From assembly GCF_000382205.1 (NCBI RefSeq), contig NZ_KB907789.1:806001-870000 (forward strand): 64,000 nt of DNA, written 5' to 3'. Shown here one piece after another: positions 1 through 64,000 of this stretch (position 1 is the first letter of the stretch; each line of letters begins with the position of its first letter). The translations under genes and the position numbers were made by a program. This DNA comes from Dyadobacter beijingensis DSM 21582 (lineage in GTDB: Bacteria; Bacteroidota; Bacteroidia; Cytophagales; Spirosomataceae). The notes beneath the pieces are model-generated. The model was not told the DNA's origin. It made no database searches and was given only the letters and a program-made list of their open reading frames with translations.

Positions 1-535
1 GAAGTTCGCAGCAGGCCGCGTACAATTCCCGGTTTCCCAGATTGATCTTCCAGAGATAAGCATCCACCTCGCGCGCATACACCCGTGCGAATCCCGGATC
101 ATGTTCGGCGAGAGAAAGCATATTATCGATGATGTCGGCATACTTCACAGTCTGCGCAATGGGTCGCGACGCGATAATGCGCACGCCTTCCAGCTCCTTG
201 CGCTGCGCCCGGTTGAGGGACGGGTACTTCTCGCAGGTATATTTATCCGTCAGATCGTCCACACCGGCCAGGATCACCTCGTCTTCGTCGATATTATAGC
301 CGAGGCTCATCAGTTTATGAGAGAGGTCGGCGAGCGAGCATTCCGTATCCTCGATGAGATCATGGCAAAGGGCGATTTCCGTTTCATAGCCACTTCCACG
401 GTATGGGTCCACGCGATCGGCAACGCTGAGCAGATGCGTGTAATAGGGCGCGCCGGTATACTTCCGTTTCTGCTCGCCGTGCATTTCTTTCACAAAATCA
501 AATAGCGCCCACTGACGCTCCGTCAATTCCAGCAT
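1..535 (-). CDS. HD-domain phosphohydrolase (RelA/SpoT HD-like), 3' end cut by window edge
   Basis: The reading frame stays open from an ATG at 535 to the left edge (178 residues seen), so the C-terminus is missing. His34, the pair His58-Asp59 in CHDLIEDTE and the late KYADIIDNM segment form the H...HD...D metal-binding pattern of HD phosphohydrolases. The layout (early YYTHLLSVADRV, then the HD pair, then the Asp helix) resembles the isolated HD domain of RelA/SpoT-type or guanosine-polyphosphate pyrophosphohydrolase-like proteins. The substrate cannot be read from the sequence; a nucleotide or (p)ppGpp is an inference. No synthetase domain is seen in the part present. Confidence 0.75.
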   Translation of the reverse strand, partial: MLELTERQWALFDFVKEMHGEQKRKYTGAPYYTHLLSVADRVDPYRGSGYETEIALCHDLIEDTECSLADLSHKLMSLGYNIDEDEVILAGVDDLTDKYTCEKYPSLNRAQRKELEGVRIIASRPIAQTVKYADIIDNMLSLAEHDPGFARVYAREVDAYLWKINLGNRELYAACCEL

Positions 536-693
536 ATAAAAACAATCCAGAAATTCAAAATAGCATAACGCTTGGTCTTTTTAAAATAACAATAAAACTT
601 CAGTTATTAAAATTATTGGCTGGAAACAAGCGAAATATCGCATTCGTTTTTCACAACAATTGAGGATTGAATTAGATATTGCGGCGAGGGTAT

Positions 694-732
694 AAAAGAA
701 AAAGGCTTGCATATCCGTGATATACAAGCCTT
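694..732 (-). terminator. Intrinsic terminator after tRNA-Val
   Basis: On the minus strand, directly after the tRNA CCA end, AAGGCTTG and CAAGCCTT form a stem (extended by partly paired TATATC/GATATG) followed by TTTTTCTTTT. This is a typical Rho-independent terminator for the tRNA transcript. Confidence 0.8.
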
Positions 733-740
733 CTGGTAAG

Positions 741-818
741 TGGTAGGACGTAGCGGGTTCGAACCGCTGACCTCCGCCCTGTCAAGGCGGCGCTCTGAAC
801 CAGCTGAGCTAACATCCT
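741..818 (-). tRNA. tRNA-Val (anticodon GAC)
   Basis: The minus strand folds as a full cloverleaf. The acceptor stem is AGGATGT/ACGTCCT with one T-G pair, followed by discriminator A and an encoded CCA. The anticodon stem is CCGCC/GGCGG around the loop TTGACAG, giving anticodon GAC (valine codon GUC). The T arm is AGCGG-TTCGAAC-CCGCT. It is a single gene with its own downstream terminator. The first acceptor base is A rather than the common G. Confidence 0.95.
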
Positions 819-856
819 GCATCTTGGCCGTGTCCGGTTGAGGATGCGATATTATA

Positions 857-2170
857 TCAATTTTCGTTACGATCCAATTCGAAATGATAAACTTTCCGGG
901 ACGGGATGCGGTACAAAAGCACCAGCCCTATGACGAATATGATCAGCAATGCAAGAATGCTATTGCGCATGCTGCCCGTCACCTGCTCGACCGTGCCATA
1001 TATAAAAGTACCGATCACGATCGCCAGCTTTTCGGTCACGTCGTAAAAACTGAAATAGGAAGCGGTGTCAGCAATGTTCTCAGGGATCAGTTTGGAATAG
1101 GTGGATCGCGAAAGCGACTGAATGCCGCCCATGACCATCCCTACCGTGCAGGCAATCATGTAAAATTCCATGGCTTCCGTCGTGTAATAAGCCCCCGTGC
1201 AAATGCCGATCCAGATCGCGACGCCGATCATCAATGCATAAATATTCCCGATCTTGCCCGACAGCCATGCGAATGTGTAAGATCCCGCAATACCTACCAG
1301 CTGAATGAGCAGCACCGTAATAATGAGGCTTTGCGAAGGCAATTTCAGCTCGGTAGCCCCAAAAATAGTCGCTACGTACATGACCGTGCGCAGGCCCATC
1401 GTATAAATGAAGAATGCCGTGAGGAACTTGGCCAGATAAGGCTGCTCGCGCAGGCGCCCGAACACCTTCCGCAACTCCTTGAAGCCGTGGAAGATCCAGT
1501 TGCCGCTCTTCTCTTTGTCCGCATTACCGGAAGGCAGATAATAGAACGGGATTTGCGCAAACAGTATCCACCACAGCCCCACCGTGAAAAACGATATCCG
1601 CGCCGGCAGCGATTTTTGCGTAATGCCGTAAAACTGTGGCGCCAGGATCATGCTGAGGTTGAACAAAAGCAATAACACACTACCCAGGTAACCCAATGAA
1701 AAACCCCGTGCGCTATACTGGTCAAACCGGTCCTCGGTGGCGATTTCGGGCAAATAAGAGTCATAAAAAACAATGCTCCCGCTCCATCCGACGAGGCTGA
1801 GGCCGAACAGGAAGACGCCGGAAATGAGTGTCTCCTTCGTGAAAAAATAGAGCAGCATGCAGCTGATGGCACCGGTATAGCAGAAGAATTGCATAAACCG
1901 CTTTTTCTTGCCGGTAAAATCGGCGATGGCGGTGCAAATGGGCACCAGCAGGGCCGTAATGAGGAACGAAACGGAGACAGTATAGGAGAAGAGCACCGAA
2001 CTTTTGATCTGCATCCCGAAAAAATTAACTTCGGGCGTACCGGAAGCGCTTAGTGCCGTGGCGCTGAAATACACGGGGAAAATGCTGGAAACGATTACCA
2101 ATGCGTGCACCGAGTTGGCCCAGTCGTACATACACCACGCATTGATCACAGAGGGAATATTCTTTTTCAT
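857..2170 (-). CDS. MFS transporter, UMF1/Atg22-like family
   Basis: A 437-residue polytopic inner-membrane protein with about 12 hydrophobic segments. The N-terminal INAWCMYDWANS motif is the hallmark of the UMF1/Atg22-like branch of the major facilitator superfamily (vacuole effluxer Atg22-like in fungi). A cytosolic loop after the sixth segment contains charged residues (near GFKELRKVFGRLRE), as usual for MFS proteins. In bacteria the substrate is generally unknown; amino-acid efflux is only an analogy with yeast Atg22. It is transcribed leftward toward the tRNA and begins 81 bp from the next gene, with a terminator hairpin of that gene in between. Confidence 0.85.
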   Translation of the reverse strand: MKKNIPSVINAWCMYDWANSVHALVIVSSIFPVYFSATALSASGTPEVNFFGMQIKSSVLFSYTVSVSFLITALLVPICTAIADFTGKKKRFMQFFCYTGAISCMLLYFFTKETLISGVFLFGLSLVGWSGSIVFYDSYLPEIATEDRFDQYSARGFSLGYLGSVLLLLFNLSMILAPQFYGITQKSLPARISFFTVGLWWILFAQIPFYYLPSGNADKEKSGNWIFHGFKELRKVFGRLREQPYLAKFLTAFFIYTMGLRTVMYVATIFGATELKLPSQSLIITVLLIQLVGIAGSYTFAWLSGKIGNIYALMIGVAIWIGICTGAYYTTEAMEFYMIACTVGMVMGGIQSLSRSTYSKLIPENIADTASYFSFYDVTEKLAIVIGTFIYGTVEQVTGSMRNSILALLIIFVIGLVLLYRIPSRKVYHFELDRNEN

Positions 2171-2193
2171 TCAAAAAAATTTGTACAAAATAA

Positions 2194-2224
2194 GAAAAGC
2201 GGCAGATTTTATCCGCCGCTTTCC
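2194..2224 (-). terminator. Intrinsic terminator of the lipoprotein gene
   Basis: On the minus strand AAAGCGGC and GCCGCTTT pair around an 11-nt loop and are followed by TTCTTATTTT. It lies between the lipoprotein stop and the MFS start, so it ends the lipoprotein transcript. Confidence 0.75.
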
Positions 2225-2251
2225 GCTGTAAATTGTATATCACACCACCGG

Positions 2252-2707
2252 TTACTTGATCACAGGCGTGAAAACCATCAAGGCGTCTTGTTCTGTGCTG
2301 CCTACCGTTATTTTAGTTTTCAGTTTCATCGTGCTGTTCGAAAGCTCTTCCAGGCCAAACTCTCCCGAAAATCCGATGATTTTGATATCCAGCGTCTTCT
2401 CGTCGTTGATCAGGCTCCATGTACCGCCATTGACCACCTGGCTCGATCCCTGATCGAATGCACGTACGGTGGCGTTCTGCTGGAATTGAATGTCCATTTT
2501 CTTGATGCCCTGCGTCTGGGTATCGAGCTGGCTGTCAGGAATAGTCTTTCCCGACAGGTCCGTCACGGTCGACATGCGCCACGGATAATTAACCAGTATT
2601 TTATTCTTTGCTGTCGGCTGCGGCGTTTCCTCCTTATCTTTGTCCTTGCAGCTCAACACCAGAATCGATAAAAACAGGACAGGAATAAATAGCAATAGTC
2701 GTTTCAT
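2252..2707 (-). CDS. Small lipoprotein of unknown function
   Basis: A 151-residue protein with a lipoprotein signal: MKRLL, a hydrophobic core, then the lipobox LVLSC with Cys20 as the probable lipidated residue. A charged linker (KDKDKEE) follows. The rest is predicted mostly beta, with a GTWSLINDEKTLDI segment like the lipocalin-like small lipoproteins common in Bacteroidota. It is probably anchored in the inner or outer membrane facing the periplasm. It is monocistronic: own terminator on the left, divergent gene on the right. No function is assigned. Confidence 0.75.
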   Translation of the reverse strand: MKRLLLFIPVLFLSILVLSCKDKDKEETPQPTAKNKILVNYPWRMSTVTDLSGKTIPDSQLDTQTQGIKKMDIQFQQNATVRAFDQGSSQVVNGGTWSLINDEKTLDIKIIGFSGEFGLEELSNSTMKLKTKITVGSTEQDALMVFTPVIK

Positions 2708-2867
2708 GTTGATTGTATTTTACGTTTCAAGGCAATTTCAAATATGCTGAACTGATCGACGGCATTTCCGGGAAATAATGCTTAAAACTGGTCGTCGCAA
2801 ACAGCCAGTCCCGAAAAAGTGAAATTGGCGACAATGCAAAAGTAACGAATTTGTCTGGTCAAATCTT

Positions 2868-4499
2868 ATGACTCACTATACAAACATCTACGCAAAGGCA
2901 TTTTACAGCATATTGTTCATCCTCCTGCTCGGCACGAAGGTACTTCACGGCCAGAACTGCCAGCCCGGATATGTGCTAAACCCTGTAACGGCCAACAACA
3001 ATATCGAATGGGGCAAGTTCCCCGAATTTTCCCTCCCATTTCAAATCATTTACAGCGGCCCGCGCTTCGGCGATACCCAATCGCAGCCGTTGAAACACGG
3101 TTTCAGTCATATTGCCGCATTCAGCGGACCGGAACCGGCCTCACTTCCCGCCAGCAAACTCGCAATGCTCTGGTACGGCGTGGCCACATCCAGCGGCAAT
3201 CAGCCCTGGGCCGATAATGCCCTCCGCAGCCCGTGGGGAAACGACACGGCGGCGTATCGCAGCTACTGGGACAACTATGCTGGCACCGTTACCAATGTCG
3301 GTATCGTATGCCTCGACATCGAACGGATGCAGCGCGAGGACCGCGACATTCTTGCATTGAAAACCAACACACAGATCCCCCAGAATTACCGGAACCTTTC
3401 GGATGCCGATTTCTTGGCCACCTATAAAAGGGATATGCGCTGGTGGTATACCGAAGCCATTAACCGATTGCGCTTGAAAGGCGTCAAGGCGTCGCTCACG
3501 AGTTACAGCGACGTACCCGTTCGCAATACCTGGCTGAACATCACGACCAACAGCTGGCAGGACTGGACCACCAACCTCGCCCGCACGCATTACCTCACCC
3601 AGGACAATGCAGGTAAAATCGGCGGCAGTTTTTACAATGGAATGGATTTTCTTTCGCCTTCGCCCTACTATTATTACGGCTACGACAACCCGATCGGGAA
3701 GGACTACCTCTCCTATCTGCTGTTCGCTATCGAAGCCAACCGGGCTTGGAGCAATAAGCCGGTGATCCCGTTCGTGTGGCTGCGCGTACACGACAGCTAC
3801 GACCCTAAGACGCCCATGATCACCGATTTCATGGCCGAAGCTACCGCGATCTTCCCCTTCTTTTCCGGTGCGAAAGGATTGTGGCTTTGGGAAAACCCGT
3901 TCTTTCCGGGCGACAGGCAGGAAAACTACGGCGCTTACGAGCATTTCATTTACGGACTTTACCGCCTTTCGCAGTTCCGCGACATGCTGGAAGGGAATTA
4001 CGACCTCGTGATCCCGATGTCGGCGCGCGACCATATGGAACAGCAAAATCCTGTCTGGCGGGGCATTGTGAAGAACGGCCAGATCCTCATCGCGGCGCAG
4101 AATCCTTATGCGGCCGAAAATGCGACGACGTCGATCACAGTCTCCTATCAGAACTGGGCCCGCAACATTACCATGAAAGGTCGGGAAGTTTTTCTCTGCA
4201 AATTCGACCTGACCGACACCGTGAACGGCGTGGAGCCGACGCTGGATTTTGTAAATGTGTATCCCAATCCGGCGGCGCGGGAGCTACGCATTACACTCGC
4301 AGCTATGAATGGCGTGGCCGGGGTGGATTTTGCATTGACCAATGCCAATGGCCAGACTGTCCTGCAACAAAAACTGAATGCATTCGCCGGCGAAACCCAT
4401 GCCACCATTCCATTGCCGAAACTTTCCGCTGGCATGTATTTTGCCCGCTTCACGGCGAATAACCGAACCGTCATTAAAAAGGTGGTGATCCTGCAATAG
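2868..4499 (+). CDS. Secreted protein with type IX secretion sorting domain, possible TIM-barrel glycosidase-like
   Basis: A 543-residue protein. Residues 1-28 are a Sec signal peptide ending around VLHGQ. The last ~80 residues are a type A T9SS C-terminal sorting domain, with VYPNPA, then [18 protein letters not shown] and the terminal KKVVIL. The protein should therefore cross the outer membrane by the type IX system and be attached or released at the surface. The central ~400 residues are rich in Trp and Tyr and contain acidic segments such as [11 protein letters not shown] and [12 protein letters not shown], which suggest a (beta/alpha)8 carbohydrate-active fold. I could not place it in a glycoside hydrolase family. 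A same-strand gene begins 13 bp downstream. Confidence 0.8.
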
Positions 4500-4512
4500 C
4501 CACCTCTCCATT

Positions 4513-6528
4513 ATGAACCGACTCAGTCAACAAACCAGCCCATATTTGCTGCAACACGCCCACAACCCGGTAGACTGGTACCCGTGGGGCGAGGAAGCAT
4601 TGACCAAAGCGAAACACGAAAACAAGCCCATTCTCGTCAGTATCGGCTATTCTGCCTGCCACTGGTGCCATGTGATGGAGCGCGAATGTTTCGAAAAAGA
4701 GCCGATCGCGGCGGTCATGAACGAGTATTTTGTTTGCATTAAGGTCGATCGTGAGGAGCGGCCGGATGTGGACGCCGTATATATGGACGCCGTGCAGGCG
4801 ATGGGCGTACGGGGCGGCTGGCCGCTGAATGTATTCCTGCTGCCGGATACAAAGCCGTTTTACGGGGTTACTTACCTACCGCCGCAAAACTGGGTAAACC
4901 TTTTGAAAAGCATCAACCAGGCATTCACGAACCATTACGACGAGCTGGCAGACTCGGCGGAGGGTTTTGTACAAAATATGATTGCCTCCGACAGCCAGAA
5001 GTACGGCCTCGTGAACGACATGGTTCATTTCAACAAAGGCGACCTGGACCTGATGTTCGAGCAAATCCAACGGCATTTCGATACGCAGAAAGGCGGAATG
5101 GACCGTGCGCCGAAATTCATGATGCCGTCCATTTACAAGTTCCTCCTGCGGTATTTCGACGCGAGCCAGAACCCCGAGGCATTGGCGCAGGTAGAACTTT
5201 CGCTGAACCGCATTGCATTAGGCGGCATTTACGACCACGTCGGCGGCGGCTGGGCGCGGTATTCGGTGGATGAGGACTGGTTTATCCCGCATTTTGAGAA
5301 AATGTTGTATGATAATGCCCAGCTGCTGAGTGTCTACGCCGAAGCCTGCTCGCTGACGCAAAACCCGCTCTACGCCGACCGCATTGAAAAGACCATTGAA
5401 TGGCTTTCCAACGAAATGCGCAGTACCGAAGGCGGTTTCTTTTCCGCGCTCGATGCCGATAGCGAGGGCATTGAAGGGAAATTCTACATTTGGACGGAAG
5501 AAGAATTGAAGGAAACGCTGGGTGAAGATTTCAGTTGGTTTTCCAAATTGTATAAAATCAGCAGGCAGGGAAACTGGGAGCATGGCCACAATCACCTTCA
5601 CCTCACCGAGCCTGTGGAATACGCGGCAAAAACCGCAGGCATTCAATCCGACGATTTTCCGGCCATGTATGCTAATGCATTGGTCAAGCTGGCCGAAAAG
5701 CGGCAAGCGCGCATCCGGCCGGGCCTCGACGATAAGATCCTCGCGTCATGGAACGGCCTGCTCATCAAAGGCCTTACCGATTCTTATCGCGCTTTGGGCC
5801 ACGAGGAAATCCGCGACCTGGCCGTTGCGACGGGGCATTTCATTGCAGACAAAATGACGCATGAAGGCCGTTTGAACCACAGTTTCAAAAACGGTATTGC
5901 CACTGTGACTGGCTTCCTGGAAGATTATGCAGCCGTGATAGAAGGCTATCTTGGCCTGTACCAGGTTACATTTGAAGAACACTGGCTGGAAAAAGCGCAG
6001 CAACTGGCCGATTACACGCTCAGCAACTTCTTCGATCAGTCGGAAGGCTTCTTCCATTTTACCGATACCTACGGCGAAGCGCTAATAGCCCGCAAGAAGG
6101 AGCTGTTCGACAATGTGGTCCCGGCCTCCAACTCCATCATGGCCCATAACCTGTACACGCTAGGCAAAATGCTGCACCGCGACGATTACCTCGAAACTGC
6201 CGACAAAATGCTGTCCAAAATGACAAAGCTGCTCCTCGCCGATGTGCAATGGGTAACCAACTGGGCCGCATTATACTGCCTTCGCGCCGTGCCTACCGCC
6301 GAGATCGCGATCGTGGGCGGAGACGCGGATACGATGCGGAAGGATTTCGACCGCTTTTTTATCCCGAACAAAATCGTAATGGGAACGAGCACCTCCTCCG
6401 CCCTGCCGCTGCTGCTAAACCGGACGGACATTAATGCCAAAACGGCGATTTACGTCTGTTACGACAAAGCCTGCCAGCTTCCGGTAACGAAAGTGGAAGA
6501 AGCACTCGATCAGCTTGCCGGCGTTTAA
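4513..6528 (+). CDS. Thioredoxin-domain protein of the SSP411/YyaL (DUF255) family
   Basis: A 671-residue cytosolic protein, normal length for the family. Residues 1-160 form a thioredoxin-like DUF255 domain with [12 protein letters not shown] near residue 18 and the redox motif C49-H-W-C52. The remainder is an (alpha/alpha)6 barrel like N-acylglucosamine 2-epimerase (segments [26 protein letters not shown]). The family is widespread (bacterial YyaL, animal SPATA20), but its reaction is not established; a redox-coupled sugar-processing role is often suggested. It starts 13 bp after the T9SS gene and ends in a 4-bp convergent overlap with the DinB gene. Confidence 0.88.
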
Positions 6529-7043
6529 AGGAGCGGGAAATAGCGGTCCCGAAGTACGTTCATGTGATGAATAGGATGCCCCAGGATCACAAAACCCAAT
6601 GCGAGCGCGTTGATTTGCGTGTTATTGGCATTGCCGTGGCGGGTTAGCATCGTCTCGTCCATGTTTTTGAACAACGTAATGGTACTCCGGCGCAGCTCGC
6701 GCCATTCTTCGAACAAATCTTCGACTGTGCGGTGGCTGGCAATGGTGTGTGCCGCGAGGATTTCCTCGTCGTACCCCGGCAGCTGCGTCTGGTCGTTGCG
6801 CGAAAAGCGCAGTGCCCGGTAGGACATAATGCGCTCGTTGTCAATCACGTGCTGCAAAATGTCTTTAACCGTCCATTTTCCTTCCTCATACACGCCGTCG
6901 CCCAGGGCGAGCAAGCTGTCCTTATCGGCATAAACGGCGTCTGGCGCGTATTTCTCGAATGCTTCGAAAATGTCGATGTCGTCTACAAGGTTGATGTATC
7001 GGTCAAAAAACGGGGGCATGGGTACGATTTCCGATCTTTTCAT
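6525..7043 (-). CDS. DinB-fold protein (DinB superfamily)
   Basis: A 172-residue four-helix-bundle protein. His65 ([14 protein letters not shown]) and His156, His159 and His160 in [10 protein letters not shown] fit the metal-binding histidines of the DinB/YfiT superfamily. Members include thiol-dependent S-transferases (bacillithiol or mycothiol) and damage-inducible proteins; the substrate here is unknown. It is encoded 15 bp after the DUF6265 gene on the same strand, so the two are probably co-transcribed. Confidence 0.82.
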
Positions 7044-7058
7044 GGTGTTGGATATGGA

Positions 7059-7562
7059 TTATTGGATTCGTTTGTAAGGATAATTCACCCTGCGCGACTG
7101 GCCGTTCACTTCGCCTTCAATGTGCGCGTACAGGGAATCATTGGTTTTAAAGTCATAGACAATGCGTTTCGGGAAATCGTGTTGGAGGTTTTCGAACACG
7201 AAACGGCCGCCTTCGATGGATTTCAGTCTAAATAATACTTCCTTATCGTCGTTCTGCCCGATGGCGACCGGCGCGTACACGATTTCGCTACCGGTAATGT
7301 AAAGCCGCACCTTTTCGAGAGGCGTCGTGTCGACGCCGGCCAGCGTGAAGCTCAGTCCCGCGAATTCCTTTTTGCTTGTCCGTTTCCAGGTTTCGTAAAT
7401 ATCGCCCCGCGAACGTTTAGTAACCCAGGTACCGGTAATGGGCGCCAGTTTCTCAAAATCCTTCTGATTGAAGGACGACTGCTGCAAAAAGCCGCAAAAG
7501 AGCAGTACAAATGCCGGTAACGTTACCTTACGGTGTTCAAACAGAGCGGAATAGGTTTTCAT
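7059..7562 (-). CDS. DUF6265-like exported protein
   Basis: A 167-residue protein with a hydrophobic stretch at residues 14-28 (LPAFVLLFCGFLQ) that may act as signal peptide or anchor. The body has the W-rich lipocalin-like pattern of DUF6265: ITGTWVTKR, YETWKR, then FENLQHDFPKRIVYDF, which is very characteristic. The family is common in Bacteroidota and has no known function. It lies directly upstream of the DinB-fold gene. Confidence 0.75.
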   Translation of the reverse strand: MKTYSALFEHRKVTLPAFVLLFCGFLQQSSFNQKDFEKLAPITGTWVTKRSRGDIYETWKRTSKKEFAGLSFTLAGVDTTPLEKVRLYITGSEIVYAPVAIGQNDDKEVLFRLKSIEGGRFVFENLQHDFPKRIVYDFKTNDSLYAHIEGEVNGQSRRVNYPYKRIQ

Positions 7563-7739
7563 AGGTTGCTCGATTAAATATTAGGCGTCGTCAATTTAGC
7601 AAATTTTGCAGCGCATTGCTTTCATCCTGGTTTGCACGATCCTGAAATCCAAATAAATACTCCATTAGTGCTATTACAAATAACCGGGAGTTACTTTATT
7701 TATCACTACCCCAGCTCTTTAAGCTTTTACCCCAAGCGC

Positions 7740-7771
7740 TTGTTTATATGTATCTAAATCGATTATATTTG
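7740..7771 (+). promoter_or_regulatory. Bacteroidota-type promoter for the 7793 gene
   Basis: TTG at 7740-7742 and TATATTTG at 7764-7771 (TAnnTTTG) are separated by 21 nt. A start site near 7778 would give a leader of about 15 nt. The rest of 7563-7792 is AT-rich and shows nothing else. Confidence 0.6.
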
Positions 7772-7792
7772 GTTATAAATCCTCTTTAAGAA

Positions 7793-8341
7793 TTGAGAAG
7801 AATCGCGTCGATAGGGTTATTGGCATTGTTGCTCTACAATATGTTTGGGCTAAGTTTTGCCGTTCTTTTCTTTGAAAAAGGCTATCAGGTCGCGTCTTCG
7901 GAGGGACCGGGTGAATCCGTGCTCGTGAAAATGTACCTTCCTTCACTTCCCTATTCCGGCAATCTCGACATTACCGAAAACATACAGGGGCTCGTTCGCC
8001 AGGACGGCAACTTTTACAATCCCACACACGTCCAGCACGCGAACGATACGCTTTATGTGACGCTGCAATCCAACGAAGCCGCCCGCGATCATTTCTTTGA
8101 ACTTGCCAATGCCGTTCAGCTCCTGAACGACCAGCAAACAGACGTTCCAAAAAGCCCTTACGGAAAGGCCGTCGAACTGCTCGGCAGCCTTTTGAAAATA
8201 TATCTTCCTAACCAGCAGCACATTGCGTTTGGTTTCGGGGAGAATGTGCCTGAGCAGCAGGCATTCAGCAGCTATTTCAGGGCAGTGCACTACGTGCCGT
8301 TTGAAAATTCCCTCGCCTCACCCCCGCCCGAGCGCGCCTAA
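7793..8341 (+). CDS. Hypothetical exported or membrane-anchored protein
   Basis: A 182-residue protein starting at TTG; the TTG start keeps an N-terminal signal or anchor (RRIASIGLLALLLYNMFGLSFAVLFF) that later ATGs would lose, and it lies just after a promoter. No recognised domain. Downstream are predicted mixed alpha/beta segments and a Pro-rich C-terminus. It is followed after 117 bp by the outer-membrane barrel gene. Function unknown. Confidence 0.6.
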   Translation: MRRIASIGLLALLLYNMFGLSFAVLFFEKGYQVASSEGPGESVLVKMYLPSLPYSGNLDITENIQGLVRQDGNFYNPTHVQHANDTLYVTLQSNEAARDHFFELANAVQLLNDQQTDVPKSPYGKAVELLGSLLKIYLPNQQHIAFGFGENVPEQQAFSSYFRAVHYVPFENSLASPPPERA

Positions 8342-8458
8342 GCTCTTCCATTTGACCCACAGCACATTACATTCCGGAGCGCCACCGTTCCAGATCGTTT
8401 TGTGAAACATTATCCCACATTCGCACAGCGGGTGTAATACCTATTAACATGTAATCCT

Positions 8459-9385
8459 ATGATGCATTCTTTACACAAAAAAGGGCTGCGCCTGCTTGGT
8501 ATCGTACTGGCAGTCGCCGGCTTCATCCCCTCCGCCCATGCGCAAATGCCGAACGACGCTATTTATATGGGCAAAAATACGGCTTGTATCGCCGTGAGCT
8601 ATACGCACAGCTCGTGGGACAAGTATTGGGAAAATTCGCTGAAACGTGAAAACCTCAATATCGGCACCCACACGACACAGAGCGTCATGCCGATGCTCGC
8701 CGTCGGGATCACCAAAAACCTCAACGCCATCGTGGCCGTGCCGTACATCTGGACGCAGGCCAGCGCCGGTAACCTGAAATGGCACAAAGGCATTCAGGAT
8801 GGTTCTTTGTGGCTGAAATACCGTTTTCTCAACAAATCGGGGTTCTCGCTGCATGCCATCGGAGGCGCCTCTATTCCGCTGACGGACTACATCCCCGATT
8901 TCATGCCGATGTCCATTGGCATGCAATGCAAAACTGCCACCGCGCGCTTGCTTGCCAGCTACCGGCACAAAAGCGGTGTGTACCTGACCGCCTCCGGCAG
9001 CTATATTTTCCGGAGTAAAATCACCATTGACCGCGACTCATACCAGGCCGACGGCAAACTGTACAATACCAACAAAGTGTCCGTACCCAACGCCTATGAC
9101 GCATCGGCAAGGCTGGGTTATCTGAAAAAAGGCATCCAGGCAGAGGGCTTTATCGAACACGGCGCTTGTGACGGCGGCGATTACATCCGGCGCAACGACA
9201 TGCCGTTTCCTACCAACAACATGAAATCGACCGTGGTGGGGGTTTATGCCAAATTTCAGCCCAAAAACATCGGTGTGAATGCACGGGCGTCGCACGTGAT
9301 CGAGGGGCGTAATATGGGCCAGGCTACCACCTATTCCGTGGGTGTGCTTTACCAGTTCCGTTATGCCAAAGAAGCTAAAAACTAA
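8459..9385 (+). CDS. Predicted outer-membrane beta-barrel protein
   Basis: A 308-residue protein with a clear signal peptide (cleavage after AHAQ, around residue 29). The mature part alternates short amphipathic strands with aromatic ends and turns, as in outer-membrane barrels of the transporter/MetA-pathway-like type, and ends in a strand (YSVGVLYQFRY) typical of barrel termini. The ligand is unknown. It precedes the PAP2-like lipoprotein gene by 18 bp on the same strand, so the two probably form a unit in which the barrel could pass substrate or product. Confidence 0.7.
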   Translation: MMHSLHKKGLRLLGIVLAVAGFIPSAHAQMPNDAIYMGKNTACIAVSYTHSSWDKYWENSLKRENLNIGTHTTQSVMPMLAVGITKNLNAIVAVPYIWTQASAGNLKWHKGIQDGSLWLKYRFLNKSGFSLHAIGGASIPLTDYIPDFMPMSIGMQCKTATARLLASYRHKSGVYLTASGSYIFRSKITIDRDSYQADGKLYNTNKVSVPNAYDASARLGYLKKGIQAEGFIEHGACDGGDYIRRNDMPFPTNNMKSTVVGVYAKFQPKNIGVNARASHVIEGRNMGQATTYSVGVLYQFRYAKEAKN

Positions 9386-9403
9386 TATTCCAGACAGAAG
9401 ACA

Positions 9404-10966
9404 ATGAAAATCAACTATATATCTATTCGGCAATCGATTACACGGCTGGTGCTTCCGGCATTGTCGGTAATGATGCTCTGGTCGTGTTCCAAAACGGTCG
9501 ACGAACCGTCGGCGGGCATTAACACGCCTTCCAGCCTGGACGAAAAGGCCGGTACCTGGAAACCTTACGTACTCGCTTCATCAGGTGAATTCGCTGTGGC
9601 AGAGCCCAGGGAAATTTCTTCGGATTACTACAAAACCGAACTCACCAAACTGAAAGAAGCAGTGAACGCGGTGACCCCGCAGCAGCGCGAACAGATCAAT
9701 TACTGGGGTGCAGGTGCGGTATACCGCTGGAACGAGATCGGCCGCGAGCTGGCAGCCCGCTACAACAGCCCTCCGGCTTCCACACCCGACGGCAAATATC
9801 CCGTACCCGACGCCGCAAACCCGCTGAAAGACCCGAAATTCCCGTTCGCAAACCCGCCATACACGGCCCGCGCGCTCGCATACCTGAGCGTAGCGCAATA
9901 TGATGCGCTTGTGGCGGCGTGGAATTACAAGTTTAAATACAACCGGAAAGCCCCGTCGAAAAACGATACTTCCATCAAAACGCTGCTGCCCGTAAGCGAC
10001 CTTCCCTCCTATCCTTCGGAAGACGCCGTGGTAGCCGAAGTGTCGGCCATTATCCTGAAAGCGATGTTCCCCGGTGAGGTGGCTTACCTCGATGCCAAGC
10101 TTGCCGAACACAAAAGCAGCCGCATGTGGGCCGGGATGAACGTCGAAAGCGACATTATCGCCGGCTCCGATCTCGGCAAGGCAGTAGGTGCCAAAGTAAT
10201 GGCCCGTGCCCGCACCGACAAAATGGGCGCCGCCAACAACCAGGCGCAAACGGCCGGGATGATCGCAAATGCGAAGAAAATCGGGGTGACAGAGCCTTGG
10301 GTAAGCCAGGAGTTTCCTCCCCGCCCGCCGATGCTCCCTACTTATGGATTTGTAAAAACCTGGAATTTCGACTCGGCCACCGTGGTAGCGCTTCGCCCGG
10401 AAGCCCCGCCGGTGATCGGCAGCCCGGCATTCCAGAAAGATATGAACGAGCTTCTTGCCATTGCCAAAAACCAAACCCGCGAGCAGGCGCGCATTGCCAG
10501 CTTCTGGTCGGATGGTGTAGGCAGCTATACGCCTCCGGGCCACTGGCACCGCAAAGGCGCAGACCTTTGCCACGACAACAAGTATAGCGAGGTAAGAACG
10601 GCCCGCACGCTCGCATTGCTCGGTACTACCCTGCAAGATGCCGGCATCTGCTGCTGGGACGTGAAATACTTTTACTACTACCCACGCCCGAACCAGATGA
10701 GCAGCAAGATCAAAACGTCTGTCGGCCTGCCGAACTTTCCGTCGTACACGTCGGGCCACTCCACATTCTCCGGTGCGGCGGCTGAGTTGCTGGCGCACAT
10801 TTTCCCGGACAAAAAGCAGGAAGTGGACGCAATGGCCTCAGAGGCATCGGTATCCCGTATTTACGGCATGATCCACTACCGTTTCGACTGCGAAGTCGGC
10901 CTCGCATCCGGCCACAAGATCGGCGGTTTCGCCGTTCAGCGGGCGAAAACGGATGGGGCGGAATAG
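9404..10966 (+). CDS. PAP2/vanadium-dependent haloperoxidase-like lipoprotein
   Basis: A 520-residue protein with a lipobox-like MMLWSC after the signal (Cys ~28). The C-terminal third carries the three PAP2 signatures: KYFYYYPRP (~residue 421), PSYTSGHS (~445) and SRIYGMIHYRFDCEVG (~483). These residues bind phosphate or vanadate in acid phosphatases and vanadium haloperoxidases. The long helical N-terminal part is more like the haloperoxidase-related branch than a minimal phosphatase. Whether it oxidises halides or removes phosphate cannot be told from sequence. It is probably periplasmic and follows the barrel gene by 18 bp. Confidence 0.85.
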   Translation: MKINYISIRQSITRLVLPALSVMMLWSCSKTVDEPSAGINTPSSLDEKAGTWKPYVLASSGEFAVAEPREISSDYYKTELTKLKEAVNAVTPQQREQINYWGAGAVYRWNEIGRELAARYNSPPASTPDGKYPVPDAANPLKDPKFPFANPPYTARALAYLSVAQYDALVAAWNYKFKYNRKAPSKNDTSIKTLLPVSDLPSYPSEDAVVAEVSAIILKAMFPGEVAYLDAKLAEHKSSRMWAGMNVESDIIAGSDLGKAVGAKVMARARTDKMGAANNQAQTAGMIANAKKIGVTEPWVSQEFPPRPPMLPTYGFVKTWNFDSATVVALRPEAPPVIGSPAFQKDMNELLAIAKNQTREQARIASFWSDGVGSYTPPGHWHRKGADLCHDNKYSEVRTARTLALLGTTLQDAGICCWDVKYFYYYPRPNQMSSKIKTSVGLPNFPSYTSGHSTFSGAAAELLAHIFPDKKQEVDAMASEASVSRIYGMIHYRFDCEVGLASGHKIGGFAVQRAKTDGAE

Positions 10967-10977
10967 TATAAGAACAT

Positions 10978-11012
10978 TTACGGGTGAATCGAATTAATCG
11001 CTTCACCCGTAA
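10978..11012 (+). terminator. Terminator-like hairpin after the PAP2 gene
   Basis: TTACGGGTGAA and TTCACCCGTAA form a perfect 11-bp stem around a 13-nt loop, 12 nt after the PAP2 stop. No T-run follows, so it may be a processing or stabilising hairpin rather than a classic intrinsic terminator. Confidence 0.45.
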
Positions 11013-11016
11013 CAAC

Positions 11017-11047
11017 TTGTCACACTATCTTTTAAATCTTATCTTTA
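11017..11047 (+). promoter_or_regulatory. Promoter of the PIN toxin-antitoxin pair
   Basis: TTG at 11017-11019 and TATCTTTA at 11040-11047 (7 of 8 to TAnnTTTG), 20 nt apart, about 28 nt before the antitoxin ATG. Confidence 0.5.
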
Positions 11048-11074
11048 TACACAAATCAATCCTGACACACTATT

Positions 11075-11305
11075 ATGCTCGCTACCTACCATACAACATC
11101 AGACTCGATCAACACGAAATTGATTGAAGACATCAAAAAGCGATTCAGTGAAAATGACAAACTGACCATCACGGTCGTATCAGAAGAACGCACTTCCCAC
11201 AATGACAAGCTCCTTGAATTCTCTGAAATAGAACAAAGATTTCCACTCCGGACCGTATCCCTAAGTTTAGATTTCAATGATATTATCCAGGAAATCAATC
11301 TTTGA
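11075..11305 (+). CDS. Probable antitoxin of a PIN toxin
   Basis: A 76-residue acidic protein with no recognised DNA-binding motif. Its N-terminal half (IKKRFSENDKLTITVVSEE) looks like a beta-alpha fold and the C-terminus is acidic and probably extended, as in antitoxins that thread into PIN toxins. The antitoxin role is inferred from size, position and translational coupling: its TGA overlaps the TTG start of the PIN gene in TTGA. Confidence 0.6.
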   Translation: MLATYHTTSDSINTKLIEDIKKRFSENDKLTITVVSEERTSHNDKLLEFSEIEQRFPLRTVSLSLDFNDIIQEINL

Positions 11306-11718
11306 AGTCAGTGATCTATTTCGATTCGGACGTCATATTCAATTTCCTGGTAATACAGGACGCACGCAAGCATGAAGAATCGCGGACGCAGGTCCTGGGG
11401 GCAATCGCCGCAGGCGAATTCGCCATCTCTTCCCTGGTGATCCAGGAAGTAGGGTTTGGTCTGGCCAAATTTGGCATTTCAGCCCAGGAAATAGCTGCGA
11501 AATTAGCCTTTCTTCTCTCGATCAATACCGTCGAGATCGTGAATGCGGACATCAATCGTGCGATTCAACTAGCGGAGCAAATCGGATTCAAGCACATCAA
11601 CGATTGTGTTCATACCGCGGTGGCTGAAAGAATGCTCCCTGATCGGCTTGTAACTTACAACAAAGCTGATTTCGGCCGGATCAAAAAAATGACCAAAATC
11701 CGTGTCAAAATTCTTTGA
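11302..11718 (+). CDS. PIN-domain ribonuclease toxin
   Basis: A 138-residue PIN domain. Asp8 and Asp10 (IYFDSDVIFNFL), a Glu in LVIQEVGFGL, an Asp in HINDCVHTAVAE and the last YNKADF motif make up the acidic Mg2+ site. Type II toxins of this family cleave RNA, often tRNA. The TTG start at 11302 overlaps the antitoxin stop; a GTG at 11311 is a possible alternative. It converges with the YdeI-like gene, ending 1 bp from it. Confidence 0.82.
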   Translation: MKSVIYFDSDVIFNFLVIQDARKHEESRTQVLGAIAAGEFAISSLVIQEVGFGLAKFGISAQEIAAKLAFLLSINTVEIVNADINRAIQLAEQIGFKHINDCVHTAVAERMLPDRLVTYNKADFGRIKKMTKIRVKIL

Positions 11719-11719
11719 G

Positions 11720-12208
11720 TCAAATCGGCTGATCCCCAGTCAGACGCCGCCCTTGCAGCAGCATATCGATCATTTTGGCAATGCGGGATACTTTGGTTTC
11801 GTCTTTTTTGGCGGCGTAAACCCAATCGCGGTATTCTTTTTGCGAGGCTTCGTTGAGCTTCTGGAAATTGGCATACGCCTTGGGTTCGTCTTTCAGGCAT
11901 TCGAGGAGCTCTTCGGGGATTTGTAACGCGGACTCGTCGGCGTAGAGTACCACCTGCACCCAGTCACCTTCCTTTTTCCCTATTTTTTTCCTGATTTCGG
12001 ATTTGACAGGAAGAAACAGCGTTCCGCCGGCCATCGGCATGAGATTGTAGCCCATCAGTTCAAAATCATCGATTCTGCCTTTGACCTTCACCATTCCGAA
12101 CTTCGATTTCCGGTCGGGCGGAATTTCGGAAATGATCACATACGTCCAGCCGCCTTTGCCGGGCATTTTCGCCAACTGATATCTTTTACTGACCAGCAAC
12201 TCATCCAT
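11720..12208 (-). CDS. YdeI/OmpD-associated family protein with DUF1905 domain
   Basis: A 162-residue protein from the ATG at 12208. The first ~95 residues match a DUF1905-type beta-barrel domain (GGWTYVIISEIP, VKGRIDDFELMGYNLMPMAGG, LPVKSEIRKKIGKKEGD). The last ~55 form the helical YdeI/OmpD-associated (bacteriocin-protection) segment with FQKLNEASQKEYRDWV and ETKVSRIAKMIDML. I chose 12208 over an upstream ATG at 12256 because the stop of the preceding gene overlaps it in TAATG. The molecular function is unknown. Confidence 0.82.
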   Translation of the reverse strand: MDELLVSKRYQLAKMPGKGGWTYVIISEIPPDRKSKFGMVKVKGRIDDFELMGYNLMPMAGGTLFLPVKSEIRKKIGKKEGDWVQVVLYADESALQIPEELLECLKDEPKAYANFQKLNEASQKEYRDWVYAAKKDETKVSRIAKMIDMLLQGRRLTGDQPI

Positions 12209-12576
12209 TACTTCTTCTTTTTCGATGATTTGGCCAGCTTGTTGAATTCCAGACATTTGGTCACCCAGGAATCGAATGCCTCCTGCGTACCATAACCTTC
12301 CGGATTCACATACACATACCCTGCCGCCGTACGGCCATTCATGACCATCGGCTCTACTCCATTCATTTCGACGGCTGCCTGATACTCATCGGGGCCAATC
12401 CGGCATAGCAATACGTCATTCCTGACGCAAATACACAGTTTGTCGTCCACCATAAAAGCCAACCCCTGGAAGAGGGCTTTTTCTTCCAGGGATTTGCCGG
12501 CGAGGTATTTACCAGCCAGTTGCTCATCTGCCAGGGCTTCCCGAACCCGGTTAACCACCCGCTCGTCGTACGCCAT
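12208..12576 (-). CDS. TfoX/Sxy N-terminal domain protein
   Basis: A 122-residue protein consisting only of the TfoX N-terminal domain: the KALFQGLAFMVDDKLCICVRND segment, the RIGPDEYQAAVE strand and RTAAGYVYVNPEGY. Stand-alone domains of this type are common outside gammaproteobacteria and are not evidence of competence control. A lysine-rich tail (SSKKKK) ends it. Its stop overlaps the YdeI-like start in TAATG, indicating coupling. It starts 2 bp after the molybdenum hydroxylase stop, so it may be the third gene of that operon. Confidence 0.75.
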   Translation of the reverse strand: MAYDERVVNRVREALADEQLAGKYLAGKSLEEKALFQGLAFMVDDKLCICVRNDVLLCRIGPDEYQAAVEMNGVEPMVMNGRTAAGYVYVNPEGYGTQEAFDSWVTKCLEFNKLAKSSKKKK

Positions 12577-12578
12577 AG

Positions 12579-14741
12579 CTATGCAATGCTGTTAATGTCA
12601 AAAGGCAATTTGTAAAGCCGCTTGCCGGTTGCCGCGAAGATCGCATTACCCAGCGCCGGGGCCACCGGCGGCAGGCCCGGCTCGCCTACCCCGCCCGGCA
12701 CCGCGCCGCTGTCCACGATATGAACCTCCATTTTCGGGGCTTCATTCAGGCGCATGATGTTGAACTGGTGGTAATTGCTCTGGTCGCAAATGCCGTTCGT
12801 GAAGGTAATGCCGTCCTTAATGGCCGCCGTGATGCCCATCACGATATTGCCCTCCGTCTGCGCTTTCACATTGTCGGGGTTCACATAATGCCCGCAGTCG
12901 ATCACCGACACGACCTTGTCGATTTTCACGCCTCCGTCCTTTTTGGAAACGGTAATGCAGCAGGCCGAAATGCTTCCGAAAGATTTGAATACCGCAATAC
13001 CCTTTCCGGTGCCCGCAGGCAGTTTTTCACTCCAATTGGCTTTTTCCGCCAAAGTATCAAGCACTTTTTTGAAACGCTCGTCCGGCAAGATTTCCAGACG
13101 TGCCGTGAGCGGGTCTTTTTTTGCCAGGTGCGCCAGCTCGTCGATAAAGCACTCCTGGCCCCAGCCGAAGTTGGAGGCATATACCGAGCGCCACCATACC
13201 ACCGGAATGTCGGTTTTCACATTCGTCCAGCTGATTTTCGAAGCGGCGCCAAACTGATATTTGTTGTTGCCCGTACTGATTTCCTCGCTCAGCCAGGGAT
13301 CGGCTTCGTCGTCTTTCAAGCCTTTAAATACCTGCCCTACGATCGACTCGCCGATGGCGTGGTGGTGAAAGCCGGTGATTTTTCCTTCTTCCACAAATCC
13401 CTGCATATGGCTCAGCATGCCGGGGCGGTAGGGACCCTGGGTAATGTCGTCCTCCCGCGTCCAGATCACCTTCACAGGCTTTTTCAGCTCTTTCGAAATG
13501 TGGCAGGCTTCCAGCAGGAAGTCGTGGTAGGCCTTCCGTCCGAATGCCCCGCCCAGCAGCGTCACATTGATTTTCACCTGTTCGGGCTTGATTTTCAAAT
13601 ACCCGCAAACATCCCGCATTGCCCAGTCAGGCCCCTGGATCGGCGCCCATATCTCGACATTGCCATCATCCTTCACATGCACGACCGCGTTCTCGGGCTC
13701 GATAGGCGCGTGCGCGAGGAAAGGCGTTTCGTAATGCGATTCGAGTTTCGTTTTAGCCGTCGCATATTTGGCACTGAAATCCCCTTTTTCCTCAAAATTC
13801 ACCCCTTCCTTTTTCGCTGCCTCATAGGTAGCGGCAAAATAGGCGGCGGTATCGACGGACTTGGCATAATCGCCATTGTCCCATTTCACATTCAATGCTT
13901 TCTTGCCTTTCAGTGCGGCCCACCAGTTGGTAGCCACCACGGCAACGGCCTCCGAGGTCCGGTGCGGCATCGTCCGTTCGGTTTTCATCACTTTCAGGAC
14001 GCCTTTCACCTTCTTGGTCTCCGCATCATCGATCGACGCCACCTTGCCGTGGATCATCGGTGAATGCACGATGGCCGCATACACCATGCCGGGCACATCC
14101 ACGTCCAGGCCGTACACAGCCTTGCCCGTCACGCGCTCGGGTACGTCGAGGCGCTTGTTGTATTTTCCAATGATTTTAAAATCCTTCGCCTCTTTCAGCT
14201 TGGGATCTTTCGGTATTTCGAGTTTTGAGGCATCGTCGGCCAGCTCGCCGTAGGAAAGACTTTTACCGCTGGCCTTGTGCCAGATCTTGCCGTCCTCGGC
14301 GATACATTCGGCAGCGGGCAGGTTCCATCTTTTGGCCGCCGTGGTCGTCAGCATTTCGCGTGCGGCGGCACCGGCTTTGCGGATAGGCATCCAGAGTTCA
14401 CGAACAGAGCTACTGCCGCCGGAAGTCTGGCTCCCGTATTTGCCCATTCCGTCGCTCTGCACGATAAGTACTTTTTCCAGGCTCACTTCCAGCTCTTCGG
14501 CGAGCAGTGAAGGCACGGCTTGGGTCGATCCCTGGCCCATATCCGGGCGCGGGTTCACGAGGGTGATATTACCCGTGGTATCGATGATGATAAATGGATT
14601 GATTTCCAGTTTCAGCACCGCCGGGGCGATCTTTTTCAGGCTGGCATCCCTGGTAAAGCCCGAAATGCCGACGGCCAGCCCGAGCGAAGTGAGTCCGGCG
14701 GCTTTCAGAAAGTCGCGCCGCGAGTTTTGTGTATTTTCCAA
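12579..14741 (-). CDS. Molybdopterin-binding hydroxylase large subunit (IorB-like, xanthine dehydrogenase family)
   Basis: A 720-residue protein with a Tat signal (NSRRDFLKAAGL), so it is exported folded, probably to the periplasm. The sequence has GGAFGRKAYHDF, WTREDDITQGPYRPG and a near-terminal GGVGEPGLPPV whose Glu is the base of molybdenum hydroxylases. The overall length and two-domain repeat fit isoquinoline 1-oxidoreductase beta-type enzymes or aldehyde dehydrogenases of this family. It pairs with the 2Fe-2S subunit 18 bp upstream. No FAD subunit is present, as in the IorAB type, where a cytochrome takes the electrons. The substrate is unknown. Confidence 0.88.
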   Translation of the reverse strand: MENTQNSRRDFLKAAGLTSLGLAVGISGFTRDASLKKIAPAVLKLEINPFIIIDTTGNITLVNPRPDMGQGSTQAVPSLLAEELEVSLEKVLIVQSDGMGKYGSQTSGGSSSVRELWMPIRKAGAAAREMLTTTAAKRWNLPAAECIAEDGKIWHKASGKSLSYGELADDASKLEIPKDPKLKEAKDFKIIGKYNKRLDVPERVTGKAVYGLDVDVPGMVYAAIVHSPMIHGKVASIDDAETKKVKGVLKVMKTERTMPHRTSEAVAVVATNWWAALKGKKALNVKWDNGDYAKSVDTAAYFAATYEAAKKEGVNFEEKGDFSAKYATAKTKLESHYETPFLAHAPIEPENAVVHVKDDGNVEIWAPIQGPDWAMRDVCGYLKIKPEQVKINVTLLGGAFGRKAYHDFLLEACHISKELKKPVKVIWTREDDITQGPYRPGMLSHMQGFVEEGKITGFHHHAIGESIVGQVFKGLKDDEADPWLSEEISTGNNKYQFGAASKISWTNVKTDIPVVWWRSVYASNFGWGQECFIDELAHLAKKDPLTARLEILPDERFKKVLDTLAEKANWSEKLPAGTGKGIAVFKSFGSISACCITVSKKDGGVKIDKVVSVIDCGHYVNPDNVKAQTEGNIVMGITAAIKDGITFTNGICDQSNYHQFNIMRLNEAPKMEVHIVDSGAVPGGVGEPGLPPVAPALGNAIFAATGKRLYKLPFDINSIA

Positions 14742-14759
14742 TGTCTTTTGAGGCTAAGG

Positions 14760-15236
14760 TTAGCGAACGGCAATTTTCATTTCCTCCGAAGCACGGTGGA
14801 TGGCCTTCCTGATCCGGTCGTAAGTGCCGCAGCGGCACAGGTTCCCGCTCATGGCCGCGTCGATATCGGCGTCGGTCGGTGTCGGGTTGGATTTGAGCAA
14901 TGCCGCGGCGGACATGATCTGCCCCGACTGGCAGTAACCGCACTGAGGCACCTGTTCTTCGATCCAGGCTTTCTGGATAATGCTCATTTTGCCCTCCCCG
15001 ATCCCCTCGATCGTCGTGATCTTGTCGTTTTTGCCTACGCTCGACACCGGCGTCTGGCAGGCGCGTGCCGGTTGACCGTTCAAATGGATCGTACAAGCGC
15101 CGCAAAGCGCCATTCCGCACCCGAACTTGGTCCCTTTCAGGTCGGCAAAGTCGCGTATCACCCAAAGCAAAGGCATATCGGGCTCCACATCGACTTTCAC
15201 CTTTTTGCCATTTAATAACAGGTTGTATACAGCCAT
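14760..15236 (-). CDS. 2Fe-2S subunit of molybdenum hydroxylase (IorA-like)
   Basis: A 158-residue protein with the two clusters of the family. The plant-type [2Fe-2S] site uses Cys40, Cys45, Cys48 and Cys60; the second, helical site uses Cys99, Cys102, Cys134 and Cys136 (QCGYCQSGQ and GNLCRCGTY). It has no signal of its own, so it would be co-exported with the Tat-tagged large subunit. It is the first gene of the pair. Confidence 0.92.
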
Positions 15237-15330
15237 AATGGTGAGTGATGAAGATGAATGAGAGTGGTGAATAATCTTGTAAAATATTGCAAATTCTACG
15301 AGATAAACAAGCCCGGACGGCGCCCGGGGA

Positions 15331-16491
15331 TCAGGATGGCTGTATCATCCCGACAAGCCAGCTCAATGCACCGTCGGCGTGGAGGTTTTCCGTCGATTCC
15401 AGTGTGATCGCGGTCATTTCGGCCATGCGTTCGCACATGCCTTTTTCAAATGCGGCAACAGCAGCTTCTGTGGTATCAAAACGGTCGCCGGTAAGTGCTT
15501 CGGCAAGCTCCAATGCATCGAGCATGGCCATGTTCACGCCTTCGCCCGCATAGGGCGGCATCCGGTGGGCTGCATCGCCCAGCATGGTCAGGTTCGGCAG
15601 CGTTTTCCACGTTTGGTCCAGTGGAAAATGGTATTGCGGGCGGGGCACGAAATAGCTTTTGTCCGTTTCAAAGAGCTCATACCAATCACTGCTCCAATCG
15701 GCAAAGCGCGTTTTGAACCATTCGAGGATACTTTCCTTTTGGTAAAAATTGATTTCCGAGGTAGTTACCCAATCGGGCGATTCTTTGGTACCGGTGTAAA
15801 ATGAAAGGGAACCGTCGCCCTTGGCACTCAGAATCAATGACTTTTCACTTCCCAATGCGAACACCTTCCCTCCCTGCACGAGTTTCCACAGCTTCGGCGC
15901 GTTATGTTCGGCATCGTAAATGTTGCCTTCGACAATGGTAATGCCGGAATAAATGGGCTGAACATCCGTCAGGTACTGCCTGATCCTGGAATTGGCGCCG
16001 TCGGCAGCGACGACAAAATCGGCATAGGCGGATTGGCCGTCATCGAATAGAAGCCGCCACCCATTGTTCTCCGGCTCCAAACCTTTGAATTTCGCATTCC
16101 AGACAATGGTATCCGTCCGCAGCGAGGCGATCAGGATGTCGCGCAAGGGCCCGCGGTCGATCTCCGGGCGAAAATGTTCGTGCCCGAAATCGAAATCGCT
16201 TTCCCCGGCGTGATCGTCGTAATAGATATGAAGATGGCTATCGACCACCCGCAATTTGTCCGCACCGGGCCGATAATGCTTTTTAAACGCATCGAGCAGG
16301 CCCATCGCCCTCATCGCTTTCAGGCCCGACTCGTCGTGCAGGTCCAGCGTGGCACCTTGCTGGCGCACCGACTGGTCAGCATCGCGTTCATACACCGTTA
16401 CATCATATCCCTTGTCCTGCAATAGTTTCGCGAGCGTAAGGCCACCGGGGCCGCCGCCGATAATGGCTGTCTTTTTATTTTGTGCTAACAT
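15331..16491 (-). CDS. FAD-dependent monooxygenase, Tet(X)-like
   Basis: A 386-residue class A flavin monooxygenase. GGGPGG at residues 12-17 binds the ADP part of [23 protein letters not shown] matches the Tet(X) substrate-side helix region; [15 protein letters not shown] is the middle motif; [21 protein letters not shown] binds the FAD ribityl and pyrophosphate. Length and motif order match Tet(X) (~380 residues). Tet(X) enzymes hydroxylate tetracyclines, but chromosomal relatives often act on other aromatics. It is divergent from an AraC-type regulator 91 bp away, the likely controller. Confidence 0.85.
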
Positions 16492-16513
16492 AGTTTCTTT
16501 TGTTTGACTAATA

Positions 16514-16521
16514 CAAAATTA
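16514..16521 (-). promoter_or_regulatory. -7 element of the Tet(X)-like gene
   Basis: The minus strand reads TAATTTTG (TAnnTTTG), 22 nt before the ATG, with TTTA 17 nt further upstream as a poor -33. It lies in the 91-bp space shared with the divergent AraC gene. Confidence 0.55.
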
Positions 16522-16582
16522 CCTGTACACAATGAACTTAAATAGCTAAATTAGGCCAAATAACAGTCGTAAAAGGTCAGAT

Positions 16583-17566
16583 ATGAGACTCGAAATTACT
16601 TCCAAAGACGGCACCGGCATGCTCGCCGCGTTCGCGCAGGAGGTTGAAACAACCGTGGAACGCGGCTGCGTGACCGTACCGGAAAAATTCGGGAGCGGCT
16701 ATATGCGGGGGCTGATGTTTGCCGAAAACTTCCGGATGCTGATCCGCGATTATGCGCTGAATGAAGACTTTTCCATCACGAGAAACCTGCAAAGCCAGCC
16801 ATCCAATATGCTGCTATTCACATTTTCCCATGTGATTCGCAGCAAAAGCGCCGGGCGTTCGGCGGGCATTTATCCATCGGTGCAGATTACGACGCAAGGC
16901 CTGAACGGCCAGCAGTTCGAGCCGGCGCATACGCGTCAGAATTCCATATCGATCGCCATCGATGCGGATGATTTGAGGCAGATGACCGGTGCCCATACTG
17001 ACAGCGCCATTGTGCATAACATCCTCGAAAACAAGCAGCAACTGGTTTTTGAAGAATTCGTTTTCGAACCCTTGCAAATGGTCGTCGACCAGATCGTAAA
17101 CGCCCGCATTCCCGACACATTCCATGATTTCTATTTCAAACTAAAAGCCCAGGAACTGCTCTGCCAGCTGCTGATCGCGCTTGTCGGCCGGGACGAAAAA
17201 ACGTTTTACAAACTCAATACCGCCGACGTCAAGACGCTTTACGACGTCAAACGAATGCTCCTCGAAAACCTCGACGAGCCACCAGGCATCGAAAAGCTGG
17301 CCGCATTTTCTGGCATGAGCGAATCCAAGCTGAAACGCCTTTTCAAGCAGGTGTTCGGCAAAAGCATATTTCATTATTTCCAAAGTTTCCGCATGCAGGA
17401 AGCCGCCCGCCTCTTGAAAGAAGAACAATTATCAGTCTCTGAGGCAGGTTACCGGCTGGGTTTCACGAACCTGAGCCATTTCGCACGGGCATTTGAAGAG
17501 CATATCGGGATGAAGCCGAAGCGGTATGCGAAGGGTGAGGTATTTGTTCAAAAGCCCCCTCAATAA
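16583..17566 (+). CDS. AraC-family transcriptional regulator
   Basis: A 327-residue regulator. The last ~100 residues are the double helix-turn-helix: IEKLAAFSGMSESKLKRLFKQVFG and LSVSEAGYRLGFTNLSHFARAFEEHIGMKPKRY. The N-terminal ~220 residues are the PchR-like sensor region seen in many Bacteroidota AraC proteins, not a clear cupin. It is transcribed away from the Tet(X)-like gene, which suggests local control of that gene. The effector is unknown. Confidence 0.85.
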   Translation: MRLEITSKDGTGMLAAFAQEVETTVERGCVTVPEKFGSGYMRGLMFAENFRMLIRDYALNEDFSITRNLQSQPSNMLLFTFSHVIRSKSAGRSAGIYPSVQITTQGLNGQQFEPAHTRQNSISIAIDADDLRQMTGAHTDSAIVHNILENKQQLVFEEFVFEPLQMVVDQIVNARIPDTFHDFYFKLKAQELLCQLLIALVGRDEKTFYKLNTADVKTLYDVKRMLLENLDEPPGIEKLAAFSGMSESKLKRLFKQVFGKSIFHYFQSFRMQEAARLLKEEQLSVSEAGYRLGFTNLSHFARAFEEHIGMKPKRYAKGEVFVQKPPQ

Positions 17567-17631
17567 TGCATATCCGGCACTTTTAAGCTATTTTTAGCCA
17601 TTCTCATTTCCTTTACCTCCAATTCTGACGC

Positions 17632-18858
17632 ATGATCACCAACGACGCCGTCGTGCTCGGGCTCTTAATGCTCATTCTCGCAGGCATTTTTTACACGGCT
17701 TCCCATCCGGGCTGGAAACGTTTTTACAATATCATTCCGCCCCTGCTGCTGTGCTATTTCATACCCGGCCTGCTCAATTCGTTTGGCGTTATCAACGGTA
17801 CCACTTCGCAGCTTTACCCGGTCGTTTCCAAATATTTCCTGCCGGCCTGCCTCGTGCTTTTTACCGTCGGGATGGACTGGAAATCGCTTACGCGACTGGG
17901 ACCGAAGGCGTTGGCGGCCATGCTGATCGGGACGGCGGGCATTATGATCGGCGGACCGGCTGCATTGTGGATCGTGGGAACGGTTAGTCCGGCTACGGTG
18001 GCGGGCGAGGGCGCCGACGCGGTATGGCGCGGGCTCGCGACGATCGCCGGGAGCTGGATCGGCGGCGGCGCTAACCAGACGGCCCTGCGCGAGGTCTTCC
18101 AACCCAGCGACACGCTATTTTCACAAATGGTGGCCGTAGACGTCCTCATTGCCGAGCTCTGGATGGCCGCATTGATCTACGGGGCCGGCATTGCCTCGCG
18201 TGTGGACGCATTCCTGGGCGCGGATAGCCGTGCGGTGCAGGAGGTGAAAGAGCATCTGGACTCCGACCAAAGGGCCAACGAGCAAAACCCGATGCTGCGC
18301 GATTACATTTTCCTGGCCGCCGCCGGTTTCGGAGCGACGGGCATTGCACACGGGTTGGCGGAAATCATCACCCCCTATTTGGCCGAAAACTACGCTGCGC
18401 TCGAAAAGTACAGCCTTACTTCCAATTTCTTCTGGGTAATCAGCATCGCCACGATGATCGGCATCGGGCTCTCGCTCACGCCCGTACGCAAGCTGGAATA
18501 TTACGGCGCGTCGCGATTGGGTTCCGTGTTTCTTTATGTGTTGGTCGCCACCATTGGCATGCAAATGGACCTGCGCGCCGTGGCCGGTAACCCGGGCCTG
18601 TTCGCGATCGGGCTGATATGGATTTCGATCCACGGCATTATCCTCATTATCGCCTGCAAATGGCTCAAAATACCCTTCTTTTTTCTCGCCGTCGGAAGCC
18701 AGGCCAATGTGGGCGGATCGGCTTCGGCTTCGGTGGTGGCGGCGGCATTTCATCCGTCGCTGGCACCGGTAGGCGTGCTGCTCGCAATTTTAGGCTACGC
18801 GATCGGAACTTATGGAGGGTATTTAACTGCTTTAATGATGCAATGGATCAGCACCTAA
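17632..18858 (+). CDS. DUF819 family membrane protein
   Basis: A 408-residue protein with about 10-11 hydrophobic segments. The conserved DUF819 (YjcL-like) features are LPACLVLFTVGMDWKSL and the glycine-rich ATIAGSWIGGGANQTALREVF. A second Gly/Ser-rich half (GSQANVGGSASASVVAAAFHPSLAPVGVLLAILGYAIGTYGGY) repeats this pattern, suggesting a transporter with two inverted halves. The substrate is unknown. It is 12 bp before the molybdoenzyme gene and probably co-transcribed with it. Confidence 0.85.
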   Translation: MITNDAVVLGLLMLILAGIFYTASHPGWKRFYNIIPPLLLCYFIPGLLNSFGVINGTTSQLYPVVSKYFLPACLVLFTVGMDWKSLTRLGPKALAAMLIGTAGIMIGGPAALWIVGTVSPATVAGEGADAVWRGLATIAGSWIGGGANQTALREVFQPSDTLFSQMVAVDVLIAELWMAALIYGAGIASRVDAFLGADSRAVQEVKEHLDSDQRANEQNPMLRDYIFLAAAGFGATGIAHGLAEIITPYLAENYAALEKYSLTSNFFWVISIATMIGIGLSLTPVRKLEYYGASRLGSVFLYVLVATIGMQMDLRAVAGNPGLFAIGLIWISIHGIILIIACKWLKIPFFFLAVGSQANVGGSASASVVAAAFHPSLAPVGVLLAILGYAIGTYGGYLTALMMQWIST

Positions 18859-18870
18859 ACGTCGGTTGAC

Positions 18871-19563
18871 ATGGAAGAAAACAGCAAACTCGATAAGATC
18901 GTCGAAGCACGGATGAAGCTCAAAGCCCGCTTCGAACAGCAAATGGCGGAAACGCCTTCCGTATCGGATGCCCGGCCGATGGGCAACGGCGAGCCTAACC
19001 GCCACGGAATGCCCAAGCTGCCCGTCGGGCAGACCCGGACCGTAAAATGGCCGGTACTCGATCTTGGTTTCAAGCCGGATATACACCTCAGTAAATGGAA
19101 ACTGGTTGTAGATGGTGAAGTGGAATCGCCCGTGACGCTTACCTGGGACGACTTTATGGCACTACCGCAGACCAACGACGTGAGCGATTTTCATTGCGTT
19201 ACCACCTGGTCGCGCATGGATGTGCCGTGGGTGGGCGTGCGCCTCGCCGATATTGCCGCGTTGGTTATGCCCAAGCCGACGGCTACCCACGTACTTTGCC
19301 ACGGTTACGATAAATACACGACGAATTTGTCACTCGAAGAAGCATTAAAGGAGGATGTTCTGCTCGTCCACACCGCCGACGGCCATCCGCTCGAACGCGA
19401 CCATGGCGGCCCGGTAAGGATGATCACCCCGCAGCTATACGCATGGAAAGGGAGCAAATGGATCAGCCGCATTCAGTTTTTGCCTAAAAATCAGCTGGGA
19501 TTCTGGGAAATGAGAGGCTATTCGAATACAGCTTACCCCTGGCGGAACGACCGGTACAGCTGA
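18871..19563 (+). CDS. Sulfite-oxidase-fold molybdopterin oxidoreductase
   Basis: A 230-residue protein made of one sulfite-oxidase catalytic fold. WPVLDLGFKPDI, then DVSDFHCVTTWSRMDVPWVGVRL with Cys109 as the molybdenum ligand, then HGYDKYTTNLSLEEAL and DHGGPVRMITPQLYAWKGSKWI are all typical of the short cytosolic YuiH/MsrP-like group. There is no Tat or Sec signal, and no haem or dimerisation domain. The substrate is not known. It lies directly after the DUF819 gene and converges with the MBL gene with one base between. Confidence 0.87.
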   Translation: MEENSKLDKIVEARMKLKARFEQQMAETPSVSDARPMGNGEPNRHGMPKLPVGQTRTVKWPVLDLGFKPDIHLSKWKLVVDGEVESPVTLTWDDFMALPQTNDVSDFHCVTTWSRMDVPWVGVRLADIAALVMPKPTATHVLCHGYDKYTTNLSLEEALKEDVLLVHTADGHPLERDHGGPVRMITPQLYAWKGSKWISRIQFLPKNQLGFWEMRGYSNTAYPWRNDRYS

Positions 19564-19564
19564 T

Positions 19565-20326
19565 TCACAGGTCCAGCACCAGCCCGTCGTACGCCAGATG
19601 CACGTGCGGCGGGAGTTCACTTTCCACCACGGCATGCAGGCCGAGCTTGTGGCTGATATGGGTCAGATATGCCTGCGGGACATTCAGTTTGTCGATCAGG
19701 TCGAGGGCCTGGGAGAGCGTGAAATGCGACAAATGCGGTTCTTTTTGCAATGTGTCGAGCACGAGGACCTGCGAGCCTTTGATTTTTTCCTGCTCTTCTT
19801 CGGAAATGTAGTTCGCATCGGTAATGTAGGTAAAATCGCCGATGCGGTAGCCGTAAACCGGAAGCTTGTGGTGCATTACCTCGATAGGCGTTACCTTCAA
19901 ACCTGCCGCTTCAAATGGCTCGTTTTCAATCGGATGCAGGTCGAAATGCGGTACGCCGGGATAGCGTTTTTCAGAAAATGCGTAGGCAAACTCCGTTTTG
20001 ATCTGGTTCAAAACTTCCAGCCGGCCGTAAAGCGGCATATCCATTTGCTGGCGGTGGTTGAATGCCCGGATATCGTCGAGCCCGGCGGTATGGTCCTTAT
20101 GCTGGTGGGTGAAAATAGCGGCGTCGAGGTGGTGCACATGGGCCCGGAGCATTTGCTGGCGAAAATCGGGGCCGGTGTCGATCACAAACGATTTGCCGTG
20201 TGCCTGAATCCACACGGAAGTCCGTAAACGCTTGTCATGCTGGTCATTAGAACGGCAAACGACACAATCGCAGGCAATAACGGGTATTCCCTGCGATGTG
20301 CCGGTTCCTAGAAATGTAATCCTCAT
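19565..20326 (-). CDS. MBL-fold metal hydrolase, PhnP-like
   Basis: A 253-residue metallo-beta-lactamase-fold enzyme. THQHKDHTAGLDD supplies His74, His76, Asp78 and His79. Cys19, Cys21 and Cys24 near the N-terminus form the extra zinc knuckle of the PhnP group (phosphoribosyl cyclic phosphate phosphodiesterase). The family occurs widely without the C-P lyase operon, and none is here, so the substrate is open. It sits 6 bp after the response-regulator gene on the same strand. Confidence 0.85.
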   Translation of the reverse strand: MRITFLGTGTSQGIPVIACDCVVCRSNDQHDKRLRTSVWIQAHGKSFVIDTGPDFRQQMLRAHVHHLDAAIFTHQHKDHTAGLDDIRAFNHRQQMDMPLYGRLEVLNQIKTEFAYAFSEKRYPGVPHFDLHPIENEPFEAAGLKVTPIEVMHHKLPVYGYRIGDFTYITDANYISEEEQEKIKGSQVLVLDTLQKEPHLSHFTLSQALDLIDKLNVPQAYLTHISHKLGLHAVVESELPPHVHLAYDGLVLDL

Positions 20327-20332
20327 CAGGTG

Positions 20333-20710
20333 TTATTCGGTCAGATGCGCCACCACTTCAACCAGGCGGTCGAAATTCAATGGCTTCATCAGCGCATCGT
20401 CAAATCCTGCTTCCTTGAAATCTTCATCTGAATAGTTTTTGGCATTGCCCGTGATGGCGACGATCGGCGTTTTGGCTTTTTTCTCGTCAGGCAATTTGCG
20501 GATGCTTCTTGCACATTCCATTCCATCCATCACAGGCATATTGATATCCAGAAGGATAATATCAAAATCCTCTTTTTCAAGCAGTTGAAGCACTTGCTCG
20601 CCGTTTTTCACGGAAGTGATTTCATAATGCTGAAATTCCAGAATCTTCCTTGCCAGGTTTTGAATAACTGAACTGTCTTCGGCAATGAGTACTCGTTTCG
20701 TGTATGACAT
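20333..20710 (-). CDS. Stand-alone response regulator receiver (CheY-like)
   Basis: A 125-residue receiver domain with the acidic pair Glu11-Asp12, phospho-acceptor Asp55 (IILLDINMP), Thr87 and Lys109 (ALMKPLN). There is no output domain, so it must signal by protein contact. No kinase gene is adjacent. It is probably co-transcribed with the MBL hydrolase gene 6 bp downstream. Confidence 0.9.
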   Translation of the reverse strand: MSYTKRVLIAEDSSVIQNLARKILEFQHYEITSVKNGEQVLQLLEKEDFDIILLDINMPVMDGMECARSIRKLPDEKKAKTPIVAITGNAKNYSDEDFKEAGFDDALMKPLNFDRLVEVVAHLTE

Positions 20711-20861
20711 ACGATGGGGCAGGTATTGTGTTTAAGTTTTTTCCCAGGTCAATTTAGATATATTTCAATCAACATCGCAAACCCGGTGGATGCGAAGTTT
20801 CAAAATTATTCCAAAAAAGTAAATAAACCTTCCATACTTTTTCAAAGCGCCCGTTCGGGTG

Positions 20862-20869
20862 TAAGTTTG
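20862..20869 (+). promoter_or_regulatory. -7 element of the DUF1684 gene
   Basis: TAAGTTTG (TAnnTTTG) is placed 27 nt before the ATG at 20897. It supports that start over a longer frame opening at 20714. No good -33 was seen. Confidence 0.5.
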
Positions 20870-20896
20870 CATTCCGATTACCCTATTATCCTTGTT

Positions 20897-21550
20897 ATGT
20901 TCAAAAATAAAGTGATCCGATACAGCACGATCGCGATGTTCATTGCGATCCTTGCCTACTTCATTATTGAAAATATGAGCGGCTCGGCTTCTTCGTCCGA
21001 CGACGCCATTGCGGCCAATCCGCAGGCCTATAAAACCAAGCTCCTCGAAGAACGCGCCGCCAAGGACGAGCAGTTCAAGTCGGGCGACGACTCCCCCATC
21101 AAGGACAAGGAGGCATTCCACGGCCTGCATTATTTCGAACCGAACCTCGGCTTCCGCATCAAGGCCAATATATCGCCGTACATGCAAGACGATAAGGAGG
21201 TAATCGTCAAATATACTGACGGTACCACCGAGAAATACGAAAAATACGGTTATGCCAATTTCTCCGTCGAAGGACAGGCGCAAAAACTGCTTTTGCTGAA
21301 AAGCGAAGGCACCATTTCCGTCCTTTTCCGCGACGCGACGAGCGGCAAGGAAACCTACGGCGGCGGCCGCTACCTCGACTACCCCGTCGACCAGATCAAG
21401 AATAACATCATTGTACTGGACTTCAACAAGGCGTATAACCCTTATTGTGCCTACCAGGAGAGCTATGCCTGCCCGGTACCGCCTGCCGAAAATACAATAA
21501 CCGTCGCCATTCACGCAGGCGAAGTGACCGAGGACGCCACGCACGAGTAG
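20897..21550 (+). CDS. DUF1684-domain protein, membrane-anchored
   Basis: A 217-residue protein. Residues 7-26 (RYSTIAMFIAILAYFIIENM) are an uncleaved anchor or signal. The rest matches DUF1684: DEQFKSGDDSPI, GLHYFEPNLGFRIKA, GGGRYLDYPV, IVLDFNKAYNPYCAYQESYACPVPPAEN, of which the last is the signature. The function is unknown; DUF1684 members often occur in Bacteroidota periplasm or cytoplasm. The Cys pair in NPYCAYQESYACP is conserved in the family. Confidence 0.85.
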   Translation: MFKNKVIRYSTIAMFIAILAYFIIENMSGSASSSDDAIAANPQAYKTKLLEERAAKDEQFKSGDDSPIKDKEAFHGLHYFEPNLGFRIKANISPYMQDDKEVIVKYTDGTTEKYEKYGYANFSVEGQAQKLLLLKSEGTISVLFRDATSGKETYGGGRYLDYPVDQIKNNIIVLDFNKAYNPYCAYQESYACPVPPAENTITVAIHAGEVTEDATHE

Positions 21551-21614
21551 CGCCTGCCCGAGAAAAAACCGGTACGCGGCGCAAGATGGCCGAATGCCGT
21601 TCAAACTAAATCAT

Positions 21615-21622
21615 TAATTTTG
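21615..21622 (+). promoter_or_regulatory. -7 element upstream of pheT
   Basis: TAATTTTG (TAnnTTTG) lies 63 nt before the pheT ATG. A -33 TTG at the right spacing is not clear. Confidence 0.5.
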
Positions 21623-21685
21623 CAAACTGGCTGGATTTCGCCGATTTCCCGGGCCTCATTTTTTATTTGTTATTAAAGCATTCGC

Positions 21686-24115
21686 ATGAAGATCTCTTAT
21701 AAGTGGCTTAAAGATTTAATTGAACTGAACGAAACACCCGAGGAAATCGACCGGTTGCTGACGGGCACCGGGCTGGAAGTCGAGGGTATTGAAGAGATCG
21801 AATCCATAAAAGGTGGCTTGCAGGGCGTGGTGATCGGTGAAGTACTGACGCGCGAAAAACACCCGGAAGCCGACCGTTTGAGCCTTACCACTGTGGATGT
21901 AGGCGGCGAAACGCCCCTGTCGATCGTCTGCGGCGCGCCGAATGTGGCAGCCGGCCAGAAAGTAATCGTCGCGACGGTGGGTGCTACATTGTATCCGACC
22001 GGCAGCGACCAGCCGCTCGTTTTGAAAAAATCCAAAATCCGCGGTGCCGTTTCCGAAGGGATGATCTGCGCCGAGGACGAACTCGGCGTGGGCACGTCGC
22101 ACGACGGCATTCTCGTACTCGATACCGACTTGCCGAACGGCACGCCTGCCGCCGAATACTTCGGCATTTCTTCGGATTACCTGATCGAGATCGGCCTCAC
22201 GCCCAACCGCGCCGACGCGGCTTCGCATTACGGGGTCGCGCGGGACCTGAAAGCAGTTTTGAAACGCCCGGTCACCTTGCCTTCGGTAGATGCATTTAAA
22301 GTAGATAACCAAAACCTGCCGATCCCGGTGGAGGTGCGCAATGCGGAGGCTTGTCCGCGCTACACCGGCCTTACCATCTCCGGCATTACCGTGGCCGAAT
22401 CGCCCGAATGGTTGAAACAGCGCCTGCAAACGATCGGTATCCGCGCGATCAACAACATCGTAGACATTACCAATTATATCTGCCACGAGCTCGGCCAGCC
22501 GATGCACGCATTCGATGCGGATAAGGTTCTGGGCAAAAAAGTGATTGTGACGACCGTTGCCGACAACACGCCATTTGTGACTTTGGACGGTGTGGAGCGC
22601 AAAATCTCGGCCAATGACCTGATGATTTGCAGCGAAGGCGTCGACGGAAACCCCGAGCCGATGTGCATTGCCGGCGTTTTCGGTGGATTGACGTCCGGGG
22701 TGACCGATACCACCACGTCGATTTTCCTCGAATCGGCCTACTTCTCGCCCGTGTGGGTGCGTAGGACGGCGCAGCGTTTCGCATTGAAAACAGATTCGTC
22801 GTTCCGTTTCGAACGCGGTACCGACCCGAATATGCCGCTTTTTGCATTGAAACGGGCTGCATTACTGATCCAGGAAATAGCTGGCGGAAGCATTTCATCC
22901 GATATCATCGACGTTTACCCTGAGCCTGTACAGGATTTCACGGTAAATATGAAAAACAGGAACATCGATCGCCTGATCGGCAAGTCGCTCAGCAAGGATC
23001 TGATCAAAGAAATTCTTGAAAGTCTGGACATCCGCGTGACGGACGAAACCGAAACCGGCTTCACGGCGATCGTACCGCCTTACCGTGTGGACGTGCAGCG
23101 CGAGGCGGATGTGATCGAAGAGATTTTGCGCATTTACGGCTTCGGTCAGGTGGAATTGTCGGACGCGTTGAGTTCCGATTACCTGTCGGATTTCCCTGTC
23201 AACGACCCCGAAAAGCTAAAACTTCGCGTGGCGGAGTTACTGGTAGGCAACGGGTTCAATGAAATGATCAATAATTCATTGACCAAACCCGAATACCAGG
23301 CTGCATTAGGCGACGCACTCGTGGGCAACCCGGTGAAAATCCTCAATTACCTGAGCGAAGACCTCTCGGTGATGCGTCAGACGCTGCTTTTCTCCGGCCT
23401 GGAAGTGATCGCCTACAACAGCAACCGCCGCCAGAAGGATTTGAAAGTATTCGAATTTGGCAAAACTTACCATGAAATCGATGGTAAATACAGCGAGAAA
23501 GAACGCCTTTCCGTGTTTGTGACGGGTAATATCACCCAGGAAAGTTGGTTTGAGAAATCCCGCGAGACGGTATTCCACGACCTGGCCGCGTTTGTCAACC
23601 AGGTTCTGACTTCGATGAAGATCAAAGACGTGCAGAAGCAGGAAGCGGATAATGCTATTTTCAAAAGCGGGTTGACATTGCTGGCAAACAAAAAGCCGGT
23701 GGTATCGTTCGGTTTGCTGCAAGCGGCCGTTGCGAAGAAACTCGACATTAAGGCACCGGTTTACTACGCGGATTTCGACTGGGATTACCTGCTTCGCCAG
23801 TACAGTGGTGCTGTTCAGTATGCGGAAGTTTCCAAATTCCCCGAAGTGCGCCGCGACCTTTCGGTGGTTGTCAACAAAAAGGTCACTTTCGAAGAGCTGC
23901 GTCAGGCCGCTTACAAAACCGAACGCAATCTGCTGCGCGCCGTGAACGTGTTCGATGTGTACGAAGGCGCCAACCTGGAAGGCAAAAAATCATATTCGAT
24001 CAGCTTCATTTTGCAGGACGAGCAGCAAACGCTCACCGACAAAGTGATCGACAAATCGATGCAGCGATTGATTGCTACCTACGAAAAGGAATTTGAAGCC
24101 GTGATCAGAAAGTAA
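21686..24115 (+). CDS. pheT: Phenylalanine-tRNA ligase beta subunit
   Basis: An 809-residue PheT, the usual full length. Domains in order: N-terminal helix, tRNA-binding OB fold (~40-150; GEVLTREKHPEADRLSLTTVDVG), B3/B4 editing domain (~210-370; GQPMHAFDADK), B5 (~400-470), the catalytic-like core (~480-700; EVRRDLSVVVNKKV follows it) and the C-terminal anticodon-binding FDX-ACB domain (~715-808). It joins PheS to form the alpha2-beta2 enzyme; pheS is not adjacent, as is usual in Bacteroidota. A two-gene coiled-coil/zapA unit follows after 40 bp. Confidence 0.97.
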   Translation: MKISYKWLKDLIELNETPEEIDRLLTGTGLEVEGIEEIESIKGGLQGVVIGEVLTREKHPEADRLSLTTVDVGGETPLSIVCGAPNVAAGQKVIVATVGATLYPTGSDQPLVLKKSKIRGAVSEGMICAEDELGVGTSHDGILVLDTDLPNGTPAAEYFGISSDYLIEIGLTPNRADAASHYGVARDLKAVLKRPVTLPSVDAFKVDNQNLPIPVEVRNAEACPRYTGLTISGITVAESPEWLKQRLQTIGIRAINNIVDITNYICHELGQPMHAFDADKVLGKKVIVTTVADNTPFVTLDGVERKISANDLMICSEGVDGNPEPMCIAGVFGGLTSGVTDTTTSIFLESAYFSPVWVRRTAQRFALKTDSSFRFERGTDPNMPLFALKRAALLIQEIAGGSISSDIIDVYPEPVQDFTVNMKNRNIDRLIGKSLSKDLIKEILESLDIRVTDETETGFTAIVPPYRVDVQREADVIEEILRIYGFGQVELSDALSSDYLSDFPVNDPEKLKLRVAELLVGNGFNEMINNSLTKPEYQAALGDALVGNPVKILNYLSEDLSVMRQTLLFSGLEVIAYNSNRRQKDLKVFEFGKTYHEIDGKYSEKERLSVFVTGNITQESWFEKSRETVFHDLAAFVNQVLTSMKIKDVQKQEADNAIFKSGLTLLANKKPVVSFGLLQAAVAKKLDIKAPVYYADFDWDYLLRQYSGAVQYAEVSKFPEVRRDLSVVVNKKVTFEELRQAAYKTERNLLRAVNVFDVYEGANLEGKKSYSISFILQDEQQTLTDKVIDKSMQRLIATYEKEFEAVIRK

Positions 24116-24155
24116 CCACAGTTTTTTTCATTGTCGGATTTTTCAGTTGAGTAAA

Positions 24156-24500
24156 ATGGAGCGGACCACTGAACGTATTATCGAACACAAACTATCCGAC
24201 GTCGAGAAAAAACTCGAAATTCTGGTCAATCATAAAGAGAAATTAAACTGGTCGATCTCAGAGCTCCAGCGTGAAAACGCGGAGCTCCGGGCCGCCAATG
24301 CGAAGCTCACGGAAGAGTCGAAAGAAATAAGGAAAAAATACACCTCTTTAGAAAAAGACTTTAATAAGTCTAAAAGTTTCGCTAAACTTGTCACTAGTAA
24401 ACTGACACCAACAGGCGCAATTGCCGAGCTGAAAGAATCAGTTGAAAGATATATCCAGGAGATCGATAAGTGCATCGAATTGCTTGAAGATACCTTATGA
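24156..24500 (+). CDS. Small coiled-coil protein upstream of zapA
   Basis: A 114-residue protein from the ATG at 24156 (a TTG at 24147 is possible). It is almost wholly heptad-patterned (IIEHKLSDVEKKLEILVNHKEK, LQRENAELRAANAKL), with a short second helix at the C-terminus. Its last 4 bases ATGA are the start of zapA, so the two are translationally coupled. By position and form it may be a ZapB-like division protein, but coiled coils resist assignment by sequence. Confidence 0.75.
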   Translation: MERTTERIIEHKLSDVEKKLEILVNHKEKLNWSISELQRENAELRAANAKLTEESKEIRKKYTSLEKDFNKSKSFAKLVTSKLTPTGAIAELKESVERYIQEIDKCIELLEDTL

Positions 24501-24808
24501 AAAAAAATAGCATACCTAATCCAGACGTTTCTGTCTTTATAAAACTGCTGGACAGAGGTTTCAAACTGAGCGTTCCGGCGGATCAGGAGAAATTCTACAG
24601 GGATGGGTATGAGGTGTTCATGCAGCGTGTGCAGCAGCATAAAGAAAAAGGAAAAGTGTACGGTGATATAGAGGCCATTGCATTGACTTCTATCGAATGC
24701 CTGGTGGCATTACAACGGAACCAGGAAGAAATGGACGACCTGGTAGCGGCTTTTAAAAGCAGAGTGGAAAAACTGGACGAGACAATAACCAGTGCTATCG
24801 AGAGCTGA
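24497..24808 (+). CDS. zapA: Cell division protein ZapA
   Basis: A 103-residue ZapA-family protein. The N-terminal beta-alpha globular part (VSVFIKLLDRGFKLSVPADQEKFYRDG) is followed by a long dimer/tetramer helix (AIALTSIECLVALQRNQEEM and on). ZapA binds FtsZ filaments and bundles them at mid-cell. It overlaps the coiled-coil gene by 4 bp. The 120-bp gap to rny shows no RNA gene or terminator that I could recognise. Confidence 0.85.
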   Translation: MKKNSIPNPDVSVFIKLLDRGFKLSVPADQEKFYRDGYEVFMQRVQQHKEKGKVYGDIEAIALTSIECLVALQRNQEEMDDLVAAFKSRVEKLDETITSAIES

Positions 24809-24928
24809 CGCCCACACTTAACCTTTGATTTTACAGTATCTACAAAAATATACTTTCAATTTCTTCCATTTTCGGCATTTCAACGCGGGTGTAGTCGGTA
24901 AAACCAACTATATATAACCATTATTGAA

Positions 24929-26500
24929 ATGTCTAATTCATTGTATTTCATCGTCTTCCTGTCCGATATCATTGCTATCGGCGTGGGTATTTTTGCAGGA
25001 AAGTACATCTTCCAGAAATCATTTGACGCGAAGGAAAAGGAAGCCCAGGACCGTGCCGCTGAAATTCTCCGTAATGCCGAGGTAGCGGCCGAAAACATCA
25101 AAAAAGACCGCATTCTCGAAGCAAAGGAAAAATACCTCCGGTTGAAATCGGAATTCGAAGAAGACGCCAATAAGAAGCGCGCCATCCTGCAAGGAAACGA
25201 GCAGAAACTCAAACAGCGCGAGCAGAGCCTCAACCAGAGCATGGAGCAGACCAAGCGCAAGGAAAACGAGCTCGATAACCTCAAAAATAATCTCAATTCG
25301 CAGCTCGAAGCGGCTACCAAACGCCGTGAAGAAGCTGAAAAATCATTGCAGCAGCAGGTTGCCCAGCTGGAAAAAATTGCCAATCTTACCGCCGAGCAGG
25401 CCCGCGAACAACTCGTAGACGCCCTGAAAGCAGAGGCGGAAACCCGCGCGGGATCATATATCAAGAGTGCCATGGAAGAGGCTCGCCTTACCGCGACCAA
25501 AGAGGCGAAAAAAATCGTCATCGAAACCATCCAGCGCACCGCCGCCGAGCACGCGATCGAAAACTGCGTGTCGGTATTCAACATCGAAAACGACGATATC
25601 AAAGGTAAAATCATCGGTCGAGAGGGACGTAACATCCGCGCTTTGGAAGCGGCTACCGGTGTGGAAATTATCGTGGACGACACGCCCGAGGCAATCGTTA
25701 TCTCCGGCTTCGACCCGGTAAGAAGGGAAATCGCACGCCTTTCATTGCACCGACTCGTGCAGGACGGCCGTATCCACCCTGCCCGCATTGAGGAAGTGGT
25801 GGCCAAAACACGCAAGAATATCGAAGACGAAATCGTCGAAATCGGTGAGCGCACCGTGATCGATATGGGTATCCACGGCTTGCACCCCGAACTGGTGAAA
25901 ATGATCGGCCGGATGCGTTTCCGCTCGTCATACGGACAAAACCTGCTCCAACACTCCCGCGAAGTAGCGAAATTGTGTGCTACCATGGCAGCCGAACTCG
26001 GCCTGAATACAAAACTGGCCAAACGTGCCGGCTTGCTCCACGATATCGGTAAAGTATGGCCCGAAGAGTCGGATCTGCCACACGCGATCCTGGGTATGGA
26101 GCTCGCGAAAAAATACAAAGAGAACCCCGAGGTCTGCAATGCGATCGGAGCGCACCACGACGAGATCGAAATGACCTCTATCCTGTCGCCGGTAATCCAG
26201 GTTTGTGACGCTATTTCAGGTTCACGCCCGGGTGCGCGTCGCGAGATGATGGAATCGTACATCCAGCGCTTGCGCGACCTCGAAAACCTTGCGCTGTCGT
26301 TCGACGGCGTGGAGAAATGCTACGCGATCCAGGCGGGCCGCGAGCTGCGCGTGATCATCGACGCCGACAATGTGTCCGACGAAAAAGCGGGCCTGCTGTC
26401 GTTCGATATCTCGCAGAAAATTGAAAAAGAAATGCAGTACCCCGGCCAGATCAAGATCACGGTGATCCGCGAAATGCGTTCGGTGGCGTACGCGCGTTAA
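24929..26500 (+). CDS. rny: Ribonuclease Y
   Basis: A 523-residue RNase Y, normal length. An N-terminal membrane anchor (residues 3-25) is followed by a long coiled coil (~30-200). Then comes a KH domain (~210-275; [17 protein letters not shown]) and an HD domain (~335-430; [34 protein letters not shown]) that hydrolyses RNA. The enzyme starts mRNA decay at the inner membrane. The AAA ATPase gene follows after 15 bp. Confidence 0.97.
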
Positions 26501-26515
26501 CCCACTGTTTCATAC

Positions 26516-28054
26516 ATGACTTACTCAAAGCTGACAAGCACAGAACTACTGGGAATCCGATCGCTCGGAGAACTAAAAAAAGCAGGTTATCAGTCGCGTT
26601 CTATCAAGCAGGAGCTGAGAGATAACCTGATTGACAAGATCAGGAACAAGGAGAATGTTTTTCCCGGAATATGGGGTTACGAGGAAACGGTCATTCCCGA
26701 TGTGGAACGGGCCATTCTTTCGATGCATAACATCAACTTCCTGGGCTTGCGCGGGCAGGCCAAGACGCGCATCGCGCGTATGATGGTAAACCTGCTCGAC
26801 GAATACATTCCTTACATCAAAAATTCGGAACTGCACGACGATCCTTTTGCACCGCTTTCGCGCTATGCCAAAGATGTGATCGAAGAGCATGGCGACGATG
26901 CGGAAATCGCATGGCTGCACCGCGACGATCGCTATACAGAAAAGCTGGCTACGCCGGATGTTTCCGTAGCGGACCTGATCGGCGATGTAGATCCTATTAA
27001 GGCTGCTACATTGAAACTGCCCTATTCCGACGAGCGCGTAATCCATTATGGGTTAATCCCCCGTTCGCACCGCGGCATTTTCGTGATAAACGAGCTGCCC
27101 GATTTGCAGGCGCGTATCCAGGTGGCATTGTTCAATATTTTGCAGGAAGGCGATATCCAGATCCGTGGTTTCAAGCTGCGGCTGCCGCTCGATATTCAAT
27201 TCGTGTTCACGGCCAACCCGGAGGATTATACCAACCGCGGAAGCATTGTAACGCCGCTCAAAGACCGGATCGAAAGCCAGATCGTGACCCATTACCCGAA
27301 AACGATCGAAACCGGCAAGCGCATCACCGAACAGGAAGCGATTGTCAAGCCGGAGCAAAAAGGCCTCGTACGTACCAACGAGCTCATTAAAACGCTGATC
27401 GAACAGATCGCATTCGAAGCGCGTGAAAGCGAATATGTGGACGCAAAAAGCGGCGTTTCGGCACGCTTGACGATTTCTGCATACGAAAGCCTGTTGAGCA
27501 CTGCGGAAAGAAGGGCGCTGATCAATGGCGAAGAATCTACTTACGTGCGCATTTCCGATCTCTACGGCGTCGTTTCGGCGATTTGCGGTAAAGTGGAACT
27601 TGTTTATGAAGGCGAGGTAGAAGGCCCGGTGATCGTGGCGCAAAACCTGATTGGCAAAGCTATCCGCACGCAGTTCCTGAACTTCTTCCCCGACCCGGAA
27701 AAGAGCAAGAAAAGCAAGATCAACCCATATGCGAAAGTGGTGGAATGGTTTGGCGCCGGCAACGAAATGGAAATGCCCGCCGACATGACCGATCGCGAAT
27801 ACATTGCCCGCCTGAAAACCATCGATGGCCTGGACGACTTCGTGGATATGCTTTCCGCTTACGGCGATGCCGAAGAGAAACTTTTCATGATGGAGTTCGC
27901 ATTGCACGGCATGGCCGAATTCTCGCTCGTAGGCAAGCAGGCGCTCGACCAGGGCATGAAGTTCCAGGACCTGGTGAGCAGCATGTTCTCCGGCCCCGGC
28001 GACGAGGATTACGATTTCGACGAAGACGATGATGATGACCGCAAGCCTTTCTAG
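26516..28054 (+). CDS. MoxR/Mg-chelatase-type AAA ATPase
   Basis: A 512-residue AAA+ protein. The P-loop reads GLRGQAKTR (Ala where GKT/S loops normally have Gly). The Walker B/sensor region is GIFVINELPDLQARIQVALFNILQEGDIQIRGFKLRLP, followed by VFTANPEDYTNRG. These are typical of chelatase I/MoxR ATPases that work with a VWA protein. The C-terminus is a strongly acidic tail (DEDYDFDEDDDDD). It shares the rny transcript unit (15-bp gap). The probable VWA partner is at 54210-55319 in this window, not adjacent. The client is unknown. Confidence 0.88.
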   Translation: MTYSKLTSTELLGIRSLGELKKAGYQSRSIKQELRDNLIDKIRNKENVFPGIWGYEETVIPDVERAILSMHNINFLGLRGQAKTRIARMMVNLLDEYIPYIKNSELHDDPFAPLSRYAKDVIEEHGDDAEIAWLHRDDRYTEKLATPDVSVADLIGDVDPIKAATLKLPYSDERVIHYGLIPRSHRGIFVINELPDLQARIQVALFNILQEGDIQIRGFKLRLPLDIQFVFTANPEDYTNRGSIVTPLKDRIESQIVTHYPKTIETGKRITEQEAIVKPEQKGLVRTNELIKTLIEQIAFEARESEYVDAKSGVSARLTISAYESLLSTAERRALINGEESTYVRISDLYGVVSAICGKVELVYEGEVEGPVIVAQNLIGKAIRTQFLNFFPDPEKSKKSKINPYAKVVEWFGAGNEMEMPADMTDREYIARLKTIDGLDDFVDMLSAYGDAEEKLFMMEFALHGMAEFSLVGKQALDQGMKFQDLVSSMFSGPGDEDYDFDEDDDDDRKPF

Positions 28055-28083
28055 GCGGCCCGTTACCCTACATGCATATTAAC

Positions 28084-28115
28084 AAAAATGCCCTGCTGAA
28101 AACAGGGCATTTTTG
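28084..28115. terminator. Bidirectional terminator between the AAA ATPase gene and recA
   Basis: AAAAATGCCCTG and CAGGGCATTTTT pair perfectly around a 7-nt loop, with A and T tracts on the two sides, between convergent genes. It can stop both transcripts. Confidence 0.9.
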
Positions 28116-28138
28116 TTAATGAGCTTTATCCAAACGAC

Positions 28139-29206
28139 TTATTCAGGAGCGCCCTCGTCAGCCACGTTAGGCTCGCTGGTGTCGATCAGTGAATCGGGAT
28201 CGTTGTTGACCAGGCCGCGGATTTTGCCTTCCAGCTCTTCCATCAGCTCGGGATTGTCTTTGATCAGCGCTTTCACGGCGTCGCGGCCCTGTCCGAGGCG
28301 GTTGCCTTCGTAGCTGAACCATGACCCGGATTTCTTCACGATATCGAGCTCCACGGCAAGGTCGATGATCTCCCCTACTTTGGAAACACCTTCGCCGTAC
28401 ATGATATCGAATTCCACCACTTTAAATGGAGGCGCCACTTTATTCTTGACCACTTTCACGCGGGTACGGTTACCGAGGATCGCGTCGGCGCTTTCCTTGA
28501 TCTGGCCTACACGACGGATATCGAGACGCACGGATGCGTAGTATTTCAATGCATTACCCCCGGTTGTGGTTTCAGGGTTACCGAACATCACGCCGATCTT
28601 CTCGCGAAGCTGGTTGATGAAGATACAGCAGCATCCTGTTTTGTTGATCACACCCGTGAGCTTACGCAGGGCTTGTGACATCAAACGTGCCTGCAAACCC
28701 ATTTTGCTTTCGCCCATTTCGCCTTCGAGCTCGGCGCGCGGTACCAATGCCGCTACGGAGTCGATGACGATAATATCCACCGCGCCGGAGCTGATCAGGT
28801 GCTCGGCAATTTCGAGCGCCTGCTCACCGCTGTCGGGCTGTGAAATGAGAAGGTTGCTGGTGTCGATACCGAGCTTCTCCGCATATGTACGGTCGAATGC
28901 GTGCTCGGCGTCGATGAATGCCGCGAGGCCGCCTTTTTTCTGCGCCTCGGCGATGCAGTGCATCGACAGGGTTGTTTTACCGGAAGACTCAGGCCCGTAA
29001 ATCTCCACGATACGGCCACGGGGAACACCGCCTACGCCCAGCGCAAGGTCAAGCCCCAGTGAGCCGGTTGAAATCACCGGAATATCCAATACTTTGGTGT
29101 CGCTCAGACGCATTACAGTACCTTTCCCGTAAGTCTTATCGAGCTTTTCGAGCGTGGTCTGCAACGCTTTTAGTTTGTTGTCTTTATCTGTTGTTGCTTG
29201 TGCCAT
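28139..29206 (-). CDS. recA: Recombinase RecA
   Basis: A 355-residue RecA from the ATG at 29206. Walker A is GPESSGKTT (residues 71-79), Walker B ends in [12 protein letters not shown], and loop L2 lies around [20 protein letters not shown]. The acidic C-terminal tail is present (ending [11 protein letters not shown]). It carries out homologous strand exchange and SOS co-protease activity. The frame stays open 22 codons upstream to an ATG at 29272 (beginning [11 protein letters not shown]), but that part is not RecA-like and contains a terminator hairpin, so I keep 29206. Confidence 0.97.
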
Positions 29207-29236
29207 AAAAATGGTAACAGTAATTTGGTTGGTACA

Positions 29237-29269
29237 TAAAAAAGCGGCTTTTGCAGGACAAAAACCGCT
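29237..29269 (-). terminator. Terminator-like hairpin in the recA leader
   Basis: On the minus strand AGCGGTTTTTG and CAAAAGCCGCT form an 11-bp stem (one T-G pair) with a 5-nt loop, followed at once by TTTTTT. It lies 31 nt before the recA ATG and downstream of the probable recA promoter, so it could attenuate recA. If there is an upstream minus-strand transcript, it could end that instead. Confidence 0.65.
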
Positions 29270-29293
29270 CATGAATGGGTCTTTATTGTTTTG

Positions 29294-29321
29294 TAAAAAT
29301 AGCTAATTCCAACGGAAACAA
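29294..29321 (-). promoter_or_regulatory. Probable recA promoter
   Basis: On the minus strand TTG (29321-29319) and TATTTTTA (29301-29294, 7 of 8 to TAnnTTTG) are 17 nt apart. A start near 29289 would give a ~83-nt leader that includes the hairpin. The remaining part of the 29207-29512 gene-free stretch, apart from the + strand -7 element at 29483, shows nothing I recognise, and no LexA-like palindrome was noted. Confidence 0.5.
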
Positions 29322-29482
29322 CAACCCGTATTTGGCCTGGAAACTTAATTTTTCCCCGAAATTTTCGCATTTTGGGACGTCAGGGAAATACTTGCGAAAA
29401 TAGCAATGCCTGAGTGGGCAGGACTGGTTATTAAACGGCCCCGAATGTGTTTCGGCCCACGTAAAATTGTCCGCTGTTTCCC

Positions 29483-29490
29483 TAATTTTG
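29483..29490 (+). promoter_or_regulatory. -7 element of the aminopeptidase gene
   Basis: TAATTTTG (TAnnTTTG) 23 nt before a GTG at 29513 and 62 nt before the GTG at 29552. No clear -33. Confidence 0.45.
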
Positions 29491-29551
29491 CACCCATAGC
29501 AACAGCGCTCCGGTGACTTCGCCGGCGTATCCACACTCAAAAATTGAAACA

Positions 29552-30589
29552 GTGATCAAAAAGATATTGCTTGCCCTCCTGGCCCTGCTCCTGTTGCTCG
29601 GAATCTGGCAGCGAGAGGTGCTTACCTACGCATTCTTGCAGGCCAAAGGACAAATCGGCATACTCATGCAGGTAGAAGATGTAGCAGATGTGCTGGCCGA
29701 TAAATCGTTCCCCGATTCCCTCAAAGCCCGTATCCTGCTCATTCAGGAGATCAAAAAATTCGGGGTCGATTCGCTGGGGCTGACGCCATCGGATAATTAT
29801 ACTACGTTCTACAATCAACATGGCCGGCCGCTTATCTGGCTCATTACGGCCTCCGAACGCTATAAGGTGGCGCCGCACCAATGGCATTTTCCCATTATAG
29901 GCACATTTCCATACAAAGGCTATTTCGACTCCACACGTGCCGTCGCGGAAGAAAAAATACTGATTGACAAAGGTTTGGATACGGACATCGGAGAAGTGTC
30001 GGCATGGTCTACATTAGGATATCTCAAAGATCCGATCCTGTCGAGTATGCTCCGCCGACGGGATGGCAGTCTCGCGAACCTGATTTTGCACGAGCTCACG
30101 CATGGTACACTTTTTGTTAAAAATAACCTGGAACTGAATGAAAACCTCGCCAGTTTTGTCGGCGACCAGGGCGCTATCCGTTTTTTGAAATACAAATACG
30201 GCGCCGGTTCCGAACAAATGCGGCAATATGAGTATTCCAAACGGTACAACGACGCCTATTCGCAGCATATGCTTAGGGGTGCCGGGCGGTTGGATAGTCT
30301 TTATAAAACATTCGGGACCGATCCAACCCCAAGCCCGGAAAGGGACTCATTGAAGATGAAACTGATTACCGACATCGTGAGCGATACGGATACACTTCTT
30401 TCTGGCAGGCGTACGTTAACAAACAAAAACCGCCGGCCCGACGGAAAGCTTCCCAATAATGCTTACTTTATCAGCTACCTGACCTATAAGTCGAAACAGG
30501 ACACTTTCAGGCAGGAATTTGAACAGAAGTTTGGGGGGGATTTGAAAAAGTACCTAAACTATTTAAAGGGCCGATACCCTTCCCTTTAA
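29552..30589 (+). CDS. Putative zinc aminopeptidase (Aminopep family)
   Basis: About 345 residues from the GTG at 29552, which opens straight into a signal anchor (IKKILLALLALLLLLGIW); a GTG at 29513 adds 13 residues and is also possible. The motif ILHELTHGTLFVKNN holds a HExxH-like HELTH zinc site, and NENLASFVGDQGA supplies the downstream Glu. These match the putative aminopeptidase family PF10023. It is probably periplasmic and membrane-tethered. The peptide substrate is unknown. The DUF3108 gene follows after 13 bp and is probably co-transcribed. Confidence 0.78.
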   Translation: MIKKILLALLALLLLLGIWQREVLTYAFLQAKGQIGILMQVEDVADVLADKSFPDSLKARILLIQEIKKFGVDSLGLTPSDNYTTFYNQHGRPLIWLITASERYKVAPHQWHFPIIGTFPYKGYFDSTRAVAEEKILIDKGLDTDIGEVSAWSTLGYLKDPILSSMLRRRDGSLANLILHELTHGTLFVKNNLELNENLASFVGDQGAIRFLKYKYGAGSEQMRQYEYSKRYNDAYSQHMLRGAGRLDSLYKTFGTDPTPSPERDSLKMKLITDIVSDTDTLLSGRRTLTNKNRRPDGKLPNNAYFISYLTYKSKQDTFRQEFEQKFGGDLKKYLNYLKGRYPSL

Positions 30590-30602
30590 CGTGACTTTTA
30601 GC

Positions 30603-31409
30603 ATGAAACGACCGTACACATTACTATTAGCCATTACGACCGTAGCATTGTTTTTCTCTTTCCGGCAATTCGATGAAAGTGCCGAGCTCGACCGTGTGGT
30701 CCATAACAAGAGCTTCGGCACCGGAGAGCGTGTCGAATACCGCGTGCATTACGGCTTTATCAACGCCGCCGAGGCAAAGGTAGAGGTAGGAAGGGCCGTG
30801 TCGATGATCAATAACCGGCCTTGCTACCGCGTAAACGTGATCGGTCGGACGGTGGGGGCATTCGACCTGATTTCCCGCGTGCGCGATACCTGGCGTTCGT
30901 ACATCGACACGTCGGCCATATTGCCCCATATGTTCGAGCGGCAGATCCAGGAAAACAAATACCGGAAGGACGAAACGGTTTATTTCAACCACAATAAGGA
31001 CCAGGCGATTTCGAATGTGAAGGACGAGAGTAAAACGTACAATGTCCCGAACAACATTCACGACATTATCAGCGGCTACTTCTTTTTGCGGACCATCAAT
31101 TTCGATAAGGTGCGCGAGGGCGAAATCATCGAAGTGCCTACGTTTTTCGACGGCGAGGTGTACAAGCTGCGCGTGCGCTACGTGGGCCGGGATGTGATCA
31201 AAACAAAGTTCGGCAAGAGCAAAGTACTGCGCCTTTCTCCGCAAATACCTTCCAACAAGTTCTTCAAAGGAGAGGAACCGATGGCACTCTGGGTTTCTGA
31301 CGATTCCAATAAAATACCTTTGAAAGCCGAGGTAGACCTTAAAATCGGGTCGCTCGAAATGGATTTAAAATCCTACAAAGGCTTGAAAAAGGATATTGCT
31401 TGGTTTTAA
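30603..31409 (+). CDS. DUF3108-domain protein
   Basis: A 268-residue protein from the ATG at 30603 (a GTG at 30591 would add 4 residues). An N-terminal signal (YTLLLAITTVALFFSF) suggests a periplasmic location. The body matches DUF3108: GERVEYRVHYGFINAAEAKVEV, PCYRVNVIGRT, DTWRSYIDT, DIISGYFFLR, and the last TLKAEVDLKIGS-type strand. The function is unknown. Its 3' end overlaps the convergent FemAB-like gene by 71 bp, an unusual length. Confidence 0.82.
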   Translation: MKRPYTLLLAITTVALFFSFRQFDESAELDRVVHNKSFGTGERVEYRVHYGFINAAEAKVEVGRAVSMINNRPCYRVNVIGRTVGAFDLISRVRDTWRSYIDTSAILPHMFERQIQENKYRKDETVYFNHNKDQAISNVKDESKTYNVPNNIHDIISGYFFLRTINFDKVREGEIIEVPTFFDGEVYKLRVRYVGRDVIKTKFGKSKVLRLSPQIPSNKFFKGEEPMALWVSDDSNKIPLKAEVDLKIGSLEMDLKSYKGLKKDIAWF

Positions 31410-32379
31410 GTACAAGCCGTTGCCGTAGTCGCTGCATTTGCCTGAATGGGAACAGTAATGCGTTTCTTTTGATACAATAATAAGGCACCGGCGCCGCTCC
31501 GAAACCTTTGTAATAATCCGCAATGGATTGTTTGGCCGGGCTTTCAAAATCGAAAACCACTGCATTGCCCGCATTTTCCCGGAACCAGCTGTCGAGCATT
31601 CCCGCTCTTGCATGGCCCTTCCTGCCAATGCAATCCGCGGCGTTGAATAGATAAATCGCGCGTCCGCCATCCTGCACGATCAGCGCGCCCGCATGAATGT
31701 GCTCGCGTACCTGCGCGTAAAGCAGCATACCCGCGGCGTTTTTCAGACAGCATTTGCCGAGTCTTTCCAACACACAATACGCATCACGATGTATGCGGCC
31801 AATCCCAGGTGCGTGATGCGCTTTAAAAAGCTGTATTAACGGCGTAAAATCGTTAAAAGCAGCAACTTTCCATTGCGCCTTTTCGCCTCGCCGTAGATTG
31901 TGCTTCCTATCCCTGGAATATCGATTGAAAACGGCTGCGTACTCCTGCCGGAGATCCAGCCAATGGGTATAGGAGATCTCGCATTCAAATGCACTCAAAA
32001 CGGCCGCATTTGCCAGCAAAAGAGCGGCATTATCGGGATTGAAAGCGTAGCAGGAAATGTAGCCGTAGCGATCGGCGATGGCGCGTGAAATGATTTGCAA
32101 CTCCTCAACCGACAACCCCTGTTTTGAAAAAATACCCAGATACTGGCAGAAGAGCGGCTGGTACAACACGCGCTGACCAAATTTGCGTCTCACAGGCAGC
32201 GGAACAGCAATCGAAATATGAGAAGCCGACGGCCAGACGAGCGCCTCCCATCGCTCGCAAACGATGTCGAGATACCAGCTTTTTGCATAAATCACGCATT
32301 GCCGGCTTTGGCTGATGAATTGGTCCCAGGATGGAGCATCAATCTGCTCCCGGGAAAGGAGAATGGGCTCGGGTAACAT
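31339..32379 (-). CDS. FemAB/GNAT-like acetyltransferase-fold protein
   Basis: A 346-residue protein that seems to hold two linked GNAT folds. The N-terminal half has AKSWYLDIVCERW and VPLPVRRKFGQRVLYQPLFCQYLG, patterns known from FemAB-related and GNAT_acetyltr-type proteins in Bacteroidota. The central YSRDRKHNLRRGEKA is the basic helix of that family, and the C-terminal half has GALIVQDGGRAIYLFNAA and ADYYKGFGAAPVPYYCIKRN. It may transfer an amino acid or acyl group to an envelope precursor. The substrate is unknown. The last ~23 codons are antisense to the end of the DUF3108 gene. Confidence 0.7.
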   Translation of the reverse strand: MLPEPILLSREQIDAPSWDQFISQSRQCVIYAKSWYLDIVCERWEALVWPSASHISIAVPLPVRRKFGQRVLYQPLFCQYLGIFSKQGLSVEELQIISRAIADRYGYISCYAFNPDNAALLLANAAVLSAFECEISYTHWLDLRQEYAAVFNRYSRDRKHNLRRGEKAQWKVAAFNDFTPLIQLFKAHHAPGIGRIHRDAYCVLERLGKCCLKNAAGMLLYAQVREHIHAGALIVQDGGRAIYLFNAADCIGRKGHARAGMLDSWFRENAGNAVVFDFESPAKQSIADYYKGFGAAPVPYYCIKRNALLFPFRQMQRLRQRLVLKTKQYPFSSLCRILNPFRATRF

Positions 32380-32417
32380 TTGTTCAGGGGTTGTCCTGAA
32401 CCTTGATACGACAAAAC

Positions 32418-33881
32418 CTATTTAAAGTAACTGCGAAGTTTCTGCAAAGTTTCTTCCACGTCCGGCGTTTCGTCCATCAGCAGGTTGATGCTCTGGATGG
32501 AGTGGATGACCGTACTATGGTCGCGGCCGCCGAAATGGTAACCGATGGATTTAAGCGGCAGATCGGTGTATTCCTTGGCGAGGTACATCGCCAGCTGACG
32601 CGGGTACACGACCTCCTTTTTGCGGCTTTTGCTTTTCAGATCGGCCACGGATACCTGGAAATAATCGGCGATGATCTCCTGGATCGTATCGATCGTCACC
32701 TCCTTGTCCTCGTTCATCACGATGTTACGGAGGGTATTTTTCGCCAGTTCCACGTCGATATTGCGGCGGGTAAGCGACGCCTGCGCCATCAGCGACACAA
32801 TCACGCCTTCGAGTTCCCTCACGTTCGAATTCACGCTGTGCGCAATGTATTCGATCACATCATAATCGATCGAAATGCCTTCCGACTGGATTTTCTTCTG
32901 GATAATCGCGATACGCGTTTCGAAATCGGGCGCCTGCAAATCGGCGGTGAGGCCCCATTTGAAGCGGGACAGCAAACGGTCCTGCAAGCCCTGGAGTTCA
33001 CGCGGCGGGCGGTCGCTCGTCATGATGATCTGCTTGCCGAGCTGGTGCAGGTGGTTAAAAATATGGAAGAATGTGTCTTGCGTTTTTTCCTTACCCGACA
33101 GGAACTGCACGTCGTCGATCGCGAGCACGTCCACCTTCATGTAGAAGTCGGTAAACTCTTGCAAGGTATTGTTGCGGATGGAGTTGATAAACTGGTTGGT
33201 AAACTTCTCGGAAGAAACGTAGAGTACCAGCTTGTTTTCGTAATGGTTGGTGATATAGTTCCCGATCGCCTGCACGAGGTGCGTCTTGCCGAGCCCTACC
33301 CCGCCGTACATCATCAGCGGGTTGAACGACGTGAGCCCCGGACGCTGCGCTACCGCGAAACCGGCCGAGCGGGCGAGTCGGTTACAGTCGCCTTCGATGA
33401 AATTATCGAACGAATAATTGGGGTTCAGATAGGTATCGAGCGTCAGCGAATCCTGGTCTTTCTCCTTCACGATCGTGCCCATGCGCGGGTCGGTGGCGAA
33501 GTTATCCGGTTTGGAATAATTAGGAGATTTCTGGGTTGAGACGTTCATTGTCAGCGGCTGGTGCTTCTCGTTACCGGTGTCGACAATAATGGAATATTCC
33601 AATAATCCATCGCGTCCGATCGCGTAATCCAGGGCTTTCCTCAGCAGATTGACATAATTATCTTCCAGCCATTCATAGAAAAACTGGCTCGGAACCTGGA
33701 TCGTGAGCACCTTACCATAGAGTTTTAAAGGACGAATGGGTTCAAACCACGTCTTAAAACTTTGATCCGGGATATGCTGCTGAATAATCCGCAAGCAAGC
33801 ATCCCAAACCTGGTCCACCTCTCTATTTGTGCTGATTCTTTCCAATGTATAATTTACCAAACTCTGAGTATCGTAATTCAA
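32418..33881 (-). CDS. dnaA: Chromosomal replication initiator DnaA
   Basis: A 487-residue DnaA. Domain I begins near DQVWDACLRIIQQHIPDQSFKTWFEPI. The AAA+ domain carries GGVGLGKTHLVQAIGN (Walker A), VLAIDDVQFLSGKE (Walker B) and SDRPPRELQGLQDRLLSRFKWG. Domain IV ends with the DNA-binding signature YPRQLAMYLAKEYTDLPLKSIGYHFGGRDHSTVIHS. The ATG at 33881 gives ~20 residues more than usual; a GTG at 33818 (after AGAGAG) would give 466 residues, and the -7 box lies only 8 nt before the ATG. No DnaA-box cluster is visible near the gene, so there is no evidence for oriC here. Confidence 0.95.
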   Translation of the reverse strand: MNYDTQSLVNYTLERISTNREVDQVWDACLRIIQQHIPDQSFKTWFEPIRPLKLYGKVLTIQVPSQFFYEWLEDNYVNLLRKALDYAIGRDGLLEYSIIVDTGNEKHQPLTMNVSTQKSPNYSKPDNFATDPRMGTIVKEKDQDSLTLDTYLNPNYSFDNFIEGDCNRLARSAGFAVAQRPGLTSFNPLMMYGGVGLGKTHLVQAIGNYITNHYENKLVLYVSSEKFTNQFINSIRNNTLQEFTDFYMKVDVLAIDDVQFLSGKEKTQDTFFHIFNHLHQLGKQIIMTSDRPPRELQGLQDRLLSRFKWGLTADLQAPDFETRIAIIQKKIQSEGISIDYDVIEYIAHSVNSNVRELEGVIVSLMAQASLTRRNIDVELAKNTLRNIVMNEDKEVTIDTIQEIIADYFQVSVADLKSKSRKKEVVYPRQLAMYLAKEYTDLPLKSIGYHFGGRDHSTVIHSIQSINLLMDETPDVEETLQKLRSYFK

Positions 33882-33889
33882 AAGGACGG

Positions 33890-33897
33890 CAAAGATA
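33890..33897 (-). promoter_or_regulatory. -7 element upstream of dnaA
   Basis: The minus strand reads TATCTTTG (TAnnTTTG) 8 nt before the first dnaA ATG. Either the mRNA is almost leaderless or translation starts at the downstream GTG 33818. Confidence 0.5.
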
Positions 33898-34055
33898 TAA
33901 AAATACCTGATCTCTCCAGATGAATCGGATATTCAATTTAATAGCTGCAAGGTGTATCTGCAAACCCAAAAATAAAATGGCGAGCTTTATCGTGTCCAGA
34001 AGGTTACAGAAGCGGTTTTGAATTTTTTCAATCCTTTTTTGCATTCCAAAATTTG

Positions 34056-34063
34056 TAGTTTTG
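34056..34063 (+). promoter_or_regulatory. -7 element of the methylmalonyl-CoA mutase gene
   Basis: TAGTTTTG (TAnnTTTG); TTTG 14 nt upstream is a short-spaced -33. Transcription would start near 34070, which favours the ATG at 34107 over that at 34074. Confidence 0.5.
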
Positions 34064-34106
34064 CTAACGGCGCATGCCCCTGAACCTGTCACCAATCCCA
34101 CGACCC

Positions 34107-37034
34107 ATGTCAGCAAACCTGTTTTCGGAATTCTTTCCTTCGGACAAGTCGGCCTGGGAGGAACTGGCCGCGAAAGAGGTAAAAGGGCGGACAGACCTGC
34201 TGGATTCCTGGAAAACGTCGTCGGGGTTGCATTTCAAACCTTACCTGACAGGGGATGACGTAAACTGGAAAGCGGCCGCCGAAATAGCGAAAGCCCAAAA
34301 GCGGACACCCGGCTGGCTGAACCTCAACCTGCTGCCCGATTATCAGCTGCCGCCGATCAGTATCAGTACAGGACCTGAGAGCCTGGCGACCGGCGACCCC
34401 GTTGCCGAACTCGTCACGCTCGTCTCCGCATTTGCCGACACCATGCTGCAAGCCCCGCAGAATGGCTCCAACTGGTCGGAAACATTCGACCGGGTGTGCA
34501 TTACCGTGCCCGTCGGCTGCCAGTACCTCACCGAAATCGCCAAATTACGGGCATTGCGTTACCTGTTGCGGAAAGTCGCCAAGACCTTTGATATCCGCGA
34601 CAGGGCACCGCTCATTCACGGAATTTCCTCGCTCCAGTACGTAGCCGGGCATTCGGATTATACCAACCTCATACGCGCGACCACGCAGGCGATGAGCGCC
34701 GTTATCGGCGGGTGTGATGCCATGACGGTGATGCCTTTCGACACCGATAATGCATTAGCTACCCGGCTGGCAAGCCATATTTCCGCTATCCTGGAACATG
34801 AGAGCTTCTTTTCGAAAGTAGCCGATCCGGCGGCCGGCTCGTATTTGCTGGAAAGTATGACCCGGCAACTGATCGAAGAGGCCTGGGCGCTGTTTTTACA
34901 AAAACATGCCGTTTTCCTGAATGTGCCGGGTAAGATCATACCGGAACCCGCCGGATCGGCTGAGCCTTTCCAGACCGCCGAAGGCATTGCCATCAAACCC
35001 ATTTACACCGAAACCGACGTCCACGACGCTGCACATCTCGCTTTCGGCGCCGGAATGCCGCCTTACCTGCGCGGGCCTTACGCGAGCATGTACCTGGAAC
35101 GCCCTTGGACCATACGCCAGTACGCGGGCTTCTCGACCGCGTCGGAGTCCAATGCATTCTACCGCCGTAACCTCGCCGCAGGCCAAAAAGGCCTGTCCGT
35201 AGCATTCGACCTCGCAACCCACCGCGGCTACGATTCCGATCACCCGCGCGTTACGGGCGATGTAGGCAAAGCCGGCGTAGCGATCGACACGGTGGAAGAC
35301 ATGAAGGTGCTATTCGACCAGATACCGCTCGACCAGATGTCGGTATCGATGACGATGAATGGCGCCGTCATACCCGTAATGGCCTTTTTTATCGTCGCTG
35401 CCGAGGAGCAGGGCGTATTGCCGGACCAACTGACCGGGACGATCCAGAACGACATCCTGAAAGAATTTATGGTCCGGAACACCTACATTTACCCGCCCGG
35501 ACCATCCATGCGCATTGTGGGTGATATTTTCGCTTATGCCTCGCAGCATATGCCGCGCTTCAATTCCATCAGTATCAGCGGGTACCACATGCACGAAGCG
35601 GGTGCACCTGCACATATGGAGCTCGCGTACACGCTTGCGGACGGGCTCGAATACATCCGCACGGGACTCGCCGCCGGCATTGCCATCGACGATTTCGCCC
35701 CGCGCCTTTCGTTTTTCTGGGGCATAGGGATGAACCATTTTATGGAAATTGCCAAAATGCGGGCCGGGCGACTGCTTTGGGCTAAAATCGTGAAGCAGTT
35801 CAGCCCGCAGAATGAAAAATCGCTGATGCTCCGCACGCATTGCCAGACGAGCGGGTACAGTCTCACCGAGCAGGAGCCATTCAATAACATCGCCCGCACG
35901 GCGATCGAAGCAATGGCGGCCGTCATGGGCCACACGCAGTCGCTGCACACCAATTCCTTCGACGAGGCCATCGCATTGCCCACGGATTTTTCGGCGCGCA
36001 TTGCGCGGGATACACAGCTCTATATCCAACACGAAACCGACCTCTGCAAGGCCGTTGACCCGTGGGGAGGCTCCTATTATGTCGAGTATTTAACCATGCA
36101 GCTCGTGGAAAAGGCGTGGGTGCTGATCGAAGAAGTGGAAGCATTGGGCGGCATGACCAGGGCCATCGAAACGGGCCTGCCCAAAATGCGGATCGAGGAG
36201 GCAGCAGCCCGCAAGCAGGCCCGCATTGACGCGGGCAAGGAGGTGATTATAGGTGTAAATCAATTTAAAACCGCTGAAAAAACAGCATTCGACATTCTTG
36301 AAATCGATAATGCCGCGGTCAGACATGCGCAGGTAGCGAGCCTGGAAGCCATTCGCAGCCGGAGAAATTCCGAAGATGTGCACGCTGCACTGCGACGCAT
36401 AACCAATGCCTGCAACGCCGCGGGCGGGAAAGATATGGACACAAACTTGCTGGCGCTGGCCGTGGATGCCGCGCGTAAAAGGGCTACATTAGGGGAAATA
36501 TCCGACGCGATGGAAAAGGAATTCGGGCGTTACCAATCTACTATACGATCTGTTTCCGGCGTTTACCGGGCGGAGGCTTCCGAGGACGAAAACTTCCGGA
36601 AAGCTCGTGAGATGTCCGATGCATTTGCCGCAATGGAGGGCCGCAGACCGCGCATGATGGTTGCCAAGATGGGCCAGGACGGCCACGACCGGGGGGCGAA
36701 AGTAATCGCCACCAGCTTCGCCGACCTCGGTTTCGACGTCGACATCGCGCCGCTGTTCCAGACGCCGCAGGAAGTGGCTTTGCAGGCCATTGAAAACGAC
36801 GTGCACATCGTTGGCGCGTCGAGCCTTGCCGCCGGGCACAAAACGCTTATTCCCGAGCTGATCGCCGCATTGAAGGAACTTGGAAGGGGCGATATAATGG
36901 TCATCGCCGGCGGCGTGATCCCGCAGCAGGACTATGATTTTTTATACAATGCTGGCGTGAAAGGTATTTTTGGCCCCGGAACAGTGATTTCAGTGGCCGC
37001 ACAGGAGATTCTTACCAAGCTGATGGAAGATTAA
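34107..37034 (+). CDS. Methylmalonyl-CoA mutase, shortened small subunit fused to large subunit
   Basis: 975 residues from the ATG at 34107. Residues ~1-290 resemble part of the non-catalytic small subunit MutA: the opening [20 protein letters not shown], then a jump to the second half of the barrel ([68 protein letters not shown]). From ~298 the catalytic MutB barrel begins: [20 protein letters not shown], then [11 protein letters not shown]. The C-terminal ~128 residues are the B12-binding domain with [12 protein letters not shown] (DxHxxG). It interconverts succinyl-CoA and (R)-methylmalonyl-CoA. The catalytic half starts ~40 residues later than separate MutB proteins. It overlaps the convergent KAS gene by 4 bp. 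Confidence 0.92.
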
Positions 37035-38227
37035 TTTACACCCGCAAAAACCAGCGAAGTACAGTTCCCACCGAAACCGAAAGAATTGGAAAGCACGTAA
37101 TTCAGGGTATAGTTGCCCTGAAAAGCGGTTACAGGCGCATTTTCGCTTCCGTTAATGGGTTCGCTCACATTCAGGCTCGGGAACAACTCGCCATTTGCAA
37201 TACCGAGAATGCTGAAAATAGCTTCCACAGCCCCGGCTGCACCCAGTGTATGCCCCGTGAACGATTTGGTAGAACTGTAAGGCGGCATTACCTCAAACAA
37301 TTCCCCCATTCCGAAAAACTCCACCTGATCGTTGTTCTGCGTACCGGTCCCGTGCGCATTTACGTAGCCGATCTGCCCTGGCGTAATGCCTGCGGAACGG
37401 ATGGCCTCGTGCATGCAACGGATGGCGCCCGTGGCTTCGTCGGACATGGCAGAAGGGTGGTGCGCATCATTGGCGTTACCAAAGCCGGCGACTTCGGCGT
37501 ATATTTTTTTCCCGGCCGTGAGTTCTTCCGCTTCCAGTACGAGGTATGCCGCGCCTTCGCCGAGGTTTAGACCGTTGCGGTTCATGTCGAACGGTTTGCA
37601 GGGAGCGTCCGAGAGTATCTTCAATGCATTGAAACCATTGACCGTGTATTTGGCCAGACTGTCCACGCCGCCAACAATGGCCCGTTTCACCCGCCCGGAG
37701 CGGATCAGCCGGGCACCGAGCATTATCGCATTCGCGGACGACGAGCAAGCCGTGTTAATGGTGTCGGTAAAACCTTTGATGCGGTACCGCTTGATGAGTT
37801 TCAGGGTATGCGCCGAGCAGCCGTAGGATTCGAGGTATTCGGAGCCTTCCGACTTGTGGTTGGCATCTTCGTACAACTGGTCGGTGAGGCACATGCCGCC
37901 TACCGTGCTGGCGGAAATAAGCGCGGTATCCAGCGAAGAAAGCTGCCCCAAAGTAAGCCCGGCATCAGTGATGGCTTCCGTGAAAGCCTTGTCCGCCAGC
38001 AGGCACGTACGCGTGTAACCTTCCGCGGATTCGAGGCCCTGCGCGGCTTTCAGCGCTTCATTGCTCATCCGCACCTCGCCGAACGGCAGCTGCGACGCGT
38101 AAAGCGATTCAAACCAGGCCACTTTACCAATCCCCGAACGTCCCGCACGCAGGCTTTCGTGATTTTCGCGCACATTGTTGCCAATGGCGGAAATCATGCC
38201 CATACCGGTCACCAGCACCCTTCCCAT
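37031..38227 (-). CDS. Beta-ketoacyl-ACP synthase II-type (FabF-like), pigment/resorcinol locus
   Basis: A 398-residue condensing enzyme with a full Cys161-His292-His326 triad ([36 protein letters not shown]). It extends an acyl-ACP by two carbons. The gene is 6 bp after the ACP gene and is the last of the leftward series, which points to a special role with that ACP rather than primary fatty-acid synthesis. Such KAS proteins occur in aryl-polyene and flexirubin clusters of Bacteroidota. The sequence alone does not tell its chain length or starter. Confidence 0.85.
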
Positions 38228-38233
38228 CGAAAA

Positions 38234-38500
38234 TTAAGCAGCTTTTGTATTGGCGAGAATGTACTCGGCCATGTGATTTACATCGACGAGGATTTTGCGC
38301 CCCTCAGCCGGATTGGTGATCTTAATACCATACTCGCGTTCAAGCAGCACCACGAGTTCCAGCGAATCGATGGAATCGAGCCCCAGATCGCCGCCGAAAA
38401 GCGGTTCGTCGTCTTTGATGTCGGCAGGGTTAATGTCGAGCAGGTTCAGGTATTGTACAATTTGCCCTTTAAGAATGGGCTTCAAGCTTTCTATGTCCAT
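38234..38500 (-). CDS. Acyl carrier protein
   Basis: An 88-residue ACP. Ser43 in the LGLDSIDSLELVVLLE helix is the phosphopantetheine site. It is longer and less acidic than housekeeping AcpP (~78 residues), as specialised carriers often are. It lies between the ABC permease gene and the KAS gene, and a phosphopantetheinyl transferase is encoded at the far end of the cluster. Confidence 0.88.
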   Translation of the reverse strand: MDIESLKPILKGQIVQYLNLLDINPADIKDDEPLFGGDLGLDSIDSLELVVLLEREYGIKITNPAEGRKILVDVNHMAEYILANTKAA

Positions 38501-38547
38501 ATTGATTTGTTATTCGCTCTCAAAGTAAGTCGGGCGCTTCTTCAAAC

Positions 38548-39825
38548 TTAAATAATTCTTTCTAACCGTAACTTAAAATATGTTCCAAGTTGACAAAACA
38601 CGATAAAAATGCCCAGAAATGCGAATACCGCCCGCAAATCCTGCCAGCTCCCACCTTTGAGGAACAGCACGTAAAACCCTTCGAGGCACCAGTGCAGGGG
38701 TGAAAAATTGCTGAAAAACTGCATGAAACCCGGCATCACGAACGTCGGTACCAATATGCCCCCTATTGCCCCGAAAATGATGATCGAAATGGCGCCGAAT
38801 CCATTCGCCTGCTGCTCCGTTTTGGCAAATGCGCCGATCATTAAAGCATAACTCACGGCGGCCATACTGCTGATGAAAATCACGGCGATCGTGGCGACGA
38901 CATTGTCGGGCACGCTCAATTTCGGCAGGCCGAGTTTGGGTAAAATCCAGATCCCCATCGAGAAGGTGAGCGCCACCTGCAATGCGGCTACGACCACGTA
39001 CACCGCCATTTTACTGAACATAACCACCATGAATGTCGTAGGCATGGTTTTCAGCCGGAGGAAACTGCCGTTCACACGCTCTTTCACGATATTGCTGCCG
39101 AGCGATACCACCATGAAAAACATGGCGAAAATCGTCCAGGCAGGTACATTATGCTGGGTGGAATTGGGAATGGCCGTGGAATTATTGTTCCGCGCCACGA
39201 TCTGATCGATGCCCACGCGGTTGGAAATCATCTTGTCTTTGAGCTTCGCCGAGCGTTCGGCAATGTCCATATTGGCGTACATCCGGTCGATCATCAGGGA
39301 ATTTTCGATCACGCTCATGTACGACTGGATCACGCTCATGACCGAGTAGCTGTAATTTTCCTGCAAAACGGGATCGTTGTAAAATGCCAGCCTCGGCATC
39401 GACACCTTCTCGCGCGCCGTGGTATCATGTTCCAGGCCGAGATCGTCCATCAGAATGCTGCTCACATCTTCCGCATTACTTTCCAATCCGGCCGAAAACG
39501 TCGCCGGAATGTACAATGCGATCATTTTTCCCCGTGCCAGCAGCTCCGATTTCAACGATTCCTGCGGGATGCCATCCTGCGAGTCGATTTTGAAAAGCCC
39601 CGATTTTTTCAGCAAATCGACAAGCTTAACACCTTCTTTACCCTCGTCCTGGTTCACGACCAGCAGTGGTATCTGGTTCTCGTTCACCATTTTATAGGCA
39701 CTATCCTGAATAATGGTAATGATAAAAACCAGCAGCAGGGGCATCAGGAACATCAAAGTCAGCCCTACCTTGTCGTTCAGGAGCAGGAGCAGTTCTTTGC
39801 GTAACGATGAATATAATTTGAACAT
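38548..39825 (-). CDS. ABC transporter permease (ABC-2 type)
   Basis: A 425-residue ABC-2 membrane protein. One N-terminal segment (VGLTLMFLMPLLLVFIITII) is followed by a long periplasmic loop (~residues 40-230), then five segments, including the conserved NGFGAISIIIFGAIGGILVPTFVMP stretch. It is the usual topology of drug, lipid or polymer exporters. It starts 4 bp after the ATPase gene, so the two form one exporter, presumably of the product of this locus. Confidence 0.88.
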   Translation of the reverse strand: MFKLYSSLRKELLLLLNDKVGLTLMFLMPLLLVFIITIIQDSAYKMVNENQIPLLVVNQDEGKEGVKLVDLLKKSGLFKIDSQDGIPQESLKSELLARGKMIALYIPATFSAGLESNAEDVSSILMDDLGLEHDTTAREKVSMPRLAFYNDPVLQENYSYSVMSVIQSYMSVIENSLMIDRMYANMDIAERSAKLKDKMISNRVGIDQIVARNNNSTAIPNSTQHNVPAWTIFAMFFMVVSLGSNIVKERVNGSFLRLKTMPTTFMVVMFSKMAVYVVVAALQVALTFSMGIWILPKLGLPKLSVPDNVVATIAVIFISSMAAVSYALMIGAFAKTEQQANGFGAISIIIFGAIGGILVPTFVMPGFMQFFSNFSPLHWCLEGFYVLFLKGGSWQDLRAVFAFLGIFIVFCQLGTYFKLRLERII

Positions 39826-39829
39826 AAGC

Positions 39830-40585
39830 TTAATCGCGGTACTCTTCGCCGGTGAGGTTGATGAACAATGTTTGCAGGTTATCTACACCGTGCGCGGTTT
39901 TCAATGCCTGCAAATCACCTGCTGCAATAACCTTTCCATGGTCGATCAGCGCGATATTTTTACAAAATTCCTCCGCCTCCGACATATGGTGCGAAGTATA
40001 AATGATGGTCGTTCCCCCCTCGTTGAGCTGCTGCAAATAACGGATAATGGCATTGCGGCTCTGCACGTCCACGCCTACCGTCGGCTCGTCGAGAAACAGG
40101 ATATCCGGCTCGTGAATAATGCCGATGGCCAGGTTTACGCGGCGTTTCATACCGCCCGAAAACGTCCCTACCTTTTTGTCGCCCGCCTTTTCGAGTCCCA
40201 GCACTTCGAGCAAATGCTCGCGCCGCTCTTCCAGCCGTGTTTTGGAAAGATTGTACATCGCCCCGAAGTAGTCGAGGTTCTGGCGGGGCGTAAGTTCCTG
40301 GTAAAACGCATATTCCTGCGGAACAAACCCGACGCGGCTCTTGCGTTCATAATCTGAATAAGGCGTGCCGTTGCCAAAAAACCGCACATTTCCGGAACTA
40401 ACAGGGATAATACCGCAGAGAATGGAGATCAGCGTCGTTTTGCCTGCGCCGTTTGGCCCCAGCAAACCGAACACGTCCGACTGCACGACGTCCAGCGAAA
40501 CGTCGGAAAGGCTATCCTCCTGGGCGGATTTGTAGCGCTTATAAACTTCCCGGACCTCAATGCACACGTTATCCGTCATATCCAC
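39830..40585 (-). CDS. ABC transporter ATP-binding protein
   Basis: A 251-residue ATPase. Walker A GPNGAGKTT, signature FSGGMKRRVNLAIG, Walker B DILFLDEPTVGVD and switch TSHHMSEAEE are all intact. It is the CcmA/DrrA-like class that pairs with ABC-2 permeases for export. It is flanked by the BtrH-like gene (5 bp upstream) and the permease gene (4 bp downstream). Confidence 0.92.
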   Translation of the reverse strand: MDMTDNVCIEVREVYKRYKSAQEDSLSDVSLDVVQSDVFGLLGPNGAGKTTLISILCGIIPVSSGNVRFFGNGTPYSDYERKSRVGFVPQEYAFYQELTPRQNLDYFGAMYNLSKTRLEERREHLLEVLGLEKAGDKKVGTFSGGMKRRVNLAIGIIHEPDILFLDEPTVGVDVQSRNAIIRYLQQLNEGGTTIIYTSHHMSEAEEFCKNIALIDHGKVIAAGDLQALKTAHGVDNLQTLFINLTGEEYRD

Positions 40586-40590
40586 GCCGC

Positions 40591-41622
40591 TTACCTGCCC
40601 AGCTTCAAGCGGGAAAGTTTTTCAAATGCCTCTTTTTCAACCAGACGGATATCCAGCATCATATCGGCGATTTCTTCAAAATCCTTCTGCTCCGTGAGGC
40701 GCCCTTTGTACACGCCGGCCATTTTAATGGCGCTGGCTCGCCACATATCGCCCGCTTTCGTGAAGTCCTCGGAGATATTCGCCACGCGGTCGTCCTGCAA
40801 ATAGGCTGCGGCCTCTTCCAGGAAAGCCCCGTACAAAAAGCGGAAGCCCCCGCCGCCCGTACCGATCTCCTCCTGCATCCGCACGATCTGGCCCAGATAA
40901 AGGCTCGCTTTGCGCAAGCCCAGTTTATCCCGCCATTTGCGGACGTGGTTGGACGTGTGCCGGATGCCGTTCACACCCGCGAAATTGCCGGGAATGCGCA
41001 GCATATCCCGCACATTGCGCCGGATACCCGACACGACCCCCTTCCGGATCATGTCGTCGGTGATCGGTTTTATTTTTTCGGGGAAATAAATATGACCCTT
41101 GGGAGCGAGCGGGCCCTGCGCAAATCGCACGCGGGAGAGCTCTTCTTTCGAGAGCGAAGTCACGTCTTCCATGACGGGGTCGCTGATGAGATAGCGGCCG
41201 TCTTCCTCTCCGAAAACGATGAGGTTATGGGCGTTGAAATGGAAGCGGTATTCTTTGGGAAAATAAGTGAGGTGAAAAACCCCCACCTGGCAGCCCACGG
41301 GTGCGCCTTCCTTCACTTTCTGGTCCAGAAATGCTTCGGCGGCGGCTGGGTTCGAGAATTTCTTGCGCGTTACCTCCACGCCGAGCGACTTGCAGGTGCG
41401 TTTGAAAATCGCACCGGGCATCGTCCGGAAGGAGATCGCCGGGCCGTTGTTGACCGTCAGAAAGGGAATTTGTATGTAAAACAGGCCGGACCCCATCCCG
41501 AACGCCAGCGGCTCGGTCATGAAATCGAGACCGTGGTAGCGCAGCAATGCGGTGGTCACCCCGTTTTCGCAATGGGCCGTTTGTACGTGGCGGAACGCAT
41601 CCGTTTGACTGTCAATATTCAC
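40591..41622 (-). CDS. BtrH-like protein (BtrH N-terminal plus DUF4872)
   Basis: A 343-residue protein. The N-terminal half has the BtrH_N cysteine-protease-like fold with HCENGVTTALLRYHGLDF near residue 17 (Cys18 probable nucleophile) and the later HFNAHNLIVFGEEDGRYLISDP. The C-terminal half is DUF4872-like. In butirosin synthesis BtrH moves an acyl group from an acyl carrier protein onto an amine. By analogy this protein may transfer an acyl group from the ACP encoded nearby; that is an inference. It is in a tight series with the ABC genes. Confidence 0.83.
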   Translation of the reverse strand: MNIDSQTDAFRHVQTAHCENGVTTALLRYHGLDFMTEPLAFGMGSGLFYIQIPFLTVNNGPAISFRTMPGAIFKRTCKSLGVEVTRKKFSNPAAAEAFLDQKVKEGAPVGCQVGVFHLTYFPKEYRFHFNAHNLIVFGEEDGRYLISDPVMEDVTSLSKEELSRVRFAQGPLAPKGHIYFPEKIKPITDDMIRKGVVSGIRRNVRDMLRIPGNFAGVNGIRHTSNHVRKWRDKLGLRKASLYLGQIVRMQEEIGTGGGGFRFLYGAFLEEAAAYLQDDRVANISEDFTKAGDMWRASAIKMAGVYKGRLTEQKDFEEIADMMLDIRLVEKEAFEKLSRLKLGR

Positions 41623-41626
41623 TGGA

Positions 41627-42025
41627 TCAACCTTTAAAATTTTTCAACTCGCTCACAGTAATGTCGAAAGCCCTGGCGTATTTTTCCAGCTTCCTTTCGC
41701 TCAGATCTTTGAAAACGGATGGTTTGAAGTGTCTTTTGATAAAAAACGGGAAGAAACCCGTGTAGCCTGCCAGGACCGACAAATCCATCAGGCGAAGTTC
41801 CATAAAATAGTATACCGGGCTTTTCTCGCCGTTCGCTACCGCTTTCCGCGCATCTTCCACCCGCTCGTTCACCTCCTCCCAGGCACTGTCCAGCGCCTGC
41901 TTTTTGATATCCCAACCTTTGCTCAACGCGGTTTCGTACTTGCCATCGTCGTTCTTGACGTAGCACACTTCCCGGGTAAATTTGGCGAGCGCGCCGGGGT
42001 CTTGCGGAAGATCCTCCTTTTTCAT
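41627..42025 (-). CDS. Conserved protein of unknown function in the resorcinol locus
   Basis: A 132-residue, mostly helical protein with no signal peptide. A central hydrophobic and aromatic patch (SPVYYFMELRLMDLSVLAGYTGFFPFFIKRHFKPSVF) could touch the membrane or a lipid. The end (LSERKLEKYARAFDITVSELKNFK) looks like a short helical, HTH-like tail. I do not recognise the family. It lies 4 bp before the BtrH-like gene and 56 bp after the KAS III gene. Confidence 0.7.
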   Translation of the reverse strand: MKKEDLPQDPGALAKFTREVCYVKNDDGKYETALSKGWDIKKQALDSAWEEVNERVEDARKAVANGEKSPVYYFMELRLMDLSVLAGYTGFFPFFIKRHFKPSVFKDLSERKLEKYARAFDITVSELKNFKG

Positions 42026-42081
42026 GGTGATGGGCAGCTTTTTGATGGTTTACGATAACGGTGCGCAGGCTCCGATGCCGG

Positions 42082-43230
42082 TCAGCACACGGTCAGCAGG
42101 CAGAACATGTATGAAAAGCGCGAGCTTTCCGGCACTGCAAGCAGTATTTTTTCGCCCTTTTTCAAAGCCCCGCTGTTGAATACCTCTTCCAGCATCATGT
42201 AAATGGACGCCGCACCTACGTTTCCTTTCGTCACGAGGTTGGTGTACCATTTCTCCTTGGGGACCGGCATGCCGTTTTCCTTGAAAAATTCGTCGATTTT
42301 GGCTTCGAAGAAATAGCTGGACAAATGCGGCAGGAAATAGCTCACGTCGTCCATTGTTATTCCTTTCTTAGCCATAATATCCCTGAGCTTGGCGAAACCC
42401 AATTTAACAATTTTTTCGCCCAATAGCTTCACATCCTGCTTGATACTGAAAACGGACTGGTCCTGGATTTCTTCTGCTGTGAAATCTTTGTAGCTTTTCA
42501 AAGTGCCGTCTTCCAGCTTGTCCGCGCCCATGTACATACACGCTTCCACCTCATTCGCGTAGGAACAGCCTTCGATCCAGTCTATTTTCAATGAAATCCC
42601 TTCCTGGTTAGGGGCCGACTCCACGAGAAATGCACCCGCACCGTCGGAAAGCATCCAACGCAGAAAGTCCTTTTCGAATGCGAGATACGGGTTCTTTTCC
42701 AGCTTGACGAGCTGCTGTACCTCGTCCTCGAACTGGTCGGCACGCAGCACAGTCGACAAGCGCTCGGAGGCACAGGAAACCGCCTTTTGCTTCTCGCCCA
42801 GCTTCACGGCCATGTACGCGTATTTGAATGCATGCATCCCCGCGCAGCACACGCCCGAGGGCGAAACCACTTCTATCGACCCGGTCTCGGGCAGGTTGCC
42901 GTGCACCATCGAACCGTGCGATGGCATCAGCTGGTCGGGACTTGACGTGGCGCAGCTCAGCAAGTCCATTTCGCCGATTTCTGCCGGGTTGTTTTTGAAC
43001 AGGTCCTTGATAGCCAGCGCCGCCATTTCTGCATTGGTATGCGTGGGGGTACCGTCTTTGCGAAGCGCGTAATACCTGTTTTTAATGCCATTATTGCGTA
43101 GAACAATGGCTTTTGACTTGGATGGTTTTCCGTTGATGTATCCTAAATATTCTTCCATTTCCTCATTGGAAACAGACTCATTCGGTAAAAATTTGGCAAT
43201 CCTGGTAATATATGCTTCTGACATTATCAT
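42082..43230 (-). CDS. darB: Beta-ketoacyl-ACP synthase III, DarB-like
   Basis: A 382-residue KAS III fold. The triad is Cys129 in VVSPSGVCCAGMHAFKY, a His in SYFLPHLSSYFFE (~residue 290) and an Asn in VTKGNVGAASIYMMLEEVF. DarB-type enzymes join two beta-keto acyl units to the ring of dialkylresorcinols, and directly adjacent DarA aromatises it. I set the start at 43230, where ATG overlaps the DarA stop as ATGA; a second ATG at 43224 is equally possible. The family call rests mainly on motifs plus the neighbouring DarA. Confidence 0.82.
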   Translation of the reverse strand: MIMSEAYITRIAKFLPNESVSNEEMEEYLGYINGKPSKSKAIVLRNNGIKNRYYALRKDGTPTHTNAEMAALAIKDLFKNNPAEIGEMDLLSCATSSPDQLMPSHGSMVHGNLPETGSIEVVSPSGVCCAGMHAFKYAYMAVKLGEKQKAVSCASERLSTVLRADQFEDEVQQLVKLEKNPYLAFEKDFLRWMLSDGAGAFLVESAPNQEGISLKIDWIEGCSYANEVEACMYMGADKLEDGTLKSYKDFTAEEIQDQSVFSIKQDVKLLGEKIVKLGFAKLRDIMAKKGITMDDVSYFLPHLSSYFFEAKIDEFFKENGMPVPKEKWYTNLVTKGNVGAASIYMMLEEVFNSGALKKGEKILLAVPESSRFSYMFCLLTVC

Positions 43231-44138
43231 TTGGTTTCTACACCACAAAAATATTCTTTTTTCTTCTTAATCGCATTGGCGGTAAATGGCGCGATCAGCA
43301 ACCGGTACGCCGTCACCAATACCGGCGCCACCATAAAAAGAGCTACCAGCAGGTAGTACTTGAAAAATCCGACGAGCCGTTTCCGCTTTTCGGGCGTGGT
43401 ACCTTTCGTTTTGATCAGGTTGGCCCAGATCCTGAATAGCTTCTTCGCCCTTCCTTCGATGAAAAGGATGTCGGTAGGTATGGTAATCAGGCCCGTGGAC
43501 ATGATTTCTGTCTGCAAACCGGCGTATTCACGCTTATCGAATGCTCTTTTGACGATCGCCCCGAATCGCGAAGCGCTGCGGATGTCTTCGTCGCTCACGC
43601 CGGGCTTAGGGAAAATGCCCCATTTGCGGTCTTTACGGCCCGTAAGCATCCAATGCAGGATAGTTACGGCGCTGACGAGGTTTGAAACGCGGTCCATCAG
43701 CGGGATATTGCCTACCAGCCTGCCGCCGGCATCGGCAATGAGCTTTTTGATGCTCTCCTGCGAATTGAGCCACATATTCCGGCCGCCTATTACGGTCACG
43801 ATCGGCGTTCCTCCACCAGCCAGACGTTTAAAAGCCTGACTTTTTAAAAACGACGTAACGGGCAGCGAAGGCGACAAAAACCAAGGCTGGTAACCGAGTA
43901 CGATGAGGTCGTATTTTTCGGCTCCAAAATGCAGTGGTTGCAGCTCAATGGGGTCCTCCTGCACGCATTCGGGCATTTTATCGAAAAACTCGTCGGTAGT
44001 CCAGGGAAATACAAAAGGTTTTGCAGGGAAAATTTCCAGTCGCTCTATCGTCTCAGGCGCGAACGGTTGCAGGAACTGATCGATGATTTCATTTAACTGA
44101 CCTGATTGAGAATAGTTTACGACTAAAATATTTTTCAT
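43227..44138 (-). CDS. darA: DarA-type dialkylresorcinol enzyme
   Basis: A 303-residue protein. The N-terminus has a flavodoxin-like start (KNILVVNYSQSGQLNEIID), then LIVLGYQPWFLSPSLPVTSFL and VIGGRNMWLNSQ, the recognisable pattern of DarA (dialkylresorcinol condensing enzyme) proteins. The C-terminus holds one or two membrane segments (YYLLVALFMVAPVLVTAYRLLI). With DarB it makes 2,5-dialkylresorcinols, the alcohol part of flexirubins. Its stop overlaps the next start in ATGA. Confidence 0.83.
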   Translation of the reverse strand: MKNILVVNYSQSGQLNEIIDQFLQPFAPETIERLEIFPAKPFVFPWTTDEFFDKMPECVQEDPIELQPLHFGAEKYDLIVLGYQPWFLSPSLPVTSFLKSQAFKRLAGGGTPIVTVIGGRNMWLNSQESIKKLIADAGGRLVGNIPLMDRVSNLVSAVTILHWMLTGRKDRKWGIFPKPGVSDEDIRSASRFGAIVKRAFDKREYAGLQTEIMSTGLITIPTDILFIEGRAKKLFRIWANLIKTKGTTPEKRKRLVGFFKYYLLVALFMVAPVLVTAYRLLIAPFTANAIKKKKEYFCGVETK

Positions 44139-44166
44139 TGGGGTGCAAATTCCTGTTAATGCATTC

Positions 44167-44643
44167 CTATTTGAGATCCGAACCTTTCAACACCTTCGAA
44201 TCCTTCGCATAATCGGCGATGACGTTTTTCAGGTGGGCGTCGAGCTTGTCGTAGCCCGAAACGACCGCCTGTTTGTCGGCATCTATTTCCTTATTGTATT
44301 TCAAAATTCCCGGCGCGTGCTCCTGTATCGCGAGGCGCAGGAAACGGAACTCGGTATTATCGGGGTGGCTGTTGATCTCGTCTTCGAGCAATTGCACACC
44401 CTTTTTGAAGGTCTTGACTTTCCCTCCTACCCCTTTCACAAAACCGGCCTTTTTCATCGTCAGAGCGCCTTTGTAGGCATTCACCTTCGGGGTCGATTTT
44501 TCGGTTTCGAGTTTCGCAAGCACGCGGTCTATGGATTCCTCTTCCCCGCTCGAAAATGCCTTGTAATATGCTCCCTTATCGACCTGCGCACGGGCCGCAA
44601 ACGTCAGCGCACATGCCAGGAAAACCATCAAAAACCGCTTCAT
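44167..44643 (-). CDS. Small exported protein of the resorcinol locus
   Basis: A 158-residue protein with a signal peptide (cleavage after AARAQ, ~20). The mature part is helical, with repeated short helices that look TPR-like (YYKAFSSGEEESIDRVLAKL; KVNAYKGALTMKKAGF; KGVQLLEDEINSHPDNTEFRFLRLAIQE). It is periplasmic. Function unknown; it may guide handling of the lipid product. It lies between the methyltransferase and darA genes. Confidence 0.72.
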   Translation of the reverse strand: MKRFLMVFLACALTFAARAQVDKGAYYKAFSSGEEESIDRVLAKLETEKSTPKVNAYKGALTMKKAGFVKGVGGKVKTFKKGVQLLEDEINSHPDNTEFRFLRLAIQEHAPGILKYNKEIDADKQAVVSGYDKLDAHLKNVIADYAKDSKVLKGSDLK

Positions 44644-44686
44644 AACAATCGATATTTACGCATTCAGTATGTAAAAGGATCGGGCA

Positions 44687-45745
44687 CTACGCCTTTTTCC
44701 TGCATTCCAGAATCGTATGGTAACTGTCGCCGATCAACGGATACGTTTCAACCACCTCGAAACCAGCCTGGCAGACCAGCTCCTTCATCACCCCGATCCG
44801 GTACATTTTGCTATTGCCGTTGGCCATAATTGTAAAATACAAAGATGTAGCCACCAGGCTATAATGTGCAGCAGGATAATTCTGGTTATCAAAAAATGGT
44901 TCCAGAATGAACACCGTCGTGTTTTCCGAAGCCGCCTGAAAGGCATTTTCCAGGATCGCAACGATCTGTTCTTTGGAAAAACAGTCGAGAAACTGGCTCA
45001 TCCAGATCACATCGGCGCCCTGCGGGATTTTTTGCGTCGTATCAAGCAGGTTTATCGCGTGAAAATCGATGCGGTCGAGCAGGCCGCGTTCCGTGGCGTT
45101 GGCTTTCGCGACATTGAGCTGCACCGGCAGATCGAGTATTTTAATCCTCACATCCGGATCGTGGTCACAGCACGCGAAAGACCATTTCCCGGTATTCCCG
45201 CCGATATCGAACAGCGTTTTCGGTTTCTTGGCAAACACGATTTTCAGCGCCTCGGGAAATGCATTGTCGGAATAATAATGGTCGAACTCGAACCAGGAGG
45301 TTTTCGCGGGTTCGGGCAGGATCGAAAGGCCTTCGTAGATAGTCGGCCAGTTGCCGAGCTCTTTCAGGCCCTCGGGTTTGCCGTTTACGATGCTTTCGGT
45401 CATGTGGCTTGCTCCGAGGTAACACACGTCTTTCATGAAATTCATGTTCACGCGGGTCATTTCGTCTTTCAAAAGGAAGAAGCCGATCTTGCTGATTTTG
45501 ACGATATCGTTCTCTATTTCCACCACGCCCAGGATTTCCGCCGCTTCCAGCAAAAGGGTCACGCCGTATTCCGAGACATTCACATTTTCGATAATCCTGG
45601 CAATGCTGACGCCCTTGCGATTTTCACTGATGTACTGTAAAATGCCCAGGTCCCTCAGCGCCACCACCGATTGAAAGTACATCGGGCCAAAGGCTATCTT
45701 CTGTGCTTCATACTTGGCTTCAATAGCCGACAATTCTTTTTTCAT
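44687..45745 (-). CDS. SAM-dependent methyltransferase
   Basis: A 352-residue class I methyltransferase of the O-methyltransferase type. The N-terminal winged-helix dimerisation part (LRDLGILQYISENRKGVSIARIIENVNVSEYGVTLLLEAA) is followed by the SAM-binding motif TLFDIGGNTGKWSFACC (~178) and VILEPFFDNQN-like post-motifs. It may methylate a hydroxyl or ring carbon of the resorcinol or polyene product, as flexirubins are methylated. Its start overlaps the YdcF-like gene stop by 4 bp. Confidence 0.85.
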   Translation of the reverse strand: MKKELSAIEAKYEAQKIAFGPMYFQSVVALRDLGILQYISENRKGVSIARIIENVNVSEYGVTLLLEAAEILGVVEIENDIVKISKIGFFLLKDEMTRVNMNFMKDVCYLGASHMTESIVNGKPEGLKELGNWPTIYEGLSILPEPAKTSWFEFDHYYSDNAFPEALKIVFAKKPKTLFDIGGNTGKWSFACCDHDPDVRIKILDLPVQLNVAKANATERGLLDRIDFHAINLLDTTQKIPQGADVIWMSQFLDCFSKEQIVAILENAFQAASENTTVFILEPFFDNQNYPAAHYSLVATSLYFTIMANGNSKMYRIGVMKELVCQAGFEVVETYPLIGDSYHTILECRKKA

Positions 45746-46482
45746 TGTACGCTTTTATTGTTCCCTGTTTGTTCGGAAGAGGGTATCATCCGGTCCTTGT
45801 ATTTTCTTCTGTATTTAGCTTTTTTCAAATCCTCTTCATGCCAGACGATGTACTTGCCCATCGTACCGCGGAAGCGCTTGAAAAACCCTTCCTTGTCCGA
45901 CAACTTCACAAAACCTTCCTTCACCAACGCGTTGCTATGGTCGGCCTTCGGCTCGTATACGTTGATCGTCTTCACGGTATCGATTACCGTCGGCAGCAGG
46001 CCAATCGGAAGCTCATACTTTTTGATGAACTTCTTCATATAGCTCGTCTGAATAGGATCTGTGGAAAGCGCAATTTTTGAAAACCCGAGGTCTTTTGCAA
46101 GGCGGTAGGAATAATACACGTTTTCCGTGCTGTGCTGGGCCTTTTCTTCGGTAAACAAATGCTCCCGCGGAATGCCGAGCGCCTCGGCGTAGTTGGCCAT
46201 CACACGCGCCTCGATGTAGGGTGTAGCTACGGCGCCTCCGGAAAAAATCACGTTTTTAGTATAACCCTTGGAATAAAGGTAATAGGCCCAATGGATGCGC
46301 AGCTGGTGCACCATGTCCCATTTCTGGCCGTTGTAGGGGAAACCCGGGACGATAATCGCGTCATATGGAGCCTCTTTCGCGCCTTTCGTGAAGGCTTTTG
46401 CCGCCGAACGGTAGAGCATTTTACCGCAACTGGTAAACAGCAGACAGACGATCAGCAGGAAAAACGAGTTGGCTATGCGCAC
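45742..46482 (-). CDS. YdcF/SanA (DUF218) family lipoprotein
   Basis: A 246-residue protein with a lipobox (LLFTSC, Cys19). The DUF218 domain shows YDAIIVPGFPYNG, NVIFSGGAVATPYIEARVMANYAEALGIP and EKAQHSTENVYYS, the usual order in YdcF/ElyC/SanA proteins. The C-terminus is very basic (KKAKYRRKYKDR). Related proteins work on envelope lipid carriers and YdcF binds SAM. Here it is coupled to the methyltransferase by an ATGA overlap. Its exact reaction is unknown. Confidence 0.8.
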   Translation of the reverse strand: MRIANSFFLLIVCLLFTSCGKMLYRSAAKAFTKGAKEAPYDAIIVPGFPYNGQKWDMVHQLRIHWAYYLYSKGYTKNVIFSGGAVATPYIEARVMANYAEALGIPREHLFTEEKAQHSTENVYYSYRLAKDLGFSKIALSTDPIQTSYMKKFIKKYELPIGLLPTVIDTVKTINVYEPKADHSNALVKEGFVKLSDKEGFFKRFRGTMGKYIVWHEEDLKKAKYRRKYKDRMIPSSEQTGNNKSVQ

Positions 46483-46508
46483 GATGATGGGTTAGCGGGT
46501 TTTAAACA

Positions 46509-46556
46509 GTAAGCTGTGAACGTTCACCAAACTCAGGCAAACAGATCACAGCTTAC
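46509..46556 (-). repeat. Inverted repeat between the two cluster genes
   Basis: GTAAGCTGTGA (46509-46519) and TCACAGCTTAC (46546-46556) form an 11-bp perfect inverted repeat with a 26-nt spacer. It is in the 140-bp gap, the widest in the operon, and is followed on the minus strand by TGTTTAAAA. It may be a partial terminator or an mRNA stability element separating the first four genes from the rest. Confidence 0.55.
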
Positions 46557-46622
46557 AAAAGAATGATATATGGTATCGGTAACTAGTCTGAGCTCTAAAA
46601 ATAAGCAATTCTCTTCACTTTA

Positions 46623-47258
46623 CTAAGCTTTGAACGATTTGCTCCATTTCTTGTAGAGGCTCTTGTCGATTTCCTGGTTGATCTTGTAAACGCCCCCGGC
46701 CCAGTAATTGCGGAATCCGAACCCGCCCGCTTTGCCTTCCACTTTCTCCGTATGGATCACCTTTTTCGTAGCAAGGTCGATGAACGTTACCCAGGCGATC
46801 AGCTTCTCGGCACTCTTATTCAGGCTTTCCACCACGTACACGACGCCGATGCCTTCTTTCTCGCTCAATGCATATTTGGCCACCGATTTTTTCACCTGGT
46901 CTTCGGTAATGCTGTATTCGTCGTCGGTAATGTTTTTCTCGACATTCACCGCTTTATTCAGCTTCACCATGTCCTCCACTTTCGACTTGTACTGGTCGTC
47001 TTTCAGGTTGAATGCTTTTTGCAAAGAGAATTTCTTCGGTTCAAGCTCGATAAGGTTGTTCCAGCTTACGATATGCTGATTTTGAATGGCTTGCGCATCC
47101 ATAAAACCTGCTTTACCAATGTATTTGGCCTGCGTAAAATCGAGTCCGAGAAATACGAGCTTCGTCTTGCCGGCCAGGAGGTCGGCCATGGTGTTGTCGG
47201 CCGACGCGATTGTCGCCGCATTGAACAACACGAATGCGATGAGTAATAACTTTTTCAT
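46623..47258 (-). CDS. Exported protein of unknown function (resorcinol locus)
   Basis: A 211-residue periplasmic protein with a signal peptide (LLLIAFVLFNAATIASA). The mature part is lysine-rich with alternating strands: TKLVFLGLDFTQAKYIG at the start and KLIAWVTFIDLATKKVIHTEKVEGKAGGFGFRNYWAGG near the end. I do not recognise a characterised family. It sits 27 bp after another secreted-protein gene and looks like a related, but not clearly homologous, companion. Confidence 0.72.
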   Translation of the reverse strand: MKKLLLIAFVLFNAATIASADNTMADLLAGKTKLVFLGLDFTQAKYIGKAGFMDAQAIQNQHIVSWNNLIELEPKKFSLQKAFNLKDDQYKSKVEDMVKLNKAVNVEKNITDDEYSITEDQVKKSVAKYALSEKEGIGVVYVVESLNKSAEKLIAWVTFIDLATKKVIHTEKVEGKAGGFGFRNYWAGGVYKINQEIDKSLYKKWSKSFKA

Positions 47259-47285
47259 AACGGGAAGTAATTTGGAACGGTTGAT

Positions 47286-47897
47286 TTATTTCAGCTTTTT
47301 CTCGATAAATGCCGCCAGCGACTTTCCTGCTTTGGCATAAGATTCCGCAATGCGGGTGCCTGTATCGAAGTCGAAACCGGCAAACTGGCCGCCCGGCACA
47401 TTCCGCATCGCGATTTCTGCGGCTTTGGATTTGCCGGCCGATTCCACCAGGTCGATTTCGAAGTCAACATACGCATTTTTGCGCATAACGCCCACGTTGA
47501 AGCCCGGCTCGACGAACTTCGTTTTCACGACCAAAGTATACTGCGCATCGGGGCGGTTCTTCACGACCATAATGCCTTTATCCTCCAAACCTTTGTTGAA
47601 CAGCTCTTCAAACTTCGGCTCGTAGCGGTTCTGGCGGTCGTCTACCCAGGCTTTTTTCCAGGTATCACCTTTACCGGCTTCCTTGGCATTGTACTCGGCG
47701 GATTTCTTATCTAAATACTCCTGCTCGGTCGCAAATTTGCCAACCCCGAAGTCGGAATAATCGTAGGTGACATTCACGGTTTTCTGGCCCGCCAGCACGC
47801 TTACATCACCAGAACGGAGATCGACACGCTGCGCAACGGCTGCATCTGCGGCGAGGAACGTAATCGCCATTACAGACGCATAAATAAACTTTTTCAT
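47286..47897 (-). CDS. Exported protein of unknown function (resorcinol locus)
   Basis: A 203-residue protein with a signal peptide (cleavage after AAVAQ, ~22). It has VNVTYDYSDFGVGKFATEQEYLD, then YTLVVKTKFVEPGFNVG and a C-terminal GTRIAESYAKAGKSLAAFI helix. The pattern of a small sandwich with a long helix resembles periplasmic lipid- or ligand-binding factors but gives no firm call. Its gene comes 34 bp after the ligase gene. Confidence 0.72.
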   Translation of the reverse strand: MKKFIYASVMAITFLAADAAVAQRVDLRSGDVSVLAGQKTVNVTYDYSDFGVGKFATEQEYLDKKSAEYNAKEAGKGDTWKKAWVDDRQNRYEPKFEELFNKGLEDKGIMVVKNRPDAQYTLVVKTKFVEPGFNVGVMRKNAYVDFEIDLVESAGKSKAAEIAMRNVPGGQFAGFDFDTGTRIAESYAKAGKSLAAFIEKKLK

Positions 47898-47931
47898 GAC
47901 AGTAATTTTATTTTAAATGGTAACAGAGGCG

Positions 47932-49188
47932 TCAAATATAGATCAATTTTTCAGGTTTGCGTTTCTCCTGTTTGTAGATCCGGAAAGTTAGTTCTTCAGC
48001 GGTTACGAAAGTTAATGCAGGCGAAACGCGGAGCCGCGATTTGAACAAAGAATGCATATTTTCCTTGAATGCGGAGGTCTGCAGCTGCATCGGAAGCACG
48101 ACGGTAATCTCGTCGTTTCCAAACTCGTTTTTAGATACGACTACCTGGTACAAATCGATTTCTTTCACCGCATCCAGCACATCGAACAATGCCGGTGGAA
48201 AAATGGTAGTGCCTTTGAATTTGATCATTTGCTGCTTCCGCCCCACGACCGGTCCCAGGCGCGGGCTCGTACGCCCGCATGCACAGGGCTCGTGGTAAAC
48301 GTGGCACAGGTCGCCGGTTTTGTAGCGCAGCAGCGGCACGCCCTCCACACCCAGCGTAGTGATCACTACTTCGCCCAATTCACCACTTTTGACCGCCTTA
48401 CCTTCGTCGTCCACCACTTCCAGGATCAGCAGATCGGGGTTCAAGTGGCCGCCTTTGCCTTCACTGCATTCCGTAAACGCAGCGCCCATTTCAGTGGACG
48501 CGTAGGTTGAGTACAGTTTGACGTCCCATTGCTCGGTAATGCGCTTGCCGAGTTCGTTGTAGGTAAAATCCGGGTTACGGATCGGCTCCCCGATGCAAAT
48601 GATGGATTTAATGGTCGAGGCGCGAAAATCGATATCGTTCGCGATCGCATAATCGATCAGCCGCGGGATAAATGAAGGGATCGCGATGATCACTGTCGGC
48701 GAAAACCGCTGGATCGACTCCCATTGCAGGAACGGCGCTCCCGGGCCTACGCGGATCATGCCCGCGCCCATCTTGCGCGCGCCCATCCAGTAAGCGAGAC
48801 CGGCCATAAAGCGCCGGTCGATGGTGGTCATGAGCTGGTAAATATCGCTTTCCGTGCCCCCGGCGCATTGAAACGACTGTGCTTCGTTGGTAGCAAGCCT
48901 CTCCACGTCCGCATCAGTCAGATAGAATGCGACCGGATCGCTTAATGTACCGGAAGTCGTCACAAAGTCGGTAATGCGGCTTTTGGGTACGCACAGGAAA
49001 TCGTCATTGTATTGCGCGAGGTCGTCTTTGGTCGTAAATGGCAGCTGCGCGAGGTCGTCCACCGTTTTGATCGCATCGACATTGATATGATGCTCGCGGA
49101 AAATGCGCTTATAGTAATTGGAATAATTGGAAACGTGCAATAAAAGCTGTTGCAGCGCATGTTTCTGGGTTTCAGGATTCATGGCCAT
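47932..49188 (-). CDS. PaaK-like acyl/aryl-acid adenylating ligase
   Basis: A 418-residue phenylacetate-CoA ligase-type enzyme of the ANL superfamily. TTSGTLSDPVAFYLT is the phosphate-binding loop, YSTYASTEMGAAF the adenine motif and LLRYKTGDLCHVYHEPCACGRTSPRLGPVVGR the hinge region, with a Cys pair as in PaaK/F390 synthetases. It would activate a carboxylic acid with ATP, then load it on CoA or directly on the ACP. In flexirubin loci such ligases activate acyl or aryl acids; the substrate here is unknown. The gene is second in the leftward series. Confidence 0.87.
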   Translation of the reverse strand: MAMNPETQKHALQQLLLHVSNYSNYYKRIFREHHINVDAIKTVDDLAQLPFTTKDDLAQYNDDFLCVPKSRITDFVTTSGTLSDPVAFYLTDADVERLATNEAQSFQCAGGTESDIYQLMTTIDRRFMAGLAYWMGARKMGAGMIRVGPGAPFLQWESIQRFSPTVIIAIPSFIPRLIDYAIANDIDFRASTIKSIICIGEPIRNPDFTYNELGKRITEQWDVKLYSTYASTEMGAAFTECSEGKGGHLNPDLLILEVVDDEGKAVKSGELGEVVITTLGVEGVPLLRYKTGDLCHVYHEPCACGRTSPRLGPVVGRKQQMIKFKGTTIFPPALFDVLDAVKEIDLYQVVVSKNEFGNDEITVVLPMQLQTSAFKENMHSLFKSRLRVSPALTFVTAEELTFRIYKQEKRKPEKLIYI

Positions 49189-49219
49189 TAAAAGTTGGTA
49201 TGGAAAAGCGGATAATGCA

Positions 49220-50905
49220 TTAATGTTTGCCTTGTTTGCTTTCGGCTATACGCTCACGGATCGCCTTTTCCTCATTCAGCGACGAAACCTCGTGTTTCAA
49301 CGCCTGTTCAAAATAGCCGACTGCCTTGCCAAAATCACCCTTTTTCTGATGGTACTGCCCCAGGAAGAAGTACGGCAGGTAACTCTGCGCGTTGTTGGCG
49401 ACGAATGCCTGCTCATCCTGCTGCGTCAGCGATAGCGGGGCGTCCAGCATCACATATTTAGTAATTTTCTGCCTCACTGATTTAAATGCCTCAAACTTTT
49501 TATAGTCGGCAGTTTTCAGGAAAGGATCGGGATCGATATCCAGCGAATCGTAAGATGTAAAATTTCCTTTCTGCGCGAATACATTCGCCAGGTCGTATCC
49601 TACAAATTCGCCGAGCTGGTACGGCGGCGCCGAGATCCAGAACTCCTTTTTGGCGGGTTTGAACAAAATCCCGTGGTGGGCAATAAGCTGGTTGAGCAAT
49701 TTCGCATTGCCATAACCGATAAACTCGTCGTCGACGCCCTTCTGATCGCGCAGAATGCCGGCGGCCTGGTCAACGCCCATCGGGTACGATCGCCCCATGA
49801 GCTGCGTCATGCGGTCGAAACGGGCTTTGGAGTCGGTATCACGGATATTATTGATATTCACCGAATCCTGCACGAATGCATCGCTCTGGTAATGGTTCGC
49901 GCACACGACCGCATCCTTGCCCGGATCGTAGATGCCCATTTTTTGCGGCGATTTCTCAATGATAACAGCCTTATCATCGGCCGCCGAGCCGATCAGCAGC
50001 GATTCCGAAACGAACGTCTCGCTTTTCGCCGCGATTTTCCGTGCTTCCTCGATGGTACCAGCATATTGCAGGATCTCCCGTGCCAGAATCGAGATTGGCT
50101 CTTTGGCAGAAAAAGGAATGTCCGATTTCGACGCATTGAGCGTCACGGTAATGCCTTTTTCATTCATACCCGACACCACACCCGTAAGGCCCGCCCACGC
50201 ATAGGAAGCAAATTTATACCCTTTGTCGGGGTTCATGAACACAATCAGCTTGTCTTCCGCGAAAGCGTCGCCCATGTAGAAATCGAAGTTGCGGGCAATG
50301 AGCAGGGTAGAATCTTTGGTGAGCGAATGGTTCACGGCGAATGACGTACAGCCGACCATGTTCAGGTCCGTAAGCGCATGGCCGATGTCGTGTGCGGCGT
50401 GGTAGTTGAGAATGCGGTAATATTTCGGGCCGATGTAATTAAACTGGTCGGAAAACGACTGCGAAACACCCCAGATCTCCTGCTGGTTTTCTTCGGGAAT
50501 GTATTTGTAAATGTCGCGGTTGAACCAGCCGACGAAGCCTTTCAGCACTTGCAGGAAAGCGGCGCTCGGGATCATTTCGCGGATCTGGCCCACGAAATGT
50601 ACTTCCTGCTTTTCCATCAGCTCCTTGGCCAGAATGCCGTAAACGAGCCCGCGCTCGTAGGGCGCGCCTTCGAGGTACATTTCCCAAATGCCGTGCTTAT
50701 TCTTCCGCAGCCAGTTGTTGCCCACGCGGTAGTGGTTCTCCCCTACCTTTTCGCGTTTGTAACTTTCGACAGTTTTAGTACTTTCAACATCCGGCGCCGG
50801 AACCCTGATCCGCCAGAGGAACAACCCGAAGAGTACCCCGAGGATCAGCAGGAAAATGAGGAATACTTTGAGTGCAGAACGCAGGACTTTGTTTTTCGGC
50901 CACAT
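49220..50905 (-). CDS. C45 family autoproteolytic acyltransferase/hydrolase
   Basis: A 561-residue Ntn-hydrolase of the C45 (acyl-CoA:6-aminopenicillanate acyltransferase) family. An N-terminal membrane segment (FLIFLLILGVLFGLFLW) is followed by the C45 core; Cys in NMVGCTSFAVN (~185) is the nucleophile exposed by self-cleavage, and LLIARNFDFYMGD is the second conserved strand. It faces the periplasm. The C-terminus carries a TPR-like stretch (LPYFFLGQYHQKKGDFGKAVGYFEQAL). It could attach or remove an acyl group on the exported product. It is the first gene of the leftward series. Confidence 0.85.
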   Translation of the reverse strand: MWPKNKVLRSALKVFLIFLLILGVLFGLFLWRIRVPAPDVESTKTVESYKREKVGENHYRVGNNWLRKNKHGIWEMYLEGAPYERGLVYGILAKELMEKQEVHFVGQIREMIPSAAFLQVLKGFVGWFNRDIYKYIPEENQQEIWGVSQSFSDQFNYIGPKYYRILNYHAAHDIGHALTDLNMVGCTSFAVNHSLTKDSTLLIARNFDFYMGDAFAEDKLIVFMNPDKGYKFASYAWAGLTGVVSGMNEKGITVTLNASKSDIPFSAKEPISILAREILQYAGTIEEARKIAAKSETFVSESLLIGSAADDKAVIIEKSPQKMGIYDPGKDAVVCANHYQSDAFVQDSVNINNIRDTDSKARFDRMTQLMGRSYPMGVDQAAGILRDQKGVDDEFIGYGNAKLLNQLIAHHGILFKPAKKEFWISAPPYQLGEFVGYDLANVFAQKGNFTSYDSLDIDPDPFLKTADYKKFEAFKSVRQKITKYVMLDAPLSLTQQDEQAFVANNAQSYLPYFFLGQYHQKKGDFGKAVGYFEQALKHEVSSLNEEKAIRERIAESKQGKH

Positions 50906-50948
50906 AAAAATCAGCTGACAGCCGCCGATAATGCGACCGATCAGTTAC

Positions 50949-50956
50949 CAAAATTA
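50949..50956 (-). promoter_or_regulatory. -7 element of the leftward resorcinol-locus operon
   Basis: The minus strand reads TAATTTTG (TAnnTTTG), 43 nt before the C45 ATG, within the 58-bp space shared with the divergent phosphopantetheinyl transferase gene. Confidence 0.55.
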
Positions 50957-50963
50957 ACAATAA

Positions 50964-51590
50964 ATGGGCATCGTTTCTATAAAAACCGTTTCACCGGCAG
51001 CACAACTCGGCCTCTGGCGCATGACTGAATCGTGGGAAGAATTGTTTGAAATGCTTGATCTGCCCGCCACCGACCTGGCCGTACTGGAAAATATCCCCAA
51101 ACCCAACCGCAGGCAGGAATGGCTGGCGTGCAGGGTTTTACTCAAAGAAATGCTCGGGAAAGAGGCCGTGATTGGTTACGATACCGAACGTAAACCGCAT
51201 CTGACCGGCAGCTCAATGGAAATTTCAATGTCGCATTCGGGCGAATATGTGTGTGTGTACCTGCGCGGGGGCGCGTCCGTGGGGGTAGACATTCAGCGGA
51301 TGAAGCCGTCCATTTCCAAGGGTTCGTTTTACTTTTTGAATGAAAAAGAGCAATCCTGGGTCGATTTGGAGAACAATGTACAAATGCACCTGATCTGGTC
51401 GGCTAAGGAATCGGTTTTCAAATATGCCGGCGACGCGGATATCGACCTGAAAAAACATATCACGACAAGTCCGTTTTCAGGCAACCAAAACGGCCGTTTT
51501 GAAGTTAACCTGCAAAAAGGCGCCGTTCAGGAAGTTGTACGAGTTCAATTTGATACATTTGACGAATATGTACTAACCTGGACCATCTGA
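50964..51590 (+). CDS. 4'-phosphopantetheinyl transferase, Sfp type
   Basis: A 208-residue PPTase. It has the Sfp-family motifs: RKPHLTGSSMEISMSHSGEYVCVYL (substrate and CoA binding), VGVDIQRM with the Mg2+-binding Asp, and the WSAKESVFKYAG helix with the catalytic Glu and Lys. It activates carrier proteins by adding phosphopantetheine. Being divergent from the operon with its own ACP, it is the likely activator of that ACP, but it may also serve AcpP. Confidence 0.9.
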   Translation: MGIVSIKTVSPAAQLGLWRMTESWEELFEMLDLPATDLAVLENIPKPNRRQEWLACRVLLKEMLGKEAVIGYDTERKPHLTGSSMEISMSHSGEYVCVYLRGGASVGVDIQRMKPSISKGSFYFLNEKEQSWVDLENNVQMHLIWSAKESVFKYAGDADIDLKKHITTSPFSGNQNGRFEVNLQKGAVQEVVRVQFDTFDEYVLTWTI

Positions 51591-51621
51591 AAAGCCTCCA
51601 TCCCAACCACCTTAACCCGAT

Positions 51622-54099
51622 ATGCACCGCTTTTTTACGCTCGCTCTCGTACTGTTTGCCGCCCGGCTTTTTGCACAGACTCCCGCGCTCTCATCGAGTG
51701 AAATCTTTCAAAACATTAAAAAACTCAATGTTTTAGGCTCCGTACTCTACATCGCCGCCCACCCCGACGATGAGAACACGCTGATGCTGTCGTATTTGTC
51801 CAAGGACCAGCTCGTGCGCACCGGCTACCTCTCGCTCACCCGCGGGGACGGCGGCCAGAACCTCATCGGCGCCGAGCAGGGCTACAATATCGGCGTGATC
51901 CGTACACAGGAACTCCTTGCCGCACGCCGCATCGACGGTGCGCAGCAATTCTTTTCCCGTGCCTATGACTTCGGCTTTTCCAAAACCCGCGACGAAACGC
52001 TCAACTTCTGGGACCGCGACAAGGTGCTCGGCGATGTGGTTTGGATGATCCGCAAATTCCAGCCGGACGTGATCATTACACGCTTCCCGCCCGACCCGCG
52101 CGCCGGCCACGGGCATCACCAGACTTCGGCCTATCTGGCCGAAGAAGGCTTCGACCTTGCCGCCGACCCGAAAGCCTATCCCGATCAATTGAAGTTTGTC
52201 AAAACCTGGCAGACGAAGCGGCTCGTCTGGAATACTTTCACGCCGGGCTTTACCAACAAGGCCCCGAGCGAGGAGAAAAACCCGTTCATATCCATTGAAA
52301 TCGGCGGTTATAACCCGGTTCTGGGCAAATCGTATACCGAAATCGCCGCATTGAGCCGCAGCCAGCACCGCAGCCAGGGCTTCGGCAGCGCCCCGCAACG
52401 TGGCGAGCGGATCGATTACTTTTTGCATAAAACAGGCATACCAGCCCAAAAGAACCTGTTCGACGGCATCGATGTGAGCTGGAAACGGGTGAAAGGCGGC
52501 GAAAAGGTGCAGGTGATGATTGCGGCAGCTATCAAAAATTACTCGGTGAACAAACCTTCGGCATCGATTCCTGAATTGCTGAAAATCAATGCGGAGCTGA
52601 ACAAGCTCGATTCGGGCAATATTTACATTAAAACGAAGCGAGAAGAAGTAAAAGACCTTATCCAGCAATGCGCCGGACTTTGGTTTGAAACAAATCCGAA
52701 TGACTTTTCCGGAGTAGCAGGCGACGAGGCGCGGATCAATATCGGTGTTGTCAAACGCTCGGATTACCCTGTGAAACTCGTTTCGCTGCATTGGACGGGC
52801 AAATCGGCCGATAGCGTACTGAACCTCGCATTGGGTGCAAACGAAATGAATGCATTTCCCAAAAGGGGATTGCTGCCGGCAAACCTGAAAACCACCCAGC
52901 CCTACTGGCTCGAAAAACCGATTGAACGCGGCATTTTCCAGATCGACAACCAGCAGGATATCGGCTATCCCGAAAACCGCCCGGCGACGAAGACCAGCTA
53001 CAAGTTCGAGATCGGCGGGCAGGAATTCGTGTTTGAAAAGCCGTGGGTGTACAAGTCCGTCGACCCGGCGGAAGGTGAGATTTACCGGCCATTCGAAATC
53101 CGGCCATTGGTAACGACGACCATTACCGAGCCTGTTTTCATATTTGCCTCCATGGAGCCGAAGACGGTGAATATTGTTGTGGAAGCGCAGCGGGGCAATG
53201 TAAAAGGCACATTGAAGCCCGAAATTCCCGCCGGCTGGAAAGCCGTTCCCGAATCGGCAGAGTTCAATTTGACGAACAAATACCAGCAGCAATACTTCTC
53301 GTTCATCATCACGCCCCCGGCGGGTAACCAGGAAGCGGTGATCAAAGCGGTGGCCGTTGTAGATGGTAAAAATTATGATAAATCGGTCAAAACGATCGCA
53401 TATCAGCATATTCCGAGCCAGACTATTTTCCCTGAGTCGTCGGCGAAACTGGCCAAAATCGATGTAAGAACGACGGCTAAAAACATTGGCTACATTGCGG
53501 GTGCCGGCGACGACGTGCCCACCGCATTACGGCAAATGGACTGCCAGGTAACGATGCTCAACGAAGCGGGCCTCGCTAAAGACCTGCATGGGTACGACGC
53601 GATCGTCGTGGGCGTACGTGCGTACAACACGGAAGCGTACCTGAACAACTACCAGTCAAAACTGATGGATTACGTCAAAAACGGCGGTACGATGGTCGTT
53701 CAATACACCATCCCCGGCGGGCAAAAGGTGAAGCAGATCGGCCCGTTCAATATCGAGCTGGGGCGCGAACGCGTAACGGAAGAAGATGCAGAAATGCAGT
53801 TCCTGCAACCGGACAGCCCGATTTTAAATTATCCCAATAAAATCACACAAAAAGATTTCGGAGGCTGGATCCAGGAACGCGGGCTCTATTTTGCGCAGGA
53901 CTGGGATAAAAAGAATTACGTGGCCCTGTTTTCAGCCCACGATAAAGACGAGCCCGCCCGCGAAGGCAGCACGCTCTATGCGCAATATGGCAAAGGACAT
54001 TACATTTACACCGGCCTCTCGTTCTTCCGCGAACTTCCCGCGGGCGTAACCGGCGCATACCGCCTGTTCGCGAATATGATTTCGGTCGGCAAGAAGTGA
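51622..54099 (+). CDS. PIG-L family deacetylase, large exported form
   Basis: An 825-residue protein with a signal peptide (ending LFAQ). The N-terminal third is a PIG-L/LmbE domain: YIAAHPDDENTLMLSYL holds the zinc-binding AHPDDE, and GHGHHQTSAYLAEEGF the later His residues. The middle ~300 residues are beta-sandwich-like; the last ~200 (YDAIVVGVRAYNTEAYL, GQYTIPGG region) form a flavodoxin-like or glutamine-amidotransferase-like fold. It presumably removes acetyl groups from a sugar or amide outside the cytoplasm. The target is unknown. It starts 31 bp after the PPTase. Confidence 0.85.
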   Translation: MHRFFTLALVLFAARLFAQTPALSSSEIFQNIKKLNVLGSVLYIAAHPDDENTLMLSYLSKDQLVRTGYLSLTRGDGGQNLIGAEQGYNIGVIRTQELLAARRIDGAQQFFSRAYDFGFSKTRDETLNFWDRDKVLGDVVWMIRKFQPDVIITRFPPDPRAGHGHHQTSAYLAEEGFDLAADPKAYPDQLKFVKTWQTKRLVWNTFTPGFTNKAPSEEKNPFISIEIGGYNPVLGKSYTEIAALSRSQHRSQGFGSAPQRGERIDYFLHKTGIPAQKNLFDGIDVSWKRVKGGEKVQVMIAAAIKNYSVNKPSASIPELLKINAELNKLDSGNIYIKTKREEVKDLIQQCAGLWFETNPNDFSGVAGDEARINIGVVKRSDYPVKLVSLHWTGKSADSVLNLALGANEMNAFPKRGLLPANLKTTQPYWLEKPIERGIFQIDNQQDIGYPENRPATKTSYKFEIGGQEFVFEKPWVYKSVDPAEGEIYRPFEIRPLVTTTITEPVFIFASMEPKTVNIVVEAQRGNVKGTLKPEIPAGWKAVPESAEFNLTNKYQQQYFSFIITPPAGNQEAVIKAVAVVDGKNYDKSVKTIAYQHIPSQTIFPESSAKLAKIDVRTTAKNIGYIAGAGDDVPTALRQMDCQVTMLNEAGLAKDLHGYDAIVVGVRAYNTEAYLNNYQSKLMDYVKNGGTMVVQYTIPGGQKVKQIGPFNIELGRERVTEEDAEMQFLQPDSPILNYPNKITQKDFGGWIQERGLYFAQDWDKKNYVALFSAHDKDEPAREGSTLYAQYGKGHYIYTGLSFFRELPAGVTGAYRLFANMISVGKK

Positions 54100-54108
54100 T
54101 GAGCGGTG

Positions 54109-54163
54109 TGGTCAAGTTTTGTTATTTGAGAAAACAAATTCAACTCACGACAACACTTGACCA
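54109..54163. repeat. Nested inverted repeat between convergent genes
   Basis: TGGTCAAGTTTTGT (54109-54122) and ACAACACTTGACCA (54150-54163) pair over 14 bp with one mismatch, and ATTTG/CAAAT form an inner stem. It lies between the PIG-L and VWA gene ends and may act as a terminator in both directions, though there is no clear T-run. The remaining bases up to 54209 show nothing else. Confidence 0.45.
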
Positions 54164-54209
54164 AACCTGACTATTTATGGCAACACCTCACTATTTCACC
54201 CCCCATCGT

Positions 54210-55319
54210 TCACTTGACGTTCTTCCTTCTGTTTCGCTGAAAATCTTCGAGTACAAAGCCCCCTAACCCCTGCAAGTTGCTGTAATAGGCGCGGCCGTTG
54301 TTGACCTGCGTGAAATTCTGTACGAATTGTTTCAGGTAAGGATCAGTCGCGATCATGAATGTCGTGACCGGGATGTCCAGTCGGCGGCATTGTGCGGCTA
54401 GCGTAAGGGTTTTATTGATGATCTTGCGGTCGAGGCCGAAGCTGTTTTTGTAATACCGGATACCTTCTTTGAGGCACGTCGGCTTACCGTCGGTGATCAT
54501 GAAAATCTGCTTGTTGCGCGTCTTTTTACGGCGCAGAATGTCCATGGCCAGTTCGAGGCCGGCTACCGTATTGGTGTGGTATGGCCCTACTTCAAGATAG
54601 GGCAGGTCTTTCAGCTGGATCTGCCACGCGTCGTTTCCGAATACGATGATGTCCAGCGAGTCTTTGGGGTATTTGGTGCGGATCAGTTCGGCCAATGCCA
54701 GCGCCACTTTTTTAGCGGGCGTAATGCGGTCCTCGCCGTAAAGTATCATCGAATGGCTGATATCGATCATCACCACGGTCGCGGTGGTTGTTTTCTGCTC
54801 GCGCTCCACCACTTCGAGATCGTTTTCCATGAGCATGAAATCCCCGATGCCGTGGTTCACCTGTGCATTCTTGATCGATTCAGTCATCGAAATCTGGTCG
54901 AGCGTGTCGCCAAACTGGAAATCCCGGATGTCGCTTGTGAGCTCGTCGCCCGCGCCCAAATGCGGCGTGTGGTGGTTACCGCCGGTTTTAGACCTTTTCA
55001 GTTTACCAAAAATCTCGTCCAAAGCGCTCTTACGGATGCTTTTTTCAGCCTTGGGCGTCATGACGAGCGTGCTCTCGCCATCCTGCTTTTCCTCTGTCAC
55101 ATATCCTTTCTTTTTCAGGTCTTCGAAGAAATCGCCGATGCCGTAGGAATCGTTGGTGAGGTTATACTGGCGATCGAGCTGGCTGAGCCACGACATGGCC
55201 TCGGACACGTCGCCCGACGTCATCAGCAGCAATTGCTGAAAAATATCAAACAGCTGGTCGAACTTGCTATTCGGCCCTTGCTCGGGCGGAATGTATTTCG
55301 TGAAACGGTGTCCTTGCAT
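54210..55319 (-). CDS. VWA-domain protein, probable partner of a MoxR/chelatase ATPase
   Basis: A 369-residue protein. The C-terminal half is a von Willebrand A domain with the MIDAS motif VMIDISHSMIL (DxSxS), later a Thr/Asp pair around YHTNTVAGLELA and MITDGKPTCL. The N-terminal half is helical (FDQLFDIFQQLLLMTSGDVSEAMSWLSQLDRQYNL). This arrangement is known for VWA proteins that adapt MoxR or Mg-chelatase ATPases to clients. The ATPase with matching type is 26 kb to the left (26516-28054). Confidence 0.85.
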   Translation of the reverse strand: MQGHRFTKYIPPEQGPNSKFDQLFDIFQQLLLMTSGDVSEAMSWLSQLDRQYNLTNDSYGIGDFFEDLKKKGYVTEEKQDGESTLVMTPKAEKSIRKSALDEIFGKLKRSKTGGNHHTPHLGAGDELTSDIRDFQFGDTLDQISMTESIKNAQVNHGIGDFMLMENDLEVVEREQKTTTATVVMIDISHSMILYGEDRITPAKKVALALAELIRTKYPKDSLDIIVFGNDAWQIQLKDLPYLEVGPYHTNTVAGLELAMDILRRKKTRNKQIFMITDGKPTCLKEGIRYYKNSFGLDRKIINKTLTLAAQCRRLDIPVTTFMIATDPYLKQFVQNFTQVNNGRAYYSNLQGLGGFVLEDFQRNRRKNVK

Positions 55320-55339
55320 ATCGGCAGGTGTTGAAAACA

Positions 55340-55375
55340 GACGGCTACTTTCAAATGTAATCGAAAGTAGCCGTC
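55340..55375 (-). terminator. Terminator of the SUF operon
   Basis: GACGGCTACTTTC and GAAAGTAGCCGTC form a perfect 13-bp stem with a 10-nt loop, 23 nt after the bacilliredoxin stop. On the minus strand TGTTTTC follows, a weak T-rich tail. Confidence 0.65.
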
Positions 55376-55398
55376 AAAATCATTAAATCAGTACTGAA

Positions 55399-55827
55399 TT
55401 ACGCTTCTTCGGCGCAAAATTCTTCGAAAGCCATTTGCAAATGCTGCGCGATCATCTGAGCCGAACGGCCTTCGATGTGGTGGCGCTCCACGAAATGGAT
55501 CAGCTCTCCGTCTTTGAACAGCGCTACCGCCGGTGAAGATGGAGGATAAGGCAAAGTGTATTCACGCATTTTAGCTGTCGCTTCAAGGTCAGCTCCTGCA
55601 AAAACCGTTGCCAGGTGGTCGGGCTTCACATCGCTGTTGGCCAGCGCCGCGCGCACACCCGGACGTGCAGCACCCGCCGCACAGCCACATACCGAATTGA
55701 TCACAACCAAAGCAGTTCCTTTGGTATTTTGCATGAAGTTATCGACTTCCTCAGCGGATGTCAGATCCTGAAAACCAACATTCGTCAGTTCGGCTTTCAT
55801 CGGAGCCACTAATTGTGGTGGATACAT
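55399..55827 (-). CDS. Bacilliredoxin-like protein (BrxA/BrxB, YphP family)
   Basis: A 142-residue thioredoxin-fold protein. The motif Cys47-Gly-Cys49 (INSVCGCAAG) is the CGC centre of the BrxA/BrxB family, and the SPAVALFKDGEL and HHIEGRSAQMIA segments complete it. In Firmicutes the family removes bacillithiol from protein thiols. Bacteroidota may use bacillithiol, but the physiological partner here is not shown. It is the last gene of the SUF operon, suggesting a role in thiol or Fe-S maintenance. Confidence 0.9.
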   Translation of the reverse strand: MYPPQLVAPMKAELTNVGFQDLTSAEEVDNFMQNTKGTALVVINSVCGCAAGAARPGVRAALANSDVKPDHLATVFAGADLEATAKMREYTLPYPPSSPAVALFKDGELIHFVERHHIEGRSAQMIAQHLQMAFEEFCAEEA

Positions 55828-55860
55828 ATATGTTAATGTTTAAAAGTTGTTGTTACTATT

Positions 55861-56172
55861 TTACATGAACCCGAGTTCGAGCTTGGCTTCCTCGGACATC
55901 ATTTCGGTTGAATAAGGCGGATCGAACGTCAGCTCCACGCTTACGTCGTTCACCCCTTCCACTTCCCGGATCTTCTGTTCCACTTCGCCGGGCAGCGTTC
56001 CTGCGGAAGGGCACGAAGGCGACGTCAGCGTCATGGACACAAATACATTATTGATCGGAAAAACTTTCAGATCATATATCAAACCGAGCTCATATACGTC
56101 GACCGGAATTTCCGGGTCGTACACCGTTTTAATGGCGCGGATCACTTCTTCTTTCAAATCTTCCTCTGACAT
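55861..56172 (-). CDS. DUF59 Fe-S assembly factor of the SUF operon (SufT-like)
   Basis: A 103-residue MIP18/DUF59 domain. DPEIPVDVYELGLIYDLKV and LTSPSCPSAGTLPGEVE with the conserved Cys54 are present. It aids maturation or carriage of Fe-S clusters. It is typically encoded in SUF operons of Bacteroidota, here 21 bp after sufE. Confidence 0.9.
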   Translation of the reverse strand: MSEEDLKEEVIRAIKTVYDPEIPVDVYELGLIYDLKVFPINNVFVSMTLTSPSCPSAGTLPGEVEQKIREVEGVNDVSVELTFDPPYSTEMMSEEAKLELGFM

Positions 56173-56193
56173 CGCAAGGTCTATGATAAGTTG

Positions 56194-56622
56194 TTATGCA
56201 TTCACTGATTTGGCTTGATATGCAAAGCCATACGCTTTCATTTGTTTCAGCATAGCGGCTAGTCCGTTAGAGCGGGTTTGGGCCAAATGCTGGTGCAAAC
56301 CTACCTTCTCCATAAAATAGACATCCGCTTTTGCGATCTCCTCGGGCGTGTGCCCCGAAAGCACTTTCACCAGCATACTCACCAGCCCCCGTACGATGAT
56401 CGCGTCGCTATCCGCCTCAAATTTCAAAAGCCCACCGTCCATATAGGCATTCAACCACACCCGTGACTGGCATCCTTTGATAATATTATCTTCGGTTTTG
56501 TACTGTTCTTCCAATGGCGGGAACTGCTTACCGAGGTCGATGATGAACTCGTACTTGCTCTCCCAGTCATCAAACAATTCAAAATCCGAAATTAGTTCGT
56601 CCTGTGTTTCGTTTATGGTCAT
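56194..56622 (-). CDS. sufE: Sulfur acceptor SufE
   Basis: A 142-residue SufE. Cys51 in IIKGCQSRVWL takes the persulfide from SufS and passes it to the scaffold. The remaining signature LVKVLSGHTPEEIAKADVYF follows. It is encoded between DUF5618 and DUF59 genes. Confidence 0.94.
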   Translation of the reverse strand: MTINETQDELISDFELFDDWESKYEFIIDLGKQFPPLEEQYKTEDNIIKGCQSRVWLNAYMDGGLLKFEADSDAIIVRGLVSMLVKVLSGHTPEEIAKADVYFMEKVGLHQHLAQTRSNGLAAMLKQMKAYGFAYQAKSVNA

Positions 56623-56637
56623 TGTGTAATTCTATTT

Positions 56638-57015
56638 TTATGCTGCTGCGGTGCGGGTTTCGACCCAGTTGATTAAAGCTTCTGCTTGCTTCAAGCCGTC
56701 CTTGGATACGCTTACAAGCTCAATTCCATCATAAGCCATTGATAAATGCAGGATTTTATACACTGAGTTGAAAGCGGTCAACGCCTTTTTGTCCACTTTG
56801 CTCAACTTTTCCTGATACCATTCCACACTTTTTCGGGTATCTTTTTTTCCCAGTAAGCCGTCAAGAGCAACTAACACTCCGGAATAGGCTGCGTGGCCAG
56901 CAAGCTTGACATATTTAATATCGTTATAATAAATACCATCTTTTTTTGCCTTCTCGCTAAGTATTTCTCTGGCGTTGCTGAGATACCTCCTGGCTTCCTG
57001 TACCGAATTTTCCAT
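56638..57015 (-). CDS. DUF5618 family protein
   Basis: A 125-residue helical protein matching DUF5618: EARRYLSNAREILSEKAKKDGIYYNDIKYVKLAGHAAYSGVL. The family is small, found in Bacteroidota, and of unknown function. The fold looks like a HEPN-like helical bundle, but I see no RxxxxH catalytic motif. It lies within the SUF operon between sufS and sufE, 15 bp before sufE. Confidence 0.78.
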   Translation of the reverse strand: MENSVQEARRYLSNAREILSEKAKKDGIYYNDIKYVKLAGHAAYSGVLVALDGLLGKKDTRKSVEWYQEKLSKVDKKALTAFNSVYKILHLSMAYDGIELVSVSKDGLKQAEALINWVETRTAAA

Positions 57016-57061
57016 AATGTGTACATAGTTTAAAATGAAACAATGCCAGTAATTTAAAAAA

Positions 57062-58288
57062 TTATCCCAACATCCGCTTCACCTTATGCAGCCCTTGAAT
57101 GAGCTTGTCGATCTCCTCGGTTGTGTTGTAAACAGCAAACGACGCACGCGAGGTTCCGGTGATATTGAAGCGGTTCATCAAGGGCTGGGTGCAGTGGTGA
57201 CCCGTGCGAACCGCGATACCTTGCTGATCGAGCAGGACGCCGATATCCTGGTGGTGAATACCGTCGATGACGAACGATAGCACACTCACCTTTTCCTTCG
57301 CCTGGCCGATGATGCGCAGGCCTTCGATTTCCTTTACCGCCTCGGTGGCATAGGCGAGTAATTCGTTTTCGTAGGTCGCGATGTTTGGCTTGCCCAATGC
57401 GTCCACATAATCCAATGCAAATTTTGCAGCTACTACGTCCGCAATGTTCGGCGTGCCCGCTTCGAACTTGTAAGGCAACTCGTTGTAAGTCGTTTTGGCA
57501 AACGTCACCTCCTTGATCATCTCGCCGCCGCCGCGGTAGGGAGGCATCTCATTCAGCAGATCGCGCTTGCCGTAAAGGATACCCATTCCGGTAGGGCCGT
57601 ATATTTTGTGGAGTGAAAGCGAATAAAAGTCGCAATCCAGGTCCTGCACGTCGATTTCAATGTGGGAGCTCGCTTGCGCGCCGTCGATGAGCACTTTCGC
57701 ACCTACCGCGTGGGCTTTCGCGATGATTTCCTTGATCGGGTTAATGGTGCCCAATGCATTCGAAACGTGCACGACGGATACGAATTTAGTCCGCTCGGTG
57801 AGCAGCTTCTCGTATTCGTCCATCAGCAGCTCGCCTTCGTCGTTGATCGGGATCACTTTCAGGATGCAGCCTTTTTCCTCGCAGAGCATTTGCCAGGGCA
57901 CGATGTTCGAATGGTGCTCCATCGTCGAAATAATCACTTCGTCGCCTTCCTTCAAAAACTTGCGGCCGTAGGACGACGCTACCAGGTTGATACCGTCCGT
58001 CGTTCCGTAGGTGAAAATGATTTCCTCCGAATGCGCCGCATTCAGGAATGCCTGCAAGCGCTTCCGCGACAGCTCGAATGCGGAGGTAGCTTTTTCGGCC
58101 AGATGGTGAATGCCACGGTGGATATTGGCATTGTAATGCTCATAGTAGCCCGCCAGCGCGTCCAGTACCAATCGTGGTTTCTGGGTCGTTGCGGCATTAT
58201 CGAAATAGACGAGTTGTTTGCCATTCACGACCTCGTTGAGGATCGGGAAGTCGTTGCGGATGGAGGCAATATCAAGATTGTGGCTCAT
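57062..58288 (-). CDS. sufS: Cysteine desulfurase SufS
   Basis: A 408-residue class II cysteine desulfurase. YFDNAATTQKP opens the fold; the PLP-binding Lys is in YSLSLHKIYGPTGMG and the persulfide-forming Cys in AVRTGHHCTQPLMNRF. It converts cysteine to alanine and hands sulfur to SufE. A terminator hairpin lies just upstream of its ATG. Confidence 0.97.
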   Translation of the reverse strand: MSHNLDIASIRNDFPILNEVVNGKQLVYFDNAATTQKPRLVLDALAGYYEHYNANIHRGIHHLAEKATSAFELSRKRLQAFLNAAHSEEIIFTYGTTDGINLVASSYGRKFLKEGDEVIISTMEHHSNIVPWQMLCEEKGCILKVIPINDEGELLMDEYEKLLTERTKFVSVVHVSNALGTINPIKEIIAKAHAVGAKVLIDGAQASSHIEIDVQDLDCDFYSLSLHKIYGPTGMGILYGKRDLLNEMPPYRGGGEMIKEVTFAKTTYNELPYKFEAGTPNIADVVAAKFALDYVDALGKPNIATYENELLAYATEAVKEIEGLRIIGQAKEKVSVLSFVIDGIHHQDIGVLLDQQGIAVRTGHHCTQPLMNRFNITGTSRASFAVYNTTEEIDKLIQGLHKVKRMLG

Positions 58289-58305
58289 TGTGATTCGTCA
58301 TTTAA

Positions 58306-58339
58306 GAAAAATACCCAACCCCAAAAATGGCGGTTGGGT
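58306..58339 (-). terminator. Terminator hairpin between sufD and sufS
   Basis: On the minus strand ACCCAACC and GGTTGGGT form an 8-bp stem with an 11-nt loop, followed by ATTTTTCTT. It ends 17 nt before the sufS ATG, so it must either be read through or dose sufS and the genes below it. Confidence 0.7.
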
Positions 58340-58359
58340 ACCAGGAAATGTATTAATCA

Positions 58360-58373
58360 GGGTCAATTGACCC
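58360..58373. repeat. 14-bp perfect palindrome after sufD
   Basis: GGGTCAATTGACCC is a perfect palindrome 6 nt after the sufD stop and just before the terminator hairpin. It may be an operator for a dimeric regulator or a short RNA hairpin. Confidence 0.45.
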
Positions 58374-58379
58374 GTAAAT

Positions 58380-59699
58380 TTACTTCGATGCCAGTTTCCG
58401 GGTGATCACGTTTTCGAGGTATTCGCGAACCGAGTCGATCTTGATCTGCGAAACGACGTCGGCACAGAATGCGAACATCAGCAGCGACATTGCTTCCGGC
58501 CGCGAGATCCCGCGCGAGCGCATGTAGAACAATGCTTCCTCGTCGATCTGGCCGGTGGTGGTGCCGTGCGAACACTTCACGTCGTCGGCAAAAATTTCCA
58601 GCTGCGGCTTGGTATTCATCGTCGCGTCCGGAGACAACACGATGTTTTTGCAGGACTGAAATGCATTGGTTTTCTGCGCGTCGGGACGGACGAAGATCTT
58701 CCCGTTGAAAACACCTTTCGACTTGTCGCGCAAAATACCTTTATACAGCTCGTTACTTTCCGAATTCGGCTTTTGATGGTCTGCAACGGTATGGTTGTCA
58801 ACATGCTGCGAGCCATCCGGGAAGTACAGCCCATACATGTGCGCATCGCAATGCTCACCGTCGAGGACGATATTCAGGTTGTTGCGCGTGAACTTGCCGT
58901 TCAGCGTGACGGTACCTGCGTAGAAATGCGAGCGATCGAGCATACGCACCTGCGTGGTACCGATGTGGTAAGCGTTTTCGCTCTCGTTCTGCACTTTATA
59001 ATATTGTACGTTGGCTTCCTCCGCCACGTGGATTTCCGTCACCGCATTCGTGAATGAACGCTGATCGCCCAGCGTACGGAATGCCTCGGCGAGTTTCACA
59101 TGGGCATTTTTACCCACTGAAATGATATTACGCGGCTGGCTGCCCACATTCTGTTCCCGCGCATCGCTCACGAAACGGAGGATGATCGGATGCTCTACCG
59201 ATTGGTTATCAGGAATATGAATGAACACGCCGTCCTGCGTAAATGCCGTATTCAAAGCTGTAAACGCATCGTCGGCATCCTTGGTCAGTTCATTGAAAAA
59301 CGAAGCGACTTTGGAAGGATCATTTTTATACGCCTCGGCCAGCGAGCTGATCGTGATCTTTTCAACCGGCGAAATAATCGTCGAAAGACCCGCATTATAG
59401 CGGCCGTTGACAAAATACAGGATATTAGCCTCCTGCGCCGGCACCTTTAAGTCTTCCAGCTCAGCCAGGCCGATCGAACTTTCTGCATTGAAATCGTAGG
59501 AAACGCTGATCAGGTCCCTTACGTTGCTATATTTCCACTCCTCGTGCTTGATAGACGGGAAGCCTAATTGCTCAAAACGGGCCAGACCTGCACGTTTTTT
59601 CTGGTGAAACTCCGAAGATGCTTCGCCATTCAGAACGGCTTCACGGGCATGAAAATCCGTGATCAGCCTGGTTTTTAAATCTATTGTCTCGGTACTCAT
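58380..59699 (-). CDS. sufD: Fe-S assembly protein SufD
   Basis: A 439-residue SufD. The N-terminal helical part is followed by the right-handed beta-helix of the SufBD family and the C-terminal DDVKCSHGTTTGQIDEEALFYMRSRGISRPEA, the family signature. It forms the SufBC2D scaffold complex with SufB and SufC. Its gene follows sufC after 59 bp; sufB is not present in the operon. Confidence 0.94.
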   Translation of the reverse strand: MSTETIDLKTRLITDFHAREAVLNGEASSEFHQKKRAGLARFEQLGFPSIKHEEWKYSNVRDLISVSYDFNAESSIGLAELEDLKVPAQEANILYFVNGRYNAGLSTIISPVEKITISSLAEAYKNDPSKVASFFNELTKDADDAFTALNTAFTQDGVFIHIPDNQSVEHPIILRFVSDAREQNVGSQPRNIISVGKNAHVKLAEAFRTLGDQRSFTNAVTEIHVAEEANVQYYKVQNESENAYHIGTTQVRMLDRSHFYAGTVTLNGKFTRNNLNIVLDGEHCDAHMYGLYFPDGSQHVDNHTVADHQKPNSESNELYKGILRDKSKGVFNGKIFVRPDAQKTNAFQSCKNIVLSPDATMNTKPQLEIFADDVKCSHGTTTGQIDEEALFYMRSRGISRPEAMSLLMFAFCADVVSQIKIDSVREYLENVITRKLASK

Positions 59700-59758
59700 C
59701 GATATTTGGGTATGGTGCTGTGTTGGGTTAAGTTAAAATAGACAATGGTGCCTTTCGC

Positions 59759-60517
59759 TTAACCTACCGCTTCTACTTCCGCCTTGATCCAGTCGTAACC
59801 TTTTTCTTCCAGTTCGAGCGCCAGCTCTTTCGGGCCCGACTTCACGATGCGTCCCTTGTACAATACGTGCACGTAATCTGGAACGATATAGTCCAGCAGG
59901 CGCTGGTAGTGCGTCACGACGATCGTTGCGCGCTCTGGCGAACGAAGTGTGTTAACCCCCTCAGCAACAATACGTAATGCATCGATATCGAGACCAGAAT
60001 CGGTTTCATCCAGGATCGCCAGTCTCGGTTCGAGTACCGCCATCTGGAATACCTCGTTACGTTTTTTCTCACCGCCGGAGAACCCTTCGTTCAATGCCCG
60101 TTTCAGCAGGGAATCGTTCATACTCACAAGCTTGGCCTTTTCGCGCACCATTTTCAGGAACTGCGCGGCGTCCAGCGGCGCTTCGCCTTTATATTTACGG
60201 ATCTCGTTGACCGCCGTTTTCAAAAAGTTGATCGTGGTAACGCCCGGGATCTCTACCGGATATTGGAATGCCAGGAAAATACCTTCCGCAGCCCTTTCTT
60301 CGGGTGCCAGTTCGAGCAGGTCCTTTCCTTCAAAAACTACATTTCCGCCAGTAACCTCGTACTCTTCTCTTCCCGCCAATACCGATGCCAAAGTACTTTT
60401 ACCGGAACCATTGGGCCCCATAATTGCATGCACTTCACCCGGCTTGACTTCCAGATTGATGCCTTTTAATATTTCCTTACCTTCAATGGAGGCACGCAAG
60501 TCATTAATAGAGAGCAT
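59759..60517 (-). CDS. sufC: Fe-S assembly ATPase SufC
   Basis: A 252-residue ABC ATPase from the ATG at 60517. Walker A GPNGSGKST, signature GFSGGEKKRNEV and Walker B LAILDETDSGLDIDAL, with the SufC-type EMAVLEPRLA region, are all present. A longer frame opening at 60574 adds 19 residues that overlap the promoter, so the shorter form is preferred. It is the first gene of the SUF operon here. Confidence 0.96.
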   Translation of the reverse strand: MLSINDLRASIEGKEILKGINLEVKPGEVHAIMGPNGSGKSTLASVLAGREEYEVTGGNVVFEGKDLLELAPEERAAEGIFLAFQYPVEIPGVTTINFLKTAVNEIRKYKGEAPLDAAQFLKMVREKAKLVSMNDSLLKRALNEGFSGGEKKRNEVFQMAVLEPRLAILDETDSGLDIDALRIVAEGVNTLRSPERATIVVTHYQRLLDYIVPDYVHVLYKGRIVKSGPKELALELEEKGYDWIKAEVEAVG

Positions 60518-60558
60518 AACTGATTTATACTTAAAAGATAGTTCGTGGTAATTTCCCG

Positions 60559-60566
60559 CAAAAGTA
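60559..60566 (-). promoter_or_regulatory. -7 element of the SUF operon
   Basis: The minus strand reads TACTTTTG (TAnnTTTG) 41 nt before the sufC ATG, showing that the operon begins with sufC. No IscR-like or Fur-like palindrome was recognised. Confidence 0.55.
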
Positions 60567-60774
60567 ATACGCAAACGGCGTAAATGAAAATGAGCGTCAG
60601 AGTCTTAAACGGCGGGCCACTCATTTTGTACAACCTTTTTAAGTAGCAGGATGTTCCCGCGAACGAGATATTTATGCCTTAAACGGTCAGAGAATAAACG
60701 GGTTGAAGAAAGGCCGGTTTTTAATTCGCCAAGAAACATTTACTTTGCGCACCGACGTTCCAATCACTTCATTT

Positions 60775-62244
60775 ATGACTATTAATCAGGCATCCGAGCT
60801 CTCGATCGGTGTATCTTCCGAAACCGGTACCCTCCAAAGGCTCCTTATCCACAGTCCCGACCGCGGCCTGGGAAAGGTAGTCCCGAGTAAAGCGCAGGAC
60901 TGGCTTTTCGAGGACATCGTACACCTGGATACCATGCGCAGGAAAGAGTACGATTATTATGTAAAACTCCTGCTCTATTTCCTCGATCCCGATAAAATCA
61001 AAGGCAAAATCGCCGACATCAACGACGACCCCACCCGCTCGTTTTTCATTCCCGGCACGGAAAAATACTTCGCTTCCGACCGCGTCGTCGACATCCAGCG
61101 GCTGCTGGGCGAAATCCTCGAAGACCCCGGCACGCGTACCAAGCTCACAGCCGCCATTTGCGGTATCGAGCGCTGTTCTTACCAGATCCAGGAAGAGCTG
61201 GGCACTTTCGACGCCCACGAACTGGCGCGCATATTCATTTCGGGCTCCTGTTCCGACCAGCGGATGCTTTTCGCGCCGCTGCCCAACCTGATTTTCACGC
61301 GGGATATCGGCATTGTCATCAACGACCACATTTTACTGAACAAGCCGGCCAAAGCGGCCCGTACCCGCGAGTCCATATTGGCACAGTTCGTGTTTTTCTA
61401 CCACCCGATGTTCACGCACATTCGCGGAAATCTCATTGAAATACCTGAAAACGAGCGCCATTTCCTGCTGCCGGACGACGAGAAGGCCAGCGATTACCAA
61501 CGCTGCACGCTCGAAGGCGGCGATGTAATGATGGTCGCGCCGGGACATTTGCTTATCGGTTGCAGCGAGCGAACGTCCATTTACGCGGCGCAGCAGGTGA
61601 TGAAGATTTTGTTCGATAAAAATGTAGTTCAAAAAATCACCATCATCAAAATCCCTAAAAAGCGGGATTATATGCACATCGACACCATTTTCACCCAGGT
61701 AAAAAAAGACGTGTGGGTGCTCCTGGGCTCACTGGCCCGCCTGGGCGACGAAGCCAGGAAGAAAGACGTGCTGCATTTCTTTGCGCCTGCCGATGCGAAC
61801 AAGGAATTCAAAATCCTGCAATTTGAGAAGGGTAAAGAGCAGCAGCCGATCGAAATTGAAAACCTCGAAGACCTGCTGACGGCTATCAGCCGGAAAGACC
61901 TCGGCGTAAAAGGTCCGGTCCGCTTCATTTATTCGGGGGGAAATGAATTCCCTTACGGCGAACGCGAGCAATGGACCGATTCCTGCAACCTGCTCGCCCT
62001 GCGCGACGGCGTCGTGATCGGCTACGATCGCAACGATAAGACGCTGGAAGCGTTTAAAAAAGAAGGTTTCAAAATAATCAGCGCCAGGAAACTGCTGGAA
62101 AAATTCGAATATGAGGACCTTTCACCGGAAAACCTCACGGACACATTCATTACGCTCCCATCCGCGGAGCTTTCCCGTGCGCGTGGCGGCTCGCATTGCA
62201 TGAGCATGCCCCTCCTGCGCGAGGCATTAATCCGTGAATCTTAA
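60775..62244 (+). CDS. Arginine deiminase-like amidinohydrolase
   Basis: A 489-residue guanidine-modifying (pentein-fold) enzyme from the ATG at 60775; a TTG at 60703 would add 24 unlike residues. Catalytic residues can be seen in LIFTRDIG, TLEGGDVMMV, YMHIDTIFTQ and, near the end, RGGSHCMSMPL with the nucleophile Cys475. It is ~80 residues longer than classical ArcA, with extra sequence in the middle. It may hydrolyse arginine to citrulline, though substrate specificity is not proved. A second enzyme of the fold follows. Confidence 0.85.
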   Translation: MTINQASELSIGVSSETGTLQRLLIHSPDRGLGKVVPSKAQDWLFEDIVHLDTMRRKEYDYYVKLLLYFLDPDKIKGKIADINDDPTRSFFIPGTEKYFASDRVVDIQRLLGEILEDPGTRTKLTAAICGIERCSYQIQEELGTFDAHELARIFISGSCSDQRMLFAPLPNLIFTRDIGIVINDHILLNKPAKAARTRESILAQFVFFYHPMFTHIRGNLIEIPENERHFLLPDDEKASDYQRCTLEGGDVMMVAPGHLLIGCSERTSIYAAQQVMKILFDKNVVQKITIIKIPKKRDYMHIDTIFTQVKKDVWVLLGSLARLGDEARKKDVLHFFAPADANKEFKILQFEKGKEQQPIEIENLEDLLTAISRKDLGVKGPVRFIYSGGNEFPYGEREQWTDSCNLLALRDGVVIGYDRNDKTLEAFKKEGFKIISARKLLEKFEYEDLSPENLTDTFITLPSAELSRARGGSHCMSMPLLREALIRES

Positions 62245-62336
62245 TCTTGTAATCGACCCGTTTGAATCGTAAATTGCAGTAGTGACAATACATGACATTT
62301 TGTTCCGGAAAATATTCCAATAACCCCGATACTCCT

Positions 62337-63293
62337 ATGCGCGTTATCACTTCATCCGCTCAAATCCAGCCGCAGTCGACATGCAGGATCATGATGATCA
62401 GGCCGGTACGGTTCGGTTTCAATGAGGAAACGGCCGGCAGCAACGAATTTCAGCAGGAGTCGTTCGCGCAGCAGACCAAAGGCACGGCCCAGCAGGCTGC
62501 GCGGGAAGAGTTCGACCTGATGATCGATCAGCTCGAAAAGGCAGGTTTGGAACTCCACATTTTCGACGATACCGAAGACCAGGACCGTCCCGACGCCATT
62601 TTTTCGAACAACTGGGTCTCTTTTCACCAGAGCGGCAAGGTGGTACTTTACCCGATGATGGCCGAAAACCGCCGCCTCGAACGCCGTCGCGACATTATCG
62701 AGTCGCTGGCGGCTGATTTTAAAGTGGAAGAGATTATCGACCTTACGCATTTCGAAGACGAGGGCAAATTCCTCGAAGGTACCGGCAGCATGGTGCTCGA
62801 CCGCCGTTACAAAATCGCCTACGCGTGCCTGTCCCCGCGCACGCACCGCGACGTGCTCGATGCGTTCGCGGATGCATTGGGCTACGAGGTGATCGCATTC
62901 TCGGCGTCCGACGAACATGACAAGCCCATTTACCACACCAATGTGCTGATGTGCGTCGGCGATATTTTCGCCGTGGTGTGCCTTGAAGCCATTAAAGATC
63001 CCGACGAACGGCTCATGGTGCGTTCGGTACTGGAAGAAACCCATAAGGAAGTGATCGAGATATCGTTCGAGCAAATGCGGCATTTCGCCGGCAATATGCT
63101 GATGGTGCGGAACCGCAAAGCCGATAAATTCCTCGTCATGTCCACCCAGGCCTACGAATCGCTCACGCCACGCCAGAAAGACCGCCTCGACGACTACGCC
63201 AACTTGCTCCACACCGATCTCGCCGTGATCGAGGGCAACGGCGGCGGTTCGGCCCGGTGCATGATGACCGAAATCCATTTGCCCGTCAGATAA
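62337..63293 (+). CDS. CtlX-type amidinotransferase-fold hydrolase
   Basis: A 318-residue pentein-fold protein from the ATG at 62337 (an ATG at 62292 adds 15 residues). IMMIRPVRFGFNEET, FSNNWVSFHQSGKVVLYPM, KFLEGTGSMVLDR and GNGGGSARCMMTEI with Cys308 fit the citrulline utilisation hydrolase CtlX family, which is proposed to hydrolyse citrulline or related ureido compounds. It is next to the arginine deiminase-like gene (92 bp), suggesting one arginine-breakdown route. Confidence 0.85.
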   Translation: MRVITSSAQIQPQSTCRIMMIRPVRFGFNEETAGSNEFQQESFAQQTKGTAQQAAREEFDLMIDQLEKAGLELHIFDDTEDQDRPDAIFSNNWVSFHQSGKVVLYPMMAENRRLERRRDIIESLAADFKVEEIIDLTHFEDEGKFLEGTGSMVLDRRYKIAYACLSPRTHRDVLDAFADALGYEVIAFSASDEHDKPIYHTNVLMCVGDIFAVVCLEAIKDPDERLMVRSVLEETHKEVIEISFEQMRHFAGNMLMVRNRKADKFLVMSTQAYESLTPRQKDRLDDYANLLHTDLAVIEGNGGGSARCMMTEIHLPVR

Positions 63294-63294
63294 C

Positions 63295-63326
63295 AAAAAA
63301 ATGCTCCGGAAAACCGGAGCATTTTT
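63295..63326. terminator. Bidirectional terminator after the CtlX gene
   Basis: AAAAAATGCTCCGG and CCGGAGCATTTTT pair around AAAA, with A and T tracts at the two ends, between convergent genes. Confidence 0.88.
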
Positions 63327-63353
63327 CATTATTCCATAACCCTCATTAAATTA

Positions 63354-63812
63354 TTAGTCGTTGAGATCGGCTTTCACTTTGGCGATCTTTTCTTTGGTAT
63401 TGGCCTTGAACTCGTCCCACTTGTCGGCAGTCTCGTTCTGGGCCCGTTTCCACGAAGCTTGCAGCTCTTCTTTTTCAGCGTTCAGCTCCTTTTTGCGGTC
63501 GCGCCATTTGGCTTTTTCCTTGTCGGCAGCCTTGTCCATTTTGGCATCGGCTTCCTCTATTTTACGGTCGAGTTTGCTGATGGCGTCGTCGATATCTTTT
63601 TTCAGCTCGTCCTTATCTTCCTTCACTTTGGCTTCAAAATCCTGCCCTGCTTCTTTGATATCGGCTTTGGCGTCGGCCACATTTTCGTCCATATCATTTT
63701 TGGCTTCCTCCACGGTTTCCTGGGCGGAATCCTTGGTTTTATCTGAACAGCCGGTAAGTGAAAGTGAGCCTACCAACAGCATGGAAGCGACAATCCAGGT
63801 GATCTTTTTCAT
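63354..63812 (-). CDS. Coiled-coil lipoprotein
   Basis: A 152-residue protein with a lipobox (LSLTGC, Cys22). The mature part is a single very charged, alanine- and lysine-rich helical run (TVEEAKNDMDENVADAKADI, then KLDRKIEEADAKMDKAADKEKAKW), likely a coiled coil. Such proteins, similar to Sll1863-like stress proteins, are probably periplasmic. The role is unknown. Beyond it, 63813-64000 is gene-free as far as can be seen. Confidence 0.8.
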   Translation of the reverse strand: MKKITWIVASMLLVGSLSLTGCSDKTKDSAQETVEEAKNDMDENVADAKADIKEAGQDFEAKVKEDKDELKKDIDDAISKLDRKIEEADAKMDKAADKEKAKWRDRKKELNAEKEELQASWKRAQNETADKWDEFKANTKEKIAKVKADLND

Positions 63813-64000
63813 GTTTTTGGGTATTAAAGTGGTTTTGTAATTGTGTGATTGTATGGTGGCAAAGCAAAAAGCTTACCAGCGAAAGCAGCCGTTTCCAGCC
63901 TGTTTTTTGTAGAAAAATCTTCTCATGCAAACCGAAGTCGTTGAACTTCGCACCAGGCGGGCCGGTTAAGCCCATACAGCCTATTGAAACTGTTGGCTTT

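Follow-up and report, generated by a model that had tools for sequence, protein, structure and literature searches.

In Dyadobacter beijingensis DSM 21582, a block of DarA/DarB-type genes raises the question of whether it encodes a self-contained, shorter resorcinol pathway, as the title of the original prediction had it, or part of the machinery for flexirubin, a common yellow bacterial pigment that is widely used in chemotaxonomy. Our answer, which we hold with high confidence, is that a chromosomal rearrangement within Dyadobacter has divided an ordinary flexirubin pathway between two loci, and that the block, contained in the 64,000-nucleotide stretch of DNA that we analysed (the window), is one of the two. 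We regard it as an ordinary pathway cut in two, not a new shorter one, because the remaining genes are found elsewhere in the genome. The end product in this strain is predicted from these genes.

The layout first described for the block, a leftward series of 15 genes with a divergent phosphopantetheinyl transferase (PPTase) between a mutase and a PIG-L gene, holds: 15 leftward open reading frames (ORFs) span 37031-50905, the PPTase occupies 50964-51590, and the block is flanked by genes for methylmalonyl-CoA mutase (34074-37034, left) and PIG-L (51622-54099, right). The gene identifications also prove largely correct, and curated NCBIfam cut-offs are exceeded by DarB, DarG, DarH, FlxY and C45. 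The features are as follows:

37031-38227, minus strand: KAS II-type beta-ketoacyl-ACP synthase, part of the dar core; ketoacyl-synt N- and C-terminal Pfam domains; missing in the shortened block of genomes G012 and G025
38234-38500, minus strand: dedicated acyl carrier protein (ACP); PF00550, 39.1 bits (cut-off 20.8)
38548-39825, minus strand: ABC-2 permease; PF12698, 103.9 bits
39830-40585, minus strand: ABC ATPase; PF00005, 102 bits
40591-41622, minus strand: DarH, cysteine acyltransferase of the BtrH type; proposed ester-forming enzyme for resorcinol and polyenoyl-ACP
41627-42025, minus strand: DarG; NF053545 flexirubin_DarG, 190 bits (cut-off 170)
42082-43248 (likely ATG 43224), minus strand: DarB, resorcinol-forming ketosynthase; NF053539, 637 bits (cut-off 550)
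43227-44138, minus strand: DarA, putative flavodoxin-like partner (aromatase), from the names of some homologues and FMN flavoprotein folds
44167-44643, minus strand: x158, small protein whose N-terminus resembles a signal peptide (by eye); in 43/43 other Dyadobacter blocks
44687-45745, minus strand: FlxJ-like SAM methyltransferase; NF053543, 471 bits (below the cut-off of 560)
45742-46482, minus strand: YdcF-like (DUF218) protein, N-terminus resembling that of a lipoprotein (lipobox by eye); PF02698, 68.5 bits
46623-47258, minus strand: s211, secreted-looking protein; present in 41/43
47286-47897, minus strand: s203, secreted-looking protein; present in 39/43, retained by G012 and G025
47932-49188, minus strand: FlxY, 4-coumarate-CoA ligase for polyene initiation; NF053551, 628 bits (cut-off 520)
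49220-50905, minus strand: C45-family autoproteolytic acyltransferase/hydrolase; NF040521, 220 bits (cut-off 85)
50964-51590, plus strand: 4'-phosphopantetheinyl transferase, likely priming carrier proteins; PF01648, 34.8 bits (cut-off 25)

This arrangement is conserved rather than fortuitous, since all 43 of the other DarB-positive Dyadobacter genomes carry 14 of the 16 block genes, PPTase included (tblastn, coverage at least 60%), the exceptions being s203 and s211. Homologues of x158 also occur at many other Bacteroidota loci, and a plus-strand ORF that overlaps it (44143-44829) is probably spurious. Promoter and terminator scans gave counts near shuffle level (19 against 13.8 expected and 23 against 20.0 expected, respectively).

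The DarA-DarB pair of the flexirubin gene set is present in the block: DarB is assigned by its score, DarA by the names of some homologues and by its position directly ahead of DarB. DarB aligns to StlD (5gk0) over residues 8-387, and its reading frame and relatives indicate that translation probably starts at ATG 43224 and not at TTG 43248. Neither Pfam nor NCBIfam yields a family match for DarA at E≤0.001. Among its homologues in the database, some carry the name dialkylresorcinol condensing enzyme DarA and most are called 'hypothetical protein'. The predicted DarA model (pLDDT 92.6) matches FMN flavoprotein folds in Foldseek (best E 4.2e-5). Several of these matches are receptor chains fused to flavodoxin, and we read them as flavodoxin matches.

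The block had been described as lacking polyene genes altogether, which is wrong even within the window: it contains FlxY, over its cut-off, and the FlxJ-like methyltransferase, below its own. The Chitinophaga pinensis FlxY is a proven 4-coumarate-CoA ligase by in vitro assay (PMC3992019), and FlxY is present in seven of the eight genomes that have FlxA and no DarB. The methyltransferase (471 bits with the FlxJ family, under the cut-off of 560) probably methylates the polyene ring; its homologues lie in or beside the flx genes of two DarB-less genomes, G094 and G339. C45 likewise tracks the polyene side: its homologues adjoin the flx genes in G094 (coverage 0.98) and G339 (coverage 0.58), and it is retained in the DarB-less G012, G025 and G045. 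The lack of DarB in G045 may come from a gap in its assembly, which is 81% complete and in which a contig end cuts the block short.

The ammonia-lyase, ketoreductase (KR) and ketosynthase (KS) genes reported as missing are indeed outside the block, but not outside the genome. Searching the rest of the assembly, by family or protein searches, revealed a second locus on contig C1 (~1,531,900-1,552,400) with the ammonia-lyase FlxA, FlxB, five KS-like genes, and ACP and exporter genes. FlxA (C1:1539726-1541222; NF053541, 811 bits, cut-off 700) is the genome's only PF00221 match (E≤0.001). We considered and rejected the possibility that it is a histidine ammonia-lyase: it scores 811 bits with FlxA_rubin_TAL (cut-off 700) against 438 with hutH (cut-off 539). 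FlxA resembles histidine ammonia-lyases at one specificity motif (PMC3992019), and sequence motifs alone would therefore mislead. With FlxB (401 bits, cut-off 340), both the KS and the KR functions needed to extend the polyene are present; family matches identify four of the KS-like ORFs, the fifth shares 45% identity with the KAS II of the window, and hotdog/FabZ-like ORFs of the C1 locus were named by eye as candidate dehydratases. DarB is on contig C4 and FlxA on C1, both loci lying >137 kb from the nearer contig end, and a single contiguous cluster (DarB and FlxA within ~60 kb) is thus absent from this genome.

A second locus always paired with this one had been named in advance as the sign of an ordinary split flexirubin cluster, and such pairing is what we found, in favour of the alternative reading in the original prediction that the pathway is split over the chromosome. 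Counting only matches over curated cut-offs, DarB is accompanied by FlxA in 44/44 Dyadobacter, in 46/46 genomes of a 222-genome family sample (the same 44 included) and in 30/30 of a 395-genome phylum sample (Fisher p 1.5e-40 and 5.7e-42, kinship ignored). The pairing is one-way: of the 53 FlxA-positive family genomes, 7 lack DarB, as does G339 in the phylum sample. Linkage of DarB and FlxA is seen in 26 of the 32 phylum-sample genomes, and the two loci are interleaved in G141; two FlxA-positive genomes with sub-threshold DarB scores (G238, 519 bits; G458, 499 bits) are outside the 30/30 and inside the 32.

Weaker DarB-like matches (380-405 bits, cut-off 550) occur in G150, G499 and G473, and as a second copy in G403; the first three have no FlxA match. 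These ORFs are 616-645 aa long, each next to an ORF of ~300 aa, and the surrounding DNA that was retrieved (5.7 kb in G499, 16-20 kb in the other three) holds no further dar gene; the two that were Pfam-scanned (G150 and G403) have a fused Haem_oxygenas_2 domain and a DUF6999 neighbour. We take them to be a different family, not examples of a polyene-free pathway.

Synteny among relatives, a comparison suggested at the outset, points to a split within the genus. DarB and FlxA are linked, 46-52 kb apart, in 11 of the 44 DarB-positive Dyadobacter; in 22 others the genes are on different contigs and were counted as neither linked nor securely split. In G014, which has the linked arrangement, the DNA is collinear with window positions 19,568-50,905 except for one gene and then runs on into C1. 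Eleven genomes are securely split, all inside a 32-tip clade (support 0.87) without a linked tip, and so a single rearrangement inside Dyadobacter fits the split. The tree was rooted at its midpoint or on G047 and G015, neither being a true outgroup; a root inside the split clade would reverse the direction of change. Direct inspection of the flx region covered G000, G014, G047, G141, G012, G025, G094, G201 and G339.

Two species (G012 and G025) have lost DarA through DarH, the exporter, the ACP and the KAS II, and retain FlxY, C45, s203, YdcF and the polyene locus including FlxA. For DarB the search in both covered the whole genome, and for the other lost genes the DNA retrieved around the block.

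A physical separation of dar and flx genes has been described before, in C. pinensis, where the flx cluster is Cpin_1853-1877 and darB/darA are Cpin_6850-6851 (PMC3992019). As in our strain, there are two loci (by locus tags), with a FlxA tyrosine ammonia-lyase, FlxB, FlxY, several KS, DarA and DarB, and the product is an aryl-polyene ester of a dialkylresorcinol. The partition differs: flxY is within the C. pinensis flx cluster, whereas here flxY, the FlxJ-like methyltransferase and C45 are in the dar locus. The 37-kb flexirubin cluster of Flavobacterium johnsoniae (PMC3992019) likewise combines darA, darB and polyene genes for one pigment, but in one cluster instead of two. The arcuflavin dar cluster of Azoarcus sp. 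BH72 also contains DarA, DarB, an ACP, the BtrH-like darE and an ABC transporter, and its polyene genes lie elsewhere, in clusters of which two are physically unlinked to each other; that organism belongs to a different phylum and derives its polyene from chorismate-derived hydroxybenzoate, not tyrosine (PMC3949708). Dyadobacter sp. HH091, of the same genus, has a KOH-positive pigment and dar and flx clusters; the accessible text of that report does not describe a split, a linked arrangement in relatives or the gene partition (PMC9606717).

We propose the following route, in which the activities of FlxA, FlxY and DarA/DarB would follow those that others have demonstrated for homologues. FlxA, from C1, would deaminate tyrosine to 4-coumarate, which FlxY, from the window, would convert to 4-coumaroyl-CoA; the C1 ketosynthases, FlxB and candidate dehydratases would then extend the 4-coumaroyl unit to an aryl polyene on ACP, its ring probably being methylated by the window methyltransferase. 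DarB would join two units derived from fatty acids, in whose supply the ACP and KAS II probably take part, and DarA would aromatise the ring to a 2,5-dialkylresorcinol. DarH would most likely transfer the polyene from ACP to a resorcinol hydroxyl, forming the ester, and the ABC-2 pump and C1 exporter proteins would deliver the pigment to the outer membrane. We infer the roles of C45, YdcF, s203, s211, x158 and DarG in this explanation.

As a modest lead for further work, DarH is our best candidate for the ester step, because its fold is that of carrier-protein-dependent acyltransferases (CtaG, CcbD). CtaG, CcbD and AziU2-U3 form bonds to amines, whereas the acceptor for DarH would be a phenol, giving an ester. 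The BtrH/CtaG/CcbD-type fold is shared over the whole protein, at 9-16% identity to CtaG, CcbD and AziU2-U3 (PDB 9qvj, 9dkr, 8gs1). C18, H128, H132 and D148 of DarH are invariant in 34 sequences and include a putative catalytic Cys-His-Asp set that, by its spacing, would correspond to CtaG C11/H128/D144 (from PDB entry titles). Against PDB sequences, the DarH profile retrieved only three sc-apCC-4 helical entries (E 0.58 or worse) and a single-sequence search none. We consider it an evenly balanced proposition that DarH is the flexirubin ester-forming BtrH/CtaG-type cysteine acyltransferase, moving polyene from ACP to a phenol and not an amine, and that G012 and G025 make a resorcinol-free aryl polyene, the two halves being separable modules. 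A less probable arrangement is that the block is half of a split flexirubin pathway in which C45 or a FlxW-like enzyme of the flx locus makes the ester and DarH, for example, loads or edits acyl chains. The ester step has indeed been assigned to FlxW and not to DarH (PMC3992019), but the fold and invariant residues of DarH resemble those of carrier-protein-dependent acyltransferases, DarH was lost along with the resorcinol genes while C45 was retained, and the Azoarcus dar cluster also has a BtrH-like gene (PMC3949708).

By comparison with a split flexirubin pathway, a self-contained route whose final compound is a dialkylresorcinol, either free or as a simple ester (e.g., with an acyl group added by C45 or DarH), is very improbable. 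DarA, DarB, ACP, KAS II, acyltransferase and exporter do lie together, and some bacteria make free dialkylresorcinols as bioactive or signalling compounds (PMC9606717, PMC3949708); yet FlxY and the FlxJ-like methyltransferase are in the same block, FlxA is in every genome with DarB over cut-off in all three samples, and C45, FlxY, s203 and YdcF persist in G012 and G025 without DarB. The DarB/FlxA co-occurrence and FlxY lead us to reject a free resorcinol pathway. We give equally little credence to two independent pigments, a free aryl-polyene acid or lipid from C1 and a free dialkylresorcinol from the window with no ester between them: the seven family genomes with FlxA and no DarB mean that the polyene half can persist alone, but DarB over cut-off never occurs without FlxA in the three samples, most phylum-sample genomes link the loci, G141 interleaves them, and C. 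pinensis is known to produce the ester (PMC3992019).

The split flexirubin reading closes the proposed 'short resorcinol pathway'. It also carries a caution, in that mining cluster by cluster can count one pigment as two partial clusters. The linked, split and resorcinol-deleted Dyadobacter species form a natural test set, and for the flexirubin ester bond DarH is now a named candidate that can be put to the test.

The dar block, the resorcinol side of the flexirubin pathway, reads leftward from 50905 to 37031 as C45, FlxY, s203, s211, YdcF, methyltransferase, x158, DarA, DarB, DarG, DarH, ABC ATPase, ABC-2 permease, ACP and KAS II (s203 and s211 are secreted-looking proteins, x158 a small protein with a signal-peptide-like N-terminus). 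The ORF list and family scans bear out this predicted leftward series, its divergent PPTase, and its flanks: methylmalonyl-CoA mutase on the left, PIG-L on the right. DarA had no family match in the Pfam and NCBIfam scans.

Features of the dar block, with scores against curated cut-offs
50964-51590, divergent from the leftward block: PPTase
Leftward: DarB, 637 bits (cut-off 550), passes
Leftward: DarG, 190 bits (cut-off 170), passes
Leftward: DarH, BtrH-type acyltransferase, 454 bits (cut-off 300), passes
Leftward: FlxY, 4-coumarate-CoA ligase, 628 bits (cut-off 520), passes
Leftward: C45, acyltransferase/hydrolase, 220 bits (cut-off 85), passes
Leftward: methyltransferase, FlxJ match at 471 bits, below cut-off (560)

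The genome (7.375 Mb, 13 contigs; the window is C4:806001-870000) also holds aryl-polyene genes of the kind for which a search had been proposed. Its single PF00221 match, C1:1539726-1541150, is the tyrosine ammonia-lyase FlxA (FlxA_rubin_TAL, 811 bits, cut-off 700), adjoined by FlxB (401 bits, cut-off 340). Five ORFs around FlxA look like ketosynthases: four match known families, and the fifth shares 45% identity with the KAS II of the window. The region also encodes an ACP 51% identical to that of the window, another ACP recognised by eye, a protein with sub-cut-off matches to LpxL-like acyltransferases, a tryptophan-halogenase-like FAD protein and a 1282-aa MMPL/acyltransferase/methyltransferase fusion; ORFs resembling hotdog/FabZ, LolA and glycosyltransferase proteins were recognised by inspection alone. 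FlxA and DarB lie at least ~470 kb apart, even with C1 and C4 joined at their nearer ends.

The original prediction of a self-contained pathway lacking the polyene half, to be abandoned if a second locus were always paired with this one, fails: FlxA accompanies every over-cut-off DarB in three samples. Among 48 Dyadobacter genomes, DarB occurs in 44 and FlxA in 47 (44/44 paired); three (G012, G025, G045) have FlxA without DarB, and G007 has neither. The counts are 46 and 53 in the family sample (222 genomes, genus included; 46/46 paired), and 30 and 33 in an evenly drawn phylum sample of 395 (30/30 paired); the Fisher test on this pairing carries no kinship correction. We therefore consider it highly probable that the D. 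beijingensis block belongs to an ordinary flexirubin pathway divided between two loci. The closest DarB relatives among the matches listed are from Dyadobacter (94% identity).

Sub-cut-off DarB-like proteins without FlxA (G150, G499, G473; 380-405 bits) were taken as another family. These genomes and G403 (L153-L156) carry DarB-like ORFs of 616-645 aa, each adjoining a ~300-aa neighbour; further core genes of the dar or flx type are missing from the surrounding sequence examined. Pfam finds a haem-oxygenase-like domain fused to the DarB-like part in G150 and G403, and DUF6999 in the neighbour. The ORFs in these four genomes represent a candidate separate resorcinol-like pathway.

DarB and FlxA lie 6-27 kb apart in 26 of 32 phylum genomes with both (a set that takes in two sub-cut-off DarBs, 519 and 499 bits); in the other six, D. 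beijingensis among them, they are apart or on different contigs. Eleven Dyadobacter have them 46-52 kb apart on one contig (linked), ten also on one contig but ~250 kb or more apart, and D. beijingensis and 22 others on different contigs. In the two linked species examined, G047 and G014, the dar and flx blocks lie 30-34 kb apart, with other genes between them that mostly look like housekeeping ones. Gene order in G014 follows window 19,568-50,905 except at one gene, and the gene that comes next in G014 has its counterpart at C1:1519601; a single breakpoint immediately to the left of window position 19,568 would account for the split. Just left of this point, window 12579-19563 holds genes with no counterpart in the compared G014 stretch: by eye, an aldehyde-oxidase-like pair, FAD monooxygenase, AraC-like regulator, membrane protein and sulfite-oxidase-like protein. 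A tree built from twelve concatenated proteins (47 tips; midpoint root, re-rooted on G047 and G015, no true outgroup) places the eleven securely split tips within a 32-tip clade (support 0.87) containing no linked tip. In G141, of another genus, dar and flx genes interleave within ~37 kb.

Related pathways are described elsewhere. Chitinophaga pinensis has a flx cluster (Cpin_1853-1877) and DAR genes (Cpin_6850-6851), and its FlxA and FlxY were assayed (PMC3992019). Azoarcus has a dar cluster with a BtrH-like DarE and two polyene loci unlinked to each other; DAR clusters occur in 16 of 39 listed genomes, nine within or adjacent to a polyene cluster (PMC3949708). Dyadobacter sp. HH091 is KOH-positive with dar and flx clusters (PMC9606717), and flexirubin was predicted from an arylpolyene cluster in Arcticibacterium luteifluviistationis (PMC6258284). 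Niabella dar loci (L075, L079) look rearranged, since DarB and the ABC ATPase were found with no DarG or DarH match nearby.

Both G012 and G025 retain the flx locus (L139, L140). Their block, still flanked by PIG-L and mutase, keeps PPTase, C45, FlxY, s203 and YdcF, and has lost s211, methyltransferase, x158, DarA, DarB, DarG, DarH, both ABC genes, ACP and KAS II. They are sister tips, so a single deletion is probably responsible. The short YdcF-mutase gap at the deletion site (L142, G012:C67; L144, G025:C12) contains imperfect 45-65 nt repeats with a GCTCCTCCGGAGC-like core, possibly a REP-like element.

FlxY was found in seven of eight FlxA-positive, DarB-negative genomes searched; G154 counts through an edge fragment and G086 is the exception. 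G007 gave no FlxY match. FlxY lies in or beside flx genes in G201, as it does, with a C45 relative (coverage partial in G339) and an FlxJ-like methyltransferase, in G094 and G339. Because they are kept in G012 and G025 and placed with flx genes in DarB-less genomes, FlxY is, on gene content, assigned to the polyene side despite its place in the dar locus, as probably is C45. G094, G201 and G339 (L147-L152) have FlxA and FlxY clusters and no DarB match in the genome; their products are candidate resorcinol-free aryl polyenes. We regard as modest leads the one mapped dar/flx split in Dyadobacter, the natural dar deletion in G012 and G025, and DarH as a candidate ester former.
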